Shown here: positions 1 through 64,000 of the stretch, piece by piece
Numbering within the stretch: position 1 is the stretch's first letter
How the letters are laid out: each line of letters begins with the position of its first letter
The notes under the pieces: generated by a model
The model's database searches: none
Told to the model about the DNA's origin: nothing
Seen by the model: only the letters and a program-made list of their open reading frames with translations
Assembly (NCBI RefSeq): GCF_003815655.1
Contig: NZ_CP033917.1
Location: forward strand, 2,108,001 to 2,172,000
Origin: Chryseobacterium sp. G0201
GTDB lineage: Bacteria > Bacteroidota > Bacteroidia > Flavobacteriales > Weeksellaceae
Reading direction: 5' to 3'
Length of the DNA stretch: 64,000 nt
Position numbers and translations under genes: made by a program

Positions 1-5
1 TTTTT

Positions 6-791
6 TCATGGCTGTTTTTTTAAAATAATATTGAGTGTAGTTCCCATGTTTTTATGGCTTTCAAGGCTGAAATCTGCCCCGATGATCTCGGCTCTGTTTT
101 TCATGTTGGTTAAGCCGATTCCGTTTGAAGTGATCCTTGATCTGTCAAATCCCACTCCGTCATCTTTGATTTTTAATTCCCAAAAAGATTCGTCAGAAGT
201 ATTAAGATCGATAAAAATATTTTTACAACGCGAATGTTTTATACTGTTCTGAATGAATTCCTGAGTAATTCTTAAAAGCATATTTTTCTGAACAAAGTCT
301 AAATCAAGGTTTTCGAAATTATGTTTAAAATTTACTTTACATTTTTTAAAGGAATTGGTATTGTCTACTTCTTCCTGAATTAAAGTTACGATTTCCTTTT
401 GACTTATATTGTCATCTGTTAAGGTTTTAGATAAGCTTCTTAAATCCTGCAAAGATTGGTTGATGATCTGTGAAACCTGTTCTATTCTTTCGCTCACCTC
501 GGGAACTTTATTTTCGTATAAAAGTTGCTGTGTGTAAAGACTTACAAGGGTTAATTTTTGTCCGATATTATCATGAAGCTCACGCCCGATCTGCTGCATC
601 GTAGCCTGCTGAATTTCCAGTTGTGTTGCCAGAAGTTCTTTCTGGTGGATTTCGTTTTTTATTTCAATTTCAATTAAATATTCTTTTTTACGCTGCTTGT
701 ATTTTCTGATATATACAATGATAGCAGCAACAAACAACACAAAAAATATGTTGAATAAAATTAATGTTATTAAGAGCTCTGTTTTCCCCAT
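6..791 (-). CDS. Sensor histidine kinase (HisKA_3 / NarL-partner type)
   Basis: A 261-residue membrane-anchored kinase. Residues 6-28 form one transmembrane helix, followed by a charged coiled-coil linker. The dimerisation and phosphoacceptor box is ELHDNIGQKL with the predicted phospho-His at residue 73. The ATPase domain follows, with an N-box (NSIKHSRCKN), a G1 box (DDGVGFD) and a G2 box (GIGLTNMKNRAEIIGA). This layout is that of short HisKA_3 kinases, which normally phosphorylate a LuxR/NarL-type response regulator; that partner is probably just left of the window. There is no extracellular sensor domain, so the signal may come through the membrane protein encoded immediately upstream, whose 3' end overlaps this gene by 22 bases. 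Confidence 0.9.
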   Translation of the reverse strand: MGKTELLITLILFNIFFVLFVAAIIVYIRKYKQRKKEYLIEIEIKNEIHQKELLATQLEIQQATMQQIGRELHDNIGQKLTLVSLYTQQLLYENKVPEVSERIEQVSQIINQSLQDLRSLSKTLTDDNISQKEIVTLIQEEVDNTNSFKKCKVNFKHNFENLDLDFVQKNMLLRITQEFIQNSIKHSRCKNIFIDLNTSDESFWELKIKDDGVGFDRSRITSNGIGLTNMKNRAEIIGADFSLESHKNMGTTLNIILKKQP

Positions 792-1417
792 ATGAATGAA
801 ATTGAGAATAATAAGTACATTACAATTCCTGAAATCAAAAAGTAAGCGAAGTAGATATCGTAAATCTCTCTGTAGGTTTTAATAAAAGCAAAAAACGTCC
901 AGAAGGGTAGAGTTCCGATATAAAACAGCGTCACGCCCAGATTAATATAAAACATCGGGTTTTTATTGAAATTCAGGATGTTTGAGGAATTAACCTGCTG
1001 ATAATATTCCATGACTACAAGGATCATTAAGATCAGGCAGCCTAAAGTATAGTTTAATGAAAACATGACTTTATCTGTTGAAAAAAGAAGTTCACTGGGG
1101 ATAAATGATAATAAATAAATCAAGGATAAAGTGATGAAGAGTTTGGGTTTTCCAAAAGATTTTGATGCGTACAGCCAATAGAAAAATATAAACTGAACGG
1201 GAATTACAAAATAATTGTAAAACGCAGCTTTATCGTAATCCATTAATTTACCTCCCCATTTTCCTACGGCTTCACACAGGAAAATGAAGATCAGATAAAA
1301 CACAAAGTATTTCCAATATTGGTTTTTTATACGGTTGTAATACAGAACGGATATTAATGCAGCGATACCCTCACTCCAGAACATAGATTCGTATATCAAT
1401 TTTTGGAAATCAGTCAT
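770..1417 (-). CDS. Polytopic membrane protein of unknown function
   Basis: A 215-residue hydrophobic protein with about six or seven predicted membrane segments. Loops are short and no catalytic motif was seen. Its 3' end overlaps the start of the downstream histidine kinase by 22 bases, which suggests translational coupling. I infer that it may be the sensing partner of a kinase that has only one membrane helix of its own. The family was not recognised by name; small seven-helix proteins of this kind often sit beside HisKA_3 kinases in flavobacteria. Confidence 0.7.
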   Translation of the reverse strand: MTDFQKLIYESMFWSEGIAALISVLYYNRIKNQYWKYFVFYLIFIFLCEAVGKWGGKLMDYDKAAFYNYFVIPVQFIFFYWLYASKSFGKPKLFITLSLIYLLSFIPSELLFSTDKVMFSLNYTLGCLILMILVVMEYYQQVNSSNILNFNKNPMFYINLGVTLFYIGTLPFWTFFAFIKTYREIYDIYFAYFLISGIVMYLLFSISFIWGKQSS

Positions 1418-1464
1418 TGTGTTTATGCTTAAAATATTGTTACGTTAATATTAATTAAAATTTT

Positions 1465-2025
1465 TTAGTATTCTTCAACTTTTTTATCATCCGGCGGTAT
1501 AAGGTTTCCGTGATTTTGAGACAAAACAGCTGTTAAGGCTTTATTCATCGCCATTACTTCTCCTTGTTTACCGTCATTATCACTGTTTTGATTATAAGTG
1601 GAAGCATCCAAAGGATTGAAATCATAGCTTAAAATTTCTCCTTCAGCATTCCCCATTTTCAGTGTAGGAACCATTACCAAAGTATGTTTTCCTGCATAGT
1701 TTGTCCCGATCGGAGTATTTTCCATCATATCCCAGTTGTTCGCTTGTGGATAGGCTGCATAATAAAATCTAATACCTAGATCATTTTCTGTGATTCCTGA
1801 ATCTACTTTTTGCGTTTCATTTTCAATGTCTGAAATGAATTTTTTCAAGGTTGCTAGATCGAAACGGATAGAATGAGCATCTTCCATTCCGAATTTAGTA
1901 TTGATTGCAGTTAATTGATTACTACGATAGTTATTAATTAATTTTTGAACAAATTCTGAAGGCATAGTGTTTGGAGCATCGGTTAGCTCGATAGTGTCTC
2001 CGCTAAAGATTGGTTTTGTTTTCAT
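1465..2025 (-). CDS. Conserved hypothetical cytoplasmic protein
   Basis: A 186-residue soluble protein with no signal peptide, membrane segment or recognised motif. It starts MKTKPIFSGDTIELTDAPN and ends in an acidic, polar tail. A central stretch (GIRFYYAAYPQANNWDMM) has the look of a compact alpha/beta domain. The upstream region carries a short A/T-rich leader with repeated TAACTAACATTA-like words on the coding strand. It is separated from the neighbouring membrane protein by 47 bases and could be cotranscribed with it. Function unknown. Confidence 0.6.
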   Translation of the reverse strand: MKTKPIFSGDTIELTDAPNTMPSEFVQKLINNYRSNQLTAINTKFGMEDAHSIRFDLATLKKFISDIENETQKVDSGITENDLGIRFYYAAYPQANNWDMMENTPIGTNYAGKHTLVMVPTLKMGNAEGEILSYDFNPLDASTYNQNSDNDGKQGEVMAMNKALTAVLSQNHGNLIPPDDKKVEEY

Positions 2026-2181
2026 AATGTTAGCTTTTATAGTATAATGTTAGTTAGTAATGCAAATTTCGTAAATTTTTTATGTTAAATCGTACGTTTT
2101 TTTCCTATTAATTCTCCGTGATTTTACGGATTGTTCTGTTTAATTAAAATAATAAGGAATTTTGATGCATTTGACTAAAAA

Positions 2182-2216
2182 AATAAGTGCCGCAGATTGG
2201 GTCTGCGGCACTTATT
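2182..2216 (-). terminator. Intrinsic terminator downstream of clpB
   Basis: A perfect 15-base-pair stem (AATAAGTGCCGCAGA and its complement) closes a 5-base loop, and it is followed on the minus strand by a T-rich tract. It lies 30 bases after the clpB stop codon and separates clpB from the gene at 1465-2025. Confidence 0.85.
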
Positions 2217-2245
2217 ACAAAAATAATATATATGAAAAAAACTAC

Positions 2246-4840
2246 TTATTTTTCAGCAGGTCTGAACACCAAACCTGTTTCTTCGAAATAATCTAACGTG
2301 ATTCTATCGCCTTCATTCACCGTTCCTGCAAGAATCTCTCTGGATAATTTATTTAAAACTTCCTGTTGTATTACTCTTTTCAATGGTCTTGCACCAAATG
2401 CCGGATCATAACCTTTATTCATTAAATAATCTACAGCATCCTGAGTGGCAGTCATAATGATATTTCGTTTTGCCAACAGATCATTGTATCCTCTCAATTG
2501 ATACTGAACGATTTTTCCAATTTCTTTTTTTCTTAAAGGTTGGAACAATACCGTTTCATCAATTCTGTTTAGGAATTCCGGACGTAAAGTTTGTTTTAAT
2601 AAATCAAAAACTTCAATTTTAGTTTTCTCAACAATTTCGTCTTGATTTTCTTCGGTAATATTTTCAAAATTCTCCTGAATGATGTGCGAGCCTAAATTCG
2701 AAGTCATAATGATAATCGAATTTTTAAAATTCACGACTCTACCTTTATTATCCGTCAATCTTCCGTCATCTAAAACTTGCAACAAAGTGTTGAAAACATC
2801 AGGATGCGCTTTTTCAATTTCATCTAAAAGCACGACTGAATAAGGTCTTCTTCTCACCGCTTCCGTCAATTGACCACCTTCATCATATCCAACATATCCC
2901 GGAGGTGCACCAACAAGCCTAGACACGCTGTGTCTTTCCTGATATTCACTCATATCAATTCTCGTCATATTGTTTTCATCGTCGAATAAAAACTCGGCCA
3001 ATGCTTTTGCGAGCTCAGTTTTACCAACTCCGGTAGTTCCTAAGAATAAGAATGATCCGATTGGTTTTTTCTCGTCGCTCAATCCTGCTCTGTTTCTTCT
3101 GATCGCATCTGCAACAGCACCAATTGCTTCCTCCTGACCAACAACTCTGTGATGAAGTTCAGTTTCAAGATGTAATAATTTTTCTCTTTCAGATTGAAGC
3201 AACTTGGTAACAGGAATTCCTGTCCATTTTCCGATAACTTCAGAGATGTTGTCTGCTGTGACTTCTTCTTTAATTAATTCATTTTGATGGTTTTGCATCT
3301 CCAATTCTAGTTTTTGCAAAGCATCTTCTTTTTCTTTTATTTTTCCATACTGAATTTCAGCAACTTTTGCGTAATCTCCTGCTCTTGAAGCTCTTTCTGC
3401 TTCCAATTTCAGAGATTCTATATCTTTTTTGATGGATGTTAAATCCTCAGATTTTTGTTTTTCTTTAAGCCATTTAGCATTAATTTCATTTCTTTCCTCA
3501 GAAATTTTCGAAATATCTTCTTTTAAATGGTCAATTTTTGTCTGATTGCCTTCTCTTGAAATGGCAGCCAATTCAATTTCCATCTGCATCAGTTTTCTGT
3601 CTAAAACATCCAGTTGTTCAGGTTTTGAATTGATTTCCATTCTCAACTTAGCCGAAGCTTCGTCAATCAAGTCAATCGCTTTGTCCGGTAAAAATCGGTC
3701 CGAAATATATCGTTGAGACATCTCCACCGCAGCAATAATCGCTTCGTCTTTGATTCTTACTTTGTGGTGAGCTTCATATTTATCTTTAATTCCACGAAGA
3801 ATAGAGATTGCAGATTCAGTATCAGGTTCTTCCACCATCACTTTCTGGAAACGTCTTTCAAGTGCTTTATCTTTTTCGAAATACTTTTGATATTCATTTA
3901 AAGTTGTTGCACCGATTGCTCTTAATTCTCCTCTTGCCAAAGCTGGTTTTAAGATGTTAGCAGCATCCATCGCGCCTTCACCACCTCCAGCTCCCACTAA
4001 AGTGTGGATTTCATCGATGAAAAGAATGATTTGTCCGTCGGATTTTGTAACTTCATTAATAACCGATTTCAAACGCTCTTCAAATTCACCTTTATATTTC
4101 GCACCGGCGATCAAAGCTCCCATATCCAATGAATACAAGGTTTTATCTTGTAGGTTTTCAGGAATGTCTCCTGAAATAATTCTGTGTGCAATTCCTTCAG
4201 CTATAGCAGTTTTTCCAACTCCCGGTTCACCAATTAAGATCGGATTGTTCTTTGTTCTTCTTGAAAGAATCTGCAAAACTCTCCTGATTTCTTCATCACG
4301 ACCGATAACCGGGTCTAATTTCCCTTCTGCAGCGAGTTCGTTGAAGTTTTTAGCATATTTTTTTAAGGATTGATACGTTTCTTCTGAGCTTGCAGATGTC
4401 GCGGTACTACCTTTTCGTAATTCTTTAATTCCGCCTTCCAAAAGACTTTTGGTCACGCCCATATCTTTCAACATCTTCGAAACTTCAGAATTGGTTTCTA
4501 AAAGAGAAAGCCACAAATGCTCGATCGTTACAAATTCATCACCCATTTTTTTAGCGATGTTGGGAGCATCAAGCAAAACTTTATTTGCAGATTGTGAAAG
4601 ATAAATATTTCCTCCCTGTACTTTTGGAAGCTTTTCTAAATTTTCACGGTTTCGCTCTCTTACCAAATTAGCATCTGCTTCAGATTTTTTTAATAAGAAA
4701 GGCGATATATTTTCATCTATCTGGAAAATACCTTCCAATAAATGTTGAGGTTCTATGCTTTGATTGCCAAATTCCATAGCAACTTGCTGTGCTGCTTGGA
4801 TGGCTTCCTGTGATTTTACTGTATATTGATTTAAGTTCAT
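2246..4840 (-). CDS. clpB: ATP-dependent disaggregase ClpB
   Basis: An 864-residue AAA+ Hsp100 protein of the usual ClpB length. It has an N-terminal Clp repeat domain (about 1-150), NBD1 with Walker A GEPGVGKT (near 205) and Walker B ILFIDEIHTL, the long coiled-coil middle domain (about 410-525) that marks ClpB rather than ClpA, and NBD2 with Walker A GTTGVGKTE and Walker B VVLLDEIEKAHPDV. It has no IGF/L loop for ClpP docking that I could see. It works with DnaK to rescue aggregated proteins. It is a single-gene unit with its own terminator. No CIRCE element was seen upstream; an 8-base-pair hairpin (AAGAAACT / AGTTTCTT, 4894-4923) lies in the likely 5' UTR. Confidence 0.97.
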   Translation of the reverse strand: MNLNQYTVKSQEAIQAAQQVAMEFGNQSIEPQHLLEGIFQIDENISPFLLKKSEADANLVRERNRENLEKLPKVQGGNIYLSQSANKVLLDAPNIAKKMGDEFVTIEHLWLSLLETNSEVSKMLKDMGVTKSLLEGGIKELRKGSTATSASSEETYQSLKKYAKNFNELAAEGKLDPVIGRDEEIRRVLQILSRRTKNNPILIGEPGVGKTAIAEGIAHRIISGDIPENLQDKTLYSLDMGALIAGAKYKGEFEERLKSVINEVTKSDGQIILFIDEIHTLVGAGGGEGAMDAANILKPALARGELRAIGATTLNEYQKYFEKDKALERRFQKVMVEEPDTESAISILRGIKDKYEAHHKVRIKDEAIIAAVEMSQRYISDRFLPDKAIDLIDEASAKLRMEINSKPEQLDVLDRKLMQMEIELAAISREGNQTKIDHLKEDISKISEERNEINAKWLKEKQKSEDLTSIKKDIESLKLEAERASRAGDYAKVAEIQYGKIKEKEDALQKLELEMQNHQNELIKEEVTADNISEVIGKWTGIPVTKLLQSEREKLLHLETELHHRVVGQEEAIGAVADAIRRNRAGLSDEKKPIGSFLFLGTTGVGKTELAKALAEFLFDDENNMTRIDMSEYQERHSVSRLVGAPPGYVGYDEGGQLTEAVRRRPYSVVLLDEIEKAHPDVFNTLLQVLDDGRLTDNKGRVVNFKNSIIIMTSNLGSHIIQENFENITEENQDEIVEKTKIEVFDLLKQTLRPEFLNRIDETVLFQPLRKKEIGKIVQYQLRGYNDLLAKRNIIMTATQDAVDYLMNKGYDPAFGARPLKRVIQQEVLNKLSREILAGTVNEGDRITLDYFEETGLVFRPAEK

Positions 4841-5101
4841 ATTTTTATATTTTTTGTAATGGTTACGTTCGTATTAATTTTTCTAAAAACATCAAGAAAC
4901 TAAATTCTAAGGCTCAGTTTCTTAATGCTATCAATTATTTATCATTTAATTCTATTAGCTTATCGCAAAAAGTGTTCTATTATTAAATTTTTAAACATTT
5001 AAGACAGAATTTCCGAATTATGCATTTTTAAATTAAAACAAAACGACAAAATTTCCGATTCATAATATTTTGGAATAAAATGATGGAAAAATCGTCATAA
5101 C

Positions 5102-5164
5102 ATGAAAAATTTAAGAAAGATTTTGAAGTTAGTTGAAAAGTATAAAACATTAAAAGGGCCGTAA
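5102..5164 (+). pseudogene. Possible remnant of a double-glycine leader peptide gene (20 codons)
   Basis: The frame encodes MKNLRKILKLVEKYKTLKGP and then stops. It resembles the leaders of the three exported peptides at 44.7-45.3 kb, which begin MKNLRKLS or MKNLTKIS and end KTVKGG, KTIKGG or KSIQGS. The core is absent and the second glycine is proline, so at best this is a decayed leader. The match is short and lysine-rich, so chance is a real alternative. Confidence 0.2.
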
Positions 5165-5296
5165 AAAGTGCAGAAAAAATTAGAGATTTCATTAGTCAGA
5201 AATCTTTTCAGACTTAAGAATATTGAATATTATTAAATATTTACATTCCTTACGTTAAATCATGATATGAAATCAGCATATTAAAATCAAAATAAT

Positions 5297-5304
5297 TACT
5301 TTTG
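5297..5304 (+). promoter_or_regulatory. Candidate -7 box (TACTTTTG) of the TetR gene
   Basis: TACTTTTG fits the Bacteroidota TAnnTTTG -7 element. The start codon follows only 10 bases later, so the mRNA would have almost no 5' leader. No clear TTG -33 element was found at the usual distance. Confidence 0.45.
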
Positions 5305-5314
5305 CGTTTACCAG

Positions 5315-5890
5315 ATGGAGTTAAAAGAAAAACAAAGGAAAATATTAGACGTTGCTGTAGAACTTTTCAAAGAGAAAGGGTATATGGGCAGCTCTGTGAG
5401 GGACTTAGCGACGAAGCTTAATATTAAAGCGGCTTCTTTGTATGCACACATCCGTTCGAAGGAAGAAATTCTTGAGTGGATCTGCTTCGGAATTGCCAAT
5501 GATTTCTTTACCGAGCTTCAAACCGTAAAAAACACGGACATCAATCCAAAAGATAAATTGAATTTATTCATCGATAAACATTTATCAATAGTTCTCAGAA
5601 ACCGTGATGTCACGCACATTTATTCTAATGAATGGAAACATTTGGAGGAAAGACTTCCCGAATTTGTAGAATTAAGAAAAAAATATCAACAGGAAGTTGA
5701 AGAATTGATTTCTGAAATTTACCAAGCTGAAAACTGGGAACTGAAATCGCCAACTTTTACGACAAGATTCATTCTTCATACTTTAAACAATTCCTATTTC
5801 TGGTTCAAAAGAAACATTGAGTCAACCACTGAAATTACTGATGAGATAAGGGATAAGATTCTTTTTGGTCTTTTGGGAAATCAAAAGTAA
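5315..5890 (+). CDS. TetR/AcrR-family regulator, probable phenylacetate operon regulator
   Basis: A 191-residue protein starting MELKEKQRKILDVAVELF with the typical TetR N-terminal helix-turn-helix (SVRDLATKLNIKAASLYAHI, about residues 24-43) and a helical ligand domain. It lies directly upstream of the paa operon in the same direction. This is the position of the TetR-type PaaR regulators that in other bacteria repress paa genes until phenylacetyl-CoA binds. A palindrome suitable as its operator overlaps the paaK start region (6216-6229). The role is inferred from family and context; the ligand is not readable from the sequence. No PaaX-type regulator is present in the window. Confidence 0.85.
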   Translation: MELKEKQRKILDVAVELFKEKGYMGSSVRDLATKLNIKAASLYAHIRSKEEILEWICFGIANDFFTELQTVKNTDINPKDKLNLFIDKHLSIVLRNRDVTHIYSNEWKHLEERLPEFVELRKKYQQEVEELISEIYQAENWELKSPTFTTRFILHTLNNSYFWFKRNIESTTEITDEIRDKILFGLLGNQK

Positions 5891-5925
5891 GCATTATTTT
5901 AATCTTCTTTTTATAACATCATCTT

Positions 5926-6103
5926 TTGTCATTCCGTAGGAATCTCGACACATGTTGTTTAAGATATTTAGATTCCACGCTCCACTGCGTTCCGCTCTGA
6001 ATGGCAAACTTTGTGGATATATTTTAAACAGCATTTTTGAAGGAAGAATCTAAACTTAGTATTAGAGGTTCTTCACTACGCTGCGCTCCTTTAAGAATGA
6101 CAA
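5926..6103. repeat. Interspersed repeat element with 9-base inverted ends
   Basis: The element is bounded by TTGTCATTC (5926-5934) and its exact complement GAATGACAA (6095-6103). Inside are two related copies of a word of the type TTCnCACTnCGCTGCGCTC (near 5972-6005 and 6069-6095). It has no reading frame. Its GC content is higher than that of the flanks. The form is that of a short non-autonomous repeat; similar GAATGACA-ended sequences are common in flavobacterial intergenic DNA (recollection, not searched). Confidence 0.5.
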
Positions 6104-6160
6104 TTCGAAGTAAAAATTTCTCTAAATCTCAACCTAAAAATTATTTAGAATCATTCAAAA

Positions 6161-6176
6161 TATGACGAAAGTCATA
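6161..6176. promoter_or_regulatory. Palindrome TATGAC-N4-GTCATA upstream of the paa promoter
   Basis: A perfect inverted repeat with 6-base arms and a 4-base spacer. It ends 6 bases before the presumed -33 TTG, where a class I/II activator would bind. The half-site TGAC resembles a Crp/Fnr-superfamily half-site, but the regulator cannot be named from the sequence. Confidence 0.45.
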
Positions 6177-6182
6177 AAAATT

Positions 6183-6212
6183 TTGTCACCTCCCAAATTC
6201 TTTTTAAATTTA
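6183..6212 (+). promoter_or_regulatory. Promoter of the paa operon
   Basis: TTG at 6183-6185 and TAAATTTA at 6205-6212 are 19 bases apart, the spacing of flavobacterial -33/-7 promoters. The -7 box matches TAnnTTTG except for the last base. The start codon of paaK is at 6236. Confidence 0.55.
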
Positions 6213-6215
6213 CAC

Positions 6216-6229
6216 CTAACAAATGTTAG
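6216..6229. promoter_or_regulatory. Probable TetR/PaaR-type operator CTAAC-AAAT-GTTAG
   Basis: An inverted repeat with 5-base arms spans the expected transcription start, between the -7 box and the paaK start codon. A repressor bound here would block initiation. The adjacent TetR gene is the natural candidate to bind it. Confidence 0.5.
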
Positions 6230-6235
6230 TTAGTC

Positions 6236-7561
6236 ATGAATGTGGATTTTTCAGTTGAATACTTACAGCTCGACCAATTGAGACAGCTCCAGTCGGAAAG
6301 ATTGGTGGATTTGGTGGGTTACCTTGAGGAGAAGTCGGATTTTTATAAAGGAAAATTTGATGAATTAGGAATATCTCCACAGGAAATAAGGACAATTGAA
6401 GATATTACGAAACTTCCGATTACTTACAAACAAGACTTAAGAGACAATTATCCGTTCGGATTATTTACCGTTCCGAAAAATGAATTACAGAGAATTCACT
6501 GTTCAAGCGGAACAACGGGAAAACCAACGGTGGTAGGATATACAAAAGAAGACGTTGATTTATTCAGCGAAGTGGTAGCAAGATCTTTGAATGCAGCCGG
6601 AGCAAAACCGGGAATGCAATTACACAACGCTTATGGATACGGAATTTTCACAGGCGGACTTGGACTTCATTACGGAGCGGAAAAATTAGGAATGAGTGTT
6701 CTTCCGATTTCGGGAGGAATGACTTCAAGACAGGTTGATCTGATTATGGATTTTAAACCGGAAGTGATCTGTTGCTCTCCTTCTTATGCTTTAACAATCG
6801 CTGATGAATTTGCTAAAAGAGGAATCTCGGCAGACGAAATCAGTTTAAAATACGCCGTTTTGGGTTCAGAGCCTTGGACGGAATTGATAAGACATCATAT
6901 TGAAGAAAGATTAGGCGTTCACGCTACCAATATTTATGGGTTGAGTGAAATTATCGGACCCGGAGTTTCGATGGAAGATTTTGAGGAGAAAGGTGGCTCT
7001 TACATTTGGGAAGATCATTTTTATCCTGAAATTTTAGATCCGATTACAAAACAGTCGGTTCCTTTCGGGGAAGAAGGTGTTTTGGTAATAACAACGTTAA
7101 CGAAAAAAGCAATGCCGCTTTTACGGTATTGGACGAATGACATCACGAGTCTTTATTATGAGGAAAACTCAAAAAGAACAATGGTTAAAATGAAACCAAT
7201 TCTTGGAAGAGCCGATGATATGTTGATTGTAAGAGGTGTAAATGTATATCCAAGTCAGGTTGAAGAAGCATTTTCTCATGTGGAAGGCGTGGTTCCGAAT
7301 TATTATTTAACACCGATTGAGAAGGAACAAATGTGTGTAGCATTGGATATCGATCTGGAAATTGATGATGAATTTGTGAAAGACCAACAAATTGAAATTA
7401 ATACCGATGATTATGCTATTTTTGTCGGAAACTTTGGAAAAAGTATAGAAAACGAAATAAAAAAACGAGTAGGAATCACCACGAAAGTGAAAATTCATGC
7501 TCAGGACAGTTTGCCTAAGTGCGAAGGTGGAAAAATTAATAGAATACTTAAAACAAAATGA
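6236..7561 (+). CDS. paaK: Phenylacetate-CoA ligase
   Basis: A 441-residue AMP-forming ligase that activates phenylacetate to phenylacetyl-CoA, the first step of the paa pathway. It shows the P-loop-like motif CSSGTTGKPTVVGYTK, the core YGLSEIIGPG motif, GRADDMLIVRGVNVYPSQ and a C-terminal lysine motif LPKCEGGKINR, all diagnostic of the PaaK branch. The length is normal (about 430-440). It is the first gene of the operon and its stop overlaps the ATG of paaE (ATGA), so the two are probably translationally coupled. Regulation is probably by the upstream palindromes. Confidence 0.96.
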   Translation: MNVDFSVEYLQLDQLRQLQSERLVDLVGYLEEKSDFYKGKFDELGISPQEIRTIEDITKLPITYKQDLRDNYPFGLFTVPKNELQRIHCSSGTTGKPTVVGYTKEDVDLFSEVVARSLNAAGAKPGMQLHNAYGYGIFTGGLGLHYGAEKLGMSVLPISGGMTSRQVDLIMDFKPEVICCSPSYALTIADEFAKRGISADEISLKYAVLGSEPWTELIRHHIEERLGVHATNIYGLSEIIGPGVSMEDFEEKGGSYIWEDHFYPEILDPITKQSVPFGEEGVLVITTLTKKAMPLLRYWTNDITSLYYEENSKRTMVKMKPILGRADDMLIVRGVNVYPSQVEEAFSHVEGVVPNYYLTPIEKEQMCVALDIDLEIDDEFVKDQQIEINTDDYAIFVGNFGKSIENEIKKRVGITTKVKIHAQDSLPKCEGGKINRILKTK

Positions 7562-8643
7562 ATTCATTTTATAAATTAAAAACGGTAAGGGTTCAGAAAG
7601 ATACCAACGACGCAGTCAATGTTGCCGTTGAAATTCCTGAGGAACTGAAGGATAAATTCAGATTCAAGCAGGGGCAGTATCTTAACTTCCGAATGATGAT
7701 CGACGGAAACGAAGAGCGTCGTTCTTATTCTATCTGCAATGCTCCGAGTGAAAAAAGCAACACGCTGGAAGTATTGGTTAAGCTTTTAGAAAATGGAAAA
7801 GTTTCCGGTTATTTTAACGAGCATCTTCACATGGATGAAGTTCTTGAAGTGATGCCTCCGATGGGCGGTTTTAATACGTCTTATCACCCGACAAATGTAA
7901 AAACTTACGTTGGTTTGGCTGCAGGAAGCGGAATTTCTCCGGTTTTATCAAATATTAAAGAAAGTCTTTACCAAGAGCCTAATTCTAATGCTTATCTGTT
8001 CTACAGCAACAGAAGTATGAATCATGTGATGAAAAAGACTGAAATTGATAAATTAGTTGAAACTTTTAACGGAAGACTGAAAGTTGTTTATTTAGTAAGC
8101 CGTGAGCAACATGAAGATCCGATTTTTGAAGGAAGAATTTCTCCCGAAAAATTAAATCAGCTGTTTGAAAGATATACAGATATTGATGTTAAAGAATCTA
8201 CTTTCTTTATTTGTGGCCCTTCAGAAATGATTAAAGGGATTGCTGACTATTTAAAGAAAGAGAAAAAAGTACCTGCCATTCAGGTTTTATTTGAATATTT
8301 TACTGCTCCTGACGAAGAAAATTCTGAGGAAATGAGCGATGAATTCAAGGCAATTGCCAATTTAGAAAGTATGGTAACGGTCATTATCGATGATGACGAA
8401 TATTCGTTTCACCTTAATTCTAAAAAAGAGAGTATCTTAGATAAAGCATTGAAAGACAATCTTCCTGTACCATTTGCTTGTAAAGGAGGAGTTTGTTGTA
8501 CGTGTAAAGCGCAGGTTTTGGAAGGAGAAGTTTTCATGGAGAAAAATTTCGCGCTTACCGAAGATGAAGTAGCCAGAGGTTACGTTCTGACGTGTCAATG
8601 TCACCCGACAACGAATGTGGTGATGCTTAATTATGATGTATAA
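7558..8643 (+). CDS. paaE: Phenylacetyl-CoA epoxidase reductase subunit PaaE
   Basis: A 361-residue oxidoreductase with an FAD domain (RRSYSICNAPSE), an NAD(P) domain (GLAAGSGISPVLS, CGPSEMI) and a C-terminal plant-type 2Fe-2S ferredoxin domain with cysteines near residues 307, 312, 315 and 345 (ACKGGVCCTC...C). It passes electrons from NADPH to the PaaABC di-iron epoxidase. The order FNR then ferredoxin is typical of PaaE. In the classic E. coli order paaE follows paaD; here it precedes paaA. Confidence 0.95.
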   Translation: MNSFYKLKTVRVQKDTNDAVNVAVEIPEELKDKFRFKQGQYLNFRMMIDGNEERRSYSICNAPSEKSNTLEVLVKLLENGKVSGYFNEHLHMDEVLEVMPPMGGFNTSYHPTNVKTYVGLAAGSGISPVLSNIKESLYQEPNSNAYLFYSNRSMNHVMKKTEIDKLVETFNGRLKVVYLVSREQHEDPIFEGRISPEKLNQLFERYTDIDVKESTFFICGPSEMIKGIADYLKKEKKVPAIQVLFEYFTAPDEENSEEMSDEFKAIANLESMVTVIIDDDEYSFHLNSKKESILDKALKDNLPVPFACKGGVCCTCKAQVLEGEVFMEKNFALTEDEVARGYVLTCQCHPTTNVVMLNYDV

Positions 8644-8663
8644 TTAGTGTAACAAAGTAATAG

Positions 8664-8714
8664 TTTAACAATGTAACAATTATTGCTAGACTGTTAGATT
8701 GATTCATTGTTAAA
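8664..8714. repeat. Spacer hairpin between paaE and paaA
   Basis: TTTAACAATG (8664-8673) and its exact complement CATTGTTAAA (8705-8714) bracket a spacer built of TAACAATG-like words. It belongs to the set of low-complexity hairpins in this operon's gaps. Confidence 0.5.
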
Positions 8715-8725
8715 TTGGAAAAATT

Positions 8726-9664
8726 ATGGATTTAGAAAAATTTGTACAATACGTACACGACGAAAATAAAGTAGAACCAAAAGATGTAATGCCCGATGAT
8801 TACAGAAAATTATTGGTTCGTCAGATTTCACAGCACGCACATTCTGAGATTGTTGGGATGTTGCCGGAAGCGAACTGGATTTCCAGAGCACCTTCTTTGA
8901 GAAGAAAAATGGCTCTTTTAGCTAAAGTTCAGGATGAAGCAGGCCACGGTTTATATCTTTATTCTGCAACAGAAACTTTAGGAAACGGAACGATCAGAGC
9001 TGACAGAGACGCGACTTACGAAGATATGTTGGACGGAAAAGCGAAATACTCAAGTATTTTCAACTATCCGACGTTGAGTTGGGCAGATATCGGCGCAATC
9101 GGTTGGTTGGTTGATGGTGCTGCAATTATGAATCAGGTAATGTTGATGGGGAATTCTTATGGTCCTTATTCAAGAGCCATGGTGAAAATCTGTAAAGAAG
9201 AATCTTTCCACCAAAGACAAGGGTATGAGATTTTAATGGCACTTTGCCGTGGTACAAAACAACAGAAAGAAATGGCTCAGGCTTCGTTAAATCGTTTCTG
9301 GTGGCCGGCTTTAATGATGTTTGGTCCAAATGACGACAGTTCGCCAAACTCTAAAATTTCTATGAATTACAGAGTAAAAAGAGAAAGTAATGACAGTCTT
9401 CGTCAGAGATTTATTGACGTTACGGTTTCTCAAGCTGAATTTTTAGGATTAACCATGCCTGATAAAGACCTGAAATGGAATGAAGAAAGACAACATTACG
9501 ATTTCGGAGAACTTCCTTGGGATGAATTCATGGAAATCTTAAAAGGAAACGGACCTTGTAACAAGAAAAGATTACAGACAAAAGTGAAAGCGCAGCAGGA
9601 AAACCTTTGGGTAAAAGAAGCGGCGATAGCTTTTGCAGAGAAACAACAAAAAGAAGTAATATAA
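8726..9664 (+). CDS. paaA: Phenylacetyl-CoA 1,2-epoxidase catalytic subunit PaaA
   Basis: A 312-residue ferritin-like di-iron monooxygenase subunit. Two carboxylate-histidine motifs are seen, DEAGH (near residue 72) and EESFH (near 155), which are iron ligands in this family. It uses O2 and electrons from PaaE to epoxidise the ring of phenylacetyl-CoA. The length matches E. coli PaaA (309). A lipoprotein gene begins 4 bases after its stop, before paaB. Confidence 0.96.
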
Positions 9665-9668
9665 ACTT

Positions 9669-10070
9669 GTGAAAGCTATATTTCAAACATTTCTATTTGC
9701 AGTTTTATGCAGTTCTTGTTTTCTACCAAGTGGATCTCAATCAAATCCAGAAGTTTGGGAAGATAACAAAGAAGATTTACAAAAGATAATAAATAGAGTT
9801 CTTTTAAATCCTAACAAATTTGAAGAGGGAGAAAATTTAATTCCGGAAGATTTAGATTTTTCTTATGATAAAACTTTTAATATTCGGGGAAATTTAAAAG
9901 ATAAAAATAATTTGAAAATAACTTTTTATACTGATAGAGGACTAGTAGATCATTATTCAGCAATAATTTATACAACTCAAAAAGGTTTAGTAAAACAACT
10001 TGATGAAAATGTAAAAAATGGTGGAAATGATTTTAAGCTCCAAAATAATTGGTATGCTATAAATGATTAA
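9669..10070 (+). CDS. Small putative lipoprotein inserted between paaA and paaB
   Basis: A 133-residue protein with a GTG start, a lipoprotein-type signal (LFAVLCSSC, lipobox cysteine near residue 17) and a soluble, Asn/Lys-rich body. No domain was recognised. It splits the otherwise contiguous epoxidase genes paaA and paaB, and its codon composition is visibly more A/T-rich than its neighbours. It starts 4 bases after paaA and ends 22 bases before paaB, so it must be cotranscribed. A direct role in phenylacetate catabolism is not supported, because the enzyme is cytoplasmic while this protein would be in the envelope; it looks like a later insertion. Confidence 0.65.
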   Translation: MKAIFQTFLFAVLCSSCFLPSGSQSNPEVWEDNKEDLQKIINRVLLNPNKFEEGENLIPEDLDFSYDKTFNIRGNLKDKNNLKITFYTDRGLVDHYSAIIYTTQKGLVKQLDENVKNGGNDFKLQNNWYAIND

Positions 10071-10092
10071 AATTTAAAATTAAAATTTGACT

Positions 10093-10374
10093 ATGGCAAA
10101 TTTAGATATGTGGGAAGTGTTTATTCAGACTAAACCGGGATTATCTCACAAACACGTTGGAATAGTACAGGCGCCAACAGCAGAAATGGCTTTGCAGAAC
10201 GCAAGAGACGTTTATACAAGAAGAAAAGAAGGAACTTCTGTTTGGGTGGTTCCAAGTAAATATATTGTGACTTCAGAAGGAATTGATAAAGAAGCATTCT
10301 TTGATCCGGCTGATGATAAATTGTACCGTCACCCGACGTTCTACGATATTCCTAACGATGTAAAAAATATGTAA
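10093..10374 (+). CDS. paaB: Phenylacetyl-CoA 1,2-epoxidase subunit PaaB
   Basis: A 93-residue protein starting MANLDMWEVFIQTKPG at the ATG. A TTG two codons upstream is possible but unlikely. The length and the WEVFIQ...HKHVGIVQAP...YTRRKEG pattern match PaaB (95 in E. coli), the small subunit that bridges PaaAC complexes. Confidence 0.94.
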   Translation: MANLDMWEVFIQTKPGLSHKHVGIVQAPTAEMALQNARDVYTRRKEGTSVWVVPSKYIVTSEGIDKEAFFDPADDKLYRHPTFYDIPNDVKNM

Positions 10375-10379
10375 TAAAG

Positions 10380-10442
10380 AAGTTAGAAGTTAGATTCTAG
10401 AATTTAGTCTAATTTCTAACCTCTAATTTCTAAATTCTATAA
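10380..10442. repeat. Spacer hairpin between paaB and paaC
   Basis: The left half repeats AGAAGTTAGAAGTTAGA-like words and the right half is their imperfect complement (TCTAATTTCTAACCTCTAA and similar). The two halves can pair along about 30 bases, with mismatches. Confidence 0.5.
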
Positions 10443-10445
10443 AAA

Positions 10446-11195
10446 ATGAATCCATTATATAATTATTTATTAAAGTTTGCGGACGACAGTTTCATCATGG
10501 GACAAAGACTGTCTGCGTGGTGCGGTGAAGGTCCTTATTTAGAGGAAGATATTGCATTGACAAATATCGCATTGGACGAACTTGGACAGGCAAACAACTT
10601 TTATGTTTATGCTTCAAGAGTGGCTGATAACGGCAAAAGCGAAGATGATTTAGCATTTTTAAGATACGAGCACGAATACGTAAACGCACATTGGGTTGAA
10701 CTTCCGAATGAAGATTACGCGCAGACGATTCTTAAAGTATATGTTTTCGCGGTGTATCAGAAATTGATGTACGAGGCATTATCAAATTCGGCAGATGAAG
10801 AACTTTCTGCTCTTGCTCAAAAATCATTGAAAGAAGTGCGATATCATTATACTCACGCTGCATCTTGGATGAAAATTTTCGGACAGGGAACAGAGGAAAG
10901 TAAAGCTCGTTTGGTGAAATCTCTTGAAAATATTTGGGAATATTCAAAAGGGTTATTTGCAAAAGTGGAAGGAGAAGATGATTTAATTGCTTTAAACATC
11001 GCTCCAAATGTTGATGCGTTGTATGAAGATTTTCTTTCTATCACACAAAAAGATTTTGAAGATTTCGGTTTAGAATATCCTGCGAATCCTTTTATGCAGC
11101 CAAAATCAAGAACAGGTTATCATACAGAATATTTTGGATTTATGCTTTGTGAATTGCAGTATATGCAGAGAGCGTATCCGGGGTGTACATGGTAG
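10446..11195 (+). CDS. paaC: Phenylacetyl-CoA 1,2-epoxidase structural subunit PaaC
   Basis: A 249-residue ferritin-like helical protein, the non-catalytic partner of PaaA (248 in E. coli). It retains LDELGQANNFY and EVRYHYTHAASW, the degenerate counterparts of the iron-binding helices. It stabilises the epoxidase heterotetramer. Confidence 0.95.
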   Translation: MNPLYNYLLKFADDSFIMGQRLSAWCGEGPYLEEDIALTNIALDELGQANNFYVYASRVADNGKSEDDLAFLRYEHEYVNAHWVELPNEDYAQTILKVYVFAVYQKLMYEALSNSADEELSALAQKSLKEVRYHYTHAASWMKIFGQGTEESKARLVKSLENIWEYSKGLFAKVEGEDDLIALNIAPNVDALYEDFLSITQKDFEDFGLEYPANPFMQPKSRTGYHTEYFGFMLCELQYMQRAYPGCTW

Positions 11196-11381
11196 ATTTT
11201 TGAATGTAACAATGTAGCATTTTATCAATATAACAATTGTTAGAATGAAAAATTGACTGTGATTGAACATTCTATTCTTTTTTTGACTTAGCTGAGTGAA
11301 ACGCCTTTGTGAACTTAAAAACATTTAGTAGTCAAAAAAAACTTTGCGCACTTTGCGTTAAAAAAATCAAATTAAAAAAGA
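11196..11381 (+). other. 186-base spacer between paaC and paaD
   Basis: Left part: TAACAATG-like words similar to the paaE-paaA spacer. Right part: two copies of a CTTTGCG word (ACTTTGCGCACTTTGCGTTAAAAA). A similar word, GACTTTGCGTTAAAAA, occurs at 31581-31596. No gene was seen. It carries the leader of paaD. Confidence 0.4.
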
Positions 11382-11846
11382 TTGAAAAATCCTTTAGAAA
11401 TATTAGAACTCGTTCCCGATCCGGAAATTCCGGTAATCAATATCGTGGAATTAGGCATTGTAAGAGAAGCAAAAATTACCAGCGAGAATTCTTGTGAAAT
11501 AACAATTACGCCGACTTATTCTGCCTGTCCCGCTATGTTTACCATTGAGGAAGACATCATGAAAATCATGAAGGAAAACGGATGGGATGCGAAAGTAGTC
11601 ACCAAAATGTTTCCGATTTGGACAACAGACTGGTTGACGGATGAAGCGAGAGAAAAACTTCGTATTTACGGAATCTCTCCTCCCGAAAAAGGAGCCGACG
11701 AACATCACATCGGGAAACCTAAAAAATGTCCGCGTTGTGGTTCTATGAATTCAAAACAGATCAGCAGATTCGGGTCTACATTATGCAAGGCTTCGTATCA
11801 GTGTTTAGACTGTTTAGAGCCTTTTGATTATTTTAAATGTCATTAA
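11382..11846 (+). CDS. paaD: Epoxidase maturation protein PaaD (MIP18/DUF59 family), TTG start
   Basis: A 154-residue protein with an N-terminal MIP18-type domain (LVPDPEIPVINIVELGIVRE, TYSACPAM) and a C-terminal four-cysteine zinc-ribbon-like motif (CPRCG ... C ... CLDC). PaaD is needed for a functional PaaABCE epoxidase and probably acts in Fe-S or metal-centre assembly. The start must be TTG at 11382: the frame is closed by TAA at 11373-11375 and no ATG or GTG lies between the stop and the conserved N-terminus. Confidence 0.92.
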   Translation: MKNPLEILELVPDPEIPVINIVELGIVREAKITSENSCEITITPTYSACPAMFTIEEDIMKIMKENGWDAKVVTKMFPIWTTDWLTDEAREKLRIYGISPPEKGADEHHIGKPKKCPRCGSMNSKQISRFGSTLCKASYQCLDCLEPFDYFKCH

Positions 11847-11928
11847 AATGATACATTGCTACGTTATTTAATATTGTTAAATTAGAGCAGTGTAATTTTT
11901 TAATTCTTTAATCATTAAATTTAAAACC

Positions 11929-12729
11929 ATGTATACACAACTTGATATTGAAACGCATTTTGATGGAAAACTTAAAATTGCTTATCTCAATCAACCAGAC
12001 ACAATGAACGCTCTTACAAAGCCTTCTTTATCAGATCTAAAAGATTTTATTAAAGAATGTAGCGACGATGATACAGTAAGATGTGTGGCAATTTCAGGAA
12101 GAGGAAAAGCTTTTTGCTCTGGACAAAACTTGGATGATGCTTTCGTACAAGGTAACGAACACCACGACCGCGATATCATTAGAAAGATTGTCGTAGATTA
12201 TTATAACCCTTTGGTGACAGAGATTACAAAATGTAAAAAACCAGTTGTTGCATTGGTAAATGGTCCTGCAGTAGGAGCTGGTGCTATGTTGGCATTGATC
12301 TGTGACTTCGTGTTGGCGGTTGATAAATCATATTTTGCTCAGGCATTTTCAAATATTGGGTTGATTCCTGATACAGGCGGAACGTACTTCTTGCCGAAAT
12401 TATTGGGAAGACAATTGGCGAATTATTTGGCTTTCACAGGGAAAAGATTATCTGCTGATGAAGCAAAATCTTATGGTTTGGTTGCTGAAATTTTCAATGA
12501 AGAAGAATTCACTCCAAAATCAATGGAAATCCTTGAAAAAATGGCAAATATGCCGACTGCTGCGATTAAATTAACTAAAAAAGCTTTCGCTCAATCATAC
12601 CATAATACATTGAGAGAACAGCTTGAATTAGAAGGTGATCTACAACAGGAAGCAGCTGAAACAGAAGATTTCAAAGAAGGAGTAAGTGCCTTTTTACAAA
12701 AAAGAAAACCTAATTATAAAGGAAAATAA
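11929..12729 (+). CDS. paaG: Ring-1,2-epoxyphenylacetyl-CoA isomerase PaaG (crotonase family)
   Basis: A 266-residue crotonase-fold protein. The oxyanion-hole motif is GRGKAFCSGQNLDD, the second is NGPAVGAGAMLALICD, and the active-site loop is GLIPDTGGTYFLP. The aspartate in IPDTGG is typical of PaaG isomerases (262 residues in E. coli), rather than the glutamate of hydratases. It converts the ring epoxide to the oxepin-CoA that PaaZ opens. It lies between paaD and paaH. Confidence 0.88.
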   Translation: MYTQLDIETHFDGKLKIAYLNQPDTMNALTKPSLSDLKDFIKECSDDDTVRCVAISGRGKAFCSGQNLDDAFVQGNEHHDRDIIRKIVVDYYNPLVTEITKCKKPVVALVNGPAVGAGAMLALICDFVLAVDKSYFAQAFSNIGLIPDTGGTYFLPKLLGRQLANYLAFTGKRLSADEAKSYGLVAEIFNEEEFTPKSMEILEKMANMPTAAIKLTKKAFAQSYHNTLREQLELEGDLQQEAAETEDFKEGVSAFLQKRKPNYKGK

Positions 12730-12732
12730 TAT

Positions 12733-12810
12733 TATAGAAATTAGAAATTAGAAGTTAGAAATTAGCAAGTGAAAAATCTAACTTCTAACTTCTAGATTCT
12801 AACATCTATA
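12733..12810. repeat. Long hairpin between paaG and paaH
   Basis: Two 33-base arms (12733-12765 and 12778-12810) are near-complementary around a 12-base loop. The arms are made of TAGAAATTAGAAGTTAG-type words. It is the clearest case of the operon's spacer hairpins and fills almost the whole gap. Confidence 0.65.
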
Positions 12811-12815
12811 AATTA

Positions 12816-13949
12816 ATGAAAAATATAGGAATTATTGGTGCAGGAACCATGGGCGTAGGAATCGCTCAGGTAGCTGCAACAGCGGGTTGCAAAGTCGTTT
12901 TATTCGACGCAAATACTCCGCAAATTGATAAAGCTCTTTCAGGCTTAGAGAAAACATTAAATAAATTAGTTGAAAAAGCTAAAATCTCTCAGGAAAAAGC
13001 CACAGAAATTAGAAATAATATCGTTAAAAGTGAAACTTTACAGGATTTAAAAGATTCTGATTTAGTGATCGAAGCGATTATCGAAAACAAAGAAATCAAA
13101 ACCAAAGTTTTCGCAGAATTAGAGACTTACGTTTCAGAAAACTGTATCATTGGTTCCAATACATCATCCATTTCCATCACCTCTCTTGGTGCGGAATTAC
13201 AAAAACCGGAGCGTTTCATCGGAATTCACTTTTTCAATCCTGCTCCTTTGATGCCTCTGGTTGAGGTTATCCCATCTTTATTAACAGAAAAATCGTTAGC
13301 GGAAAAAATCTACAATCTTATGAAAGATTGGGGGAAAACGCCTGTGATTGCTAAAGATATTCCTGGTTTTATCGTCAACAGAATTGCTCGTCCTTACTAC
13401 GGTGAAGGGTTGAGAATGGTTGAAGAAAACATTGCTACTATAGAACAGGTTGATGAAGCCATGAAAACAATCGGAAACTTCAAAATGGGACCTTTTGAAT
13501 TAATGGATCTCATTGGTGTTGATGTAAATTTCTCTGTAACAACAACGGTTTACAAAGAGTATTTCTACGACCCAAAATACAAACCATCTCTTCTTCAACA
13601 AAGAATGTCTGAAGCAAAACTTCACGGTAGAAAAACCGGAAAAGGTTTCTACGATTATTCTGAAGGCGCAGAAAAACCTGTTGCAGAAAAAGATGATGCT
13701 CTTTATCAACAAATATTTTTAAGAATTATTTCAATGTTGATCAACGAAGCGGTTGAAGCCAAAAGATTGGGTGTTGCAAACGACGAAGATCTTGAATTAG
13801 CAATGCAAAAAGGGGTAAACTACCCAAAAGGATTATTGGCTTGGGGAAAAGAAATTGGTTATTCAAAAATCTCTGAAACCTTACAAAATCTTTACGAAGA
13901 ATATCAGGAAGAAAGATACAGGCAAAGCCCGTTGTTGAGAAAATTATAA
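12816..13949 (+). CDS. paaH: 3-hydroxyacyl-CoA dehydrogenase PaaH
   Basis: A 377-residue NAD-dependent dehydrogenase. The Rossmann motif is GIIGAGTMGVGIAQVAA at the N-terminus, the catalytic region includes GIHFFNPAPLMPLVEV and KDIPGFIVNRIARPYY, and one full plus one partial C-terminal HAD domain follow. It oxidises 3-hydroxyadipyl-CoA. It is shorter than E. coli PaaH (475 residues) but has the core of the family. Confidence 0.92.
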   Translation: MKNIGIIGAGTMGVGIAQVAATAGCKVVLFDANTPQIDKALSGLEKTLNKLVEKAKISQEKATEIRNNIVKSETLQDLKDSDLVIEAIIENKEIKTKVFAELETYVSENCIIGSNTSSISITSLGAELQKPERFIGIHFFNPAPLMPLVEVIPSLLTEKSLAEKIYNLMKDWGKTPVIAKDIPGFIVNRIARPYYGEGLRMVEENIATIEQVDEAMKTIGNFKMGPFELMDLIGVDVNFSVTTTVYKEYFYDPKYKPSLLQQRMSEAKLHGRKTGKGFYDYSEGAEKPVAEKDDALYQQIFLRIISMLINEAVEAKRLGVANDEDLELAMQKGVNYPKGLLAWGKEIGYSKISETLQNLYEEYQEERYRQSPLLRKL

Positions 13950-13970
13950 TTAATAATAGCTAGTTTATTA

Positions 13971-14198
13971 ATGAGTAGGTCAAGAAAGAAAACTCCGATA
14001 ATAGGAATTACCACTGCAGTGACAGAAAAGAAAAATAAATTAGAAGCAAATAGAAAATTAAGAAGATTGAACAGAATCAAAATTCATAAAGGTGATTATG
14101 ATTTATTTCAATTAAGAGAAATATCAAATGTTTGGGGTTTTGATAAAGATGGTAAAAGATATTTAAAAGATCCCGATAGAAAAGATTTGATGAAATAA
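13971..14198 (+). CDS. Small basic conserved protein of unknown function
   Basis: A 75-residue, highly basic protein starting MSRSRKKTPIIGITTA, with the C-terminal pattern REISNVWGFDKDGKRYL. I recall short proteins of this kind (MSRS.KKTP.. with ..NVW.F.KDGK..) scattered over bacterial genomes without a known role. It could bind nucleic acid, judging only from charge. It lies inside the paa operon, 21 bases after paaH. Confidence 0.6.
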   Translation: MSRSRKKTPIIGITTAVTEKKNKLEANRKLRRLNRIKIHKGDYDLFQLREISNVWGFDKDGKRYLKDPDRKDLMK

Positions 14199-14211
14199 TT
14201 AATATTTTTTC

Positions 14212-14526
14212 ATGAATATAGATGAATTTAGAGCCGAGCTAGAGACAAGGCTTTTAATTGAAAAAGAATATATAATTCAAGACCTTTCTTCGATCGATGA
14301 TGATCAGGAAAGACTTGGAATGTTGGGAACTTTTAATGAAAAATATAAAGAGCTGATCAAAAGATTAGCGAATGAAAATGGTATTGATCTAAATGCTCCT
14401 TATCAGTCTGAAAATCCATCAAATTCTGAAAATCTTTCATATGAGAAAATAATTTTTGGTAAGACCATGAGTATTTATGACAAATTGGTTGATGAATTAT
14501 ATGATAAAATAACAAGTGTAAATTAA
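14212..14526 (+). CDS. Small acidic helical protein of unknown function
   Basis: A 104-residue, mostly helical and acidic protein with no motif recognised. It starts 13 bases after the small basic protein and ends 2 bases before paaI, so it must be cotranscribed with both. The basic/acidic pairing of two adjacent small genes could suggest partners, but nothing else supports that. Confidence 0.55.
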   Translation: MNIDEFRAELETRLLIEKEYIIQDLSSIDDDQERLGMLGTFNEKYKELIKRLANENGIDLNAPYQSENPSNSENLSYEKIIFGKTMSIYDKLVDELYDKITSVN

Positions 14527-14528
14527 AA

Positions 14529-14942
14529 ATGAATCCAAGACAAGTTGCAGAATATATGTTCGATCAGGATTATTTTTCCCAGTGGATGAATATCAAAATG
14601 ATCGAAGTCAAAGAAAATTATTGTTTACTGGAAATGCCCATCAAAAAAGAGATGATTAACGGGCTTAAAACGGTTCACGGAGGCGTTACGTTTGCTTTTG
14701 CAGATTCTGCATTGGCATTTTCGTCCAACAATTCCGGAGACGCTGCCGTAGCACTGAACTGTATCATCAATTTTACGAAAGCGGGAAAAGAAGGCGATAT
14801 TTTCAGAGCAGAAAGTATCTTGGTAAACGACACCAGAAAAACAGCTGTTTACGATATTAAAATTACCAATCAAAACGAAGAATTGATTGCGAAATTCGTC
14901 GGAACAGTTTATAAAATCGGAAAAAAAGTAACAGAACTATAA
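14529..14942 (+). CDS. paaI: Hydroxyphenylacetyl-CoA thioesterase PaaI
   Basis: A 137-residue hotdog-fold thioesterase with the PaaI hallmark VHGGVTFAFADSALAFSSN (active-site His-Gly-Gly and downstream Asp). It releases CoA from dead-end phenylacetyl-CoA derivatives, sparing the CoA pool. Length is normal (about 140). Confidence 0.92.
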   Translation: MNPRQVAEYMFDQDYFSQWMNIKMIEVKENYCLLEMPIKKEMINGLKTVHGGVTFAFADSALAFSSNNSGDAAVALNCIINFTKAGKEGDIFRAESILVNDTRKTAVYDIKITNQNEELIAKFVGTVYKIGKKVTEL

Positions 14943-15032
14943 ATAAGCAGTAAGCTTCAAGCAATAGGCAATAAGCTTTTTTCGAAGCTGGTAAAGCCTA
15001 CTGCATATAGCTTAAAGCCTAAAGCAAAAAAT
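14943..15032. repeat. Low-complexity spacer between paaI and paaJ
   Basis: The gap repeats AAGC-rich words (GCAGTAAGCTTCAAGC and later CTGCATATAGCTTAAAGCC) in roughly inverted order. It can fold into an imperfect hairpin and differs in words from the TTAGAA-type hairpins elsewhere in the operon. Confidence 0.4.
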
Positions 15033-16238
15033 ATGAACAACGTATATATCATAGATTACATCAGAACTCCTATTTCAAAATTACAGGGAGGTTTATCAGA
15101 AGTTAGAGCAGACGATTTGGCGGCGGTTGTCCTTAAAGAGATCGTGGCAAGAAACCCTGAAGTTCCTGTAGAAGAAATTGAGGACGTTATTTTCGGATGC
15201 GCTAACCAAGCAGGTGAAGATAACAGAAACGTTGCAAGGATGGGTCTTTTATTGGCTGGACTTCCTTATAAAATAGGAGGTGAAACGGTAAACAGATTAT
15301 GCGCTTCCGGAATGTCAGCAGTAGCAAATGCTTTCCGTTCGATTGCTTCTGGTGAAGGTGAAATTTACATTGCCGGTGGAGTAGAGCACATGACGCGTTC
15401 GCCTTATGTAATGTCAAAACCTAGCGCAGCTTTCGGTAGAGATAGTCAAATGTTTGATACGACTTTCGGATGGAGGTTTATCAACCCAAAAATGAAAGAA
15501 TTATATGGCGTTGACGGAATGGGAGACACTGCTGAAAACTTGGCAGATATGCACAATATCAGCCGTGAAGATCAGGATAAATTTGCCCTTTGGTCTCAAC
15601 AAAAAGCGACAAAAGCTCAGGAAAGTGGAAGACTGGCGGAAGAAATTGTAAAAGTTGAAATTCCTCAGAGAAAAGGCGATCCAAAAATTTTCGATAAGGA
15701 TGAATTCATCAAACCTACATCTTCAATGGAAGGATTAGGAAAACTTCGTCCGGCTTTCAGAAAAGAAGGAACAGTAACTGCGGGAAATGCTTCAGGAATG
15801 AATGATGGAGCGGCAGCTCTTATTTTGGCAAGCGAAGAAGCTGTAAAAAAATACGGTTTAAAACCTAAAGCTAAGATTTTAGGATCTTCAGTTGCGGGTG
15901 TTGAACCAAGAATTATGGGAATTGGTCCTGTTGAAGCTACTCAAAAATTATTGAAAAGATTAAATCTTTCATTAGAAGATATGGACGTTATTGAATTGAA
16001 TGAAGCGTTCGCTGCTCAATCTTTAGCAGTAACAAGAAGTTTAGGATTAAAAGATGATGATTCAAGAGTAAATCCAAATGGAGGAGCCATTGCAATTGGG
16101 CACCCACTTGGAGTTTCCGGAGCAAGAATTGTTGGTTCTGCAGCCATAGAACTTCAAAAACAAAATAAAAAATATGCATTGTGTACGCTTTGTATCGGAG
16201 TCGGACAAGGCTATGCAATGGTAATTGAACGTGTCTAA
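15033..16238 (+). CDS. paaJ: 3-oxoadipyl-CoA / 3-oxo-5,6-dehydrosuberyl-CoA thiolase PaaJ
   Basis: A 401-residue thiolase with the nucleophile motif NRLCASGMSAV (Cys near residue 90), NPNGGAIAIGHPLGVSGAR (catalytic His) and the C-terminal CIGVGQG cysteine. The length equals E. coli PaaJ (401). It carries out the two thiolytic steps of the pathway, giving acetyl-CoA and succinyl-CoA. Confidence 0.95.
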   Translation: MNNVYIIDYIRTPISKLQGGLSEVRADDLAAVVLKEIVARNPEVPVEEIEDVIFGCANQAGEDNRNVARMGLLLAGLPYKIGGETVNRLCASGMSAVANAFRSIASGEGEIYIAGGVEHMTRSPYVMSKPSAAFGRDSQMFDTTFGWRFINPKMKELYGVDGMGDTAENLADMHNISREDQDKFALWSQQKATKAQESGRLAEEIVKVEIPQRKGDPKIFDKDEFIKPTSSMEGLGKLRPAFRKEGTVTAGNASGMNDGAAALILASEEAVKKYGLKPKAKILGSSVAGVEPRIMGIGPVEATQKLLKRLNLSLEDMDVIELNEAFAAQSLAVTRSLGLKDDDSRVNPNGGAIAIGHPLGVSGARIVGSAAIELQKQNKKYALCTLCIGVGQGYAMVIERV

Positions 16239-16363
16239 AACGACATCTAAACTTTTAGCGTTAAGCAAATTTCAAAATTACCGTTAAGAAAAGTTTTATG
16301 TTTGAGCGAAGCGAGTTTTAAAATTTTTAGGAAATTTTTCAATTTGTAGCATAAAAGTTTACA

Positions 16364-16402
16364 GTCTTGAATTTTTGGTTCTTTTGTTTCAAGACAAAAG
16401 AA
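16364..16402 (+). repeat. Overlapping hairpins upstream of paaY
   Basis: GTCTTGAA (16364-16371) pairs with TTCAAGAC (16388-16395), and TTCTTTTGT (16379-16387) pairs with ACAAAAGAA (16394-16402). The two stems share bases 16394-16395, so they cannot both form completely. Similar TTTTGTTTCAAGACAAAAG sequences recur in flavobacterial intergenic DNA (recollection, not searched). Confidence 0.45.
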
Positions 16403-16423
16403 TTTAATAAGAAAAATAAATTT

Positions 16424-17017
16424 ATGAATATTTACTCATATCACGGAATTCGCCCTATCATAAAACCCTCTGCATACATTCACCCACAAGCGGTGATTAT
16501 CGGGAATGTGGAAATCGGTGAAGAAGTTTACATCGGTCCAAACGCAGTTATCCGTGGCGACTGGGGTAAAGTTATCATCAAAGACGGTGCGAATGTTCAG
16601 GAAAACTGTACGCTTCACGTCTTTCCGGGTATTGAAACTATTTTAGAAGAATCTGCACACATCGGTCACGGTGCAATCATCCATTCCGGACACATCGGAA
16701 AAAATTGTCTGGTTGGAATGAATGCTGTGGTGATGGATAAAGCCGTTATAGGTGATGAATGTATCATCGGAGCATTGGCTTTTGTTCCTGCAAACTTCAG
16801 ATGTGATGCAAGAAAATTAATTGTCGGAAGTCCGGCAAAAATCATCCGTGATGTTTCTGATGAAATGATTAAATGGAAAACCGAAGGAACAAGATTATAT
16901 CAGGAGTTGGCAAGAGAAGGGAAAGATGCGATTTTGCCTTGCGAACCATTTACTGAATTTGTTCAGCAGATTCCTACGAAAGTTGTTGATTACAGCATTT
17001 GGGATGATGTAAAATAA
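16424..17017 (+). CDS. paaY: Hexapeptide-repeat thioesterase PaaY (gamma carbonic anhydrase fold)
   Basis: A 197-residue left-handed beta-helix protein with I-x-x-x-x repeats from about residue 20 to 130. Metal-ligand histidines occur in CTLHVF and HIGHGAIIHSGHIG. PaaY hydrolyses the toxic 2-hydroxycyclohepta-1,4,6-triene-1-formyl-CoA by-product. I chose the ATG at 16424, giving the family length (196 in E. coli); a TTG 57 bases upstream would add an untypical hydrophobic leader lying inside the hairpin repeat. Confidence 0.9.
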   Translation: MNIYSYHGIRPIIKPSAYIHPQAVIIGNVEIGEEVYIGPNAVIRGDWGKVIIKDGANVQENCTLHVFPGIETILEESAHIGHGAIIHSGHIGKNCLVGMNAVVMDKAVIGDECIIGALAFVPANFRCDARKLIVGSPAKIIRDVSDEMIKWKTEGTRLYQELAREGKDAILPCEPFTEFVQQIPTKVVDYSIWDDVK

Positions 17018-17038
17018 CCCAACCTTACAAAATTTAAT

Positions 17039-17866
17039 ATGATTAAAAAACTTCTTATTTTCTGTAGTATTTTGTTTGCATTTCAAAGTATGGTTTTAGC
17101 CCAAAACGGGAATTTAAAACCACTAACTATTGGAGAAATCAGAACAATAAAGTCTAAAATTTTAAATGAAGACAGAACCTTAAACATCTACCTTCCTCAA
17201 AACTTCGACAAAACAAAATCTTATCCTATTATCTATCTTCTGGATGGAAGCATGAATGAAGATTTTATCCATGTTACAGGACTGGTACAGTTCTTTAACC
17301 AAATGTATGCAATGCCGGAAACAATAGTGGTCGGAATTGCTAATATTGATAGAAAAAGGGATTTCACATTTCACACCGATTTAAAAGATTTACAGAAAGA
17401 TTATCCTACAACAGGACATTCTGATAAATTTATTAATTTCCTAGAAAAAGAATTAAAACCTTATATCGAAAGTCAGTTTAAAACTACCGATAAATATTTG
17501 TTTGGTCAATCTCTTGGCGGACTTTTAGCGGCAGAAATTTTGTTGAAAAAACCTGAAATGTTCAATAATTATTTTATCATCAGTCCGAGTTTGTGGTGGG
17601 ATGATGAAAGTCTTTTAAAACAGGCAAATCAATTATTAACTAAAATTCCGGATACAAAGAAATTCGTTTACGTTTCTGTAGGTAAAGGCGAACATCCTGT
17701 AATGGTAAAAGATGCAGAAGATTTCTTCGATATTCTTAAAAAATCAAATAAGAAAAATTGGACGGTAGAATATAAAATGATGGAAACAGATAATCATGCA
17801 ACGATTCTTCACAGAAGTTTATATGAAGGTTTGGTGAAAATATTTCCTTATCAGGAACCAAAGTAA
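17039..17866 (+). CDS. Exported alpha/beta-hydrolase, putative esterase (PF00756-like)
   Basis: A 275-residue protein with a cleavable signal peptide (cleavage near residue 21, MVLAQ). The nucleophile elbow is GQSLGGLLAAE and a likely catalytic His lies in TDNHATILH. The overall pattern (NIYLPQNFDK, PIIYLLDGS) is that of the Fes/IroE/esterase D-like family. It is in the paa operon but exported, so a part in CoA-thioester catabolism is unlikely; it could release aromatic acids from esters outside the cytoplasm, which is inference only. Confidence 0.8.
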   Translation: MIKKLLIFCSILFAFQSMVLAQNGNLKPLTIGEIRTIKSKILNEDRTLNIYLPQNFDKTKSYPIIYLLDGSMNEDFIHVTGLVQFFNQMYAMPETIVVGIANIDRKRDFTFHTDLKDLQKDYPTTGHSDKFINFLEKELKPYIESQFKTTDKYLFGQSLGGLLAAEILLKKPEMFNNYFIISPSLWWDDESLLKQANQLLTKIPDTKKFVYVSVGKGEHPVMVKDAEDFFDILKKSNKKNWTVEYKMMETDNHATILHRSLYEGLVKIFPYQEPK

Positions 17867-17877
17867 TATCTTAATTT

Positions 17878-18426
17878 ATGGATGAAAATGAAATTAAGAA
17901 TATAACTAATATTGAAAATATAAAAGAACTTCTTAATGATCTTCCTGAATTTAAATATCAGAAAGAATTAACGGATAAACTAGATGCTAAAAAAGATGAT
18001 TTCACATATGAAACCATGTTAGAAATCGTTCTTTGGAAAACTAATAGATTTCCTGAAATTAATGATGATTTAATTGTGAAAATTAATGAGTTAAGGAAAA
18101 GATATGATGAAAGTTTATCAGACTATATTTTAATCAAATTATTAGATTCAAAGGGTTTTGATTTGCCAATGGCTTCTACTTTTCTGAGATTTATTGATCC
18201 TGATTATTTTCAAATTATTGATCAGCGAGTTTACAGAATTTTGTATGGAAAGAATTTGAAAATTCCATTCAGTAAACCAAAGAAAATTGAGTTGTATAAA
18301 AAATATCTTATTGATTTAAAAGAGACTTGTATTAGCTATGAAATTCCTTTTTCTAAGTCTGACAGAATTCTGTATTTATTGGATAAACATCCAGAAGTGA
18401 ATAGAAACCAGAAAATAAAGTATTAA
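17878..18426 (+). CDS. Hypothetical protein, weak HhH-GPD glycosylase-like resemblance
   Basis: A 182-residue helical protein. The stretch MASTFLRFIDPDYFQIIDQR resembles the (A)SA.L.F..PD...I.D.R segment of small 8-oxoguanine-glycosylase-like HhH proteins, but the catalytic Lys/Asp cannot be confirmed by eye. It lies between the esterase and paaZ with short gaps (11 and 25 bases). Function uncertain. Confidence 0.5.
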   Translation: MDENEIKNITNIENIKELLNDLPEFKYQKELTDKLDAKKDDFTYETMLEIVLWKTNRFPEINDDLIVKINELRKRYDESLSDYILIKLLDSKGFDLPMASTFLRFIDPDYFQIIDQRVYRILYGKNLKIPFSKPKKIELYKKYLIDLKETCISYEIPFSKSDRILYLLDKHPEVNRNQKIKY

Positions 18427-18451
18427 AATCAAGTAAAAAGTAAAAAACTAT

Positions 18452-20941
18452 ATGGAAAAATTAAAAAACTATATCCACGGCGAATGGGTAGAAGGTACCG
18501 GAAACGGAATTCCTTTGTACAATGCCGTGACGGGAGAGCAAGTTGCTGTTTCGGATACTGAAGGGCTCAATTTTGAACAAGCTCTTGATTACGGAAGAAC
18601 AGTTGGTTACAAAAATCTTTCTTCAATGACGTTCTACGATCGTGGAGAAATGTTGAAAAAAGTGGCGCTTTACCTTTTAGAAAGAAAGAAAAAATATTAC
18701 GAGCTATCATATAAAACAGGAGCAACTCACGCAGATTCTTGGGTAGATATTGAAGGAGGTTTCGGTACATTCTTTACCTATTCAGGATTGGCAAAAAGAA
18801 TGCTTCCAAATACTCCGTTTTGGGTAGATGGTGAAACTCAGAAAATTTCTGCTAATGGAACTTTCTTGGGAACTCACATTTTAATGCCAAGTGAAGGCGT
18901 TTCTGTGCAAATTAATGCTTACAATTTTCCTGTTTGGGGAATGTTGGAAAAGTTATCCACATCTTTGTTGGCAGGTGTTCCGTCAATTGTAAAGCCTTCT
19001 CCTTATGGTTCTTATTTGACGAATGCGGTTTTCCAGGATATGATCGAAAGTGGTGTTCTTCCTGAAGGGGCACTTCAATTGGTTTGTGGTGAACCGGGAA
19101 ATATTCTGGATTATGTTCAGGATGGAGATTCTGTATTGTTTACAGGTTCTGCAACGACAGGTAGAAAATTAAAAGCTTTGCCTTCTGTTTCAGGAAATGC
19201 TGTTCGTTTCAATATGGAAGCCGATTCTTTGAACTGTTCAATTCTTGGGTTGGATGCAAAACCTGGAACTCCTGAATTTGATTTGTTCATCAAAGAAGTT
19301 CGTACAGAAATGACAACAAAAGCGGGTCAGAAATGTACAGCGATCAGAAGAATCATTGTTCCTGAAAACTTAATCGGTGATGTTCAAAATGCTTTGTCTA
19401 AAGCTTTAGATCAAACTAAAATCGGAAACCCTTTAAGCAGAGATACAAGAATGGGTTCTTTGGTTGGAAAACAACAATACGATGAGGTTTTGAGAAAAGT
19501 AAATATCTTAAAAACTGAAAACGAACTTGTTTATGATGGAAAACACGAGCTTGTAGATGCTGACTATGAAAATGGAGCATTTATGAGCCCTAAATTATTC
19601 TTAAATGATTCTCCGTTTACTAAAAATATATCTCACGATGTCGAAGCTTTCGGTCCGGTTTCTACGTTGATGCCTTACAAAGATGCAGAAGAAGCTGCAG
19701 CCTTGGCAAAAAGAGGAAAAGGAAGTTTGGTAGGTTCTATTGTTTCTCACGATGAGAAATTTGTAGCAGAAACTTCTTGGAAAATGGCTTCTCAGCACGG
19801 TAGAATTTTCGTGTTAAACAGAGATAATGCGAAAGAAAGTACGGGTCATGGTTCTCCACTTCCTACGTTAATGCACGGAGGTCCCGGTAGAGCAGGAGGC
19901 GGTGAGGAAATGGGTGGATTGAACGGTCTTCATTTCTTCCTTCAGAAAACAGCAATTCAAGGTTCTCCGGATATTTTGACGGCGATCACAAAAGTATATC
20001 AGCAAGGAGCCGAGAAAAAATATTCAGACAAACATCCTTTCCAGAAATATTTTGAAGATGTTGAAGTTGGAGATTCGTTGGAAACAGCAGGAAGAACAGT
20101 TACTGATGCAGATATCGTTAATTTCTCAAACGTTTCGTGGGATCATTTCTACGCACACACGGATGCTACGAGCTTAACGGGAACTATCTTCGATAAAACA
20201 GTTGCTCACGGATATTTCATCCTTTCTGCGGCAGCTGGATTGTTTGTTTCAGGTAAAAAAGGACCAGTAATTGCGAATTATGGATTAGAAAACTGTTCGT
20301 TCTTTAAACCTGTTTATGCAGGAGATACAATTACGGTTTATTTAACCGCAAAAGAAAAAATCAACAGAGGAGTAAAAGGAAGAAATATTCCTTCCGGTGT
20401 TGTAAAATGGTTGGTTGAAGTTGTGAATCAAAGAGAGGAAGTAGTTTGTGTAGCAACAATTTTAACATTGGTGGCAAAACATTCTCCTTTTATCGATCTT
20501 AAAAATGTTCAGAAAATAGTAAATGGTTTAACGGAAAATACACAGCCAATTTGGGGTAAAATGTCTCCTCAGCAAATGATCGAGCATTTGGAACACGGCG
20601 TTTTGGTAAGTCTTGGCGAGCCGGAAGCTGATAAATGTTTCACTCCTGAAGAGCAGTTGGAAAAATGGCAGGATTCTCTTTACAATCACAGAAAAATGCC
20701 GAAAGATTTCCCCGCGCCATTCTTAGCTGATGACGAAAAGTTATTAGAATTAAAACATAAAAATCTGGACGCTGCAAAACAGTCTTTCTTAGATAACTTG
20801 AAGAAATTTTCAATTTACTACAAAGAAAATCCACAAGCTGAACACATGAATTTTGTATTCGGAAAATTAAACAAAGAAATGTGGGAACTGATGCACAAAA
20901 AACATTTTACGCATCATTTTGAACAGTTTGGATTGATTTAA
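18452..20941 (+). CDS. paaZ: Bifunctional oxepin-CoA hydrolase / semialdehyde dehydrogenase PaaZ with an extra C-terminal domain
   Basis: An 829-residue protein. Residues about 1-520 are an aldehyde dehydrogenase with the catalytic Cys in AGQKCTAIRRI. Residues about 530-675 are a MaoC-type hydratase with SWDHFYAHTD and VAHGYFIL. E. coli PaaZ is about 680 residues; here about 150 more follow. The tail shows PIWGKMSPQQMIEHLEHG and ends in FGKLNKEMWELMHKKHFTHH, the hallmarks of DUF1569/DinB-like four-helix proteins. PaaZ opens the oxepin ring and oxidises the aldehyde in one enzyme, avoiding a reactive intermediate. It is the last gene of the operon, followed by a terminator. Confidence 0.95.
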   Translation: MEKLKNYIHGEWVEGTGNGIPLYNAVTGEQVAVSDTEGLNFEQALDYGRTVGYKNLSSMTFYDRGEMLKKVALYLLERKKKYYELSYKTGATHADSWVDIEGGFGTFFTYSGLAKRMLPNTPFWVDGETQKISANGTFLGTHILMPSEGVSVQINAYNFPVWGMLEKLSTSLLAGVPSIVKPSPYGSYLTNAVFQDMIESGVLPEGALQLVCGEPGNILDYVQDGDSVLFTGSATTGRKLKALPSVSGNAVRFNMEADSLNCSILGLDAKPGTPEFDLFIKEVRTEMTTKAGQKCTAIRRIIVPENLIGDVQNALSKALDQTKIGNPLSRDTRMGSLVGKQQYDEVLRKVNILKTENELVYDGKHELVDADYENGAFMSPKLFLNDSPFTKNISHDVEAFGPVSTLMPYKDAEEAAALAKRGKGSLVGSIVSHDEKFVAETSWKMASQHGRIFVLNRDNAKESTGHGSPLPTLMHGGPGRAGGGEEMGGLNGLHFFLQKTAIQGSPDILTAITKVYQQGAEKKYSDKHPFQKYFEDVEVGDSLETAGRTVTDADIVNFSNVSWDHFYAHTDATSLTGTIFDKTVAHGYFILSAAAGLFVSGKKGPVIANYGLENCSFFKPVYAGDTITVYLTAKEKINRGVKGRNIPSGVVKWLVEVVNQREEVVCVATILTLVAKHSPFIDLKNVQKIVNGLTENTQPIWGKMSPQQMIEHLEHGVLVSLGEPEADKCFTPEEQLEKWQDSLYNHRKMPKDFPAPFLADDEKLLELKHKNLDAAKQSFLDNLKKFSIYYKENPQAEHMNFVFGKLNKEMWELMHKKHFTHHFEQFGLI

Positions 20942-20966
20942 TTCAAAATGAATAATAAATTTATAG

Positions 20967-20999
20967 TCCCTTTCGGTTTTTACTGAAAGGGATTTTTTT
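20967..20999 (+). terminator. Intrinsic terminator of the paa operon
   Basis: TCCCTTTC and GAAAGGGA form an 8-base-pair stem with a 9-base loop, followed by a run of seven T. It begins 26 bases after the paaZ stop. Confidence 0.85.
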
Positions 21000-21122
21000 A
21001 GTTATTAATCCTTAGTAAGAATGAAAATGAAACATTTATTAAAGGATTAAAAGACTAAGAAGAGTTTGATGAAGAATAAATAAGCTGTATTTTTAATGCT
21101 TACAATTAAATCATAAATTATA

Positions 21123-21902
21123 ATGAACGAAAACTGGATGCAAAAATGGGAAGAAGTAAAAGATATCATGGTTTGTCCTACAGACCTTGAAACATATTTT
21201 ACTTCGAATGAAATTCTGGGACAGAAAATGGAAACGATGCCCATCGGAAATGTTTCTCTTCCTTCCGGACAAGTGGTGGTGAGAGATCCGCTTGTTTATC
21301 TGAGTTCTAATGAAAAACCGTATTTCATTCAGGCTCCGAAAGGAAATTTCCCTGTGACGATTGCGGTGGTAAAATCTGAAGACTGGGGCGATAGATATGC
21401 TGTTGTAAAGGTTGAATTTACCAAGGAAAAACCTGTTATTTATCGTGAAGCCTTGATCGGAATTGAAGAATTGGAAGGTGTAACCGAAGACGATTTTTTC
21501 GGTTTCGGAGTTGATGCAGGTTTAGGTTGTATTACTGATGCAGAAGTGCTTCCGTTTGTAGACAAATTTGTAGCTGAGACGGATGTAGACAATGTTTACG
21601 ATGATTATTTTGCCGGAATTTTCGAACAAAGCTATAAAGATCATCCAAACAATCAGAGAGAAGCGGGAGATTGGATCAATTGGACGGTTCCTAATACAAA
21701 TTATCAGATTCCGATGTTTGCAAGTGGTTTTGGTGATGGCAGTTATCCTGTTTACTTTGCTTATGATGCCAACGGAGAAATTTGTGGGTTGTATATTCAG
21801 TTTATTGATATAGAATTGGCTTTAAGTGAGGAAGGAGACGAGGATGATGTAGACGGCGATGACGATGATCAGCCTGAAAACTTTATTTTCCATAAAGATT
21901 AA
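21123..21902 (+). CDS. DUF4241 family protein
   Basis: A 259-residue soluble protein with the DUF4241 pattern: an N-terminal segment setting out a CPTD...YF region, GNVSLPSGQVVVRDPL, the middle FGVDAGLGCITD motif, and FASGFGDGSYPVYFAYD near the end. The function of the family is not established. It ends in an acidic Asp-rich tail. The next gene starts 2 bases after its stop, so they form an operon. Confidence 0.8.
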   Translation: MNENWMQKWEEVKDIMVCPTDLETYFTSNEILGQKMETMPIGNVSLPSGQVVVRDPLVYLSSNEKPYFIQAPKGNFPVTIAVVKSEDWGDRYAVVKVEFTKEKPVIYREALIGIEELEGVTEDDFFGFGVDAGLGCITDAEVLPFVDKFVAETDVDNVYDDYFAGIFEQSYKDHPNNQREAGDWINWTVPNTNYQIPMFASGFGDGSYPVYFAYDANGEICGLYIQFIDIELALSEEGDEDDVDGDDDDQPENFIFHKD

Positions 21903-21904
21903 AT

Positions 21905-22606
21905 ATGAATAAAACTTTTGCTGATCAAGTCGTTCAGTTCAATAAAAATCTGGAATATTCAGGAGATCTTCCCGAAGGTTTTCAGGTACTGAATCCGTAT
22001 TTGGATAATCCCGAAACGATGGTGGTCATGCAAAAGTTTTATCTAAAATATTATAACGATTCCAACAAAAGGAAATTCATCATCGGAATCAATCCGAGTC
22101 GTCATGGAGCAGGAGTGACGGGTGTTCCGTTCACCGATACAAAACGTTTGGAATCTGTTTGCGGAATTACAATGAAATCTGCCCACACGCACGAAATTTC
22201 TTCTGTTTTTATGTATGATATGATCTCGGAATATGGCGGCGCAGAAGAATTCTACAAAGATTTTTATATCAATTCTCCTTTTCCTTTAGCGATTGTCAGA
22301 AAAGCAAAGACTGGCTGGCTGAATGCCAATTATTATGATGATAAACAACTATTCGAAGATGTAAAAGATTTTATGATTGATTCTTTACAAAAACACATTA
22401 GTTTAAATCTAGATACTTCCGAAGTCTTTATTTTAGGAAAGAAAAATGCTGACTTTATTTCCAAAATTAATAAAGAAGCCAAACTTTTTGATAGAATGAC
22501 GGTTCTGGAACATCCAAGATATATTCAGCAATATAAATTGAAGGAAAAAGAGATGTATATTGATAAGTATATTTTAGCCTTAAAAAATAAAAATCCCCTG
22601 AAATAA
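21905..22606 (+). CDS. SMUG2-type uracil-DNA glycosylase family protein
   Basis: A 233-residue protein with the UDG-fold motifs of SMUG2: GINPSRHGAGVTGVPFTDTK at the active site and LEHPRYIQQY near the C-terminus, the position of the DNA-intercalating HP motif. Proteins of this family excise uracil and related damaged bases. It is cotranscribed with the DUF4241 gene and ends in a terminator. Confidence 0.82.
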   Translation: MNKTFADQVVQFNKNLEYSGDLPEGFQVLNPYLDNPETMVVMQKFYLKYYNDSNKRKFIIGINPSRHGAGVTGVPFTDTKRLESVCGITMKSAHTHEISSVFMYDMISEYGGAEEFYKDFYINSPFPLAIVRKAKTGWLNANYYDDKQLFEDVKDFMIDSLQKHISLNLDTSEVFILGKKNADFISKINKEAKLFDRMTVLEHPRYIQQYKLKEKEMYIDKYILALKNKNPLK

Positions 22607-22621
22607 TCAAGGGATTTTTTT
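22589..22621 (+). terminator. Intrinsic terminator after the SMUG2-like gene
   Basis: AAAATCCCCTGA pairs with TCAAGGGATTTT (one mismatch) around a 5-base loop, followed by T residues. It overlaps the last codons and the stop of the gene. Confidence 0.7.
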
Positions 22622-22701
22622 TCACACTTATGTATTAGAATCTTCGTGGTTAAAACTTATAGTAAAAAATTCATGGTTATTAGTTCTTTACCCTCTATAA
22701 G

Positions 22702-23532
22702 TTACTTTTTAATAATTTTATAATACTCTGAAGCGGTTTTCATGATGTAAACTCCAGTCGGAAGCTCAGAAATATTAGTTTCATTGATGCCTTTTTTGAT
22801 GTCTAGGCTTTTTACCAATTTTCCTTCCTGATTATAAACCTCGGCTTTAGTATTTTCCTCAGTTTTTATCGTAAGAGGACCGTTTGTCGGGTTAGGATAA
22901 ATGCTTGCCTGTTTTTTGGTGATGTTTGCATTTTCATTGGTTGCTAAAACAATACCTGTGTCTTTTACCCAAGTGAAAGCGTCAAAACCTACATAGGTAT
23001 AAAGACCACCAGCGGTAATTTGAAGCTGATCGATAATAATATTCGAATAGTTCTGACCATTCAGATTTGTTAAATCGATCAAAGTATATCCATTTGTAGA
23101 GCCTAAAGAAGTTACAAACCCTGTAGTTTTGGTTTGTGTATACTTTGTAACTCCGTTTAGTTTACCTGTTATGGTAAGTGTACCGGCTACCGTTTGATTT
23201 AAACTTGTATCAGATAAAAATACCCAAAATCTGTTGACTTTATACAAATTAGATGTTGTTTTGATACTGAATGACGCTCCAACTGCAATATTTCCTGCTC
23301 CGGAATTATCAATATATCTATTATCATTTGCTGTACCATTCCAGCCTGTGTTTGGGTAGTTGGCCTGAATGTCAAACCCGCCTACATGAGTTAGAATGTT
23401 AAAGATTACTCCGTTATCTGTGAAGCTTGCACTTCCGTGAGATTCCGTTTCAAATTGTTCAGTACTGGTCTGCGCAAAGGTGAAAGTAGAAATGAGCAGA
23501 CTACAGATTAATAAAAAAGTAGTGCTTTTCAT
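22702..23532 (-). CDS. Secreted protein with T9SS C-terminal sorting domain
   Basis: A 276-residue protein with a signal peptide (STFTFAQ, cleavage near residue 20) and a type A T9SS sorting domain at the end (SIYPNPTNGPLTIKT ... EVYNQEGKLVKSL ... LPTGVYIMKTAS). The middle 170 residues look like an all-beta carbohydrate-binding-type sandwich but no family was assigned. It would be exported across the outer membrane and attached or released. It lies downstream of the two tail-collar paralogues. Confidence 0.85.
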   Translation of the reverse strand: MKSTTFLLICSLLISTFTFAQTSTEQFETESHGSASFTDNGVIFNILTHVGGFDIQANYPNTGWNGTANDNRYIDNSGAGNIAVGASFSIKTTSNLYKVNRFWVFLSDTSLNQTVAGTLTITGKLNGVTKYTQTKTTGFVTSLGSTNGYTLIDLTNLNGQNYSNIIIDQLQITAGGLYTYVGFDAFTWVKDTGIVLATNENANITKKQASIYPNPTNGPLTIKTEENTKAEVYNQEGKLVKSLDIKKGINETNISELPTGVYIMKTASEYYKIIKK

Positions 23533-23569
23533 GATTTTAATTTTTTAGATGTTTATAAATGTATTTTTT

Positions 23570-24112
23570 TTATGGTCTTGAAGGAAAAATTCCTTCTACA
23601 CAAATAATGTAGTTCATACCTAAGTATGGTGGCATATTTTCAATAGGCACATTGGCACCTGTAAAAGTAACTGAGGCTGCATTGATCACAGTATCCGGTG
23701 CTGTATCTACAAAACTGGGAACTGCAGTAAAGTCTCTACCTACAGTTGTTCCTGAAACCGCAATGGATGAAGCTGATGATGGAGAAGCTGTAGTTGCATT
23801 AGACTTAGATATCTTCAATTGACTTATAAAAGTCGGTAAGTTTGAGTTAAGCAATGTTGTTGTTGGAGCTCCGCCTACTTCGCCAAGATTTACTGATTTT
23901 CCTGTATTGGCAATTCCTGAACCGATTGGGGCACGACCGTTTAGATTAGGTAAAGCAAAGTTTGTTGTACCGTTTCCTCCATAAGTTGTTCCTAAAAGTG
24001 AATATAGAGCTTGATTTTGTGCGATACTTAATATAGCTCCGTTGCATGCTAAATATCCTCTTGGGATAAAGTTTCCTGCAAACATTTTGATGGTTCCTAA
24101 ATATTCTTCCAT
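23570..24112 (-). CDS. Tail-collar-domain protein (MdpB/microcystin-dependent family), copy 2
   Basis: A 180-residue protein of the phage tail collar type: MEEYLGTIKMFAGNFIPRGY at the start, LLGTTYGGNG..NFALPNLNGR in the collar core, and a C-terminal PPYLGMNYIICVEGIFPSRP. It is a clear paralogue of the next gene upstream, with matching starts, collar core and ends. Proteins of this family without other tail genes are widespread in Bacteroidota and their role is unclear. No signal peptide was seen. Confidence 0.88.
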   Translation of the reverse strand: MEEYLGTIKMFAGNFIPRGYLACNGAILSIAQNQALYSLLGTTYGGNGTTNFALPNLNGRAPIGSGIANTGKSVNLGEVGGAPTTTLLNSNLPTFISQLKISKSNATTASPSSASSIAVSGTTVGRDFTAVPSFVDTAPDTVINAASVTFTGANVPIENMPPYLGMNYIICVEGIFPSRP

Positions 24113-24160
24113 GATATTTTCGTTTTAATTGTTGGTTGTTATTAATACTTATTTTTTAAA

Positions 24161-24709
24161 TTAAGGTCTTGAAGGATAAATTCCCTGAACACAAATAATG
24201 TAGTTGAGTCCCATATAAGGAATCATATTATTAATGGGCTGATTTTGTCCAATAAACATTACAGATTGTGGATTAAGAAATGTAGCAGATGCTGGAGCTG
24301 CATTGTCGATGAAACTTGGTACTGCAGTAAAATCTCTTCCTACAGTTGTTCCCGGAATTGCAATTGATGAATTTGCAGATGGTGAAGCTGAAGTAGCATT
24401 CGCTTTAGCAACTTTTAATTGACTTGTAATGCTAGGTAAGTTCATAGACATGATTATCGTTTGTGGAGTTCCAGACTGCTCTCCCAATACGTAATTTTGA
24501 CTTCCGTTGCTTCCAACTCCTAGAGGATAGCGCCCGTTAAGGTTTGGCAAAGCAAAAGTTGAAACACCGTCACCTCCATAGGTAGTTCCTAAAAGGGAGA
24601 AGAGGGCGGAATACTGTGCAATACTTAATAATCTTCCATCGCAGAACATAAAGTTTACAGGGGCAAAGTTTCCGGAGAATGATTTGATGACTCCCATTAA
24701 TTCTTCCAT
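24161..24709 (-). CDS. Tail-collar-domain protein (MdpB/microcystin-dependent family), copy 1
   Basis: A 182-residue protein, first of a tandem pair. It has MEELMGVIKSFSGNFAPVNF, LLGTTYGGDG..TFALPNLNGR and PYMGLNYIICVQGIYPSRP. There is no phage head, sheath or baseplate gene near, so this is not a prophage remnant in the usual sense. It is preceded by a promoter block (24826-24850) and a structured 5' UTR motif (24736-24771) that are shared with the gene at 25011-25355, suggesting co-regulation. Confidence 0.88.
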   Translation of the reverse strand: MEELMGVIKSFSGNFAPVNFMFCDGRLLSIAQYSALFSLLGTTYGGDGVSTFALPNLNGRYPLGVGSNGSQNYVLGEQSGTPQTIIMSMNLPSITSQLKVAKANATSASPSANSSIAIPGTTVGRDFTAVPSFIDNAAPASATFLNPQSVMFIGQNQPINNMIPYMGLNYIICVQGIYPSRP

Positions 24710-24735
24710 GATATTATTTTTTTCAGTTTTAAATG

Positions 24736-24771
24736 TTCCTACTCTTTTCTAAGGCTTTTCGGATCTCGCCA
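24736..24771 (-). promoter_or_regulatory. 5' UTR structured motif, copy 1
   Basis: Coding-strand form: GGC stem, loop GAGATCCGAAAA, GCC stem, a 7-base linker and AGAGTAGGAA, ending 26 bases before the start codon. It is one of four copies in the window with covarying stem bases. Confidence 0.6.
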
Positions 24772-24825
24772 GTGTTTGTGATGTTGTTTTAACACATTTC
24801 AAAGGAACGATTTATAGGAAAACAG

Positions 24826-24850
24826 AAATAGAGTAGAAAATACCAAATTG
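24826..24850 (-). promoter_or_regulatory. Shared promoter block upstream of the collar-protein gene
   Basis: On the minus strand: CAATTTGGT, 5 bases, CTACTCTATTT. It ends 18 bases before a -7-like box (TTCCTTTG, plus-strand 24800-24807). The same block at the same 18-base spacing precedes the gene at 25011-25355. Confidence 0.55.
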
Positions 24851-24918
24851 GGGACTCCGTATTTCTACGTAACGAATCTTTTTTATAGATCAAATTCTTT
24901 AAAATGTATTGATATAGA

Positions 24919-24946
24919 AAGCCCTTCAGAAGATTCTAAAGGGCTT
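24919..24946 (-). terminator. Hairpin downstream of the 25011-25355 gene
   Basis: AAGCCCTT and AAGGGCTT form a perfect 8-base-pair stem around a 12-base loop. The T tract is weak on both sides, so termination efficiency is uncertain. Confidence 0.45.
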
Positions 24947-25010
24947 AATCTATTTTAGAGATGTTACAATTTTTTCAGGATTTAAATTCATGAAAAAGTG
25001 CGACAACTTT

Positions 25011-25355
25011 TTATTTCTGTTGAGTTGTTGGCTCTACATAATCTTCCGGAATTGCATCTTCAGCTGAATTTACGATTCTTGTAACAGCGAACGTTGTTGG
25101 TGTTTTCTGTATAATAGCAAACTGACTGTAAGAAGTTCCCGATGATTCATAAGGAGTAGCCACAATATCTCCGTTTGGAGTTTTAACAGTAGCTGTAATC
25201 TTCGTTAGTAAACATACTCCTCTGCTACTTGCTTTCCATGTTGTAAGCGGAGTTACGGTATAACTGTCATTTGAACAGAAAATACTTGCGTAATCAACAT
25301 TTCCTGATACAACATAATTTGTCGAATTGTAGATTTCTACTAGTGGATAACCCAT
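25011..25355 (-). CDS. Small beta-rich protein of unknown function
   Basis: A 114-residue protein from the ATG giving MGYPLVEIYNSTNYVVSG. The open frame continues upstream to 25505 but that part reads through the 5' UTR motif and its promoter, so I reject the longer start. The protein looks like an all-beta fold, with two cysteines (IFCSND and RGVCLL). No signal peptide and no family recognised. It shares its promoter block and UTR motif with the neighbouring tail-collar gene, so the two probably act together. Confidence 0.65.
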   Translation of the reverse strand: MGYPLVEIYNSTNYVVSGNVDYASIFCSNDSYTVTPLTTWKASSRGVCLLTKITATVKTPNGDIVATPYESSGTSYSQFAIIQKTPTTFAVTRIVNSAEDAIPEDYVEPTTQQK

Positions 25356-25383
25356 GATAATTAGTTTTTTGTGATTAGTTTTT

Positions 25384-25420
25384 TTCCTACTCTTTTTCAA
25401 TGGTTTTTCGGATTTCACCA
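25384..25420 (-). promoter_or_regulatory. 5' UTR structured motif, copy 2
   Basis: Coding-strand form: TGGT stem, loop GAAATCCGAAAA, ACCA stem, a 7-base linker and AGAGTAGGAA, ending 28 bases before the start codon. The stem is GGT/ACC here against GGC/GCC in copy 1, a compensatory change. Confidence 0.6.
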
Positions 25421-25458
25421 TATTCATATTTTTTTGAAGCTTCGTTAAATGAACAATA

Positions 25459-25509
25459 CAAATGTAGTTTCGGATGTAAACAAAAAATAGAGTAGTAGTT
25501 ACCAAATTG
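25459..25509 (-). promoter_or_regulatory. Promoter with shared upstream block for the 25011-25355 gene
   Basis: On the minus strand the block CAATTTGGT-N5-CTACTCTATTT (25485-25509) is followed after 18 bases by TACATTTG (25459-25466), a full TAnnTTTG match. Confidence 0.6.
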
Positions 25510-25631
25510 AAAATTGAGTATTTATACCTATTGTAAAATCTGAATGGATTTAAGGTTAATTTATATTGTTTTAATTTTCATTAAAAGCTTCGTATTTAGT
25601 ATTTTTGTAAGAATCTAATTATAATTAAAAA

Positions 25632-26396
25632 ATGAACGAATTCGTAGTTTCAGAACTGAAAAACAATATCGCCGAGATCACATTCGGTACTCCGAAAAGT
25701 AACTCTCTTCCGGGAGCAATTTTAGAAAAACTGGCTCAGACCATTTTGGATGAAGGATCAAAAGATGAGGTGAAAGCTATTCTTGTAAAAAGTGAAGGTG
25801 AAAAAGCTTTCTGTGCAGGAGCAAGTTTTGATGAACTTTTGTCTATTGAAGAGTTGGAAGCATCAACAAAATTTTTCGGAGGTTTTGCTAAAGTTTTGAA
25901 TGCGATGAGAAATTGCGGTAAAATTGTTGTCGTAAGAGTTCAGGGAAAAACTACAGGAGGTGGAGTAGGTATCGCTTGTGGTGCCGATTATTGTTTTGCA
26001 ACGAAAGATTCTGCTTTGGCTTTAACAGAGATCAATTTAGGAATCGGACCATTCGTGATCGGACCATATGTTGAAAGAAAAATTGGAAAATCTCAGTTTT
26101 CAGCAATGGCGATTGATGCAGATTTCAGATCGGCAGAATGGGCAGAACAGCACAATGTGTATCATTCAGTTTCAGAAAATATTGCAGAAATGGATGTTAA
26201 GCTAGAGAAATTTATGCAGACGTTAGCAACAAGAAGCAGTGATGCTTTAGCTTTAATTAAAAAAGTATCTTGGGAAGGAACAGATCATTTCAACGAATTA
26301 ATGCCTGCAAGAATCCACATGAGTGCAAGCTTGATTCTGGAAGATTCTGCGAAGAAAAATATTGAATCTATTAAAGAGAGATTGAGAGTGAAATAG
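25632..26396 (+). CDS. Enoyl-CoA hydratase/isomerase family protein (possible PaaF)
   Basis: A 254-residue crotonase-fold protein. Oxyanion-hole motifs are GEKAFCAGASFDELL and KTTGGGVGIACGADYCF, and the active-site loop is LTEINLGIGPFVIGP. The paa operon here has only one crotonase, PaaG, so the 2,3-dehydroadipyl-CoA hydratase (PaaF) must be encoded elsewhere; this nearby gene is a candidate, though the loop is not typical of PaaF. A -7-like box TATTTTTG is at 25600-25607. Confidence 0.8.
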   Translation: MNEFVVSELKNNIAEITFGTPKSNSLPGAILEKLAQTILDEGSKDEVKAILVKSEGEKAFCAGASFDELLSIEELEASTKFFGGFAKVLNAMRNCGKIVVVRVQGKTTGGGVGIACGADYCFATKDSALALTEINLGIGPFVIGPYVERKIGKSQFSAMAIDADFRSAEWAEQHNVYHSVSENIAEMDVKLEKFMQTLATRSSDALALIKKVSWEGTDHFNELMPARIHMSASLILEDSAKKNIESIKERLRVK

Positions 26397-26419
26397 GTTT
26401 TGATCTTTTAAATAATATA

Positions 26420-26447
26420 GCCGTTGATTTATTCAGCGGTTTTTTTA
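26420..26447 (+). terminator. Intrinsic terminator after the crotonase gene
   Basis: GCCGTTGA pairs with TCAGCGGT (two G-T pairs) around a 5-base loop, followed by a T run. Confidence 0.75.
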
Positions 26448-26463
26448 TGAATTTTATTTAAGT

Positions 26464-26548
26464 GTGAATAGTCAATTTTGCTTTGCGAGTCAATAGTGAA
26501 TTTTAATACACAATTAAAATTGACAAGTGAAAGGAATTGACTATTCAC
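26464..26548. repeat. Inverted repeat GTGAATAGTCAATT / AATTGACTATTCAC
   Basis: Two exact 14-base arms (26464-26477 and 26535-26548) enclose 57 bases that include further inverted words (TTTTAAT / ATTAAAA). It fills most of the gap before the 26629 gene and resembles the paa spacer hairpins in form. Confidence 0.55.
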
Positions 26549-26581
26549 AATTCACTTTTTACTTTTTTTTAAAAAAAAAGT

Positions 26582-26610
26582 TTGCAGATTAAAAATAAAT
26601 TATAACTTTG
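26582..26610 (+). promoter_or_regulatory. Promoter of the membrane-protein/regulator operon
   Basis: TTG at 26582-26584 and TAACTTTG at 26603-26610 are 18 bases apart, a good match to the flavobacterial consensus. The -7 box overlaps the palindrome at 26604-26622. Confidence 0.65.
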
Positions 26611-26622
26611 TATTTCAAAGTT
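26604..26622. promoter_or_regulatory. Operator-like palindrome AACTTTG-N5-CAAAGTT
   Basis: Perfect 7-base arms overlap the -7 box and the transcription start, directly before the start codon at 26629. A nearly identical palindrome lies at 27621-27637. The winged-helix regulator at 27306-27596 is the likely binder of both. Confidence 0.6.
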
Positions 26623-26628
26623 CTTTAT

Positions 26629-27246
26629 ATGGATTCAAAAAACTATCACGAAGATCTGTCACATATTCGTTCCATGATGGAGCGTTCGTCCAGATTTATT
26701 TCATTAAGCGGATTATCCGGAGTTGTTGCTGGTTTGGCTGCGCTTATCGGTGCCGGTTATGTGTATGTTGTTTTTCAGAGAGAAGGGATTGACTATTTTG
26801 ATGGGGACAGAAATATATTTAGTCCGGCCTTAGTGCGCGAATTGGTTATTATTGGAACTTTGATTCTTTTTGTGGCTGTTCTCAGCGGATATTTTTTTAC
26901 CGCGAATAAAAGCAAAAAGAAAGGCCTTAAAATTTGGGATGCTACAACCAAACGACTGTTGTTCACATTTTGTGTTCCTTTAATAACGGGCGGAGCGGTT
27001 TGTCTGGCGCTTTTATACCATCACTTTTTCGTTTTGGTGGCACCCGCAACATTGATTTTTTATGGATTGGCTTTAGTAAATGCCGAGAGATATACTTTAA
27101 CGGATGTAAAATATTTAGGATACTTTGAAATAGTTTTAGGATTACTTTCCCTATTTTTCTTGGGATGGGGATTGCTGTTTTGGGCCTTTGGCTTTGGAGT
27201 CTTACATATTGTTTACGGACTGATAATGCACAAAAAATATAAATAA
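26629..27246 (+). CDS. Polytopic membrane protein of unknown function
   Basis: A 205-residue protein with a short cytoplasmic N-terminus (MDSKNYHEDLSHIRSMMERS) and about five membrane helices. The ATG at 26629 is preferred to a TTG 21 bases upstream, which would lie inside the operator. It forms a two-gene unit with the following winged-helix regulator, an arrangement often seen in Bacteroidota, where the regulator controls its own membrane protein. Function unknown. Confidence 0.75.
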   Translation: MDSKNYHEDLSHIRSMMERSSRFISLSGLSGVVAGLAALIGAGYVYVVFQREGIDYFDGDRNIFSPALVRELVIIGTLILFVAVLSGYFFTANKSKKKGLKIWDATTKRLLFTFCVPLITGGAVCLALLYHHFFVLVAPATLIFYGLALVNAERYTLTDVKYLGYFEIVLGLLSLFFLGWGLLFWAFGFGVLHIVYGLIMHKKYK

Positions 27247-27305
27247 GACATAAATTTACGCCTCGGAAACTAATTCCTAAGCTCTGCAACCTATCACCTG
27301 AAATT

Positions 27306-27596
27306 ATGATCAATATAAATCAACTCAATAAAGAATTCGAAAGCCGTGTAAGATTGGGCATTATGTCCGTTCTCATGGTGAACGACTGGGTTGATTTCTC
27401 AGAAATGAAGAGTCTTTTGGAGATCACAGACGGAAATTTAGCCAGCCACAGTAATGCTTTAGAAAAAGCAAATTATATAGAAGTAAAGAAAGAGTTTGTA
27501 GGTAAAAAACCTAAGACTTCTTACAGAGTCACACAAAGTGGGAGACAAGCCTTTACAGAACATTTAAATATGTTAGAAAAATTAATAGGAAGATAA
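27306..27596 (+). CDS. Winged-helix transcriptional regulator (MarR/PadR-like, HTH_27 type)
   Basis: A 96-residue single-domain DNA-binding protein. The recognition region is EMKSLLEITDGNLASHSNAL and the wing is KKPKTSYRVTQSGRQAF. It lies 59 bases after the membrane protein. Palindromes with the same sequence in front of both flanking units (26604 and 27621) suggest autoregulation and control of the 27674-30279 genes. Confidence 0.88.
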   Translation: MININQLNKEFESRVRLGIMSVLMVNDWVDFSEMKSLLEITDGNLASHSNALEKANYIEVKKEFVGKKPKTSYRVTQSGRQAFTEHLNMLEKLIGR

Positions 27597-27620
27597 ACTC
27601 TATATTTTTTTTGAAATTAT

Positions 27621-27637
27621 ACTTTGCAATTCAAAGT
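27621..27637. promoter_or_regulatory. Second operator-like palindrome ACTTTG-N5-CAAAGT
   Basis: It matches the palindrome at 26604-26622 in both arms and spacer length, with TTCTTT following in both cases. It precedes the Coq4-like gene by 36 bases and overlaps a -7-like ACTTTG. Confidence 0.6.
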
Positions 27638-27673
27638 TCTTTGTTTATAAATGATAATTAAAATAATAAACTA

Positions 27674-28159
27674 ATGAAAAAATTACGTACTCAATTCTTG
27701 CTTTTCATGTACGAAAACTCTCAAAAGCAATATCGGAAATACTTTAAAAAGAAAAAAAGACAATGGCAATTCAATGAAAAGCAATTGTTGAGCTTTAAAG
27801 AAGATTCACTAGGAAAAACGATGGGAGAGTTTTATCAAAAACATGGCTTCAGAATGATCCCCAAAATGGAAAACCACGATGTATACCATCTTATTACCGA
27901 CTACAGTACAAATATTCAGGATGAAATTGCGATGCAGTATCTGCTTTTCGGGAACGGAAAAAGAAGCGCTTACCTTTTAGGAGTTTTGTTATTGGGAACT
28001 TTTGTTTTTCCGGAATACTATAAAACCTATAGAAAAGCCTTTCAAAAAGGAAGAAATATGAGATCATTTCACGATTGGGATTTTGAAAATCTCCTATGGC
28101 AGAATTTCGATCATCTGAAAGATTTTATCCAACAAAAACAAACTCCTGTATATTACTAA
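27674..28159 (+). CDS. Coq4-like family protein
   Basis: A 161-residue helical protein with HDVYHLIT followed after ten residues by a conserved Glu (QDEIAMQ), matching the HDxxH-x(n)-E metal-binding motif of the COQ4 family. The GNGKRSAYLLGVLLLG and DWDFENLLW segments also fit. COQ4 acts in ubiquinone synthesis in eukaryotes, but flavobacteria use menaquinone, so this protein must have another or a related role. It follows the winged-helix regulator and an operator-like palindrome. Confidence 0.7.
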   Translation: MKKLRTQFLLFMYENSQKQYRKYFKKKKRQWQFNEKQLLSFKEDSLGKTMGEFYQKHGFRMIPKMENHDVYHLITDYSTNIQDEIAMQYLLFGNGKRSAYLLGVLLLGTFVFPEYYKTYRKAFQKGRNMRSFHDWDFENLLWQNFDHLKDFIQQKQTPVYY

Positions 28160-28216
28160 AAACTAAAAGCCAAACACTAAATACTAAAAACAAAACACAA
28201 CTTTAACTTCTTTATT

Positions 28217-29587
28217 ATGAAAACACATCATTATATATTACTCACCACCTTAGCGTTCATCATCTTATTTTACGATGAAAACGTAGGATTGAACCTAGGA
28301 ATTCTAGGAATTATTTATTCAGTACTTACATTATATAAAACGCCTGAAAAAAACAGAACCAGAACATTTCTCATACTTTTTGTAACGAGCATTCTTTCAA
28401 GTATTGCTTTTGCTTGGTACGGCGATTTTCCATCGTTTTTGGCTATTGCAAGTTCACTTTTGCTGTTGTCTTACAGGTCAAAAAATAGGAGGCTAAAAAC
28501 GCTTTTCCTCATTCCTGTTTTTGTGGTCAACTGTTTCACATTTATTTGTAGATTTTTCAATTTTGACAAATGGTTGCCGAAAAGAAATATCTCCGGATTA
28601 TGGCAAAAAACATTGGCTTTTGTATTGATTCCGCTTGTGCTGATAGCTATTTTCTTTGGAATTTATTCTGCGGGAAGCGATCATTTTGCGAATCTTTTTA
28701 AAAATATCGAATTAGATATTAACTTCTGGCAGCTTTTAGTAATCACGGTTTTAGGTTTTTTCTTCGCATTCAATTATTGGAATTATACAGTCGAAAAACT
28801 GATCTATAAACAGAATCATACACTAGATGATAATTTCACGGAAGAAAATAAAATTCAGAAATCAACGTATTCTTTTCTTGATTTGGATGCTGAACGAATG
28901 AGTGGCGTTATTTCTTTCTTTTCTTTAAATATTTTATTGATATTCTTTATCGCTACTTACAATTACGAACAGTTTTTTGAATCGGTAAAAACACCCAATC
29001 AGCTTTCCGAAGAAACACACGAAAGGGTAAATGCGGTAATCGTTTCGATTGTCATGGCAATTTTGGTGATTATGTTCTATTTTAAATCGAGTTTTAATTT
29101 TGATCCTAAAGCAGGTTTGATGAAAATTTTAGCCAAAATCTGGATTGCATTAAATGTAATTCTTGTTTTCTCTGCAATGATGAAAAACTATGAATACATC
29201 ATGAGTTACGGTTTTACGTACAAAAGATTAGGCGTTTGCGGATTCTTGATTTTATCATTAATTGGCTTGATTATGACATTCATTAAGATTCAAAAGAAAA
29301 AAAGAAACGCATTTCTATTCAATGTGATGGTTGGGTATGTTTACGGAACTATTTTGGTTTGCAGTTATTTCAATTGGGGAGGTTTTATAACTTCTCAAAA
29401 CTTAAAACGCAATCATTTTGACGAATATTATCATACAACTTTTGTTAATTTTAATGAAGAGTATTTATTAAAATATGCTAAAGAAAAGCATTCCGATGTT
29501 ATAAAAAATAGTGTTCTGGAAAGAGTACGAATCGAACAAAAGGAAAACTTCTTATCCAAGGTTCTTTACTATCAAACCATTAAATAA
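28217..29587 (+). CDS. DUF4173-type membrane protein
   Basis: A 456-residue protein with about 12 membrane helices, and a soluble tail of about 60 residues. The pattern of a paired-helix core, a central FWQLLVITVLGFFFAFNYWN segment and a cytoplasmic end is that of DUF4173. Its function is unknown. It is followed 11 bases later by a DUF1361 gene. Confidence 0.75.
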   Translation: MKTHHYILLTTLAFIILFYDENVGLNLGILGIIYSVLTLYKTPEKNRTRTFLILFVTSILSSIAFAWYGDFPSFLAIASSLLLLSYRSKNRRLKTLFLIPVFVVNCFTFICRFFNFDKWLPKRNISGLWQKTLAFVLIPLVLIAIFFGIYSAGSDHFANLFKNIELDINFWQLLVITVLGFFFAFNYWNYTVEKLIYKQNHTLDDNFTEENKIQKSTYSFLDLDAERMSGVISFFSLNILLIFFIATYNYEQFFESVKTPNQLSEETHERVNAVIVSIVMAILVIMFYFKSSFNFDPKAGLMKILAKIWIALNVILVFSAMMKNYEYIMSYGFTYKRLGVCGFLILSLIGLIMTFIKIQKKKRNAFLFNVMVGYVYGTILVCSYFNWGGFITSQNLKRNHFDEYYHTTFVNFNEEYLLKYAKEKHSDVIKNSVLERVRIEQKENFLSKVLYYQTIK

Positions 29588-29598
29588 TTTGCTTTAAA

Positions 29599-30279
29599 AT
29601 GATGGGAAAATTAAAAAACAGTCAAAGATTTGAGATTACGATCTTGCTGATATTGATGACATTGTTTTGTTTCAGTCTTTCAATTTTCAGATATTATTTG
29701 AGTGATACAAAAGTATTTTTCTTTCTGAACTGGAATTTATTTTTGGCTTGGATTCCTTTTATCATAAGCAGTTTTTTATTGATATTTAATATTAAAAGTA
29801 AAATTGCACTGGCTTTTGCAATCGTAGTTTGGATATTATTTTTTCCGAATTCACCCTATATTCTGACCGATCTTTTTCATCTGAAAACCAGAAATTCTGT
29901 GCCCATTTGGTATGATCTTATCGTTATTCTTTCATACGCTTGGGCAGGATTAATTTGCGGTTTTATAAGTTTATTGGATATTGAGAAAATGTTTTCATCT
30001 TATTTTAAAATATCAACGATTAGCATAATTGCTGTTTTATTTCTTTTTGTAAGCAGTTTTGGAGTTTATCTTGGTCGATTTTTAAGATGGAACAGTTGGG
30101 ATGTTCTGAACAACCCGTTTGGATTATTTAATGATATCGCGGTGAGATTTATTTATCCGTTGGACTATACAAAAACGTGGGGAGTTACTGTATTGATGGG
30201 AAGCATGCTCAATTTTATGTACTTTATGTTGAGATCTGTCAGAAAAGAGAGTTTTATTCCTGAAAAAATAGAAAACTAA
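29599..30279 (+). CDS. DUF1361 membrane protein
   Basis: A 226-residue protein with about seven membrane helices. WILFFPNSPYILTDLFHL is the signature of DUF1361 (FPN.PY..TD..H), and GRFLRWNSWD is typical too. Function unknown. It ends the unit begun by the Coq4-like gene. Confidence 0.85.
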   Translation: MMGKLKNSQRFEITILLILMTLFCFSLSIFRYYLSDTKVFFFLNWNLFLAWIPFIISSFLLIFNIKSKIALAFAIVVWILFFPNSPYILTDLFHLKTRNSVPIWYDLIVILSYAWAGLICGFISLLDIEKMFSSYFKISTISIIAVLFLFVSSFGVYLGRFLRWNSWDVLNNPFGLFNDIAVRFIYPLDYTKTWGVTVLMGSMLNFMYFMLRSVRKESFIPEKIEN

Positions 30280-30379
30280 GCTTTTTTTAAGGTTTTAATA
30301 TACTTTATGGAACAATTTTGGCTTCTGAATAGGTTCATGAGTTATTAAAACTCCAAAGTATCATTTAAAAATAACTATT

Positions 30380-30919
30380 ATGAAAAAATCCTTATTGTTG
30401 ATCCCATTGATTATTATTTCTTGTAAAAAAGAAGCAAACGTAACTGAAACTCCGAATAAAGATTCAATGGTAGTCACAGAAATGCAGGATTCTCCAGCTA
30501 AAGTAGATTCGGCGGCAATAAGAAAGAAAGATTCAATCATTAATAATTCTCCTGTAACGAAAGAAGTTTTGAAAACAGGGGTAATGAGAAATATGAAGGA
30601 AGGACAGATCATCAGAACAGCCGATGCTTCTCAACTTCCGTTTACGCTTGGAGAAGAGTTTACAAAAGATAATCAGGAATTGGTTTTGAAAATTACAAAC
30701 TACGAAAAACCTGATATCAAGGCTACGATTACGACCAAAGAGAAAGATTTTAATATCAGATTCAATCAAATAAAAACACCTGACGGAAAATACGACGGAC
30801 CTTTCGGAAGAGAGATTACGCATGAAGTTTCCGGGAAAGGTGAGGTTTGGTTAATTATTGGAAAAAGCAATATGGCTTCCGGTAATTCAAAAGGTAGTTT
30901 TAAGGTAAGTGTAGAATAA
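30380..30919 (+). CDS. Putative lipoprotein
   Basis: A 179-residue protein with a lipoprotein signal (LLIPLIIISC, Cys at residue 15), a Ser/Thr/Asp-rich linker to about 60 and then a globular all-beta domain of about 115 residues. No family was recognised. It is a monocistronic gene or forms a loose unit with the next envelope protein. Confidence 0.75.
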   Translation: MKKSLLLIPLIIISCKKEANVTETPNKDSMVVTEMQDSPAKVDSAAIRKKDSIINNSPVTKEVLKTGVMRNMKEGQIIRTADASQLPFTLGEEFTKDNQELVLKITNYEKPDIKATITTKEKDFNIRFNQIKTPDGKYDGPFGREITHEVSGKGEVWLIIGKSNMASGNSKGSFKVSVE

Positions 30920-30968
30920 TTTTGGTACAGTTTGTGTAAGTCATTCTATCTATAAAAGAATTACTATT

Positions 30969-31481
30969 ATGAAAAATATGATTTTAACAGCAATGGTAGC
31001 CTCTGCAGCTCTTGTGAGTTGTGGAACGGTACAGTCGCTTGTCCAGAATACATTTCCTTATACAGCCAATGTTTTAGTTTCTACAGGAGTTCCTGCTGAT
31101 AAAGAAGTTTCTTCTACAGCTACGGCAACGAACGTTCAGACTTGGTTTGGAGGAAATAACAATGCTCAGATCAAAGATGTAAGAATTTCAGATGCTAAAA
31201 TTTCTGTAGTTTCTCCATCAGGTGGTAATCTGAGCGCTCTTAAATCTATCAAAGTATACATTTCTTCAAGTGGAACTAAAGAAAGATTGGTAGCTTCACG
31301 TTCAAGTATTTCTACAGAAGGATCAAGCTTAAATTTAGATCTTAATGATTCAGGATTTTTGGATGAGGTAGTAAAAAGTTCAGGCGTTACTGTAAGAACG
31401 GTTTATGAATTGAAAAATCAGACAAGTTCGGATATGAACTTAAAAATTGCACTTAATTTCAGCAGTGTACCTGCGAAATAG
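30969..31481 (+). CDS. Putative lipoprotein of unknown function
   Basis: A 170-residue protein with a lipoprotein signal (SAALVSCG, Cys near residue 19) and a beta-rich body. The stretch KSIKVYISSSGTKERLVASR suggests an immunoglobulin-like fold. Function unknown. Its 3' end is followed by a strong bidirectional terminator. Confidence 0.75.
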   Translation: MKNMILTAMVASAALVSCGTVQSLVQNTFPYTANVLVSTGVPADKEVSSTATATNVQTWFGGNNNAQIKDVRISDAKISVVSPSGGNLSALKSIKVYISSSGTKERLVASRSSISTEGSSLNLDLNDSGFLDEVVKSSGVTVRTVYELKNQTSSDMNLKIALNFSSVPAK

Positions 31482-31503
31482 TTTTTATAAAAGGTTATTA
31501 TTA

Positions 31504-31537
31504 AAAAACGTCTCTCAAAATCTTGAGAGACGTTTTT
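31504..31537. terminator. Bidirectional intrinsic terminator
   Basis: A perfect 15-base-pair stem (AAAAACGTCTCTCAA and complement) with a 4-base loop, between two convergent genes. The T/A runs within the stem serve both directions. A near-copy lies at 33385-33419. Confidence 0.85.
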
Positions 31538-31622
31538 AATTTTATGATAATCCTCAATTTGATGTAATTGAATAAATCTTAGCAGACTTTGCGTTAAAAA
31601 TTATTATTAAATGAAATTCAAA

Positions 31623-33308
31623 TTATTGCTTAATAAATTTCTCAACAACTCTTCTTTGACCGTCTGTCGCATTAATTATATAAGTTCCTTTTGATAAGTG
31701 AGAAATATTCAGTTTTTCATCAGATGAAGTTGAACTTTTTAAGATAGATTGTCCAGCCATATTAATGATCTCAAAATTGATATTTTTTTCCGGGCTTCTC
31801 ACTGAAATTGAGTTGGTTGCCGGATTAGGATAAATTTCAATTTTTAATGGAGTTACATTTGTACTTCTTGCAGAAAGTACAAGACTGCTTTCCAATTGCT
31901 CGATAGCTGCTTTGATGTTAGGAAAAGGACCAATTTTTGTGGTTAAAACTCCACCTTGAGGAATTCCTGTTGTCACCAAAAGATTTTTCATCGCTGCCGG
32001 AGTTAAAAACTGCCCGGTAGCCTGACGATAATAAGACTGGATCAAAATCGCTGCTGAAGATACAATTGGTGTTGCAGAACTTGTCCCACTAAAAAGGGTA
32101 TATTTTCTGTTGGTATCTCCATCATAAGTCGCCCAACCGCCATAACCAGCGGCTAAAACATTTTGCCCCCAACCTTGTACATCTACTCTGTTTCCATATG
32201 TGCTGAAACTTAATTTTGAGTGAGCAGTTGTATTGGTTCCTGCTCCAACAATGATAGCACCGCTGTTTCCTCTTCCGTTATAAGCTGAATAGAAAGCGGA
32301 ATCAAGATTTTCGTTACCATTTCCTGCGGCTGCGATAACGATGATCCCAGAATCTGTGGCTGCTTTTGTTAAGTCCCAGATAAGATTGTCATATTCTGCA
32401 GGAACATAATTGGAGTTTTGACCTCCGGTTTGCATTTCGTACAAAACAATATCTCCGGCCTGAGAAGCGTTAATAGCTCTTGTTACGGCTGCAACTCTGT
32501 TATACGACGCGGTTGTCCATTCCAGGAAACCTTTCATTTCAGTAGCATTGTAAGCACTTCCTGAAAGTCCGATATTATCTTTTGCTGAACCTAAAATACT
32601 CATCACGGCAGTTCCATGATCAAGCCAGCTGTAATAAGTGCTTGTTGGAGTCGTTAGTGATGAATTTGGAGAAACTCCGGATTCTAATTGGACGGTATTT
32701 CTGTCAACCAACATTTCATGAGTCTTGTGAAAACCATATTCTACATCACGAACTCTCACATTTTGACCTGTAATTCCTCTTGACCATGCATAATTTACAT
32801 TAATTCCGGGATTTTCAAATAAATAAGTTTGAGAAGCCTCCAAATTAGGTGTAATAACAAAAGTAGCCGTTGCAGGTGGTTCAATAGGTTCATTACTTAA
32901 TATTGAAGCATATTCTATCTCAGAAAATTTTTCAAAACTTTCGGCTAATTTTAAAATATCTTCATTGTTTTTTACTGAAGTTTCAATTTTGAAAATACGT
33001 CTTAGTTTTTCAATTGATTCTCCTGAGTTTTTATTTTGTTTACTGCTTTCGATCATTTCGTTCAGCTTTCTGTCGCTGAAACCGAGGTCGTTCACAAATG
33101 AAATTCCGTTTGCTCTTACAAATTCTTTGAATGCTGGATTTTTGCTTAAAGTATAATTAATAATATCAACAGCATTGGCATTTTTAGAAAAAGCAACATA
33201 AAGGCTGTGTGAATTTGAGTTTTTCTGTAATTGAAATTCTCCCTTTCTGTTCTGTCCAAAAGATAGGATGAAACAGAAAATCATTAAAATAAAGATTCTT
33301 GTTTTCAT
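31623..33308 (-). CDS. Secreted S8 subtilisin-like protease with T9SS sorting domain
   Basis: A 561-residue protein: signal peptide (cleavage near residue 19, LSFGQ), a pro-region to about 165, then a subtilase domain. Its triad is Asp in VRVRDVEYGFH, His in SWLDHGTAVMSI and Ser in FSGTSSATPIVSSA. A type A sorting domain closes the protein (IEIYPNPATNSIS ... LSKGTYIINATDG). The Asp motif is DVEYG instead of the usual DTG. It is a secreted protease exported by T9SS. Confidence 0.92.
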   Translation of the reverse strand: MKTRIFILMIFCFILSFGQNRKGEFQLQKNSNSHSLYVAFSKNANAVDIINYTLSKNPAFKEFVRANGISFVNDLGFSDRKLNEMIESSKQNKNSGESIEKLRRIFKIETSVKNNEDILKLAESFEKFSEIEYASILSNEPIEPPATATFVITPNLEASQTYLFENPGINVNYAWSRGITGQNVRVRDVEYGFHKTHEMLVDRNTVQLESGVSPNSSLTTPTSTYYSWLDHGTAVMSILGSAKDNIGLSGSAYNATEMKGFLEWTTASYNRVAAVTRAINASQAGDIVLYEMQTGGQNSNYVPAEYDNLIWDLTKAATDSGIIVIAAAGNGNENLDSAFYSAYNGRGNSGAIIVGAGTNTTAHSKLSFSTYGNRVDVQGWGQNVLAAGYGGWATYDGDTNRKYTLFSGTSSATPIVSSAAILIQSYYRQATGQFLTPAAMKNLLVTTGIPQGGVLTTKIGPFPNIKAAIEQLESSLVLSARSTNVTPLKIEIYPNPATNSISVRSPEKNINFEIINMAGQSILKSSTSSDEKLNISHLSKGTYIINATDGQRRVVEKFIKQ

Positions 33309-33384
33309 AGGCGTTTTTCAGTTTTAAGTTTTTTTAATTCTATAATTAGAGAATAAATATAGTGATTTTAAGTTTATTACAAAA

Positions 33385-33419
33385 AAAAACGTCTCTCAAG
33401 TTTTTTGAAAGACGTTTTT
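33385..33419 (-). terminator. Intrinsic terminator of the FKBP gene
   Basis: AAAAACGTCTCTCAA pairs with TTGAAAGACGTTTTT with one mismatch. It is nearly the same sequence as the terminator at 31504-31537, the two bracketing the S8 protease gene. Confidence 0.8.
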
Positions 33420-33434
33420 AGCTAAAATCAATTT

Positions 33435-34118
33435 TTATTTAAAATCTACCAATTCTACATCGAAGATTAATGTTGCTCCTGGAGGAATTACTCCGCCAGC
33501 TCCGCTGTCTCCATATGCTAAATCGGAAGGAATATAAAATCTATATTTAGCACCTTTACTCATTAATTGAATACCTTCTGTCCAACCTTTTATAACAGAT
33601 GAAATGTTTAATTCAATCGGTTTTCCACCTTGTTTTTCCGTAGAATCGAAAATGGTTCCATCCATCAATTTCCCGCTATAGGATACAGTAGCCGTGCTTG
33701 AAGCAGTCGGTTTTGCTTTTCCGTCACCTGGAGCCAAAACTTCATACTGTAAACCGCTTGCTGTAGTTGTTATTTTCTTGTTTAGTTTGTTTTTCGCAAG
33801 AAATTCTGCTCCTTTCTTTTTATTTTCTTCAGCTTTTAATTTGTCCTGAGCCTGTCTTTTCTCATTTTGTTTCTGCATGAAACCTTGTAAGAAAGTGCCC
33901 ATTTCTTCTTTTGGTAATAATCTTGGTTTATCCGAAAGCTCATCTTTTATTGCCTGAGCCAAAAGATCCGGATCTATAGCAAGTCCTTGCTTTTTAAGAT
34001 TTTGAGCAATATCAAGACCTATGTAGTAAGACGCTTTTTGATCGTCAGTATAAGATTTTTGAGCATAAGAAAAATTGATTCCTGCAAGAAGAACTAAAGT
34101 AACTAAGGTTTTTTTCAT
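33435..34118 (-). CDS. Exported FKBP-type peptidyl-prolyl isomerase
   Basis: A 227-residue protein with a signal peptide (INFSYAQ), an FkpA-like N-terminal dimerisation helix region (residues about 25-115) and a C-terminal FKBP domain (KLMDGTIFDST, GWTEGIQLMSKGAKYRFYIP, VIPPGATLIFDVEL). It is a periplasmic folding catalyst, like FkpA or Mip. Confidence 0.93.
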   Translation of the reverse strand: MKKTLVTLVLLAGINFSYAQKSYTDDQKASYYIGLDIAQNLKKQGLAIDPDLLAQAIKDELSDKPRLLPKEEMGTFLQGFMQKQNEKRQAQDKLKAEENKKKGAEFLAKNKLNKKITTTASGLQYEVLAPGDGKAKPTASSTATVSYSGKLMDGTIFDSTEKQGGKPIELNISSVIKGWTEGIQLMSKGAKYRFYIPSDLAYGDSGAGGVIPPGATLIFDVELVDFK

Positions 34119-34148
34119 TTTTTGTATAAATTATTATCTGTTGTAAAT

Positions 34149-34598
34149 TTAAGCTTTTGTAATGGAATCCATCACAATTGTGACAGGTCCGTCGTTGATT
34201 AGAGATACTTTCATATCAGCTCCAAAGATTCCGCTTTCTGTTTTCAGCCCTGATTTAGAAATTTCTTCTTTAAAATAATCAAAAAGAGGAATAGCTTTAT
34301 CCGGTTTTGCTGCTTTGATGAAAGACGGACGATTTCCTTTTTTGTAATCAGCAATTAACGTAAACTGACTGATGCAAAGAATCTCTCCGGAAATATCTTG
34401 TACAGAAAGATTGAGTTTGTCATCTTCATCACCGAAAATTCTAAGGTTTAAAATTTTCTGAACCAGCCAATCAGCGTCATTTTTTTCGTCATTTTCATCA
34501 ATACCTACCAAAAGCATTAATCCTTTTCCGATTTCTCCTACAATTTTTCCGTCAACTTTTACATTCGATTCAGAAACTCTTTGAATAACAACTTTCAT
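34149..34598 (-). CDS. dtd: D-aminoacyl-tRNA deacylase Dtd
   Basis: A 149-residue protein of the exact Dtd length. It starts MKVVIQRVSESNVKVDG, with the catalytic SQFTL motif (CISQFTLIADYKKGNRPSF) and the C-terminal cross-subunit motif NDGPVTIVMDS. It removes D-amino acids from tRNA. It follows a lipoprotein gene with a 1-base gap. Confidence 0.96.
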   Translation of the reverse strand: MKVVIQRVSESNVKVDGKIVGEIGKGLMLLVGIDENDEKNDADWLVQKILNLRIFGDEDDKLNLSVQDISGEILCISQFTLIADYKKGNRPSFIKAAKPDKAIPLFDYFKEEISKSGLKTESGIFGADMKVSLINDGPVTIVMDSITKA

Positions 34599-34599
34599 C

Positions 34600-35052
34600 C
34601 TAAAAGTATATATTTAAAACATTACTGTTTGAATCATAGTTAGATAGATAGGTTTTTGGTGGAATGTTGGCAACTGCAGTTGGCTGTCCGGTCAGTAAGA
34701 TCCATTTTGCATTGTCTTTCGGGCAAACCACACTGATGTCATCCTTTACCTCAAGCGTTGTGTTGTTATCCGGACAAATATGAGGTGCATTTCTGTCATA
34801 GATTTTAAATGTCGTGCTGGAAGCTCTTACAACGATTAACCCTCTGGTACCCGAACTTTGCTCGTCAATGTATTTCCAGCCTCCAACTTGATTCAGAGAA
34901 TAGTAAGCAGGAAGATTAAGGTTTAATATTACGTTGATGGGAGCGTTCGGAAAACAACTGACAGTGTCTTCCCTGCTACCGCATGAATTTATACTTAAAT
35001 TACTGATTATCAATAATATGAAAATAGATAAGATTGAGAAACTTTTTTTCAT
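34600..35052 (-). CDS. Putative lipoprotein
   Basis: A 150-residue protein with a lipoprotein signal (ISNLSINSCGS, Cys near residue 24) and a small beta-rich domain with two further cysteines (VVCPKDN and HICPDN). No family recognised. It is adjacent to dtd (1-base gap) and probably cotranscribed. Confidence 0.7.
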   Translation of the reverse strand: MKKSFSILSIFILLIISNLSINSCGSREDTVSCFPNAPINVILNLNLPAYYSLNQVGGWKYIDEQSSGTRGLIVVRASSTTFKIYDRNAPHICPDNNTTLEVKDDISVVCPKDNAKWILLTGQPTAVANIPPKTYLSNYDSNSNVLNIYF

Positions 35053-35161
35053 TTCAATTTAAATTTTTATATATTTGTAAAACTTAAACGATTATTACAA
35101 CAAAACATTGTCCGGCAAATGTCGGATTATTTTTTTATACTAAAACTAAATTTTGAAAATT

Positions 35162-35632
35162 ATGGCAAGCTATGTAACAAAGGAGGGTTTAGAGAAAATG
35201 AAAGCTGAGCTGGAACAGTTAGAAACTGTAGAGAGACCAAAAATTACTCAGCAGATTGCAGAAGCCAGAGACAAAGGTGATTTGTCGGAAAATGCGGAAT
35301 ATGATGCTGCTAAAGAAGCACAAGGTATGTTGGAAATGAGAATTTCTAAACTTAAAGACGTTGTTTCTTCTTCAAAAATTATAGATGAAAGCCTATTAGA
35401 TACTTCAAAAGTTTCAATTTTAACAACAGTGAGACTTAAAAATAATGCTACAAATATGGAGCAGACTTTTAAATTGGTGCCAGATAACGAAAGCGACTTA
35501 AAAACCGGAAAGATCTCAGTAAATACTCCGATCGCTAAAGGCTTGCTAGGTAAAGTTATCGGGGATACTGCTGAGATTGTTTTGCCAAACGGAAACAAAT
35601 TGTCTTTCGAAGTTTTGGAAATTACTTTATAA
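35162..35632 (+). CDS. greA: Transcript cleavage factor GreA
   Basis: A 156-residue protein starting MASYVTKEGLEKMKAELEQL, the N-terminal coiled-coil of GreA with the DLSENAEYDAAKEAQ tip, and a C-terminal FKBP-like domain (ISVNTPIAKGLLGKVIGD). It rescues backtracked RNA polymerase. The ATG at 35162 is preferred to a TTG three codons upstream. The HIT gene follows after 38 bases. Confidence 0.95.
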   Translation: MASYVTKEGLEKMKAELEQLETVERPKITQQIAEARDKGDLSENAEYDAAKEAQGMLEMRISKLKDVVSSSKIIDESLLDTSKVSILTTVRLKNNATNMEQTFKLVPDNESDLKTGKISVNTPIAKGLLGKVIGDTAEIVLPNGNKLSFEVLEITL

Positions 35633-35670
35633 ACTAATATCTAAATTCTAACATCTAATTTCTAAGAAGA

Positions 35671-36060
35671 ATGAGTACAATATTCACAAAAATCATTAAT
35701 GGCGACATTCCATCATATAAAATTGCAGAGAATGAAGACTTTGTAGCTTTCTTGGATGCAATGCCACTGGTGAAAGGACATACTTTGGTAGTTCCTAAAA
35801 AAGAAGTTGACCTTATTTTTGATCTGGACAGCGAAGAGTATAAAAATCTTTGGGGTTTTGCTCAGGAAGTTGCCAAGAAAGTAAAGAACGCGATTCCTTG
35901 TGTGAGAGTAGGAGTGGCAGTTGTAGGATTAGAAGTTCCTCATGCACATATTCATTTGATTCCTTTAAATAAAGTAGAGGATATGAATTTTAAAAATGAG
36001 AGATTAAAATTAACAAACGAAGAATATACCGAGATTCAAAACTCAATTATTAATTCTTAA
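35671..36060 (+). CDS. HIT-family nucleotide-binding protein
   Basis: A 129-residue protein with the histidine-triad motif VPHAHIHLIPL near the end and the typical start FTKIINGDIPSYKIAENED. HIT proteins hydrolyse nucleoside phosphoramidates and dinucleotides. It is next to greA. Confidence 0.93.
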   Translation: MSTIFTKIINGDIPSYKIAENEDFVAFLDAMPLVKGHTLVVPKKEVDLIFDLDSEEYKNLWGFAQEVAKKVKNAIPCVRVGVAVVGLEVPHAHIHLIPLNKVEDMNFKNERLKLTNEEYTEIQNSIINS

Positions 36061-36071
36061 AAAATAAGGAG

Positions 36072-36101
36072 ATCGTAAAGAAGAAATTTTTTACGATTTT
36101 C
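36072..36101 (+). terminator. Weak intrinsic terminator after the HIT gene
   Basis: ATCGTAAA pairs with TTTACGAT (8 base pairs) with a 10-base loop, followed by TTTTC. It precedes clpX. Confidence 0.5.
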
Positions 36102-36126
36102 TTTAACATATATATAATAGTATAAG

Positions 36127-37314
36127 ATGAATTCAAACCAGTGTTCTTTCTGCGGCAGAAAAAGAAGTGAAGTTCAAATGCTTATTTCTGGTCAGAACGG
36201 TTTTATTTGCGAAAATTGTATAGAACAGGCTCATTTAATTGTAAAGGATGGTGTTTCTAAAACAGAACAGTCTCCTGCAGAAAATATCGACGAGCTGAAA
36301 AAGCCTAAAGAAATCAAAGAATTTCTTAATCAATATGTAATAGGGCAAGATCAGGCAAAAAAACAACTGTCTATTGCAGTTTACAATCATTATAAAAGAT
36401 TACTACACGCTCAGAACGAAAACAGAGAAGTAGAGTTGGAGAAATCAAATATCATCATGATCGGTGAGACGGGTACAGGGAAAACTTTGTTGGCTAAAAC
36501 AATTGCCAGAGAGCTGAATGTTCCGTTTTGTATTGTTGATGCAACGATTTTAACAGAAGCGGGTTATGTTGGAGAAGATGTAGAAAGTATTTTATCAAGA
36601 CTTTTGATGGTTGCTGATTATGATGTAGAAAAAGCAGAAAAAGGAATCGTATTTATTGATGAAATTGATAAGATTGCAAGAAAATCTGATAACCCTAGTC
36701 TTACAAGAGACGTTTCGGGGGAAGGTGTACAGCAAGGTTTATTAAAATTATTGGAAGGTAGTATTGTGAATGTTCCGCCTCAGGGGGGAAGAAAGCATCC
36801 TGACCAAAAATATATTCAGGTAAATACCCAAAATATTTTATTTATTGCCGGTGGAGCTTTTGACGGGATCAAGGAGATCATCGAAAGAAGAATGAATAAG
36901 CAGGCAATAGGTTTCAGCTCAGAAAAGATCAATAAAGTAGATGAAGATGATTATGTATTAACAAATATTAATGCAATCGATCTTCGTACTTTCGGATTAA
37001 TTCCCGAACTTTTGGGCAGATTTCCAATCATTACTTACCTTGATAAACTCACAAAAGAAGTAATGGTTCGTATCATGAAAGAGCCGAAAAACTCAATTGT
37101 CAATCAATTTGTGGAGCTCTTTAAAATGGATGGCACAAATTTGGTATTCACCGATGGTGCAATTGAAAAAATTGTAGAAGAAACAATGGAGAAAGGTTTG
37201 GGAGCCAGAGGGCTTCGTGGAACCACTGAGAAAGTACTTGAAGACTACATGTTTTCAATAGGAGAGGAGAAAGAAATAGTATTAACTGAAGATAATATTT
37301 TTGTTAATAAATAA
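36127..37314 (+). CDS. clpX: ATP-dependent protease ATPase subunit ClpX
   Basis: A 395-residue AAA+ unfoldase. It has an N-terminal zinc-binding domain (CSFCGRKRSEVQ ... CENCIEQ), Walker A GETGTGKTLLAKT, Walker B GIVFIDEIDKI, an IGF loop (QAIGFS) for ClpP, and sensor motif KGLGARGLRG. It feeds substrates to ClpP. The clpP gene is not in this window. Confidence 0.97.
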   Translation: MNSNQCSFCGRKRSEVQMLISGQNGFICENCIEQAHLIVKDGVSKTEQSPAENIDELKKPKEIKEFLNQYVIGQDQAKKQLSIAVYNHYKRLLHAQNENREVELEKSNIIMIGETGTGKTLLAKTIARELNVPFCIVDATILTEAGYVGEDVESILSRLLMVADYDVEKAEKGIVFIDEIDKIARKSDNPSLTRDVSGEGVQQGLLKLLEGSIVNVPPQGGRKHPDQKYIQVNTQNILFIAGGAFDGIKEIIERRMNKQAIGFSSEKINKVDEDDYVLTNINAIDLRTFGLIPELLGRFPIITYLDKLTKEVMVRIMKEPKNSIVNQFVELFKMDGTNLVFTDGAIEKIVEETMEKGLGARGLRGTTEKVLEDYMFSIGEEKEIVLTEDNIFVNK

Positions 37315-37391
37315 AATATATTTTTTTCCTTGAAAAAAAAATCTTACCTTTGCAGGTGAAGATTGTATTAACACACAAATAATTATATACA

Positions 37392-39365
37392 ATGAGAAAA
37401 AGTTTATTTGCTATTGGTTTATTAGCAGCAGTTAGTTCTGTTCAGGCGCAGAATGTTCTATTACACGTAGATGACACTGCTACTACGTACGTAAGTAAAG
37501 GTACACTGGTTTATTCCGGTGGAGGCGTACAAATGAGAGGGAATGGATTAGTTGAAAATCACGGTAACTTTATGGTTAGCGGAACAACTACAGATTCATT
37601 TAAAACTATTACAACTGGCGGTACAGACAAGCCAGAGGGTTCCGCAACTTCTAATTTTATCAACAAACTTAATGAGCCGGATAACTACTTATTAGCTAAT
37701 GCTAATGATGGAGGTGTTACAGCTCCTGTCTATACATATGGACAGTTATATATTACTGGTGTTCCACAAGGTAATATTACAGGTATTGTTGATGAAGAAA
37801 TGAGACAGGCGAAACATGGGGATTATCAACAAATGGGTATTCCATTTTTCCAAAAATCTGTAGCTTCTTTAGGGACTGATGTTGGTAAAACATTCACTCC
37901 TGTAAGAGGTTCTAAAAATGATGTTTTATATTGGCATAATACTGATGTTAAAGCAGTGCATTTTGGAGATCTGAATTTATATAAATTCGGTGATGCAGCA
38001 CCTTCAACAGCTTATTATATGATAGGTGGTCAAGGTCTTGACCTTGCTACAGCTCCTAAAAGCATTAAAGGTCGTCCTGTTTCTGATGATGGTACATTTG
38101 CTAATACGCCAGTTACATTGAGTAATGCAGGAGCAAACGTTACTTTCGGATCTTTTGGACAAGGACATAACAGCTATAATGAAGCATATAATACATATGT
38201 TGCAGATGAGTTCAACGGTGCTTCTGGTAAATGGCAGGGTAACTATGGAAAAAACATGTACCAATTTGCTAATCCATATCTTACTAATTTAGATTTAACT
38301 AATATTGGAATAGCGGAAGCAGGTGGTGATGGTGTAACTTTGAATAATATTTACGGTGTAAGAACTGAAGCAACTGGAGTTCAGTATACAGGAACTGGTA
38401 GTACAGCTGCTGCTTACAAAGTAGTTACATTTAATTCTGGAGTTCCAACTGGGGATGCTTCATCTTTAGTGGTGAGACCTTTCGGTGCATTTACTATTAA
38501 ACTTAATGACAATGCTAATATAGGTAATACTGCCCTTAACTTTGGTAATTTAAGAAGATTTAATTATCATGGTAGAGCATCAGCTACTCCTTATACTGTT
38601 ACTGCTGCTAAAAATGGTGCAACAGGAACTGTAAAGCAATTAGGAGTTATTGCTCTTGATGCTAATGGTAAAGAATTGGACAGAACATATTATGTTGTTT
38701 ATCCAAATGGTACTACAGGGCATACTTCAGCTCAAAAGACTCAATATACAGCAAGTACTGCGAATCTTTTAGGTACTTTTGAAGAAGCTACAACTGGAGG
38801 TATTGATCCTAACTATAGCTCTAACTATTGGTTATATATTAACGAAGCTAATGAAAACGACTTTACAGGTAAAAACGTTAGCTTAATGAATTATAGTTCT
38901 CAAATTAAATCTTATAAATTTGAGATCAGAGAGAATGCTGAATTAGTTTCTAATGGAACTCATCAGCTTTCAACAGGTACAGGATTCTTTTACAAGGCTC
39001 CAAATGGATCTGTAATGCAGGCTAAACAAGGAGAAACAATTCCTGTTACTACAAATACTTTACCTTATGACTTATTCTATGGTGAGCCTAAAAATGTTTT
39101 AGCAACTCAAAATCCTGTTAAGTCTTCAAGAACTATGGTTGTTTATAACCCGGAAATTACTAACTATATTGTTAGATTTGATCCAAACTGGAAAAAAGCA
39201 GATATTGAAGTTTATGATATGAGTGGTAAACTGGTAATCTCTAAAAAAGCAGTAAATACTTCTACAGATTTTGTAATTGAATTAGATAACTCTATTAAAA
39301 ATTCTTACGTTGTAAAAATTGTTTCAGACAAGGGAGAAACTGTTAATACCAAAATCTTAAAATAA
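37392..39365 (+). CDS. Secreted protein with T9SS C-terminal sorting domain
   Basis: A 657-residue protein with a signal peptide (cleavage near residue 20, SSVQAQ), a long beta-rich Gly/Thr/Asn body with repeated GxxNxxG stretches, and a type A sorting domain (IEVYDMSGKLVISKK ... SYVVKIVSDKG). It is probably a large surface or secreted protein; no enzyme motif was seen. A -7-like TACCTTTG at 37345-37352 lies 39 bases before the start. A small membrane protein follows 5 bases after its stop. Confidence 0.82.
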   Translation: MRKSLFAIGLLAAVSSVQAQNVLLHVDDTATTYVSKGTLVYSGGGVQMRGNGLVENHGNFMVSGTTTDSFKTITTGGTDKPEGSATSNFINKLNEPDNYLLANANDGGVTAPVYTYGQLYITGVPQGNITGIVDEEMRQAKHGDYQQMGIPFFQKSVASLGTDVGKTFTPVRGSKNDVLYWHNTDVKAVHFGDLNLYKFGDAAPSTAYYMIGGQGLDLATAPKSIKGRPVSDDGTFANTPVTLSNAGANVTFGSFGQGHNSYNEAYNTYVADEFNGASGKWQGNYGKNMYQFANPYLTNLDLTNIGIAEAGGDGVTLNNIYGVRTEATGVQYTGTGSTAAAYKVVTFNSGVPTGDASSLVVRPFGAFTIKLNDNANIGNTALNFGNLRRFNYHGRASATPYTVTAAKNGATGTVKQLGVIALDANGKELDRTYYVVYPNGTTGHTSAQKTQYTASTANLLGTFEEATTGGIDPNYSSNYWLYINEANENDFTGKNVSLMNYSSQIKSYKFEIRENAELVSNGTHQLSTGTGFFYKAPNGSVMQAKQGETIPVTTNTLPYDLFYGEPKNVLATQNPVKSSRTMVVYNPEITNYIVRFDPNWKKADIEVYDMSGKLVISKKAVNTSTDFVIELDNSIKNSYVVKIVSDKGETVNTKILK

Positions 39366-39370
39366 AATAT

Positions 39371-39583
39371 ATGAAAACTATAAATAAACTAGTAGGTACT
39401 TTTTTTCTTTTTATAGCATTTATGGGAAATGCACAGAAGACAATTGTTGTAGACGATCCGACTGTACAAGGAGTTGGTCCGGGAGTTTCTTCACCGATTG
39501 ACATGTATGTTTACGCATTAGGAGCTATTGCAATAATGTTTATTGCATTTTATACTAAAAGATATAAAAGTCAAAAAATATAA
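39371..39583 (+). CDS. Small membrane protein, 70 residues
   Basis: It has a signal peptide (FIAFMGNAQ) and a single membrane helix near the C-terminus with a basic tail (FYTKRYKSQKI). The middle segment (GVGPGVSSPIDMYVYALG) has the PGVxSPID pattern I recall from small flavobacterial proteins found after T9SS substrates. It is cotranscribed with the preceding T9SS gene and followed by a terminator. Role unknown. Confidence 0.65.
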   Translation: MKTINKLVGTFFLFIAFMGNAQKTIVVDDPTVQGVGPGVSSPIDMYVYALGAIAIMFIAFYTKRYKSQKI

Positions 39584-39602
39584 AATTTTATTAAAATATT
39601 TT

Positions 39603-39633
39603 AAACTCTCTGATTAGTCAGGGAGTTTTTTTA
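39603..39633 (+). terminator. Intrinsic terminator
   Basis: AAACTCTCTGA pairs with TCAGGGAGTTT (one G-T) around a TTAG loop, followed by T residues. Confidence 0.8.
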
Positions 39634-39643
39634 TTTTTACATT

Positions 39644-40930
39644 ATGAAAAAGATTTACGTACTATCGGCAGTATTATCTGCATTTGCTTTACAGGCTCAG
39701 TTTACAGTTACAGTACAAACGCCTGCTGATTTTAAAGAACAAGATGCCATTTTGTATACTTTAAATGGCTCAAAAGATATTATTGCTTCTAAAGAGCAAG
39801 TTAAAAACAATGTATGGACTTTTAAATACCCTAAAAATTATTCGGGTATGATGAAGATTTATTTTCCAACTACTAATAATTCGATTAGTTTTATTTCAGA
39901 AAATAAAAATGTAAGTATAAAATTAGAAACTCAAGATAATAAGGTTAAGAACATTGTTTATCAGGACGAGTCTAATGATGTAATGAGTAAATTACAGGAA
40001 GGGTCTCAGAAAAAGGAACTGATTTTGCCTGCCTTAGCTCAAATTAAAGAATATTATAAAGACAATACTGATTTCGGGAAGGCTTTGAAAACTGAAATTA
40101 GCAGACTTTCTGGAGGTATTAATTCTGTTGATCAGGCTCAGCATCCTTTTATATATTATTACAATACTAATTATAGCAAATTTTTATCTGCTGATAGCGC
40201 TAAAAAAGTTACTCAGGATGAAATAATTAATTTCCTAGATAAATCTAATGATCTTCTTGAGACATCATCATTGCTAAGACCAATACTTGTTGCTTATCTT
40301 AATACCGGAGGGAACACGAATGTTGGTGCTTCTGTAGACAAGCTTCTGGATACTTTAAAAGTAGAAACACCACGTGGGCAGACCGTTTTATCGGAACTGA
40401 TTGATATCTTTGATGTATACGATATGAATGAGTTCAAGGATAAATATCTTGGTCTTGCTAAAGGTCTTAAGTGTACAATTAATGATAGGTTGGCTTCAAC
40501 GATTAAATCAAATACAAATGTAGAAATGGGGGCTACGTTTCCCAACAATAAATTTCAGTCTCCTTTAAATACAACGGCAAAATCGTTGTATGATGTAAAA
40601 GCTGATAAGAAAGTTATTGTTTTCTGGTCGTCTACTTGTTCACACTGTGAAAGCGAACTTCCAAAATTGTTGGAAAAATACAATGATTTAAAAGCTAAAA
40701 ATATTCAGATTGTAGGACTTTCTCTGGACACGGATAAAGATTCATACAGCAAAAAAATAAGTGTATTTCCCTGGATCAATGATTCTGAATTAAAGGGATG
40801 GAACAGTAGTTATGTAGATACTTACAATGTTCATGCAACTCCGACGTATTTTATTTTAGATGCTAACAATAAGATAATCAGTAAACCAGATCACGTAGGT
40901 GATGTTTTGGAATATTTTAAGATAAAATAA
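39644..40930 (+). CDS. Exported TlpA/thioredoxin-family protein
   Basis: A 428-residue protein with a signal peptide (SAFALQAQ), a DUF4369-like beta domain to about 120, a helical middle part, and a C-terminal thioredoxin-like domain with the redox motif CSHC (FWSSTCSHCESELP) and the cis-Pro (HATPTYFI). It is probably a periplasmic thiol-disulfide protein. It is not in the RiPP island but lies just 10 kb from it; no link is shown. Confidence 0.88.
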   Translation: MKKIYVLSAVLSAFALQAQFTVTVQTPADFKEQDAILYTLNGSKDIIASKEQVKNNVWTFKYPKNYSGMMKIYFPTTNNSISFISENKNVSIKLETQDNKVKNIVYQDESNDVMSKLQEGSQKKELILPALAQIKEYYKDNTDFGKALKTEISRLSGGINSVDQAQHPFIYYYNTNYSKFLSADSAKKVTQDEIINFLDKSNDLLETSSLLRPILVAYLNTGGNTNVGASVDKLLDTLKVETPRGQTVLSELIDIFDVYDMNEFKDKYLGLAKGLKCTINDRLASTIKSNTNVEMGATFPNNKFQSPLNTTAKSLYDVKADKKVIVFWSSTCSHCESELPKLLEKYNDLKAKNIQIVGLSLDTDKDSYSKKISVFPWINDSELKGWNSSYVDTYNVHATPTYFILDANNKIISKPDHVGDVLEYFKIK

Positions 40931-40932
40931 TT

Positions 40933-40962
40933 TTGGTGGTAAGTAAATATTTTCTATATTTG
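40933..40962 (+). promoter_or_regulatory. Promoter of tRNA-Met
   Basis: TTG (40933-40935), a 19-base spacer and TATATTTG (40955-40962) make a textbook flavobacterial promoter, 12 bases upstream of the tRNA. The 10-base sequence TTTTGGTGGT at 40931-40940 is the exact inverse complement of ACCACCAAAA at 40964-40973. Confidence 0.85.
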
Positions 40963-40974
40963 CACCACCAAAAC

Positions 40975-41048
40975 GGCGAGGTAGCTCAGTTGGTTAGAGC
41001 GCAGGATTCATAACCCTGAGGTCACGGGTTCAATTCCCGTCTTCGCTA
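40975..41048 (+). tRNA. tRNA-Met (CAT anticodon)
   Basis: A 74-base tRNA without encoded CCA. It has a 7-base acceptor stem with two G-T pairs (positions 1-72 and 6-67), D-stem GCTC/GAGC, anticodon loop TTCATAA with CAT, and T-stem ACGGG/CCCGT with TTCAATT loop. It is the elongator type, since the anticodon stem lacks the three G-C pairs of initiators; an Ile(CAU) tRNA modified by TilS cannot be fully excluded. Confidence 0.93.
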
Positions 41049-41061
41049 CAATAGCGAGAAA

Positions 41062-41088
41062 AACCGCAACATTAAGTTGCGGTTTTTT
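41062..41088 (+). terminator. Intrinsic terminator after tRNA-Met
   Basis: AACCGCAAC pairs with GTTGCGGTT (9 base pairs) with a 5-base loop, followed by TTTTGC. It also faces the end of the minus-strand HlyD gene. Confidence 0.85.
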
Positions 41089-41110
41089 GCTTTTCTATAT
41101 TTGAAGAATA

Positions 41111-42415
41111 TCAACTCTGATATCCCAATAATTTTCTAATTTGGTAGAAGAACCTCTCAATAAGTCTTAGATCTTGGGTTACAATTTCGGCACTTCCTCT
41201 CAGTTCTTTATCAAAAACTAAGGTTTTATTATAACTTGTTTTTAAACCCTTTGGAAGAACAACGTCTACATAATAATTTCCTTTGTCATCTGAAGAAAGG
41301 GAAATATTTTGCACTCTGCCCTCAACAATACCATACTCCTGGAAGCGATAATTGTCAAGTTTAATTAAAACTTTTTCTCCCGGAGTTATCTTTCCTGAGT
41401 TTACTGCCGGTACAGACATTCTGCCTACTAATTTATCCTTGTTTTTAGGAAGAATAGATAAAATCGCATCTCCGGTTTTTACGAACTGATTTTCGCCAAA
41501 AAACTGCTGAAAACTGGCGACACCATCCGTGGATGAAATAACCAGATAATTTTGTTCCCATTGCTTCAGAGACTTTCGTAATTGCTCAAATAATTGTAAT
41601 GTTTGTGAAGAATAAGTAATCTTATCTTTTTCGGTATTAATAACAGTACCACTTTTTGTTCTGTTGAGATTAGAAATACTTTCTTCCATTTGTGATAATG
41701 AAATGTTTATATTTTCTAAATTCTGTTGAGCCTGCAGATACTTTATTTTTTCATTTTCAAGCTCCATTGCTGCAATTACGCCTTGGTTGAATAATTCCTG
41801 AGAACGTTGATAGCTTTTCTTTGTGATTTCATACTTTGCCTGCTCCAGGCTTTTCTGCTGTTTCATTGTTAAGATTCTCATTCTATATTCGGAAAGACTT
41901 TGATTGGCAGCTAAACTTTCAGGGGCGTAAGGCTGTAATCTTGTAAAAAGTTCCTCATCCTGAAAAGCTTTAGCAAAATTATTATAATCACCTTGTAACT
42001 CGCCCAGTTTAAAATGAGAACTCTGCTGGACAGGGAATGAACGTAACTGATTGGGAGAAATAGAATCAACAAGCTTTTTAAGCTCTAAAATATCTTTATA
42101 ATTAGCTGCGGACTGCATGACCATTAAGACCTGATTCTTTTTAACTTCCTGATGGTTTTTAATGAATATTTTTTCGATTTTGGAATTTATTCTGGCCTCC
42201 AGTTTTTCCGGAGGGTTTTGTGAAGTAACAACAATAGGTGCTGGTATAAATTCCGGATATTTTATTATATAGCTCATTCCTAAAATAAGCAGAAGGATAA
42301 TAAAAATAATGGTGTTGCCCCAACGGATCATCCAGTGGGGTGGTTGTGTAAGAATGTCCTGAACACTTTCAGAACGTAATTCTATATTGTCTAAAATATC
42401 TTTGTTAGTTTCCAA
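41111..42415 (-). CDS. HlyD-family adaptor (bacteriocin secretion accessory protein)
   Basis: A 434-residue membrane-fusion protein with one N-terminal membrane helix (residues about 30-50), a long coiled-coil (about 150-250) and a C-terminal HlyD barrel. Biotinyl-lipoyl-like halves flank the coil (KIEKIFIKNHQEVKKNQVL and SSTDGVASFQQFFGENQFV). It partners the ABC exporter, whose 3' end overlaps its start by 11 bases. It links the exporter to an outer-membrane channel of the TolC type, which is not encoded here. Confidence 0.9.
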   Translation of the reverse strand: METNKDILDNIELRSESVQDILTQPPHWMIRWGNTIIFIILLLILGMSYIIKYPEFIPAPIVVTSQNPPEKLEARINSKIEKIFIKNHQEVKKNQVLMVMQSAANYKDILELKKLVDSISPNQLRSFPVQQSSHFKLGELQGDYNNFAKAFQDEELFTRLQPYAPESLAANQSLSEYRMRILTMKQQKSLEQAKYEITKKSYQRSQELFNQGVIAAMELENEKIKYLQAQQNLENINISLSQMEESISNLNRTKSGTVINTEKDKITYSSQTLQLFEQLRKSLKQWEQNYLVISSTDGVASFQQFFGENQFVKTGDAILSILPKNKDKLVGRMSVPAVNSGKITPGEKVLIKLDNYRFQEYGIVEGRVQNISLSSDDKGNYYVDVVLPKGLKTSYNKTLVFDKELRGSAEIVTQDLRLIERFFYQIRKLLGYQS

Positions 42416-44639
42416 GTTCTAGTTGATTTTTTACCAATCTGTAATATTCGCCTCTTAATGCCACTAATTCTGCATGACTTCCTTCTTCCACGACATTTCC
42501 TTTATCTAAAACGATAATTTTATCTGCATGTTTTACGGTTGAAAGTCTGTGAGCAATAACAATGGCTGTTTTTCCTTTAAAGAATTGTTCCAGATTTTCC
42601 ATAATTATTTTTTCATTGTTGGCATCTAAAGCAGACGTAGCCTCATCAAAGAAAATATATTCCGGAGATTTATAAACTGCTCTTGCAATGAAAAGCCTTT
42701 GTTTCTGGCCTCCGCTTACTCCTAAACCTTCATTTCCGATCTTGGTATTGTAGCTTAATGGTAAACCTTCGATAAAGTCTTTAATGTTGGCAATTTCTAC
42801 GGCTTTTCTTAATTTTTGTTTATCAATGTAATCTTCACCGACTCCAATATTGTTGGCGATGGTATCGTTGAAAACATATCCTTCCTGCATTACGACACCA
42901 CATTGATCTCTCCAAAATCTTGGAGAAACATTCTTTAGTTTTGTGTTTCCGATTTTAATATCACCCTCAGTTGGTTCATAAAACTTCATTAATAGTTTTA
43001 AAAGGGTAGTTTTTCCACTTCCGCTGGCTCCAACAATCGCTGTTGTTTTTTGATAAGGAATCGTTAAGTTTAAACCTTCAAAAACAAATGCATCAGAACC
43101 AATATATCGGAAAGACATATCCTTAATTTCTATATCTTTTTGAGGAATTTCGGCAACGTATTGTTCTTCTTTATTTTCCTCATCATCTTTATCATGGATT
43201 TCGCCTAACCTCTCAAGGGAAATTTTGGCATCCTGAAATTGTTTAATAAAATCAATCAACTGTAAAAGCGGACTGTTTAGCTGTCCAATGATATACTGAA
43301 CGGAAAGCATCATTCCCAACGTAAGATTTCCCTCTAAAACCAATTTAGCAGAAAGGAAGCTTACCAGAATATCTTTCATTTGATTAATGAAGTTTCCTCC
43401 GACGGACTGCCATTGTTCTAATGATAAAGATTTAATTCTTATTTTAAATAATTTCACTTGCAAGAATTCCCAATCCCAGCGTTTTTGCTTTTCTGCGTTA
43501 TGCATTTTGATTTCCTGCATTCCGTTGATAAGCTCGATCACTTTACTTTGTTCCTGAGAAACCTGCGAGAATCTTTTATAATCAAGTTCTTTTCTTTTAT
43601 TAAGGAAAAAAGTAATCCATCCGATATACAAGACTGCGCCCACCAGATAAACGACAAACAGTCTGTAATCATAAAACAAGAGAACAATACTGAAAATAAC
43701 AAGATTCACCAATGAAAATAGAGTGTTCAGAGATGAACTTGTCAAAAGTTGTTCTATTCTGTGGTGATCGTTGATACGCTGCATAATATCTCCAGTCATT
43801 CTTGTATCAAAGAAACTTATGGGAAGCTTCATTAATTTGATAAAGAAATCCGAAATAATTGAAATATTGATTCTCGCAGAAAGGTGGAGTAGAATCCAGC
43901 TTCGGATCATTTCGATACCCATTCTGCCTAAAAAAAGCATGACTTGGGCTAATAAGACAACGTAGATGAAATTTAAATCCTGATTTTGGATTCCTACATC
44001 GACGATACTTTGGGTAAGAAAGGGGAAAATTAATGATAATAAACTCCCCGCTAAAAGTCCGACCGCTAGTTGAGCGACCAATGATTTATATTTTAATAAA
44101 TATTTTGAAAGAAAAGTAAAACTTGCCTTGCTTTCCTGATCATCAAATTCGGTTTGAAAAAACGCAGGTGTAGTCTCCAAAATAAGAACTATCCCTTCTT
44201 CTGTTTTTTCAGTGGCATTTTCGCCGATCCATAGTTTGATGAATTCATCTCGGGAATAGGTGATCAGTCCATAACTTGGATCTGAAATATATACTTTGTT
44301 ATTTTTATCAATTTTATATACTACAACAAAATGATTTTTGTTCCAATGAACGATGCATGGGAAAGGAACTTCTTCTGCAAGGGTCTCAAAATCAATTTGA
44401 ACGCCTAATGAGCGAAAACCTAGGTCTTCCGCTGCATCGCTAAGACCTAATAAGCTGCTTCCTTCTCTTGTAGTTTCAGAGAGGTTACGAATTTGCTGTA
44501 AGGAAATGCTTTTTCCATAATGTTTGCTTACGATACGAAGACATGTGGGACCGCAATCCTTGGAATCTGGTTGACGGTAGAAAGGAAAAGTTTTCAACTT
44601 CAATGATCTATCTATTTGTTTAAAATAAGTTGCCGCCAT
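42405..44639 (-). CDS. Peptidase-containing ABC exporter (C39, bacteriocin type)
   Basis: A 744-residue PCAT. Residues 1-140 are a C39 peptidase that cleaves double-glycine leaders; the catalytic Cys is residue 29 (SKDCGPTCLR), with a His in WNKNHFVVVY and the Asp in ISDPSYGL. Six membrane helices follow (about 160-440), then an ATPase domain with Walker A GASGSGKTT, signature VSGGQKQR and Walker B FDEATSALD. It is the only exporter in the RiPP island. Its substrates are presumably the three Cys-rich peptides upstream and possibly the other precursors. A hairpin spans its start codon. Confidence 0.95.
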   Translation of the reverse strand: MAATYFKQIDRSLKLKTFPFYRQPDSKDCGPTCLRIVSKHYGKSISLQQIRNLSETTREGSSLLGLSDAAEDLGFRSLGVQIDFETLAEEVPFPCIVHWNKNHFVVVYKIDKNNKVYISDPSYGLITYSRDEFIKLWIGENATEKTEEGIVLILETTPAFFQTEFDDQESKASFTFLSKYLLKYKSLVAQLAVGLLAGSLLSLIFPFLTQSIVDVGIQNQDLNFIYVVLLAQVMLFLGRMGIEMIRSWILLHLSARINISIISDFFIKLMKLPISFFDTRMTGDIMQRINDHHRIEQLLTSSSLNTLFSLVNLVIFSIVLLFYDYRLFVVYLVGAVLYIGWITFFLNKRKELDYKRFSQVSQEQSKVIELINGMQEIKMHNAEKQKRWDWEFLQVKLFKIRIKSLSLEQWQSVGGNFINQMKDILVSFLSAKLVLEGNLTLGMMLSVQYIIGQLNSPLLQLIDFIKQFQDAKISLERLGEIHDKDDEENKEEQYVAEIPQKDIEIKDMSFRYIGSDAFVFEGLNLTIPYQKTTAIVGASGSGKTTLLKLLMKFYEPTEGDIKIGNTKLKNVSPRFWRDQCGVVMQEGYVFNDTIANNIGVGEDYIDKQKLRKAVEIANIKDFIEGLPLSYNTKIGNEGLGVSGGQKQRLFIARAVYKSPEYIFFDEATSALDANNEKIIMENLEQFFKGKTAIVIAHRLSTVKHADKIIVLDKGNVVEEGSHAELVALRGEYYRLVKNQLELGN

Positions 44640-44653
44640 TTTTTGACGGCAAC
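44629..44653 (-). promoter_or_regulatory. Hairpin displaying the start codon of the ABC exporter in its loop
   Basis: On the coding strand GTTGCCG (44653-44647) pairs perfectly with CGGCAAC (44635-44629), leaving an 11-base loop that contains the ATG. No Shine-Dalgarno sequence was evident. Confidence 0.5.
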
Positions 44654-44694
44654 CCTTCTCTTATGTTTAAAAGTATATTAACTTTTAGTAATTC

Positions 44695-44880
44695 TTAATA
44701 GCAATATTTATTGCAATAACGGATACAGAAATTAAAATCTGGATCTGAAAAAGTAGCTTCACAAGCTGCTAACGTAGAAAAGCATGCAGTAGATGCTGCC
44801 TGTCCTCTTGCACATTCTTCTGTGATTCCTCCCTTTACTGTTTTAAGATTTTCTCTTGATAGTTTTCTCAGGTTTTTCAT
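44695..44880 (-). CDS. Cys-rich double-glycine peptide 1 (61 residues)
   Basis: Leader MKNLRKLSRENLKTVKGG ends at residue 18. The 43-residue core contains six cysteines spaced C-x9-C-x6-C-x10-C-x3-C-x3-C. A GG leader beside a C39 exporter marks it as an exported bacteriocin-like peptide. It is the last of three such genes and lies 55 bases before the exporter gene. The core has no match that I know. Confidence 0.85.
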   Translation of the reverse strand: MKNLRKLSRENLKTVKGGITEECARGQAASTACFSTLAACEATFSDPDFNFCIRYCNKYCY

Positions 44881-44986
44881 AGCTTAGAAAATTTGTGATT
44901 AGTGGTATCGAAAATAGGATATTAATCTTTAAGTATCAAAAAATAATACCATATTTTGATATTTTGTTTGTGATCAGTGTTTTAGA

Positions 44987-45163
44987 TTAGTCTATTGGAT
45001 AGTAAGTACACAGATAGGTAGACGGGCTTGCTCCTGCAATCGTACGGCATGCACCATTTGCGCAGCACCACCCTGGTCCGCAATCTCCATCTACAGGACA
45101 CATTCTAAGACCTCCTTTAATCGTTTTTAAATTTTCTCTTGAGATTTTTGTAAGATTTTTCAT
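44987..45163 (-). CDS. Cys-rich double-glycine peptide 2 (58 residues), knottin-like cysteine pattern
   Basis: The gene encodes a leader MKNLTKISRENLKTIKGG and a 40-residue core with six cysteines spaced C-x5-C-x4-C-C-x4-C-x12-C (residues 22, 28, 33, 34, 39, 52), the C..C..CC..C..C order of inhibitor-cystine-knot peptides. The frame is clean and in the same orientation as the neighbouring peptide genes. It begins 42 bases after peptide 3 and ends 106 bases before peptide 1. Confidence 0.85.
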   Translation of the reverse strand: MKNLTKISRENLKTIKGGLRMCPVDGDCGPGWCCANGACRTIAGASPSTYLCTYYPID

Positions 45164-45205
45164 AGTATAAATTATTTTAAAATGATTTGTTGATTTTGGA
45201 TTGAT

Positions 45206-45349
45206 TTATTCGATTGAAATTCCACAAGACGTGCCAAAAGGGATACATTTTCTGGTTATATTACACCAATAATACCCTGCAAGACACTCCGGAATAGATC
45301 CTTGAATAGACTTCATGTCTTTCTTCGAAAGTTTTCTTAAATTTTTCAT
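45206..45349 (-). CDS. Cys-rich peptide 3 (47 residues) with a GS-type leader end
   Basis: The gene encodes a leader MKNLRKLSKKDMKSIQGS and a 29-residue core with four cysteines spaced C-x6-C-x5-C-x6-C. The leader ends GS where the others end GG, so C39 cleavage may be less efficient or at a different site. It is the first of the three peptide genes and has the 5' UTR motif (45367-45400). Confidence 0.85.
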   Translation of the reverse strand: MKNLRKLSKKDMKSIQGSIPECLAGYYWCNITRKCIPFGTSCGISIE

Positions 45350-45366
45350 AGTAATAGTTTTTAGTG

Positions 45367-45400
45367 TTCCTACTCTTTTTAAGCTTTTCGGATACCGCTT
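45367..45400 (-). promoter_or_regulatory. 5' UTR structured motif, copy 3
   Basis: Coding-strand form: AAGC stem, loop GGTATCCGAAAA, GCTT stem, short linker and AGAGTAGGAA, ending 17 bases before the start codon of peptide 3. Confidence 0.6.
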
Positions 45401-45450
45401 TTTAATTTGTCCTAAGTTAGTGAATTTTTATAATTGATAAATATTTTTCT

Positions 45451-46962
45451 TTAAAACTCCTCGTCTTCTATTAAATCAGTAATGAAATACCAAATATCTT
45501 CACGATCATATTTTTCCGGAAACTGATGTCCATTGATGATAAATACGGGTGTAAAGTTTAATCCGGCATTACTGTTATCATTTGACATTTGAATCAGAGG
45601 ATCCAGATTTTCCTGATTTGAGCTTGTTCCGGCAATTTCTCTTATTTTGTCTTCGTTTTTATTTTCAAACCAAGTATCTACAGCATTTAAAAAATCTTTT
45701 TCGGGTCTGTTATTATAAATATGAGTGAAATCTGAAATCAGGTTAGTAAATTTTTCATTCGCTCTTTCCGGAGTATAGTTAAATCTTATCTGCGCCGAAA
45801 TATCATTAGGATATTTTTCTAATAACTGCTCTGTTATTTTGTGAGCATCTTTACAAAATCCACAATACGGATTTGAAACGATTGAAATATGAAGTTTGGC
45901 ATTTTTATTTCCTAAAGAAAAGGTTTCATTATCAGAAAATTGAATTTTTTCATTGTCGGTAAGTTCTCTTTTGAAGAGATCATAATTTCTTTTGAACCTT
46001 AAATTCTTTGCATTAGATTTTTGTAATGTTTCTTTTTGTTCAAGTACATTATTTAAAAAGAGTATAAGAGAAAAAGATGATAACCACAGAATAATACTTA
46101 ATAAAAGTATTTTGGAATCAAAAAAGAGATTCTCAAAAAAGAAAAAACTGATGGCTATCTGAGCAACAAGAATCGAAATGATGATAAGGCATACACGACA
46201 GAAAGTTTTCTCAACAAAAGCCTGTACGTAAACCGAATAACCAATTGCTACCAACGATGCCAACGTAAATCCTTTAATTACAAATGCCGAACTCGGTAAA
46301 AATAGACCTAAAACAGAAATTCCAATAAAATAAATTAGAGAAAAATCTGAAAATTTCAATCCAAGAATACTCGTTTTGTCTTGGTTAATAATCTTATTAC
46401 ATGAATTGACGTTTTGAGAGGCTGAAGCTCCGGCACCACAGATACTTCCAATTACCGCAGAAATATTTCCAAATTTTTGATTGAAAATTTCAAGAGAAAT
46501 ATACACGCCAATGATTGATAAAAGGTTGAATGCAACGTTATACCAAGCATGATTTAATAAAGAATAGATAAGTATAATTCCTAAAATAGAATATACAAAA
46601 GGAGTGAAATTAGTAACGGATTTAGTTTCTGTTTTTTCATCTTTTTCAAAAAGCAGTACGAAGTCGGTCGAGTTTTTGTGAAGTTCTTCTTTATTTAAAG
46701 TTTTTGCTTTATCTGAATAAACAGAGTATTGTGCTCCTGCTTTTTTAACTAGTGAAAAGGAATTTTCAACAATAGCAATAAATTCTTCAGGTAGCTCGTC
46801 CCAATATTCTTTGTCTAATTCATAAGCGTCATTTCGTACACCCATAAAATTCAGTGTATCGCTAAAAGCCAGTGCTGACGGGTAGTTCGGATGAGAGTTG
46901 AATTGGAAAACAAATTCCTGTTTGTCAAGTTTAAGATAGTTGATGAGTTTATCAAAGGTCAT
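45451..46962 (-). CDS. VKOR/thioredoxin-fold disulfide-forming membrane protein with a C39-like N-terminus
   Basis: A 503-residue protein in three parts. Residues about 1-110 resemble a degenerate C39-like domain (FNSHPNYPSALAFSDTL) with no catalytic Cys. The membrane part (about 125-310) is a vitamin K epoxide reductase domain with cysteines near 175 and 188 and the quinone-facing CRVC near 254-257. The C-terminal part is a DsbA-like thioredoxin domain with CGFC near 367-370 and a cis-Pro (NFTPVFII). Such fusions make disulfides de novo using quinone. It lies directly upstream of the three Cys-rich peptides, which have four to six cysteines each. Confidence 0.88.
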   Translation of the reverse strand: MTFDKLINYLKLDKQEFVFQFNSHPNYPSALAFSDTLNFMGVRNDAYELDKEYWDELPEEFIAIVENSFSLVKKAGAQYSVYSDKAKTLNKEELHKNSTDFVLLFEKDEKTETKSVTNFTPFVYSILGIILIYSLLNHAWYNVAFNLLSIIGVYISLEIFNQKFGNISAVIGSICGAGASASQNVNSCNKIINQDKTSILGLKFSDFSLIYFIGISVLGLFLPSSAFVIKGFTLASLVAIGYSVYVQAFVEKTFCRVCLIIISILVAQIAISFFFFENLFFDSKILLLSIILWLSSFSLILFLNNVLEQKETLQKSNAKNLRFKRNYDLFKRELTDNEKIQFSDNETFSLGNKNAKLHISIVSNPYCGFCKDAHKITEQLLEKYPNDISAQIRFNYTPERANEKFTNLISDFTHIYNNRPEKDFLNAVDTWFENKNEDKIREIAGTSSNQENLDPLIQMSNDNSNAGLNFTPVFIINGHQFPEKYDREDIWYFITDLIEDEEF

Positions 46963-47034
46963 GTTAATATTTTTAACTAAAATACGCAGATGTTTTAAAA
47001 AAACAAATGTTTTTCTTGAAATGGTGAGTTATAT

Positions 47035-47844
47035 TTAGTTTTTAGGATATTTTATGGCTTCAGATAATTCGATTGGATTGTTGTATTTTTTCAAACGAGA
47101 TTGGATTGCTTTTGTCATTTCTCTAAAATCAGGTTTTACCTCTTTTCCTTTTTCATCTATAAATTTTGTTTTTGCATTTTTTGATTTCATTTCTCTTAGA
47201 GGGTCACTGTAATAATTTAAATATACTTTTTGTAACTGCTTTTGCGGAATATTAAGCGCTCCTTTATACATATTCTCAAAATCTAAAGCATCAGATCTTT
47301 TCTTTATTGATTGAAGGCTAAATTTGTAAGAACCGGTTGAATCTTCCATATAAACTATTAATCCAGGCAAATTTCGAAATATATACGGCCCTGCTTGAAT
47401 TGGCAAATCTTGAGTATACCATGCCTCCCAAGTTCTTCCTTTATATTTTAAAGTTGCTTTTCTACATAAGTATGTGCTTATTTTTTTTGTGTCGGGTTTT
47501 AGTTCCCAATTTAGCTTTACATTTTCTTTTACTTTATATACATCTTTAATAAAAAAATAATATTTAAAACTTAGATCTTCTTTATCATTAATAACTAAAA
47601 AACTATTATCTCCCATAGCAGAATTTTTAGATCCCGTACTTTTAAGTGAGTCTACTTTATATTGGGTTTCAGTCAAAAATTTAGATTTAACTCCCTGAAC
47701 CAAAAGTATCATATTTTTATTGGTCATCTCGGAACTTAACGAATCTTCTTTATAAGTAAGTTGATAATCAAGTCGAAAATTTTGAGCATAAAAATTACAA
47801 GACAAAATGATTAGTACTAAACTTTTTAAAATTTTATAATTCAT
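47035..47844 (-). CDS. GLPGLI-family protein
   Basis: A 269-residue exported protein with a signal peptide (ILSCNFYAQ) and the diagnostic motif RNLPGLIVYMEDSTGSYKF near residue 160, preceded by WYTQDLPIQAGPY. GLPGLI proteins are a Bacteroidota family of unknown function often beside TonB-dependent receptors or peptide-maturation genes. Here it follows the SPASM protein by 32 bases and precedes the VKOR protein, so it is probably in the same transcription unit. Confidence 0.9.
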   Translation of the reverse strand: MNYKILKSLVLIILSCNFYAQNFRLDYQLTYKEDSLSSEMTNKNMILLVQGVKSKFLTETQYKVDSLKSTGSKNSAMGDNSFLVINDKEDLSFKYYFFIKDVYKVKENVKLNWELKPDTKKISTYLCRKATLKYKGRTWEAWYTQDLPIQAGPYIFRNLPGLIVYMEDSTGSYKFSLQSIKKRSDALDFENMYKGALNIPQKQLQKVYLNYYSDPLREMKSKNAKTKFIDEKGKEVKPDFREMTKAIQSRLKKYNNPIELSEAIKYPKN

Positions 47845-47876
47845 AATAAATATTTTTCATTTAATTTTTTGATCTT

Positions 47877-48875
47877 TTAATTAAATTCTGCGGTGTAGGG
47901 ATTATAATTACAATCAACTGTATATCCGGTTTTACCTTTCTCTGGAAGATAGGTCGTTGTGCAGCAATACCTAAATTCACAAACATTACATGGGGTAATA
48001 TCATCTTTTTTAATATTCCATAATTTCGATAATTTTTTCACAGTATTTGTTTTTATTTCTTTAAAATCTTCCAAAATATTTCCATAACTGTTTTTAGCTG
48101 AAAAAGTATGTTTTATATTTCCATTTTCGTCAATAAATATTGTTTTGTATAATGCTAGGTTATAATTATTAGCAATATTATATGCATTTATACTTATAGC
48201 AATATCGTAAATTCTAAATTGTGTTAAAAACAAATTAGTGCCGTCCTTGGTTATATAATCTGTAATCACTTCATTATTTTGTTGAACTCTTTTTTTGGGA
48301 GAATTAAATATAACAATAGATGTTAGTCGTTTATTTTCATAAACTTTTTTATTTATTTTTTGATATGGAATAGAGAGTGATAAATTAGATATTTGCGAAT
48401 ATTCCAAAGAAGATAATATTTTCAATATTTGTTCCATACAGTTATTGTTATCAATATGAATATGTAATCTTTTAACTCCTAATTGTCTAATATTTTTCAC
48501 AAATAAATCAATATTACCATAAATATATTGTGATAGAATTACTGTTGTAAAAAGGACTTCGGATATATCTTCATTGATACTTAAAATAGGCAAATCGTGA
48601 AAAAATTCATTGGAAGAATAAAAAATAAATTCTTTTTTTTCTAAAAAACTCAAATATTCTTTTGCTGTTTCATGTAGTTGATATTCTTCCAAAACATCAC
48701 TAACTTTTTGACCTCTAATATCTTCTACAAAATTTATTAAAGTATTTGGCACAAATTCTATATTTTCTCTTTGAATGTCATATATAGCACTTCTTTCAAA
48801 GCCTTTCACTAAAATACAACATGAAAAAAAAGAAATATATTTATTGTTATTTTTCTGTAAATAAATTAATTCCAT
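47877..48875 (-). CDS. gwsS: Grasp-with-spasm system SPASM-domain peptide maturase
   Basis: A 332-residue protein with a SPASM-type C-terminus (CNVCEFRYCC ... VDCNYNPYTAEF) holding at least five cysteines for Fe-S binding. The N-terminal region has no CxxxCxxC, so it lacks the radical-SAM cluster motif. This is the known feature of the SPASM partner in grasp-with-spasm systems, whose exact function is not established. Its start overlaps the end of the small 66-residue gene. Confidence 0.85.
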   Translation of the reverse strand: MELIYLQKNNNKYISFFSCCILVKGFERSAIYDIQRENIEFVPNTLINFVEDIRGQKVSDVLEEYQLHETAKEYLSFLEKKEFIFYSSNEFFHDLPILSINEDISEVLFTTVILSQYIYGNIDLFVKNIRQLGVKRLHIHIDNNNCMEQILKILSSLEYSQISNLSLSIPYQKINKKVYENKRLTSIVIFNSPKKRVQQNNEVITDYITKDGTNLFLTQFRIYDIAISINAYNIANNYNLALYKTIFIDENGNIKHTFSAKNSYGNILEDFKEIKTNTVKKLSKLWNIKKDDITPCNVCEFRYCCTTTYLPEKGKTGYTVDCNYNPYTAEFN

Positions 48876-49047
48876 CTTTGTATATTCTTAAACAATGTAT
48901 TTCTGATTGATGAATAAATGTCGATATTTTTCTATTTCTACTATTTCTTCTTGCATTTATGTTATTTTCAATAGGAAAGACATTTGAAAATAGAATTGGA
49001 AACAATTCCTTATTATATCCTATTTCTTCTATTAAACTTTTTTTCAT
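48847..49047 (-). CDS. Small protein coupled between the ATP-grasp and SPASM genes
   Basis: A 66-residue basic protein (MKKSLIEEIGYNKELFPIL...) with no family recognised. Its ATG overlaps the TGA of the ATP-grasp gene (ATGA, 49044-49047), and its last 29 bases overlap the start of the SPASM gene. Such coupling at both ends argues that it is translated. It could be a leader-binding or adaptor protein, but nothing in the sequence shows that. Confidence 0.6.
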   Translation of the reverse strand: MKKSLIEEIGYNKELFPILFSNVFPIENNINARRNSRNRKISTFIHQSEIHCLRIYKDGINLFTEK

Positions 49048-50009
49048 ATATTCATGTTTTTTAGATAATTAGCTACTTCATAATGAAGATTATAATTACA
49101 AGGTAAAGAAGTCATCCTAAACTGACCAGATGGATTTACTTCTAAAAAATAATATTCGCCATCATCTGCTTTTATCATATCCAAAGAACCAGTATTCAGT
49201 CCTAATTTTTGCATCAAAGCTGATATTTTTTCATCCATACAATTGGGGAGACTATATGAAACGTATCTATTCGGATTCTCGGAGTTGATTTGTCTGTAAT
49301 CTATTTTTGTTTGATCATCATTTTGAGAAAATATAGCCATACTATAATTTTTGCCGTTCAAGTGGAAAATCCTAAGCTCATATTCTTTGCTGATCTTTTC
49401 TTGAAATAAACTAGGAAAGAAATTTTCATAACTTCTGATTTTTTTTTCACTTAATTCATTGGTGAAAAAAAAGAATGCTTTCTCATCAATATCGATTACT
49501 GATCCGTCATTTATAGATTTAGTGACATATACCTGATCATAGTTTAAATTACCTGAATTGTTGCTTACATATGTTTTAGGAATTTTAATTCCAATTTCTT
49601 GTGCCGCAATTAAAACTCCTATTTTAGTCATTGATTGTAGGTTTAGATAATGGTTAAGCCATTTTTTATCTTTTAAAAATTCAAAAAAAATATCTAGTGT
49701 CGACATATATTCTGATTCCAAATAATTTAATAGTTTTATATTTTTTTCTGTTTTTATAAGTTCCTTATATTTATTAAAGAAACCAAATTTCCTGAACCAA
49801 ACACATTTGACTTCTGATATATTGACTTTTCCAAAAAAAATATTTTCTACAAACAATTTAGGATATGGCTGTAATTCCACATACATTTTCGTTTTTCCTG
49901 TAAATAAATCTAAATCGTTAATTCTTATATGCTTTTCGCCAAGAAGTGACAAGTGTTCCATTACCCAGTTTGTATCATCATCATTTGGAGTAGATAAAAT
50001 TAAAATCAT
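49044..50009 (-). CDS. gwsG: Grasp-with-spasm system ATP-grasp peptide ligase
   Basis: A 321-residue ATP-grasp enzyme of the graspetide (microviridin-like) type. It begins MILILSTPNDDDTNWVMEHL and has the C-terminal Mg-ATP motif GSLDMIKADDGEYYFLEVNP. Enzymes of this family join Ser/Thr (or Lys) side chains to Asp/Glu carboxylates in the precursor, forming macrocyclic esters or amides. It follows the precursor gene by 115 bases, across a terminator that may lower its expression relative to the precursor. Confidence 0.9.
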   Translation of the reverse strand: MILILSTPNDDDTNWVMEHLSLLGEKHIRINDLDLFTGKTKMYVELQPYPKLFVENIFFGKVNISEVKCVWFRKFGFFNKYKELIKTEKNIKLLNYLESEYMSTLDIFFEFLKDKKWLNHYLNLQSMTKIGVLIAAQEIGIKIPKTYVSNNSGNLNYDQVYVTKSINDGSVIDIDEKAFFFFTNELSEKKIRSYENFFPSLFQEKISKEYELRIFHLNGKNYSMAIFSQNDDQTKIDYRQINSENPNRYVSYSLPNCMDEKISALMQKLGLNTGSLDMIKADDGEYYFLEVNPSGQFRMTSLPCNYNLHYEVANYLKNMNI

Positions 50010-50071
50010 ATTATAAAAACTATTTATGTGGATTGAGTTTGTTCATTTGAAAGACCTTCATATTACGAAGT

Positions 50072-50107
50072 ACAAAAAACAAAAAATCACCTCAAATGTA
50101 TTGAGGT
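50072..50107 (-). terminator. Terminator or attenuator between the precursor and the ATP-grasp gene
   Basis: ACCTCAA pairs with TTGAGGT around a 5-base loop and is followed on the minus strand by GATTTTTTGTTTTTT. It lies 18 bases after the precursor stop. Partial read-through would give more precursor than enzyme. Confidence 0.7.
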
Positions 50108-50124
50108 AACTTTTTTGTTGCATG

Positions 50125-50313
50125 CTAATTCTTACGATCCCAAGATGAATCATCAGCTGTACCACCATTATTCATAATCGTAATACAGTTTCCCAGTTCA
50201 GCATCTTCAAGGGTACTCGCTGATTTTAATCCTGCATAAACAGTTTTCAAATCACCTAATTTTTTACCTTTTAAGGATTCTAATGATTTCTTTGATTGCA
50301 TTTCTTTTTTCAT
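50125..50313 (-). CDS. gwsA: Grasp-with-spasm (graspetide-type) precursor peptide
   Basis: A 62-residue peptide with a basic N-terminal leader (MKKEMQSKKSLESLKGKKLG) and a C-terminal core NNGGTADDSSWDRKN, rich in the Thr/Ser and Asp residues that ATP-grasp ligases cross-link. One cysteine (GNCITI) lies before the core. The possible cleavage site is the VYAG end of the leader (residue 28) rather than a classical GG. The gene has a UTR motif (50333-50366), a terminator just after it, and a shared upstream palindrome. Confidence 0.85.
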   Translation of the reverse strand: MKKEMQSKKSLESLKGKKLGDLKTVYAGLKSASTLEDAELGNCITIMNNGGTADDSSWDRKN

Positions 50314-50332
50314 AATATTTAAAAAATGATTT

Positions 50333-50366
50333 TTCCTACTCTATTTAAGCTTTTCGGATTCCGCTA
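50333..50366 (-). promoter_or_regulatory. 5' UTR structured motif, copy 4
   Basis: Coding-strand form: AGC stem, loop GGAATCCGAAAA, GCT stem, short linker and AGAGTAGGAA, ending 19 bases before the precursor start codon. Confidence 0.6.
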
Positions 50367-50403
50367 TTATTGTGAAAGTATAAAATGTGTTTTTACCCTT
50401 AAG

Positions 50404-50459
50404 CAAAGATGCAAAATGGCAAATTATCAAAAAAGAAAATAGATTCTATATTTATAAAT
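50404..50459 (-). promoter_or_regulatory. Precursor promoter with upstream ATTTATAAAT palindrome
   Basis: On the minus strand the 10-base palindrome ATTTATAAAT (50450-50459) lies exactly 38 bases upstream of a -7-like CATCTTTG (50404-50411). A second imperfect copy is at 50472-50481. The lanthipeptide-type precursor promoter at 52.4 kb has the same palindrome at the same distance. Confidence 0.55.
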
Positions 50460-50502
50460 CTAGGGCTATATATTTATAAAAATATAGTGTTTAAAGGTTT
50501 GA

Positions 50503-52239
50503 TTAGTAAGTGGTTGTATTGTTGTTCGGAACTGTTTGATGTTCTATCTCTTTAATGTAAATAGAAAGTGTTGTACCTGTTTTTTTCTTGAAAGCTAGGG
50601 AAAATGCCTGTTCATTATTGTATCCTAATTCCTCTGCAATGACAGATAATTTATAAGATCGAAATCTTTTATCTTTCACTAGCTGATTTAATGCAAAATC
50701 AATACGAAGATCATTCAGGTAAGTAGCAAAGTTTTTTCCTTTCTGAGTATTAATGACCTCTGACAGATAAGTTGTATTTGTTTTTATACTTTTTGCTAAA
50801 CTTGCTGATGTGATGCCTTTCTTCAAAAAAAGCTCTTTCGTTTCGAAAGTTTCCAATTCTTTTAAAATATATTGGGTTACATCTTCTGGGGTTGTCTTTG
50901 CTATTTTGTCTTCTATATTAACTTGCTCCTTTTCTTGAATATGAAATACATCTAATTTTTCTTCAGGAGTTTCAAAACTTCTCAGCTCAATAGAATTGAT
51001 TAAATCCTGAGCAATTTTCCTATGCTTTTTTTCTGTTTTTTTAGATCTATAATAGAAAAAGGAAAGTAATAACAGAGATATTGATAGAAAGCCAATGGAA
51101 ACATATAAAATTATTTTCCTGTTTTGTAAATCATTAATGATATCCTCTTTTTCCTGTAAGAGATTTGGAGTATCGTATTTTTTAGGTATTTCTGCAGATA
51201 AATACTTAAATTGTTCATCAAGTTTTTTATCAACTTTTAAAAAGCGGTCAATATAATATAATTGTTTCTCTTTGTTGTTATTTTCTTTGTAATATTCTAC
51301 AAGATAGGTGTATACTTCTCGAAGCTGAGGAAAGGTTTTATTTGTTTTTTGTACATTAAAGTCTAATAAAGTAAAATATCGAACTGCTTTTTTCTTATCT
51401 CTTAATCCATCATAAGATTTGCCTAAGCTATATAATGCGTAATTTGCATTGTCATCATTAATACTCGAAAAAAAATTATAGGCTTTTAACAGCTCAATTA
51501 TAGCAGATCTATATTTTTTCTGTTTAAGATAAGCATATCCAGAAAAATAAGAATATTGATTAACACTATATTTACTTTTATTTGTAAATGAGGATGTTAG
51601 GCCATCTTTGATTAAAATATTGGCAGAGTCCAATTTATTAAGTTCAATATAACAATAGATGAGACTTACACGTATTTGATTATGTTGTGACTCATTGGTA
51701 ATATTATGAGATCCATGTAAATAATATCTGAATGTTTTAGCGGCTTCTGCATATTTACCTAAATAATTATTTAAATAAGCAATATTTATGTTAGCATATG
51801 CAATCTGTTTCTGATCTTTTTGCTCTTTTGCGTACTGTAAAGCTATAAGATAATTGTCTAATGCCTTCTTTAAGTAATCATTTTTAAAATATAAATTTCC
51901 TTTCATCAAATATGTTCTGGTAGGGTATAAACTACCTTTTATATTTTTTGTGATTATATCTAAACTATATATATACTTTAAAGCTATTGGAAAATTTTCA
52001 TTAAAATGTACTAGTATATAACCTTCTGCGATTTGAAGATTATTTTTCTCTTTTTTTGCTTTTTGTAAATAGTATTCGGCAGTGAGTTTAGTTTTTAAAA
52101 TATTATCATTTTCATAATATTCATAAAATTTATTTTTCAATTTATCATAATCTAATGTTCCTAAGTTGTCAGTAGTCTTATTTTGTGTGAAAAATAAATT
52201 ACTAATAAGGAGTAAAAAAAAGCATGTATGTTTCATCAT
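50503..52239 (-). CDS. TPR-containing membrane-anchored AraC-family regulator
   Basis: A 578-residue one-component regulator. It has a signal-type N-terminal hydrophobic segment (FFLLLISNLFFTQ), TPR-like repeats over residues about 25-360, a membrane helix (about 377-397, LYVSIGFLSISLLLLSFFYY), a linker and a C-terminal AraC helix-turn-helix (LSVIAEELGYNNEQAFSLAF). The repeats would lie outside the inner membrane, so the signal is probably periplasmic. It sits between the graspetide and lanthipeptide-type units, facing away from the latter. Its own -7 box (TACTTTTG) is at 52255-52262. Confidence 0.9.
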   Translation of the reverse strand: MMKHTCFFLLLISNLFFTQNKTTDNLGTLDYDKLKNKFYEYYENDNILKTKLTAEYYLQKAKKEKNNLQIAEGYILVHFNENFPIALKYIYSLDIITKNIKGSLYPTRTYLMKGNLYFKNDYLKKALDNYLIALQYAKEQKDQKQIAYANINIAYLNNYLGKYAEAAKTFRYYLHGSHNITNESQHNQIRVSLIYCYIELNKLDSANILIKDGLTSSFTNKSKYSVNQYSYFSGYAYLKQKKYRSAIIELLKAYNFFSSINDDNANYALYSLGKSYDGLRDKKKAVRYFTLLDFNVQKTNKTFPQLREVYTYLVEYYKENNNKEKQLYYIDRFLKVDKKLDEQFKYLSAEIPKKYDTPNLLQEKEDIINDLQNRKIILYVSIGFLSISLLLLSFFYYRSKKTEKKHRKIAQDLINSIELRSFETPEEKLDVFHIQEKEQVNIEDKIAKTTPEDVTQYILKELETFETKELFLKKGITSASLAKSIKTNTTYLSEVINTQKGKNFATYLNDLRIDFALNQLVKDKRFRSYKLSVIAEELGYNNEQAFSLAFKKKTGTTLSIYIKEIEHQTVPNNNTTTY

Positions 52240-52350
52240 TTTGTAAATACGTTACAAAAGTATTCATTTTTTATATAAACTTATGCTTATGCTAAATTAA
52301 AATGAATGTGTCATAAGTCGTTTTTAATTAGCTATTTATATTTTTTTGAT

Positions 52351-52414
52351 ATTTATAAATTTATAAATCTATAGATGCTTTTTATGTACAGTTAGAGAAA
52401 TATTACTTTCTTTG
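52351..52414 (+). promoter_or_regulatory. Lanthipeptide-type operon promoter with ATTTATAAAT double palindrome
   Basis: ATTTATAAATTTATAAAT (52351-52368) is a perfect 18-base palindrome made of two overlapping ATTTATAAAT words. Its right word ends 38 bases before the -7-like TTTCTTTG (52407-52414). This is the same spacing as in the graspetide precursor promoter. The transcription start would be near 52420, about 22 bases before the precursor ATG. Confidence 0.55.
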
Positions 52415-52441
52415 CATAAGTTTAATTAAAAACATATTATA

Positions 52442-52612
52442 ATGAAAAAACAAAACAAAGACAAAAAGAAATTGTCACTAAAAAAGTTACAAATAATTAA
52501 AATTAGTGATATGAAAACAATTAAAGGAGGAAGCATTAATCAAGTATTAAATTTTAATGGAGGTGATGATCCTACTGATCCTACTGTTCATCAAACTATG
52601 GGGCAACAATAA
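52442..52612 (+). CDS. Class I lanthipeptide-type precursor without cysteine
   Basis: A 56-residue peptide. The leader MKKQNKDKKKLSLKKLQIIK continues ISDMKTIKGG, a double glycine at residues 29-30, and looks like the leader family of Bacteroidota class I lanthipeptides. The 26-residue core has Ser31 and Thr45, 48 and 52 but no cysteine, so no lanthionine ring can form. It contains a DPTDPT tandem. It is the first gene of an operon with a prolyl-oligopeptidase-family peptidase and a split LanB. Confidence 0.85.
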   Translation: MKKQNKDKKKLSLKKLQIIKISDMKTIKGGSINQVLNFNGGDDPTDPTVHQTMGQQ

Positions 52613-52623
52613 TTTTGACACTC

Positions 52624-54801
52624 ATGAAAATAAGAATATTTATTATTATCTGTTTATTACCTATTCTTTTCAATGCTCAAAAAAGTAATTTGGCGATTTC
52701 TAATCCGGTTATATATGAATATTTTGGAAATAGAATAATAGATGAATACAGAAATCTAGAGAATCTGGATGACCCTCAAAATCTTAAATGGATGAAATCT
52801 CAGACGGCTTATACTAGTTCTGTCTTGGATTTGATTCCCAAAAAGAACTATTATTTTGAAAAAAGATTAGAGCTTGATAAAAGACAAGGGTATTCTATAT
52901 CTGATTTGAAAATAGTAGATAGTGATAAATATTTTTATTTAAAGAAAAAAGGTGATGAAAAAGTGGCCAAGGTTTACTTTAGAGAAGGATTTCAAGGAAA
53001 AGAAGAACTTCTTTATGATCCTACCAATTATAAAGATTCAGAGACAAATCATGAGTTTGTTATCAATTACATAAGTCCGAGTTGGGATGGTAGTAAAATT
53101 GCTATTTCTATGTCTGAAAAAGGGAATGAATTGGCAGATGTAATTATTATGGATGTCAAAACAAAATATATTCATCCCGAAATCATTACTAATACAGCAC
53201 CTGCTACTTTTGATGGAATTAAATGGGTAGATGATAATAGTGGTTTTTTCTGTGTAGCCTTTTCTACAACAGATCCTAAATCTAAGGATTTTTATAAAAA
53301 TACACGAACCGTCCTATATAAATTAGGAACAGATCCAAAAAAATTAATTGATGTTTTTTCTGCTAAAAATAACCCTGATTTAGATATTACAGAAAGTCAA
53401 TATCCAATGATTTTAAGTTTTGATCAAAATGATCAGTATTATATTGGAATGATAGTTGATTTTCAATCTTTCAGAAAAACATTTATTATTAGCAAAAAAG
53501 ATTTATTAGCTGGTAAAAAAAATTGGAAACCATTTTCTGAACCAAGTGATAAAACTAAGAATTTAGACTTTTGGAATGATAATGTTGTTTTTCAATCGTC
53601 TTATAATTCACCTTTTAATAGACTATGTAAAACCAGTATTACTAATCCAAATTTTAAAAAAGCAGAAACTTTAGTTCCAGATAAAAAAGATGAAATTATT
53701 AAGAGTTATAGGATAACCAAGGATGGTATCTATTATACAACAACTAAAAATGGAGTAGAAGCTAAGTTATATTTATATAGAGACGGAAAAGATAGCGAAA
53801 TTACGCTTCCTTATCCATCTGGAAATATTGAATTACAGTATAAAGACGGAAACTCTTCTGATATTTGGATAACATGTTCAGGATGGGCGAATGAGGAGCA
53901 ACGTTTTAAGTATGATGTAAAAACTAATATCTTTAAACCGGAAAATCTTAGTCCTATTACAGAATATCCTGAATTTAATAATGTACTAGTTAATGAGATC
54001 ACTATAAAAGCCAGAGATGGAGAAGAAATTCCAGTTTCCTTAATATATAATAAAAACCTCAAAAAGGACGGTAAGAATATGATACTCATTGATAGCTATG
54101 GCTCTTACGGAATATCCTATACTCCATTTTTTGCTAAAATGTATTTATTATGGGGTAATCAGGGTGGAATGGTAGCTGTAGCCCATGTAAGAGGAGGGAG
54201 TGAAAAAGGAGAAAGATGGCGTTTAGGAGGATACAAGGAAACCAAGCCTAATACTTGGAGGGATCTAATAGACTGTACAGAATATCTGATAAAAGAAAAA
54301 TATACATCAAAAGATAAAGTAGCTATTTGGGGAGCGAGTGCAGGAGGGATTACGGTGGGAAGAGCAATGACGGAAAGACCTGATCTTTTTAAAGCTGTTA
54401 TTGCTGAAGTTGGTGCGCTAAATACACTTAGAGAGGAAGCAACCCCTAATGGGCAGCCAAAAGAATTTGGAAGTGTAAAAGATCCAAAAGAGTTTAAGGC
54501 ATTATTGGAAATGGACGCCTATCATCATATTAAAAAAGGAGTGAAATATCCTGCTACATTTATAACAGGAGGAATAAATGACCAAAGAGTAATAGTTTGG
54601 GAACCTACAAAATTTGCAGCCAAACTAATGGCAGATAATGTTTCGGATAATCCCATATTACTAAAAATAGATTTTGAAGGAGGACACGTTGGTAATGTAC
54701 CTGTAGCACAACGATATGCCAATTTAGGAGATATGTTTACCTTTGCCTTCTGGCAACTAGGTCACCCAGATTATCAACCAAAAGAAACTCCAAAAAAATA
54801 A
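52624..54801 (+). CDS. Exported prolyl-oligopeptidase family (S9) serine peptidase
   Basis: A 725-residue protein with a signal peptide (MKIRIFIIICLLPILFNAQ). An N-terminal beta-propeller (about 70-430) precedes an alpha/beta-hydrolase domain. The triad is Ser in WGASAGGITVG, Asp in GGINDQRVIVWE and His in DFEGGHVGNV. I chose the ATG at 52624; a TTG three codons upstream gives a longer frame. It follows the precursor by 11 bases, so it is cotranscribed and may trim the peptide, whose core has prolines; peptidases of this family remove leaders in class III lanthipeptide systems (e.g. FlaP). Confidence 0.93.
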   Translation: MKIRIFIIICLLPILFNAQKSNLAISNPVIYEYFGNRIIDEYRNLENLDDPQNLKWMKSQTAYTSSVLDLIPKKNYYFEKRLELDKRQGYSISDLKIVDSDKYFYLKKKGDEKVAKVYFREGFQGKEELLYDPTNYKDSETNHEFVINYISPSWDGSKIAISMSEKGNELADVIIMDVKTKYIHPEIITNTAPATFDGIKWVDDNSGFFCVAFSTTDPKSKDFYKNTRTVLYKLGTDPKKLIDVFSAKNNPDLDITESQYPMILSFDQNDQYYIGMIVDFQSFRKTFIISKKDLLAGKKNWKPFSEPSDKTKNLDFWNDNVVFQSSYNSPFNRLCKTSITNPNFKKAETLVPDKKDEIIKSYRITKDGIYYTTTKNGVEAKLYLYRDGKDSEITLPYPSGNIELQYKDGNSSDIWITCSGWANEEQRFKYDVKTNIFKPENLSPITEYPEFNNVLVNEITIKARDGEEIPVSLIYNKNLKKDGKNMILIDSYGSYGISYTPFFAKMYLLWGNQGGMVAVAHVRGGSEKGERWRLGGYKETKPNTWRDLIDCTEYLIKEKYTSKDKVAIWGASAGGITVGRAMTERPDLFKAVIAEVGALNTLREEATPNGQPKEFGSVKDPKEFKALLEMDAYHHIKKGVKYPATFITGGINDQRVIVWEPTKFAAKLMADNVSDNPILLKIDFEGGHVGNVPVAQRYANLGDMFTFAFWQLGHPDYQPKETPKK

Positions 54802-54802
54802 A

Positions 54803-56992
54803 ATGTCCCGTTTCCCGTATAATTTCTTCGATGAGTATATATTTCGTACTCCTTTATTTTCGCGAAAAAACTTTAGTGATCAATTCAATAAAGAGAAATT
54901 ATCGGAAGAAGAATTAAGAGAAATCTGTAAAGATTCTATTTTCCAGGAAGCCATTTATTTGGCATCACCTTATTTATATGAAGAAATCAATCTTTGGTTG
55001 AATTCAGAAAAAGAACTTTCACCAAAACAACATCAGAAACTAATAAATAGCATACTGAAATACTATGGTCGAATGAGTACACGTTGTACACCATTCGGCT
55101 TGTTTTCAGGAGTTGGTTTAGGGAAATTTGAAGATTCTTTGGAATCTAGAGACTCTGACTTAGAAAAAATCCGAGATACAAAGCTGGATATGCATTTTTT
55201 GGTAGGCTTATCAAAAAGTTTTACAGTAATTCCCGAGATAAAAAATCAATTATTATTTTTTCCGAACAATAGTATTTATAAAGTCGGCGATAAACTTCGT
55301 TATGTTGAATACGAATATAATAATGGAAAGAGAGAATATATAATTTCTTCCGCGCCATTTTCAGATTATCTAGAACAGGTTTTACATTTTTCAAAAGAAG
55401 GTAAAACGATCTTGCAGATTGCGAAAACTCTTGTAAATAATGAAATTTCATTACAGGATGCATCTGAATTTATCGAAGAGCTTATAGAAAATCAGGTTTT
55501 GGTAAGCGAATTAGAACCAAGTGTATCCGGAGATGATTTTTTAGAAGTCATAATTTCTGTGTTAAAAAGAATAGGCGCCGAAAAAGAAACATCAACCTTA
55601 ATTTCAATCAAAGAAAAACTCCTAGAATTGGATCTGAAAATTGGAAATCCAATTTCAGTATATACTGAGATCGAGAAACTCATTCAGTCTTTTCAAACGG
55701 AATATGAGCAGAAATATCTTTTTCAAACCGATCTATATTTTCAAAATGAATTTCAGCTTCCAAACTATTGGAAAAAAGAATTAAAACAAGGTTTTTGCTT
55801 TCTAAATAAAATGTGTCTGCTTCAAAAAGATACTTCTCTTGAAAAATTCAAAAAAGCTTTTAATGAAAGATTTGAAGGAGAAGAAGTTCCTTTATCATAC
55901 GTTTTAGATACAGAAGTTGGAATTGGATATCGACAAGAAGTTCAATCAAAAGGGGTTCATCCTTATTTGGATGATCTTCAGTTACCGTTTTCTAAAAATG
56001 TTCATGACCTTACTATTAAAATCAATCCGGTTCATAAGATATTGAATGATAAACTGCAGGAAGCTTTGTTTGAAAATCAATCCGTAATCAAATTGAATGA
56101 TGAAGATTTTAAAGATTTTGAAGAAAATTGGAATGATTTACCAGATACCATATCTTTTATGTCAGAGATTATTTCAGAATCCGGGCTGGAGAAACTTGTG
56201 TTAAGTGGAGGAGGAGGGAGCAGTGCTGCCAATTTATTAGGACGTTTTTGTTCGGAAAAATCAGAAGTAAAAAATCAGACAAAAAAAATTGTAAAAAAAG
56301 AAGAAGAACTAAATCCTGATTATATTTTAGCCGAAATCATTCATTTGCCTGAAGCCAGAATTGGAAATGTGATCAGACGGTCTTCATTGAGAAACTATGA
56401 AATTCCTTATTTGGCGCAATCAATTTTACCAAAAGAAAATCAAATTTCTGTTGACGATTTGTATATTTCTTTAAGACATGACAGACTTATTTTACGCTCC
56501 AAAAAACTCAATAAAAAAGTTCAACCATATCTTACCAATGCTCATAATTATTATACAAATTCTCTTCCGGTTTATCACTTTCTTGCTGACTTTTCTTCAC
56601 AAAATGTAAGAACAAATTTGTATTTCAATTGGGGTGGATTGGCACAGCTTTATAAATTTTTACCCAGAATTGAATATAAAAATATTATTTTATCTAAAGC
56701 TCAATGGACGATCAATCAAAATGACATACAAACTTTACTTATTTCGATTGATCATAAAAAAGAGTTTTTAGATGAATTAAAAAATTGGAGATTGAAAAGA
56801 AAAATTCCTTCGTGGATTCAATGGGTGAAACATGATCATACTTTAACGCTGAATCTGGAAAATTACGATCTTGCTCAACTCTTTATAGAGACCGTAAAAA
56901 CTGAAAAATCGATTATAATAGAAGAGTTTCTCTATAATGAAAATGATGATTTTATGCGGCAGTTTGTATTTTCAATGTATAAAGATAAGTAA
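54803..56992 (+). CDS. Lantibiotic dehydratase, glutamylation part (split LanB, N-terminal)
   Basis: A 729-residue LanB-type protein with the conserved residues used for tRNA-Glu-dependent glutamylation: Arg in YIFRTPLF, the RMSTRCTPFGLFSG motif, RLILRSKKLNK and PRIEYKNIIL. The elimination domain is absent and is encoded by the next gene, which starts at the last base of this stop (56992). It starts 1 base after the S9 peptidase gene. It would glutamylate Ser/Thr of the precursor core before elimination to Dha/Dhb. Confidence 0.92.
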   Translation: MSRFPYNFFDEYIFRTPLFSRKNFSDQFNKEKLSEEELREICKDSIFQEAIYLASPYLYEEINLWLNSEKELSPKQHQKLINSILKYYGRMSTRCTPFGLFSGVGLGKFEDSLESRDSDLEKIRDTKLDMHFLVGLSKSFTVIPEIKNQLLFFPNNSIYKVGDKLRYVEYEYNNGKREYIISSAPFSDYLEQVLHFSKEGKTILQIAKTLVNNEISLQDASEFIEELIENQVLVSELEPSVSGDDFLEVIISVLKRIGAEKETSTLISIKEKLLELDLKIGNPISVYTEIEKLIQSFQTEYEQKYLFQTDLYFQNEFQLPNYWKKELKQGFCFLNKMCLLQKDTSLEKFKKAFNERFEGEEVPLSYVLDTEVGIGYRQEVQSKGVHPYLDDLQLPFSKNVHDLTIKINPVHKILNDKLQEALFENQSVIKLNDEDFKDFEENWNDLPDTISFMSEIISESGLEKLVLSGGGGSSAANLLGRFCSEKSEVKNQTKKIVKKEEELNPDYILAEIIHLPEARIGNVIRRSSLRNYEIPYLAQSILPKENQISVDDLYISLRHDRLILRSKKLNKKVQPYLTNAHNYYTNSLPVYHFLADFSSQNVRTNLYFNWGGLAQLYKFLPRIEYKNIILSKAQWTINQNDIQTLLISIDHKKEFLDELKNWRLKRKIPSWIQWVKHDHTLTLNLENYDLAQLFIETVKTEKSIIIEEFLYNENDDFMRQFVFSMYKDK

Positions 56993-57828
56993 TGGAAATA
57001 GTGAGAAAATTTGTTCCCGGAAGTAAATGGCTTTATCTGAAAATTTATACAGGTGTAAAGACTTCCGATGTTCTTTTGGAAGAAGCGATTCAACCTTTGA
57101 CCGAATTTTTTATTGAAAATAAATACATTTCGAAATGGTTTTTTATTCGATACAATGATCCGAAATCGCATGTAAGAGTTAGATTTGAGTTGTCTGATAA
57201 TAATTATTACAGTGAAATTCTTTCCAAAATCCAGCTTACTTTTGAGAAATATATTAATTCAGGGGAAATTGCAAACCTTGTTATTGACACTTACAGCAGA
57301 GAAATTGAAAGATATGGAGTATCAACAATGGAAGAAGCGGAGTATTTGTTCTATAGAAATAGTGATTTTTTTGTAAAAAAATGTTTGCACTTAGATGATG
57401 AGGAGAAAATAATCGTCTCACTTTTTTATATTGATAAGGTATTAGATCTTCTAAAACTTTCCATGAGTGAAAAATTGTTGTGGATAAAAAACTCTAATGA
57501 CGTTTTCAAAAGAGAATTCAATGCAGATAAAAAACTAAATAGCCAACTTGATAAAAAATATAGGCTTTTCAAACCAAAATATATGGATTTTCTGGAATCC
57601 GAGGACTATCTGGATTTTAGAGAAAACATGAAAATTCACTGTTTAGAATTAGAACCCACTTTAGAAAATGTTATTTTAAAAAATTCTTCTTTGCAAGATT
57701 TTTTTCAGAGTATATTTCATATGAATATCAACAGGATGTTCGTTTCGAATCAGCGGTTATTTGAAATGATTATTTATGATTATTTATTTCGATATTATAA
57801 AACAATTTCTTTTCATGAGTTTAAATAA
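56992..57828 (+). CDS. Lantibiotic dehydratase, elimination part (split LanB, C-terminal; thiopeptide-type)
   Basis: A 278-residue protein corresponding to the LanB C-terminal domain (thiopeptide-type bacteriocin biosynthesis domain). The motif WFFIRYNDPKSHVRVRFEL holds the Arg/His pair of the elimination site. It overlaps the upstream gene by one base (TAATG), so the two halves are translated together. Split LanB pairs are known from thiopeptide and pinensin systems. No LanC cyclase follows; the next 390 bases have no gene. Confidence 0.9.
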   Translation: MEIVRKFVPGSKWLYLKIYTGVKTSDVLLEEAIQPLTEFFIENKYISKWFFIRYNDPKSHVRVRFELSDNNYYSEILSKIQLTFEKYINSGEIANLVIDTYSREIERYGVSTMEEAEYLFYRNSDFFVKKCLHLDDEEKIIVSLFYIDKVLDLLKLSMSEKLLWIKNSNDVFKREFNADKKLNSQLDKKYRLFKPKYMDFLESEDYLDFRENMKIHCLELEPTLENVILKNSSLQDFFQSIFHMNINRMFVSNQRLFEMIIYDYLFRYYKTISFHEFK

Positions 57829-58091
57829 TTGTGGTTCGATATTTTTAAATAATTCAATTTTCACTTCTGTTTTCAAAACTTTATTTTTTATTATGTCTCA
57901 ATTTGAGTACTGATAATTTCCCAAACAAATGTTAGGTTTATTATTTTTTTTAGGTTAATGTTTATTTTTAAGTATAATTTTGTTATTTATTTAAAGTTTT
58001 AACCATAATTCATTAAATCGAGAGGTGAACTCAAGTGAACTTAAAAAGTCATAAAGTTTTCATAAATTTTAAAAAAAGAAGGGAAATGTTT

Positions 58092-58120
58092 TTGTAGTTC
58101 TAAAATATATTGTACTTTTA
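58092..58120 (+). promoter_or_regulatory. Promoter-like sequence of a possible small RNA
   Basis: TTG (58092-58094), an 18-base spacer and TACTTTTA (58113-58120), which differs from TAnnTTTG only in the last base. Confidence 0.45.
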
Positions 58121-58125
58121 CAACG

Positions 58126-58216
58126 CCTTGAATGAGGGAACAAGTCAAGGTAATAAATTTTTTTTCATCATTTGTGTTTTTAGAATCGTATCGCCTGATA
58201 CGATTCTTTTGTTTTA
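58126..58216 (+). ncRNA. Candidate small RNA
   Basis: A promoter-like sequence upstream, an internal hairpin CCTTG/CAAGG (58126-58150) followed by a T tract, and a strong terminator at the end define a possible transcript of about 90 bases. No family was recognised. The terminator alone could serve the opposite gene, so the small RNA is not proven. Confidence 0.3.
58182..58216. terminator. Strong intrinsic terminator
   Basis: AGAATCGTATC pairs perfectly with GATACGATTCT around a GCCT loop, with T residues after it. It lies 4 bases from the end of the minus-strand DUF3810 gene and may act in both directions. Confidence 0.8.
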
Positions 58217-58219
58217 TGT

Positions 58220-59308
58220 CTATTTTTCGTAATTTAATAATAAGTCAATAAAGTAAGAATAAGTTATAGATCCTTCTTGTTGATTACTTTTTAAGAATAG
58301 ATTATTCGTAAATCCGAAAAAATCATCCAGCCAGCCTTGATGTCTCATCACAAAACTCTTCTCATATGCTCTGTCCCTTTTCATTCCGGCAGAATAATTA
58401 TTCAAAACAGATTTTACGAACTCAGGATCATTTTCAACAATATATCTTAAAAGGCTTTTTAACGTAAAATATTCCGTGCTGTATCTCAATTCTAAATTTT
58501 CAGATTTGATTCCTATTAAATAGCCCACAAAATTAGCTTCCTGCTCTCGTGCGAAACCTAGCTGATGCGAACTTTCATGAGCTGATGTAAAAGGGATGAA
58601 TGTAGACGGTAATTCGGAGTTATATTGTGCTTCTGCAGTAAAAGGATTGTAGTAGCCCAGGATTCCCGTAAAACTCATTACATTCTTGAATAAGCTTGGT
58701 TTAAATGAATTAATTTGCGGGGCTTTCTTATCCGAAATGTTTTTGGGAAGTTGTTGTTGCTGAAAAAGTATTTCCTTCTGAATAGCTTTTAAATCTTTCA
58801 CAACGAAAATTCCATTTTTATCTTCTTTTGCAAGTTCTCTTGTTGATTTACATTTTTCAAGATATCGTAAAGCTAAAGTTTTTGCCTTGTCTAAAGTTGG
58901 CTCTTCTTGGCTTGATAATTTCTTAATAATTGGAGTTTGGAAATATAACATTCCCCAAAATATCTGATAGGTAAAATAAAAGATATTAATAATGATTAAA
59001 AGTTGTAGAATAGAATTACTTCTGCTTTTCTTTTTAAAAATTTTAATAATGAAATACAAAAGCAAAGCACCTAATATAACATAAAGCAGATCTCCAAATG
59101 AAAAAGGAATCCATGAAAATATCATTTGATGGAGACTTTTCTGAAGTTCAAAAAAAAGTTCGAAAAACGAGATCATCATTTTAGACCTCGAAAAAACATA
59201 GAACAAAAGAATTTGGACAACTAAAATAGTTGCCCAAAATGTCTTTTTCTGATATATTTTTGTAGTGTTTTTAGTGACCACTGCCTTTTGATATTTTATC
59301 AAGATCAA
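58220..59308 (-). CDS. DUF3810 membrane protein with HExxH motif
   Basis: A 362-residue protein with about three N-terminal membrane helices and a soluble domain carrying SAHESSHQLGFAREQEANF, a zinc-metallopeptidase-like HExxH with a downstream Glu. This is the DUF3810 signature. The stated start overlaps the end of the transporter gene by 38 bases; a GTG about ten codons on is an alternative. Substrate unknown. Confidence 0.82.
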   Translation of the reverse strand: MILIKYQKAVVTKNTTKIYQKKTFWATILVVQILLFYVFSRSKMMISFFELFFELQKSLHQMIFSWIPFSFGDLLYVILGALLLYFIIKIFKKKSRSNSILQLLIIINIFYFTYQIFWGMLYFQTPIIKKLSSQEEPTLDKAKTLALRYLEKCKSTRELAKEDKNGIFVVKDLKAIQKEILFQQQQLPKNISDKKAPQINSFKPSLFKNVMSFTGILGYYNPFTAEAQYNSELPSTFIPFTSAHESSHQLGFAREQEANFVGYLIGIKSENLELRYSTEYFTLKSLLRYIVENDPEFVKSVLNNYSAGMKRDRAYEKSFVMRHQGWLDDFFGFTNNLFLKSNQQEGSITYSYFIDLLLNYEK

Positions 59309-60716
59309 TTCCTTGAGACTTCAAAATTCCACTTACACGGATCGCATAGAATGCTAAGTAAGCAAAACAGATAACGCCAACAATATAACTTGTGTGAATA
59401 TCTGTTAAGTCGGCTACGTATCCTTGTACAAGACTTACAATTCCACCTCCCATGATCATCATAATCAATAACCCTGAACCTTGGTTTGTATGTTTTCCTA
59501 GTCCATTGATCGCAAGAGCGAAGATACACGGCCAAAGCGTAGAACAGAATAACCCAACACTTGTAAATGCATATACAGAAACCATTCCTGTAGTAAACAT
59601 ACCTATTAGTAAAGCTGCAATACCTGCAGAAGAGAAAATAAGAAGCATTCTTGCCGGATTTCCTTTACTTAATATATCACAAATGATCATTGCGATGATG
59701 ATAAGTCCGTAAACATAGAACGGAGCTAAATCGTGATGTGCAATAGCATTCACTAATAAGAATAATCCAAAAGCTAAATACGGAGCTAAAAATCGTAAGA
59801 TCTTTTTGAATCCTGCGCTAAAATCAAATGCATCAACAGCACCTGTCCAACGTCCGATCATCATAGATGCCCAGTATAAAGAAATATAAGGAGCAACATC
59901 TTTGGTTTCAAAACCTAAATCTTTTTCCATGTACGCAGGTAAATTACTTGCGGTAGATACCTCTACACCTACATAAACAAATATAGCGATCATTCCTAAA
60001 ATCAACTGAGGATATTGTAGTGCTGATTTTCTGTGTTCTCCGGGAACAGAATCGTCAGTATTTTCAATATTGGTAGGCGTAATTGCGGGAAGTGATGAAA
60101 ATTTTAGTAAAAAAGCAACAAGTGCGAATGCTGCTCCTAAAATAAGATAGGGTACTTTAACACTTTCTATGCTCGCTTCAGTATTAGCAGCACTTGCAGA
60201 ACCGAAAATGGCAAAAGAAACAATAAGCGGACCTATTGTAGTTCCTAAATTATTAACACCTCCAGCCATTGTTAGTCTTTGAGACCCCGTTTCAGACGGT
60301 CCGACCTCAATAGCTAATGGGTTCGCCACAATTTGTTGTAAAGAGAACCCTAATCCAACAATAAATAATCCTGAGATCATTAATGGGAACGATCCCATGT
60401 TGGCTGCCGGATAAAATAATAATGTTCCGGCTGCAGAAATAAGAAGTCCAACTATTAAACCGTTTTTATACCCGATTTTATTAATTAAATCTTGTTTCAA
60501 TCCTTTTGAAACTGCCATATAAATTAAAGAACCAACCGTATATGCGACGTAGAAACAGATCTGGACGAGCATACTTTCGGTTTGCGTTAAATTGAAGGCT
60601 TTTTTAAATACCGGGATCAGGATATCGTTACTTGCAGCGACGAAGCCCCAGAAAAAAAACACAATAACTAATGGCAGGAATTGTCCCCAATTAGTTTGTT
60701 TAGAATAATTTGACAT
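59271..60716 (-). CDS. MFS sugar transporter (FucP/GluP family)
   Basis: A 481-residue protein with twelve predicted membrane helices. The start FLPLVIVFFFWGFVAASNDI and the segment PLAIEVGPSETGSQRLTMAGG are typical of the fucose/glucose-galactose:H+ symporter family. The substrate cannot be fixed from the sequence. The N-acetylglucosamine kinase-like gene nearby at 62.5 kb hints at amino-sugar use, as inference. Confidence 0.9.
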   Translation of the reverse strand: MSNYSKQTNWGQFLPLVIVFFFWGFVAASNDILIPVFKKAFNLTQTESMLVQICFYVAYTVGSLIYMAVSKGLKQDLINKIGYKNGLIVGLLISAAGTLLFYPAANMGSFPLMISGLFIVGLGFSLQQIVANPLAIEVGPSETGSQRLTMAGGVNNLGTTIGPLIVSFAIFGSASAANTEASIESVKVPYLILGAAFALVAFLLKFSSLPAITPTNIENTDDSVPGEHRKSALQYPQLILGMIAIFVYVGVEVSTASNLPAYMEKDLGFETKDVAPYISLYWASMMIGRWTGAVDAFDFSAGFKKILRFLAPYLAFGLFLLVNAIAHHDLAPFYVYGLIIIAMIICDILSKGNPARMLLIFSSAGIAALLIGMFTTGMVSVYAFTSVGLFCSTLWPCIFALAINGLGKHTNQGSGLLIMMIMGGGIVSLVQGYVADLTDIHTSYIVGVICFAYLAFYAIRVSGILKSQGIDLDKISKGSGH

Positions 60717-60757
60717 GTTTGTTAAAGATTTCTTAATAACAAATATAATTATTTCTT

Positions 60758-61486
60758 TTAAATAGAACGTTCTAGCAAGGTTTTTTTTATTGTGTCAAAT
60801 GCTTCTGTTTTCAGGTCTTTTGGAGAGGTTGAAGAGTCTAAAATTCCGTTAAAATAAACTTTTACTTTACCAGGATGCCCTTTTGCGTTGTCAAACGGAA
60901 AAATTTCCTTTAATCCGATGAAGGTATAGATTGCGATAGGGGACTGATGTTTTGAAGATAATGTGAATGCGCCGTCTTTAAATTCATCCAAAATAATAGA
61001 AGTATCATCCGGAACACCTCCTTCCGGAAAAATGACGATGCTGTTTCCTTCTTCCATTTTCTCGGCGCATCTGCGGTAAACATCTGCACGGCTTCTAGGG
61101 CTGCTTCTGTCTACCATAACGCATATCCTTTTATATATGGTACCGAAAATAGGAATTTTCACTAATTCTTTTTTCCCCACAAAGCAAACCGGATGTTTGG
61201 AGCATAAAATGCACATCAGCATAATATCCATAATAGAGGTATGGTTGGATATGAAAACGTGGGGTTTATTCTTGTCAGGTTTTTGGTTGGAAAGATTGAT
61301 GACCTCATATCTCAGGCCCATGCCGAAGAACATCAGGTAGCTCCAAAGTCGTATAAATTTATAGGCGTATTTATAATGTCTTTTATTAAAAGATAAAATA
61401 TAAACAGGTATTCCGAAAATAATCGTTAAAACAAAGGCTAAAATCAGCAGCCAGAATCTCCAAATATAATTTAAAATCTTTACCAC
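60758..61486 (-). CDS. 1-acyl-sn-glycerol-3-phosphate acyltransferase (PlsC family)
   Basis: A 242-residue protein with an N-terminal membrane helix pair and the acyltransferase motifs SNHTSIMDIMLM (HxxxxD) and FPEGGVPDD. It makes phosphatidic acid from lysophosphatidate in membrane lipid synthesis. It follows the GtrA gene with a 3-base gap. Confidence 0.92.
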   Translation of the reverse strand: MVKILNYIWRFWLLILAFVLTIIFGIPVYILSFNKRHYKYAYKFIRLWSYLMFFGMGLRYEVINLSNQKPDKNKPHVFISNHTSIMDIMLMCILCSKHPVCFVGKKELVKIPIFGTIYKRICVMVDRSSPRSRADVYRRCAEKMEEGNSIVIFPEGGVPDDTSIILDEFKDGAFTLSSKHQSPIAIYTFIGLKEIFPFDNAKGHPGKVKVYFNGILDSSTSPKDLKTEAFDTIKKTLLERSI

Positions 61487-61489
61487 AAA

Positions 61490-61948
61490 TTAACCGTTAA
61501 ATATTATTTTCTTTTTTATAGAATAATTAAGAACTGAAACCAATAATATTGCAGCAATCTTACTGGTTATTTCGGGACTCAAGGTATAAAAAATTAAATT
61601 GATATTGTCTTTAAATATAAAACTGTAGAATATTTGGAAGAACCCAAGACTTAATAATGTTGAAATAAAAGAAACGACCATGAAATAGGCAAACTCTTTT
61701 CTTTTTGAATGCTTCCCTCTTTCAAATACAAACCATATGCTCAGGAAGTAATTGGTAATGATCCCGCAGCTTGTGGAGAAAATATTACTTAAAGGATAGT
61801 GGATTCCGTGGAAGTTGGTTTCATTAGATAAAAACTGAGGCAGATAAGTGCTGAAGGCTTTAAAGCTCCCGATCTCTATAATAGCGCTGAGCCCTCCAGC
61901 AATGATGAAGAACAAAATTTGTTTTTGACGTAGTAGTATATCTCTCAT
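61490..61948 (-). CDS. GtrA-family membrane protein
   Basis: A 152-residue protein with four membrane helices, from the start MRDILLRQKQILFFIIAGGL, the conserved GtrA opening (FxxxGGxxxxxE). The frame is open further upstream to 62083, but the added 45 residues are not family-like, so I prefer the ATG at 61948. GtrA proteins are thought to help flip lipid-linked sugars or similar compounds. Confidence 0.82.
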   Translation of the reverse strand: MRDILLRQKQILFFIIAGGLSAIIEIGSFKAFSTYLPQFLSNETNFHGIHYPLSNIFSTSCGIITNYFLSIWFVFERGKHSKRKEFAYFMVVSFISTLLSLGFFQIFYSFIFKDNINLIFYTLSPEITSKIAAILLVSVLNYSIKKKIIFNG

Positions 61949-62178
61949 CCCGATTTTATGATATGCAAATTTATAACTATATGTTAAACAGTAAAAAAAG
62001 ATGTTAAATATTTTTTTTACATGAAAAATATTTCTAATTTTAATTTTCAGAACGATATAAAATAAACCTGATAATAAATTCATTTTCAGCTACTTGTGTT
62101 GATGGTTTTTTCTATCTTGTAATACGTGATTGAAGCATACTTCCAGCAATCTATTTACCAATTAATAATAATATTTGT

Positions 62179-62442
62179 ATGAAATCTCAAAACAAATACA
62201 GAAAATTTCAGCTTCAACAGCATAATATTGAGGCTCTTGAGAAAGAAAATTCCCGTTTCAAACGAGTGTATTCCGAGTACGAAAATATGTCAAACGAACT
62301 CTGGAATCTTGAAAATTCTAAAGATGAGCCCGTTCCGGATGATTTTATTAATGCAATGATCCTTCAGACTTCATATTTAGAAGATGAAATAGAAGATTGG
62401 TTAATACAATTCAATGAAAATAAAGCTGATATAAAACATTAG
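62179..62442 (+). CDS. Small coiled-coil protein
   Basis: An 87-residue acidic, helical protein (MKSQNKYRKFQLQQHNIEAL...) predicted to form a coiled-coil over most of its length. No family or function recognised. It is monocistronic, with 77 bases before the next gene. Confidence 0.6.
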   Translation: MKSQNKYRKFQLQQHNIEALEKENSRFKRVYSEYENMSNELWNLENSKDEPVPDDFINAMILQTSYLEDEIEDWLIQFNENKADIKH

Positions 62443-62528
62443 TCAGCGAGCTAGTTTCCGGGCTGTTTTTTAAGCTCTTTTCAAGATAAATTCATAATTT
62501 AGCATCTTTAAACTAAAATGTGAAAAAT

Positions 62529-63380
62529 ATGGTTGCTATTGTTGATAGTGGTTCTACTAAATCAGATTGGGTGATATTGGATGAATTCAAACAAGTATTT
62601 CTAAAAACAGAAACCATTGGTTTTAACCCCAATTTTATCAACAAAGAGCTTATTGTTCCGGAAATTGAAAAGAATACCAGCTTAACATCCGTTAAGAATT
62701 CGATAAAAAAGATTTATTTCTATGGTTCCGGATGTGGTATTCAAAAAAACTGTGATACAATTGTTGAAGAACTGGGTAAAGTATTTGGTGATGCAGAAGT
62801 TACCGTAAGAGAAGATCTTTTAGCAGCTGCTTATGCTGCTTATCAGGGAAGACCTGCAATCGTATGCATCATGGGTACAGGTTCTAATTCTTGCTATTTT
62901 GACGGAACAGATTTAAAAATAAAACTTCCTTCTCTAGGCTTCATGATGGGAGATGAGGGAAGTGGCAGTGCTATTGGAAAACAATTGGTACGCAGATTTT
63001 TCATGCAAAAACTACCTGAAGATCTTAGCCGGGAATTTCAGGAAATTTATAATTTAACGATCGATGATGCATTGAAAAATATGTATCATACGACCAGACC
63101 GAATGCTTATTTAGCGAATTTCAATAAATTTGTGATAGACAGAAAAGACCATCCTTACCTCCGAACTATGGTTTTGGAGGAGATGAAGAATTTTTTCGAC
63201 TATCAGGTTCTTCCTTATGAAGAAAGCAAAGATGCTGAGATCAACTTTATAGGCTCAATTGCTTATTATTACGAAGATATTCTACGTTCTGCAGCTGCAG
63301 AGCTTAATTTAAATGTGGGACATGTTGTACAGAAACCTATCGAAAGTTTAGTCAACTACCATGTTAAATACATACTTTAA
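62529..63380 (+). CDS. N-acetylglucosamine kinase-like (BadF/BadG/BcrA/BcrD ATPase family)
   Basis: A 283-residue protein with the ASKHA-fold phosphate motifs: VAIVDSGSTKSDWVILD at the start, CIMGTGSNSCYFDG and GFMMGDEGSGSAIGKQL. This is the pattern of bacterial N-acetylglucosamine kinases. The ATG at 62529 is preferred; a GTG at 62520 adds three residues. It precedes the malic enzyme gene by 12 bases. Confidence 0.88.
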   Translation: MVAIVDSGSTKSDWVILDEFKQVFLKTETIGFNPNFINKELIVPEIEKNTSLTSVKNSIKKIYFYGSGCGIQKNCDTIVEELGKVFGDAEVTVREDLLAAAYAAYQGRPAIVCIMGTGSNSCYFDGTDLKIKLPSLGFMMGDEGSGSAIGKQLVRRFFMQKLPEDLSREFQEIYNLTIDDALKNMYHTTRPNAYLANFNKFVIDRKDHPYLRTMVLEEMKNFFDYQVLPYEESKDAEINFIGSIAYYYEDILRSAAAELNLNVGHVVQKPIESLVNYHVKYIL

Positions 63381-63392
63381 AAAATATTATTT

Positions 63393-64000
63393 ATGTCAAA
63401 TAAAACTCACCGCGACGAAAAGAACTTCAATCAGGCCGCGTTAGATTATCATAAAGCTGAACCCAAAGGGAAAATCGAAGTAATTCCTTCAAAACCGCAC
63501 TCTTCACAAAGAGATCTGTCATTGGCATATTCTCCGGGAGTGGCAGTTCCTTGTATGGAAATCTTCGAAAAGCCTGAAACAGTTTACGATTATACAGGAA
63601 AAGGAAACTTGGTTGCTGTAATTTCTAACGGTACAGCAGTTCTTGGATTGGGTGATATTGGAGCAGAAGCTTCAAAACCGGTAATGGAAGGTAAAGGTCT
63701 TTTATTTAAGATTTTTGCAGATATCAATGTTTTTGATATCGAGATTAATGAGAAGGATCCGGATAAATTTATTCAGATTGTAAAAGGTATTGCTCCAACT
63801 TTTGGAGGGATCAACCTAGAAGATATTAAAGCTCCTGAAGCTTTCTATATCGAGCAGAAGCTAAAAGAGGAATTGGATATTCCTTTGATGCATGATGACC
63901 AACACGGAACAGCGATTATTTCTGCAGCAGCTTTGATCAATTCATTGCAAATTGCAAACAAAAAGATTGATGAGGTGAAAATGGTGGTAAACGGAGCAGG
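63393..64000 (+). CDS. NADP-dependent malic enzyme, 5' part (runs off the window)
   Basis: The first 202 residues of a protein starting [20 protein letters not shown]. It has the malic-enzyme motifs [33 protein letters not shown] and [18 protein letters not shown]. The open frame is intact to the window end. The multimodular MaeB type (malic domain plus phosphotransacetylase-like domain) is typical of such an N-terminus, but the C-terminal part is not visible. Confidence 0.9.

Follow-up and report, generated by a model that had tools for sequence, protein, structure and literature searches.

DUF805b RNA leaders in Chryseobacterium sp. G0201: a covarying pseudoknot ahead of start codons and its possible role in translation initiation

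DUF805b RNA (Rfam RF02914, clan CL00115) is a bacterial element of 35 positions, composed of a hairpin and a GAGUAGG tail, that lies in cis before genes in Bacteroidota; it was reportedly first described by Weinberg et al. in 2017, and we know of no function for it. In the literature covered by searches with the family names and Rfam accessions, and by broader searches, no function was found; RF02914, RF03081, "DUF805 RNA" and "DUF805 motif" led to a machine-learning paper that carries the accession once. DUF805 RNA (RF03081) belongs to the same clan and has the 3' half in common with DUF805b (hairpin, ACCGAAAA and GAGUAGGA), but it carries a further hairpin on its 5' side, and four Rfam-confirmed copies (L063, L087, L094 and L012) have A opposite A at knot pair 1. 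Small H-type pseudoknot riboswitches of the preQ1-I type are likewise approximately 35 nt long with a hairpin loop that pairs with a tail near the start region; DUF805b differs from these in a tail that does not conform to a Shine-Dalgarno sequence. The RF02914 consensus structure line given by cmscan contains P1 only, to which we add the covariation of the knot, a loop E reading, the register to the start codon, use inside operons and copies in phages.

DUF805b copies in the window

We report that four repeats in a 64-kb stretch of the Chryseobacterium sp. G0201 genome (the window) are copies of this catalogued element. All four match RF02914 (Rfam type "Cis-reg") over the full model (1-35) and above the gathering cut-off of 35.6 bits (Table 1), with E-values for the 64-kb window of 8.7e-12, 3e-11, 3.9e-9 and 6.7e-8, and both the hairpin with its 12-nt loop and the conserved GAGUAGG tail are present. 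The preliminary description had assigned the repeats to no named RNA family and counted a match to a described Rfam family against its own reading; that assignment was wrong, and such a match is what the Rfam comparison gives. Its four minus-strand positions were confirmed in the sequence, as was its list of downstream genes (collar, small protein, Cys-rich peptide and graspetide precursor), and its four stems are all present, two of them longer than noted (GGC/GCC, ATGGT/ACCAT, AAGC/GCTT and AGC/GCT in copies 1-4, copies 2 and 3 having the longer ones).

The loop of every window copy contains ATCCGAAAA, followed by AGAGTAGGAA. By itself ATCCGAAAA is mildly enriched (6 matches vs 1.45 expected; 1 of 100 shuffles reaches 6), and the whole motif in four copies is far beyond chance. 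The window copies are without the upstream hairpin of RF03081 (gathering score 51.1) and match only DUF805b, and no riboswitch family was matched at gathering level within the window. The host genome has 10 DUF805b copies over the cut-off and one sister DUF805 RNA (63.3 bits), which is located elsewhere, before another gene.

No Pfam or NCBIfam family matched the 114-aa protein behind copy 2, and the 62-aa peptide behind copy 4 has no family match of its own; its grasp-with-spasm neighbours score 276.9 bits for TIGR04192 (cut-off 230) and 142.5 bits for TIGR04193, which is below the cut-off of 175.

Table 1. Features of the four DUF805b loci (window coordinates)
Feature	Position	Strand	Context	Evidence
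DUF805b RNA copy 1	24737..24770	-	before tail-collar gene, ATG 24709	sequence
Copy 1 parts	P1 24770-24768/24755-24753; loop TCC 24763-24761 with tail GGA 24739-24737	-
Copy 1 conserved bases	GAAAA 24760-24756; GAGTA 24744-24740	-
Copy 1 RF02914 match	24736-24772	-		40.1 bits
37-bp conserved DNA element, operator/promoter-like	24833..24869	-	upstream of copy 1; outside RNA element
Tail-collar domain protein, 182 aa	24161..24709	-	behind copy 1	PF07484 Collar 7.1e-25
DUF805b RNA copy 2	25385..25421	-	before 114-aa small protein gene, ATG 25355	sequence
Copy 2 parts	P1 25421-25417/25404-25400; TCC 25412-25410 with GGA 25387-25385	-
Copy 2 RF02914 match	25384-25421	-		43.7 bits
114-aa small protein	25011..25355	-	behind copy 2; ORF list begins at upstream TTG
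DUF805b RNA copy 3	45368..45400	-	before 47-aa Cys-rich bacteriocin-like peptide gene, ATG 45349
Copy 3 parts	P1 45400-45397/45384-45381; TCC 45392-45390 with GGA 45370-45368	-
Copy 3 RF02914 match	45367-45401	-		51.6 bits
47-aa Cys-rich bacteriocin-like peptide	45206..45349	-	behind copy 3	NF047798 leader_Chryseo 32.3 bits, cut-off 23.5
DUF805b RNA copy 4	50334..50365	-	before graspetide precursor gene, ATG 50313
Copy 4 parts	P1 50365-50363/50350-50348; TCC 50358-50356 with GGA 50336-50334	-
Copy 4 RF02914 match	50333-50367	-		50.0 bits
62-aa peptide, probable graspetide precursor	50125..50313	-	behind copy 4; upstream of maturases

The conserved 37-bp DNA element upstream of copy 1 also precedes a Tle1-like phospholipase gene, there without DUF805b RNA, and one genome has kept the DNA element and the collar gene with the RNA missing. 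Upstream of 16 copies out of 275 (2.1 expected), at a distance of 57-190 nt, CTACTCT is present, the complement of AGAGTAG; an anti-motif switch was considered and rejected, 13 of the 16 being in collar and small-protein leaders where, according to the alignment, they lie within a separate conserved upstream element.

Covariation of the stem and the pseudoknot

With no variation at the knot bases among its four copies, the window alone cannot reveal the knot. Sets of between 101 and 308 copies support the earlier suggestion of a structured RNA with a covarying stem and a pseudoknot. The loop NCC and the tail GGN' covary through all four Watson-Crick pairs; specifically, knot pair 1 is paired in 214 of 221 copies picked by stem and ATG, blind to the knot (96.6 ± 7.0 shuffled), and stem pair 1 in 227 of 238 copies picked by knot and ATG, blind to the stem (97.9 ± 6.8 shuffled). 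Using one copy per cluster (103 copies from 103 of 145 protein clusters) the covariation score is 0.682, vs 0.153 shuffled and at most 0.114 slid. The sequence of the stem is free with its complementarity kept, the second, crossing helix covaries too, and the length of the linker varies, with no compensation for stem length (r = -0.05). Judged from these comparisons of sequences, the pseudoknot guessed from the window is real.

Thermodynamic stability was rejected as proof of the fold, for which RNAfold, a tool that cannot model the knot, gives no support: P1 is part of the minimum-energy fold of one of the four window copies, a rival CGG/CCG hairpin taking the knot's CC is preferred in copies 3 and 4, and out of 200 shuffles, between 96 and 198 reach a fold that is as good or better. 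The nested hairpin by itself is predicted to be marginal, so a partner may be needed, and this suits a repressible switch as much as an enhancer.

Next to the knot, GAA and AGUA are near-invariant, extended as GAAAA/GAGTA. Where stem, knot and ATG are all present (212 candidates), AGUA/GAA is exact in 209, with one mismatch in 1 and two in 2, vs 35, 5 and 191, respectively, among 231 candidates without the knot, the sampling behind these counts favouring exact copies. In the bulged-G or loop E (sarcin-ricin) module GAA is opposite AGUA, and the host 5S rRNA has CCGATGG...GAGAGTAGG at the corresponding place. DUF805b likewise has AGUA opposite GAA beside Watson-Crick pairs, adjoining the CC/GG helix, and we infer that the two segments probably extend the knot helix as such a module, assigned from the base sequence alone and, unlike the known module, spanning a pseudoknot instead of one hairpin.

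Placement and distribution

The end of the knot is 18-28 nt from the ATG for most start codons (5-95% range, n = 270, with 8-60 nt allowed); from GGA to ATG the gap is 27, 29, 18 and 20 nt in copies 1-4, respectively. Moreover, 49 of 262 copies overlap, or sit at most 25 nt from, a co-directional upstream ORF, i.e. DUF805b is quite often positioned between the genes of an operon. The tail was also considered as a Shine-Dalgarno element. It reads GGA, GGC, GGG or GGT, the anti-Shine-Dalgarno sequence being CCUCC, and since it changes with the loop base it follows the knot and not the anti-Shine-Dalgarno. Over the 20 nt directly 3' of the knot G accounts for 0-7% per position, and CTACTC (complement of GAGTAG) is absent from all 275 downstream stretches (2.3 expected). 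Behind the knot, A is found at -3, -12 and -13 in 76%, 81% and 72% of the start regions, vs 34-43% in control ORFs with mechanically called start sites; according to PMC6847099 these are positive positions in Flavobacterium johnsoniae.

In 229 non-redundant upstreams there is no fixed promoter spacing or other positionally fixed element. Promoter-like TTTG is diffusely enriched (235 vs 142 expected), and 5 instances of a two-box promoter pattern (0.45 expected) lie at scattered positions, and a fixed promoter ahead of all copies was consequently rejected.

In the host's family 130 of 197 genomes have copies, in its phylum 93 of 395, and among controls 0 of 14 at the same limits; all 14 controls gave matches in a scan at E≤1, none over the cut-off. 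Among the matches listed (80 of at least 117 loci), 48 loci carry Bacteroidota titles, and 21 of these have well-formed copies, vs 0 of the remaining 32. A single genome can have up to 21 copies. DUF805b is also present in an isolated Flavobacterium phage (NC_048835.1), where the motif starts 4 nt past gp40, and in viral contigs, where it lies ahead of ParB-like genes; one viral-contig protein had no relative among phage records, and no phage homologue of the window stretch itself was found. Among the matches listed, the families of 105 downstream proteins include caspase, PixA, DUF2589, DUF805, subtilase, LRR and rhodopsin. That the element precedes peptide precursors and collar-type genes, as the preliminary description had it, is true, and too narrow (e.g. 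caspase, subtilase and ParB-like genes). The matches listed for these proteins (25 of 36 Pfam families, 25 of 38 NCBIfam families) include no ribosomal or other housekeeping family, an odd outcome if the element is a plain enhancer, and no shared metabolic pathway is evident among the Pfam and NCBIfam matches listed.

Translation initiation and the alternatives

A small knot at a nearly set distance from start codons, also in phages, probably controls the strength with which single genes are translated. As judged from covariation, the DUF805b leader folds into a 3-5 bp hairpin whose loop NCC pairs with the downstream GGN', giving a compact pseudoknot that adjoins, on the 5' side, the low-structure A-rich start region used by the Shine-Dalgarno-independent ribosomes of the phylum. 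The knot would act gene by gene, after transcription, on initiation at the cistron directly behind it, and we favour a positive effect, in which the folded knot, by itself or together with a bound factor, would help to load the 30S subunit. We give this reading an even chance. Tentatively, and with less conviction, DUF805b might serve Bacteroidota and their phages as a portable initiation module. In this view a pseudoknot capped by loop E, at a near-constant distance upstream of a start region without a Shine-Dalgarno sequence, would replace that sequence cistron by cistron and set or gate the loading of the 30S on genes for secreted peptides, on conflict genes and on phage genes.

A rather unlikely alternative is a translational operator, in which a host protein or a small molecule stabilises the marginal knot and blocks the 30S at a strong start (an off-switch or riboswitch). 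The weakness of the hairpin, the near-invariant non-helical GAAAA/GAGTA and copy numbers suiting a regulon speak for it, as do start regions rich in A and poor in G; optimal starts equally suit a strong gene under repression. However, the knot stops at the border of the low-structure region (-20 to +20; PMC6847099), with no overlap of the start codon, and the G-poor stretch without CTACTC holds few bases that could sequester the start. The invariant bases can be accounted for by the loop E module alone, and phages would not be expected to use a repressor site of the host ahead of ParB-like genes.

It is doubtful that the knot acts on mRNA stability or processing, shielding the 5' side of the cistron from ribonucleases or marking an intercistronic cleavage site; its compactness and the intercistronic copies would fit, but the register to the start codon would not be needed. 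Very improbable is a code in which the identity of knot pair 1 (T-A, G-C, C-G or A-T) sorts genes into regulons, with T-A before leader or non-Sec proteins and the other pairs before Sec-signal proteins. With signal peptides called by a simple hydropathy rule, T-A goes with proteins without an N-terminal hydrophobic stretch in all families (25/34 vs 33/83, p = 0.001) and in the host's family (16/17 vs 5/16, p = 2e-4), but the association is not significant outside the latter (p = 0.14). Within gene families, sharing counted by pairs is 0.90 for knot pair 1, 0.71 for stem pair 1 and 0.87 for stem pair 3, but with families weighted equally knot pair 1 gives 0.70 vs 0.79 for stem pair 1, and 10 of 25 gene families have more than one pair type; the code was rejected, failing outside the host's family and exceeding stem pair 1 in conservation by pair counting only. 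Finally, it is hardly credible that the motif is read as double-stranded DNA, be it as a DNA operator, the alternative named in the preliminary description, or as an alternative promoter element. The inverted repeat and the unrelated conserved DNA element upstream of collar genes speak for it, but stem and crossing helix covary with free stem sequence and variable linker, and the spacing to a promoter is not fixed.

The orphan Rfam family RF02914 thereby becomes a testable hypothesis. With its near-fixed distance to the start, its carriage by host and phage, its operon-internal use and one leader naturally without it, the knot offers a direct experimental handle on how start codons are chosen and tuned without a Shine-Dalgarno sequence in Bacteroidota, and it may be a common layer of control for many bacteriocin-like, secreted and conflict genes.

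Four members of a catalogued RNA family

All four minus-strand copies of the motif reported in the preliminary description were found on reading the sequence (see table), each with a 12-nt loop with the 3' end TCCGAAAA and with the tail GAGTAGGA; ATCCGAAAA alone is only mildly enriched (6 seen vs 1.45 expected). No named RNA family had been recognized for the motif, and this was wrong, since all four copies give full-length matches to DUF805b RNA (Rfam 15, RF02914) above its gathering score of 35.6 bits. They add new members to an orphan family, and the RNA element itself was already catalogued; that it is a genuine RNA element is well supported. Rfam gives its type as 'Cis-reg', and the original description is reportedly that of Weinberg et al. 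in 2017. We know of no function for it, and none was in print across the open-access literature searched.

Positions of the RNA copies and associated features (copies 1-4, DUF805b RNA; P1, hairpin stem; scores against RF02914)
Feature	Position	Strand	P1	Gap to ATG (nt)	Bits	Gene(s)
Copy 1	window 24736-24771	-	GGC/GCC	27	40.1	tail-collar domain (PF07484)
Copy 2	window 25384-25420	-	ATGGT/ACCAT	29	43.7	114-aa small protein
Copy 3	window 45367-45400	-	AAGC/GCTT	18	51.6	Cys-rich peptide
Copy 4	window 50333-50366	-	AGC/GCT	20	50.0	probable graspetide precursor
37-bp conserved DNA element	window 24833-24869	-				ahead of tail-collar gene
37-bp element, second host site (L481)	G000:C1:552954-552990					ahead of T6SS Tle1-like phospholipase gene
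Peptide locus	window 42405-50313	-				see text
DUF805 RNA (L012/L478)	G000:C1:4768761-4768825					before secreted-looking protein gene, same genome
Copy in phage lillamy9-1	NC_048835.1, 12781-12815				52.1	ParB-like gp41

The host genome has 10 RF02914 matches over the cut-off, four of them within the window, and weaker ones besides; two of these (L011 and L013, the latter with an AAGTA variant of the conserved GAGTA) look genuine by eye, and another (L012) is the sister DUF805 RNA (RF03081, 63.3 bits). Within the host's family, 130 of 197 genomes have RF02914 at E<=1e-5 (120 over the cut-off), and within its phylum 93 of 395 have it at E<=1e-6 (76 over the cut-off); at these limits 0/14 control genomes do. 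At E<=1 chance matches appeared in 14/14 controls, none over the cut-off. Named genomes were also scanned by pattern (80 of at least 117 loci listed, sorted by record title); copies with stem, pseudoknot and nearby ATG were present, among the matches listed, in 21/48 Bacteroidota-titled loci and in 0/32 other or untitled ones. One of the latter, an Ignavibacteria locus, has a leader that by eye is of DUF805 type, ahead of a DUF805-like protein.

A scan of viral contigs gave at least 120 loci, and among the 120 examined 23 carry 25 copies with stem, knot and ATG (matches listed), all 23 records scoring above the Rfam cut-off. Four of the genes behind these 25 copies match one ParB-like PHROG, and at one locus (L431) a portal-protein gene closely follows. 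The isolated Flavobacterium phage vB_FspS_lillamy9-1 has one copy, 4 nt past gp40 and 20 nt ahead of gp41, which leads into SSB and primase genes.

Hairpin, pseudoknot and a putative loop E module

After 160 regions beside known loci had been added, all 356 were searched for GAAAA-(3-24)-GAGTA flanked on each side by three unconstrained bases. This gave 553 distinct matches, 333 with stem and ORF, and limits on ORF distance and length left 308 copies in 145 protein clusters. Knot pair 1, i.e. N-N' in the pairing of loop NCC with tail GGN', is G-C in 114 of these, T-A in 107, C-G in 33, A-T in 11, wobble in 15 and unpaired in 28. When copies are selected for stem and ATG without regard to the knot (n=221), it forms in 214, vs 96.6 ± 7.0 (maximum 121) on shuffling, while knot pairs 2 and 3 are near-constant and carry little information. 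In the converse set, selected for knot and ATG without regard to the stem (n=238), stem pairs 1, 2 and 3 form in 227, 234 and 229 copies vs 97.9, 216.0 and 135.1 shuffled; a fourth pair is optional (148 vs 103.2) and a fifth is without support (58 vs 69.9). One copy was also taken from each of the 103 clusters (of 145) with a member whose loop length and ATG distance are standard (101 distinct sequences; three inner stem pairs required, knot not required): 93.9% of stem-plus-knot cells are paired vs 66.8 ± 1.2 shuffled, and the covariation score is 0.682 vs 0.153, slid versions reaching at most 0.114. Hairpin and pseudoknot are thus both real RNA helices. The covarying stem first proposed is borne out, as is the pseudoknot guessed between loop TCC and downstream GGA.

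The knot bases are invariant across the four window copies, and RNAfold, which cannot model the knot, predicts P1 in one of the four and, for copies 3 and 4, a competing CGG/CCG hairpin; as 96 to 198 of 200 shuffles are equally or more stable, folding stability gives no support for structure in these copies.

On either side of the knot, GAAAA and GAGTA hardly vary. With up to two mismatches allowed and sampling biased toward exact copies, 209 of the 212 candidates that have stem, knot and ATG are exact (one with one mismatch, two with two), vs 35 of 231 candidates without knot (5 and 191, respectively). The order 5'-NCC-GAA-3' opposite 5'-AGUA-GGN'-3' is the consensus order in the bulged-G module (also loop E or sarcin-ricin). 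We infer from sequence that the knot helix carries such a module, directly stacked, which would explain why the unpaired bases are fixed and the paired ones vary; at the corresponding position the host 5S rRNA has CCGATGG...GAGAGTAGG.

The GAAAA-to-GAGTA distance shuns 8 nt (7, 8, 9 and 10 nt in 29, 2, 37 and 26 gene families), and this scarcity may reflect two knot geometries. In the host's family, T-A knot copies associate with non-secreted or leader-peptide products and other knot types with Sec-signal products; the association is strong there and not significant outside it.

Downstream genes and a separable upstream DNA element

A total of 105 proteins were scanned, four encoded in the window and 101 representing clusters; of the 103 cluster representatives, one of 35 aa and one duplicating a window gene were excluded. 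Some of the scanned window and cluster proteins are related to each other. Among the families listed (25 of 36 Pfam, 25 of 38 NCBIfam), DUF805, DUF2589, Collar, subtilase and LRR occur twice each and PixA, caspase, rhodopsin, RDD and others once; NCBIfam adds bacteriocin-like leaders (three), a class I lanthipeptide, a radical-SAM RiPP and T9SS-sorted proteins. No common pathway is evident among these families. Judged by eye, double-glycine-type leader peptides (47 copies) and short Sec-signal peptides (28 copies) make up the largest clusters. The peptide locus of the window encodes the probable graspetide precursor, grasp-with-spasm ATP-grasp and SPASM proteins, a GLPGLI protein, a VKOR/thioredoxin protein, the Cys-rich peptide and a C39-peptidase ABC exporter, and two of its genes are preceded by DUF805b.

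Fifteen aligned leaders (13 collar and 2 small-protein genes, keyword-picked) share CGTAnAAATACGnAnT(N5)ATTTGGTnTTTTCTACtCTA and a -7-like box ahead of the RNA, and the version at window copy 2 is worn. With up to 3 mismatches allowed, the host genome contains two occurrences of the 37-bp element; with up to 1, the element is present in 51 of 60 congeneric genomes, and the reversed control had no match. The genes behind it at 32 loci read are collar (17, one keyword-classed 'other'), Tle1-like phospholipase (13, assigned by PF09994 for the host's copy and by sequence keyword for the remainder) and other (2). Upstream DNA element and RNA element are separable, because DUF805b precedes 0/13 Tle1-like genes (one regular-expression flag was not a copy on reading) and because locus L503, compared with L488, retains the element, start region and collar gene and lacks the DUF805b stretch. 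The common element suggests that collar-domain proteins and the Tle1-like effector form one transcriptional regulon. Two loci (L028 and L230) have high-scoring copies with the collar-type upstream element, a broken knot (ACC vs GGA) and no open collar gene directly behind; these are probably decayed genes.

Start-codon register and proposed mechanism

The last knot base lies 18-28 nt before the ATG (5-95%; median 21, n=270, allowed range 8-60), and 29 nt in window copy 2. For F. johnsoniae, PMC6847099 places the start region of low structure at -20 to +20 and states that A at -3, -6, -12 and -13 favours initiation. The knot thus ends at or just beyond the edge of this region. A is present at these positions in 76, 58, 81 and 72% of 239 motif genes and in 39, 36, 40 and 37% of 1008 control ORFs, which were called mechanically with noisy starts (stricter controls give nearly equal values). 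Across 229 non-redundant leaders no position-fixed upstream signal was found except an A-rich step before the stem, and TTTG is enriched at scattered positions. Spacing is constrained to the start codon and not to transcription signals, suggesting that the element bears on translation of the following cistron. The copy is within 25 nt of, or overlaps, the end of a co-directional ORF in 49 of 262 cases (ORFs called mechanically, minimum 80 aa; six of the overlaps exceed 20 nt and may be spurious), and at several loci two adjoining genes each have their own copy, e.g. a caspase-domain gene and the next gene (L201, L206).

The best reading is that DUF805b would act gene by gene and post-transcriptionally on translation initiation. 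We prefer a positive effect because the knot is outside the ribosome-binding stretch, the A-rich start region is left free, no sequestering partner is visible and phages use the element. P1 is weak by itself in RNAfold, so the knot likely needs a partner, and a partner-bound knot could affect initiation negatively. Beyond the catalogue entry, the analysis proves the knot, proposes the loop E module, and adds the register to the start codon and the use per cistron and in phages; together these yield a testable mechanism for the family.
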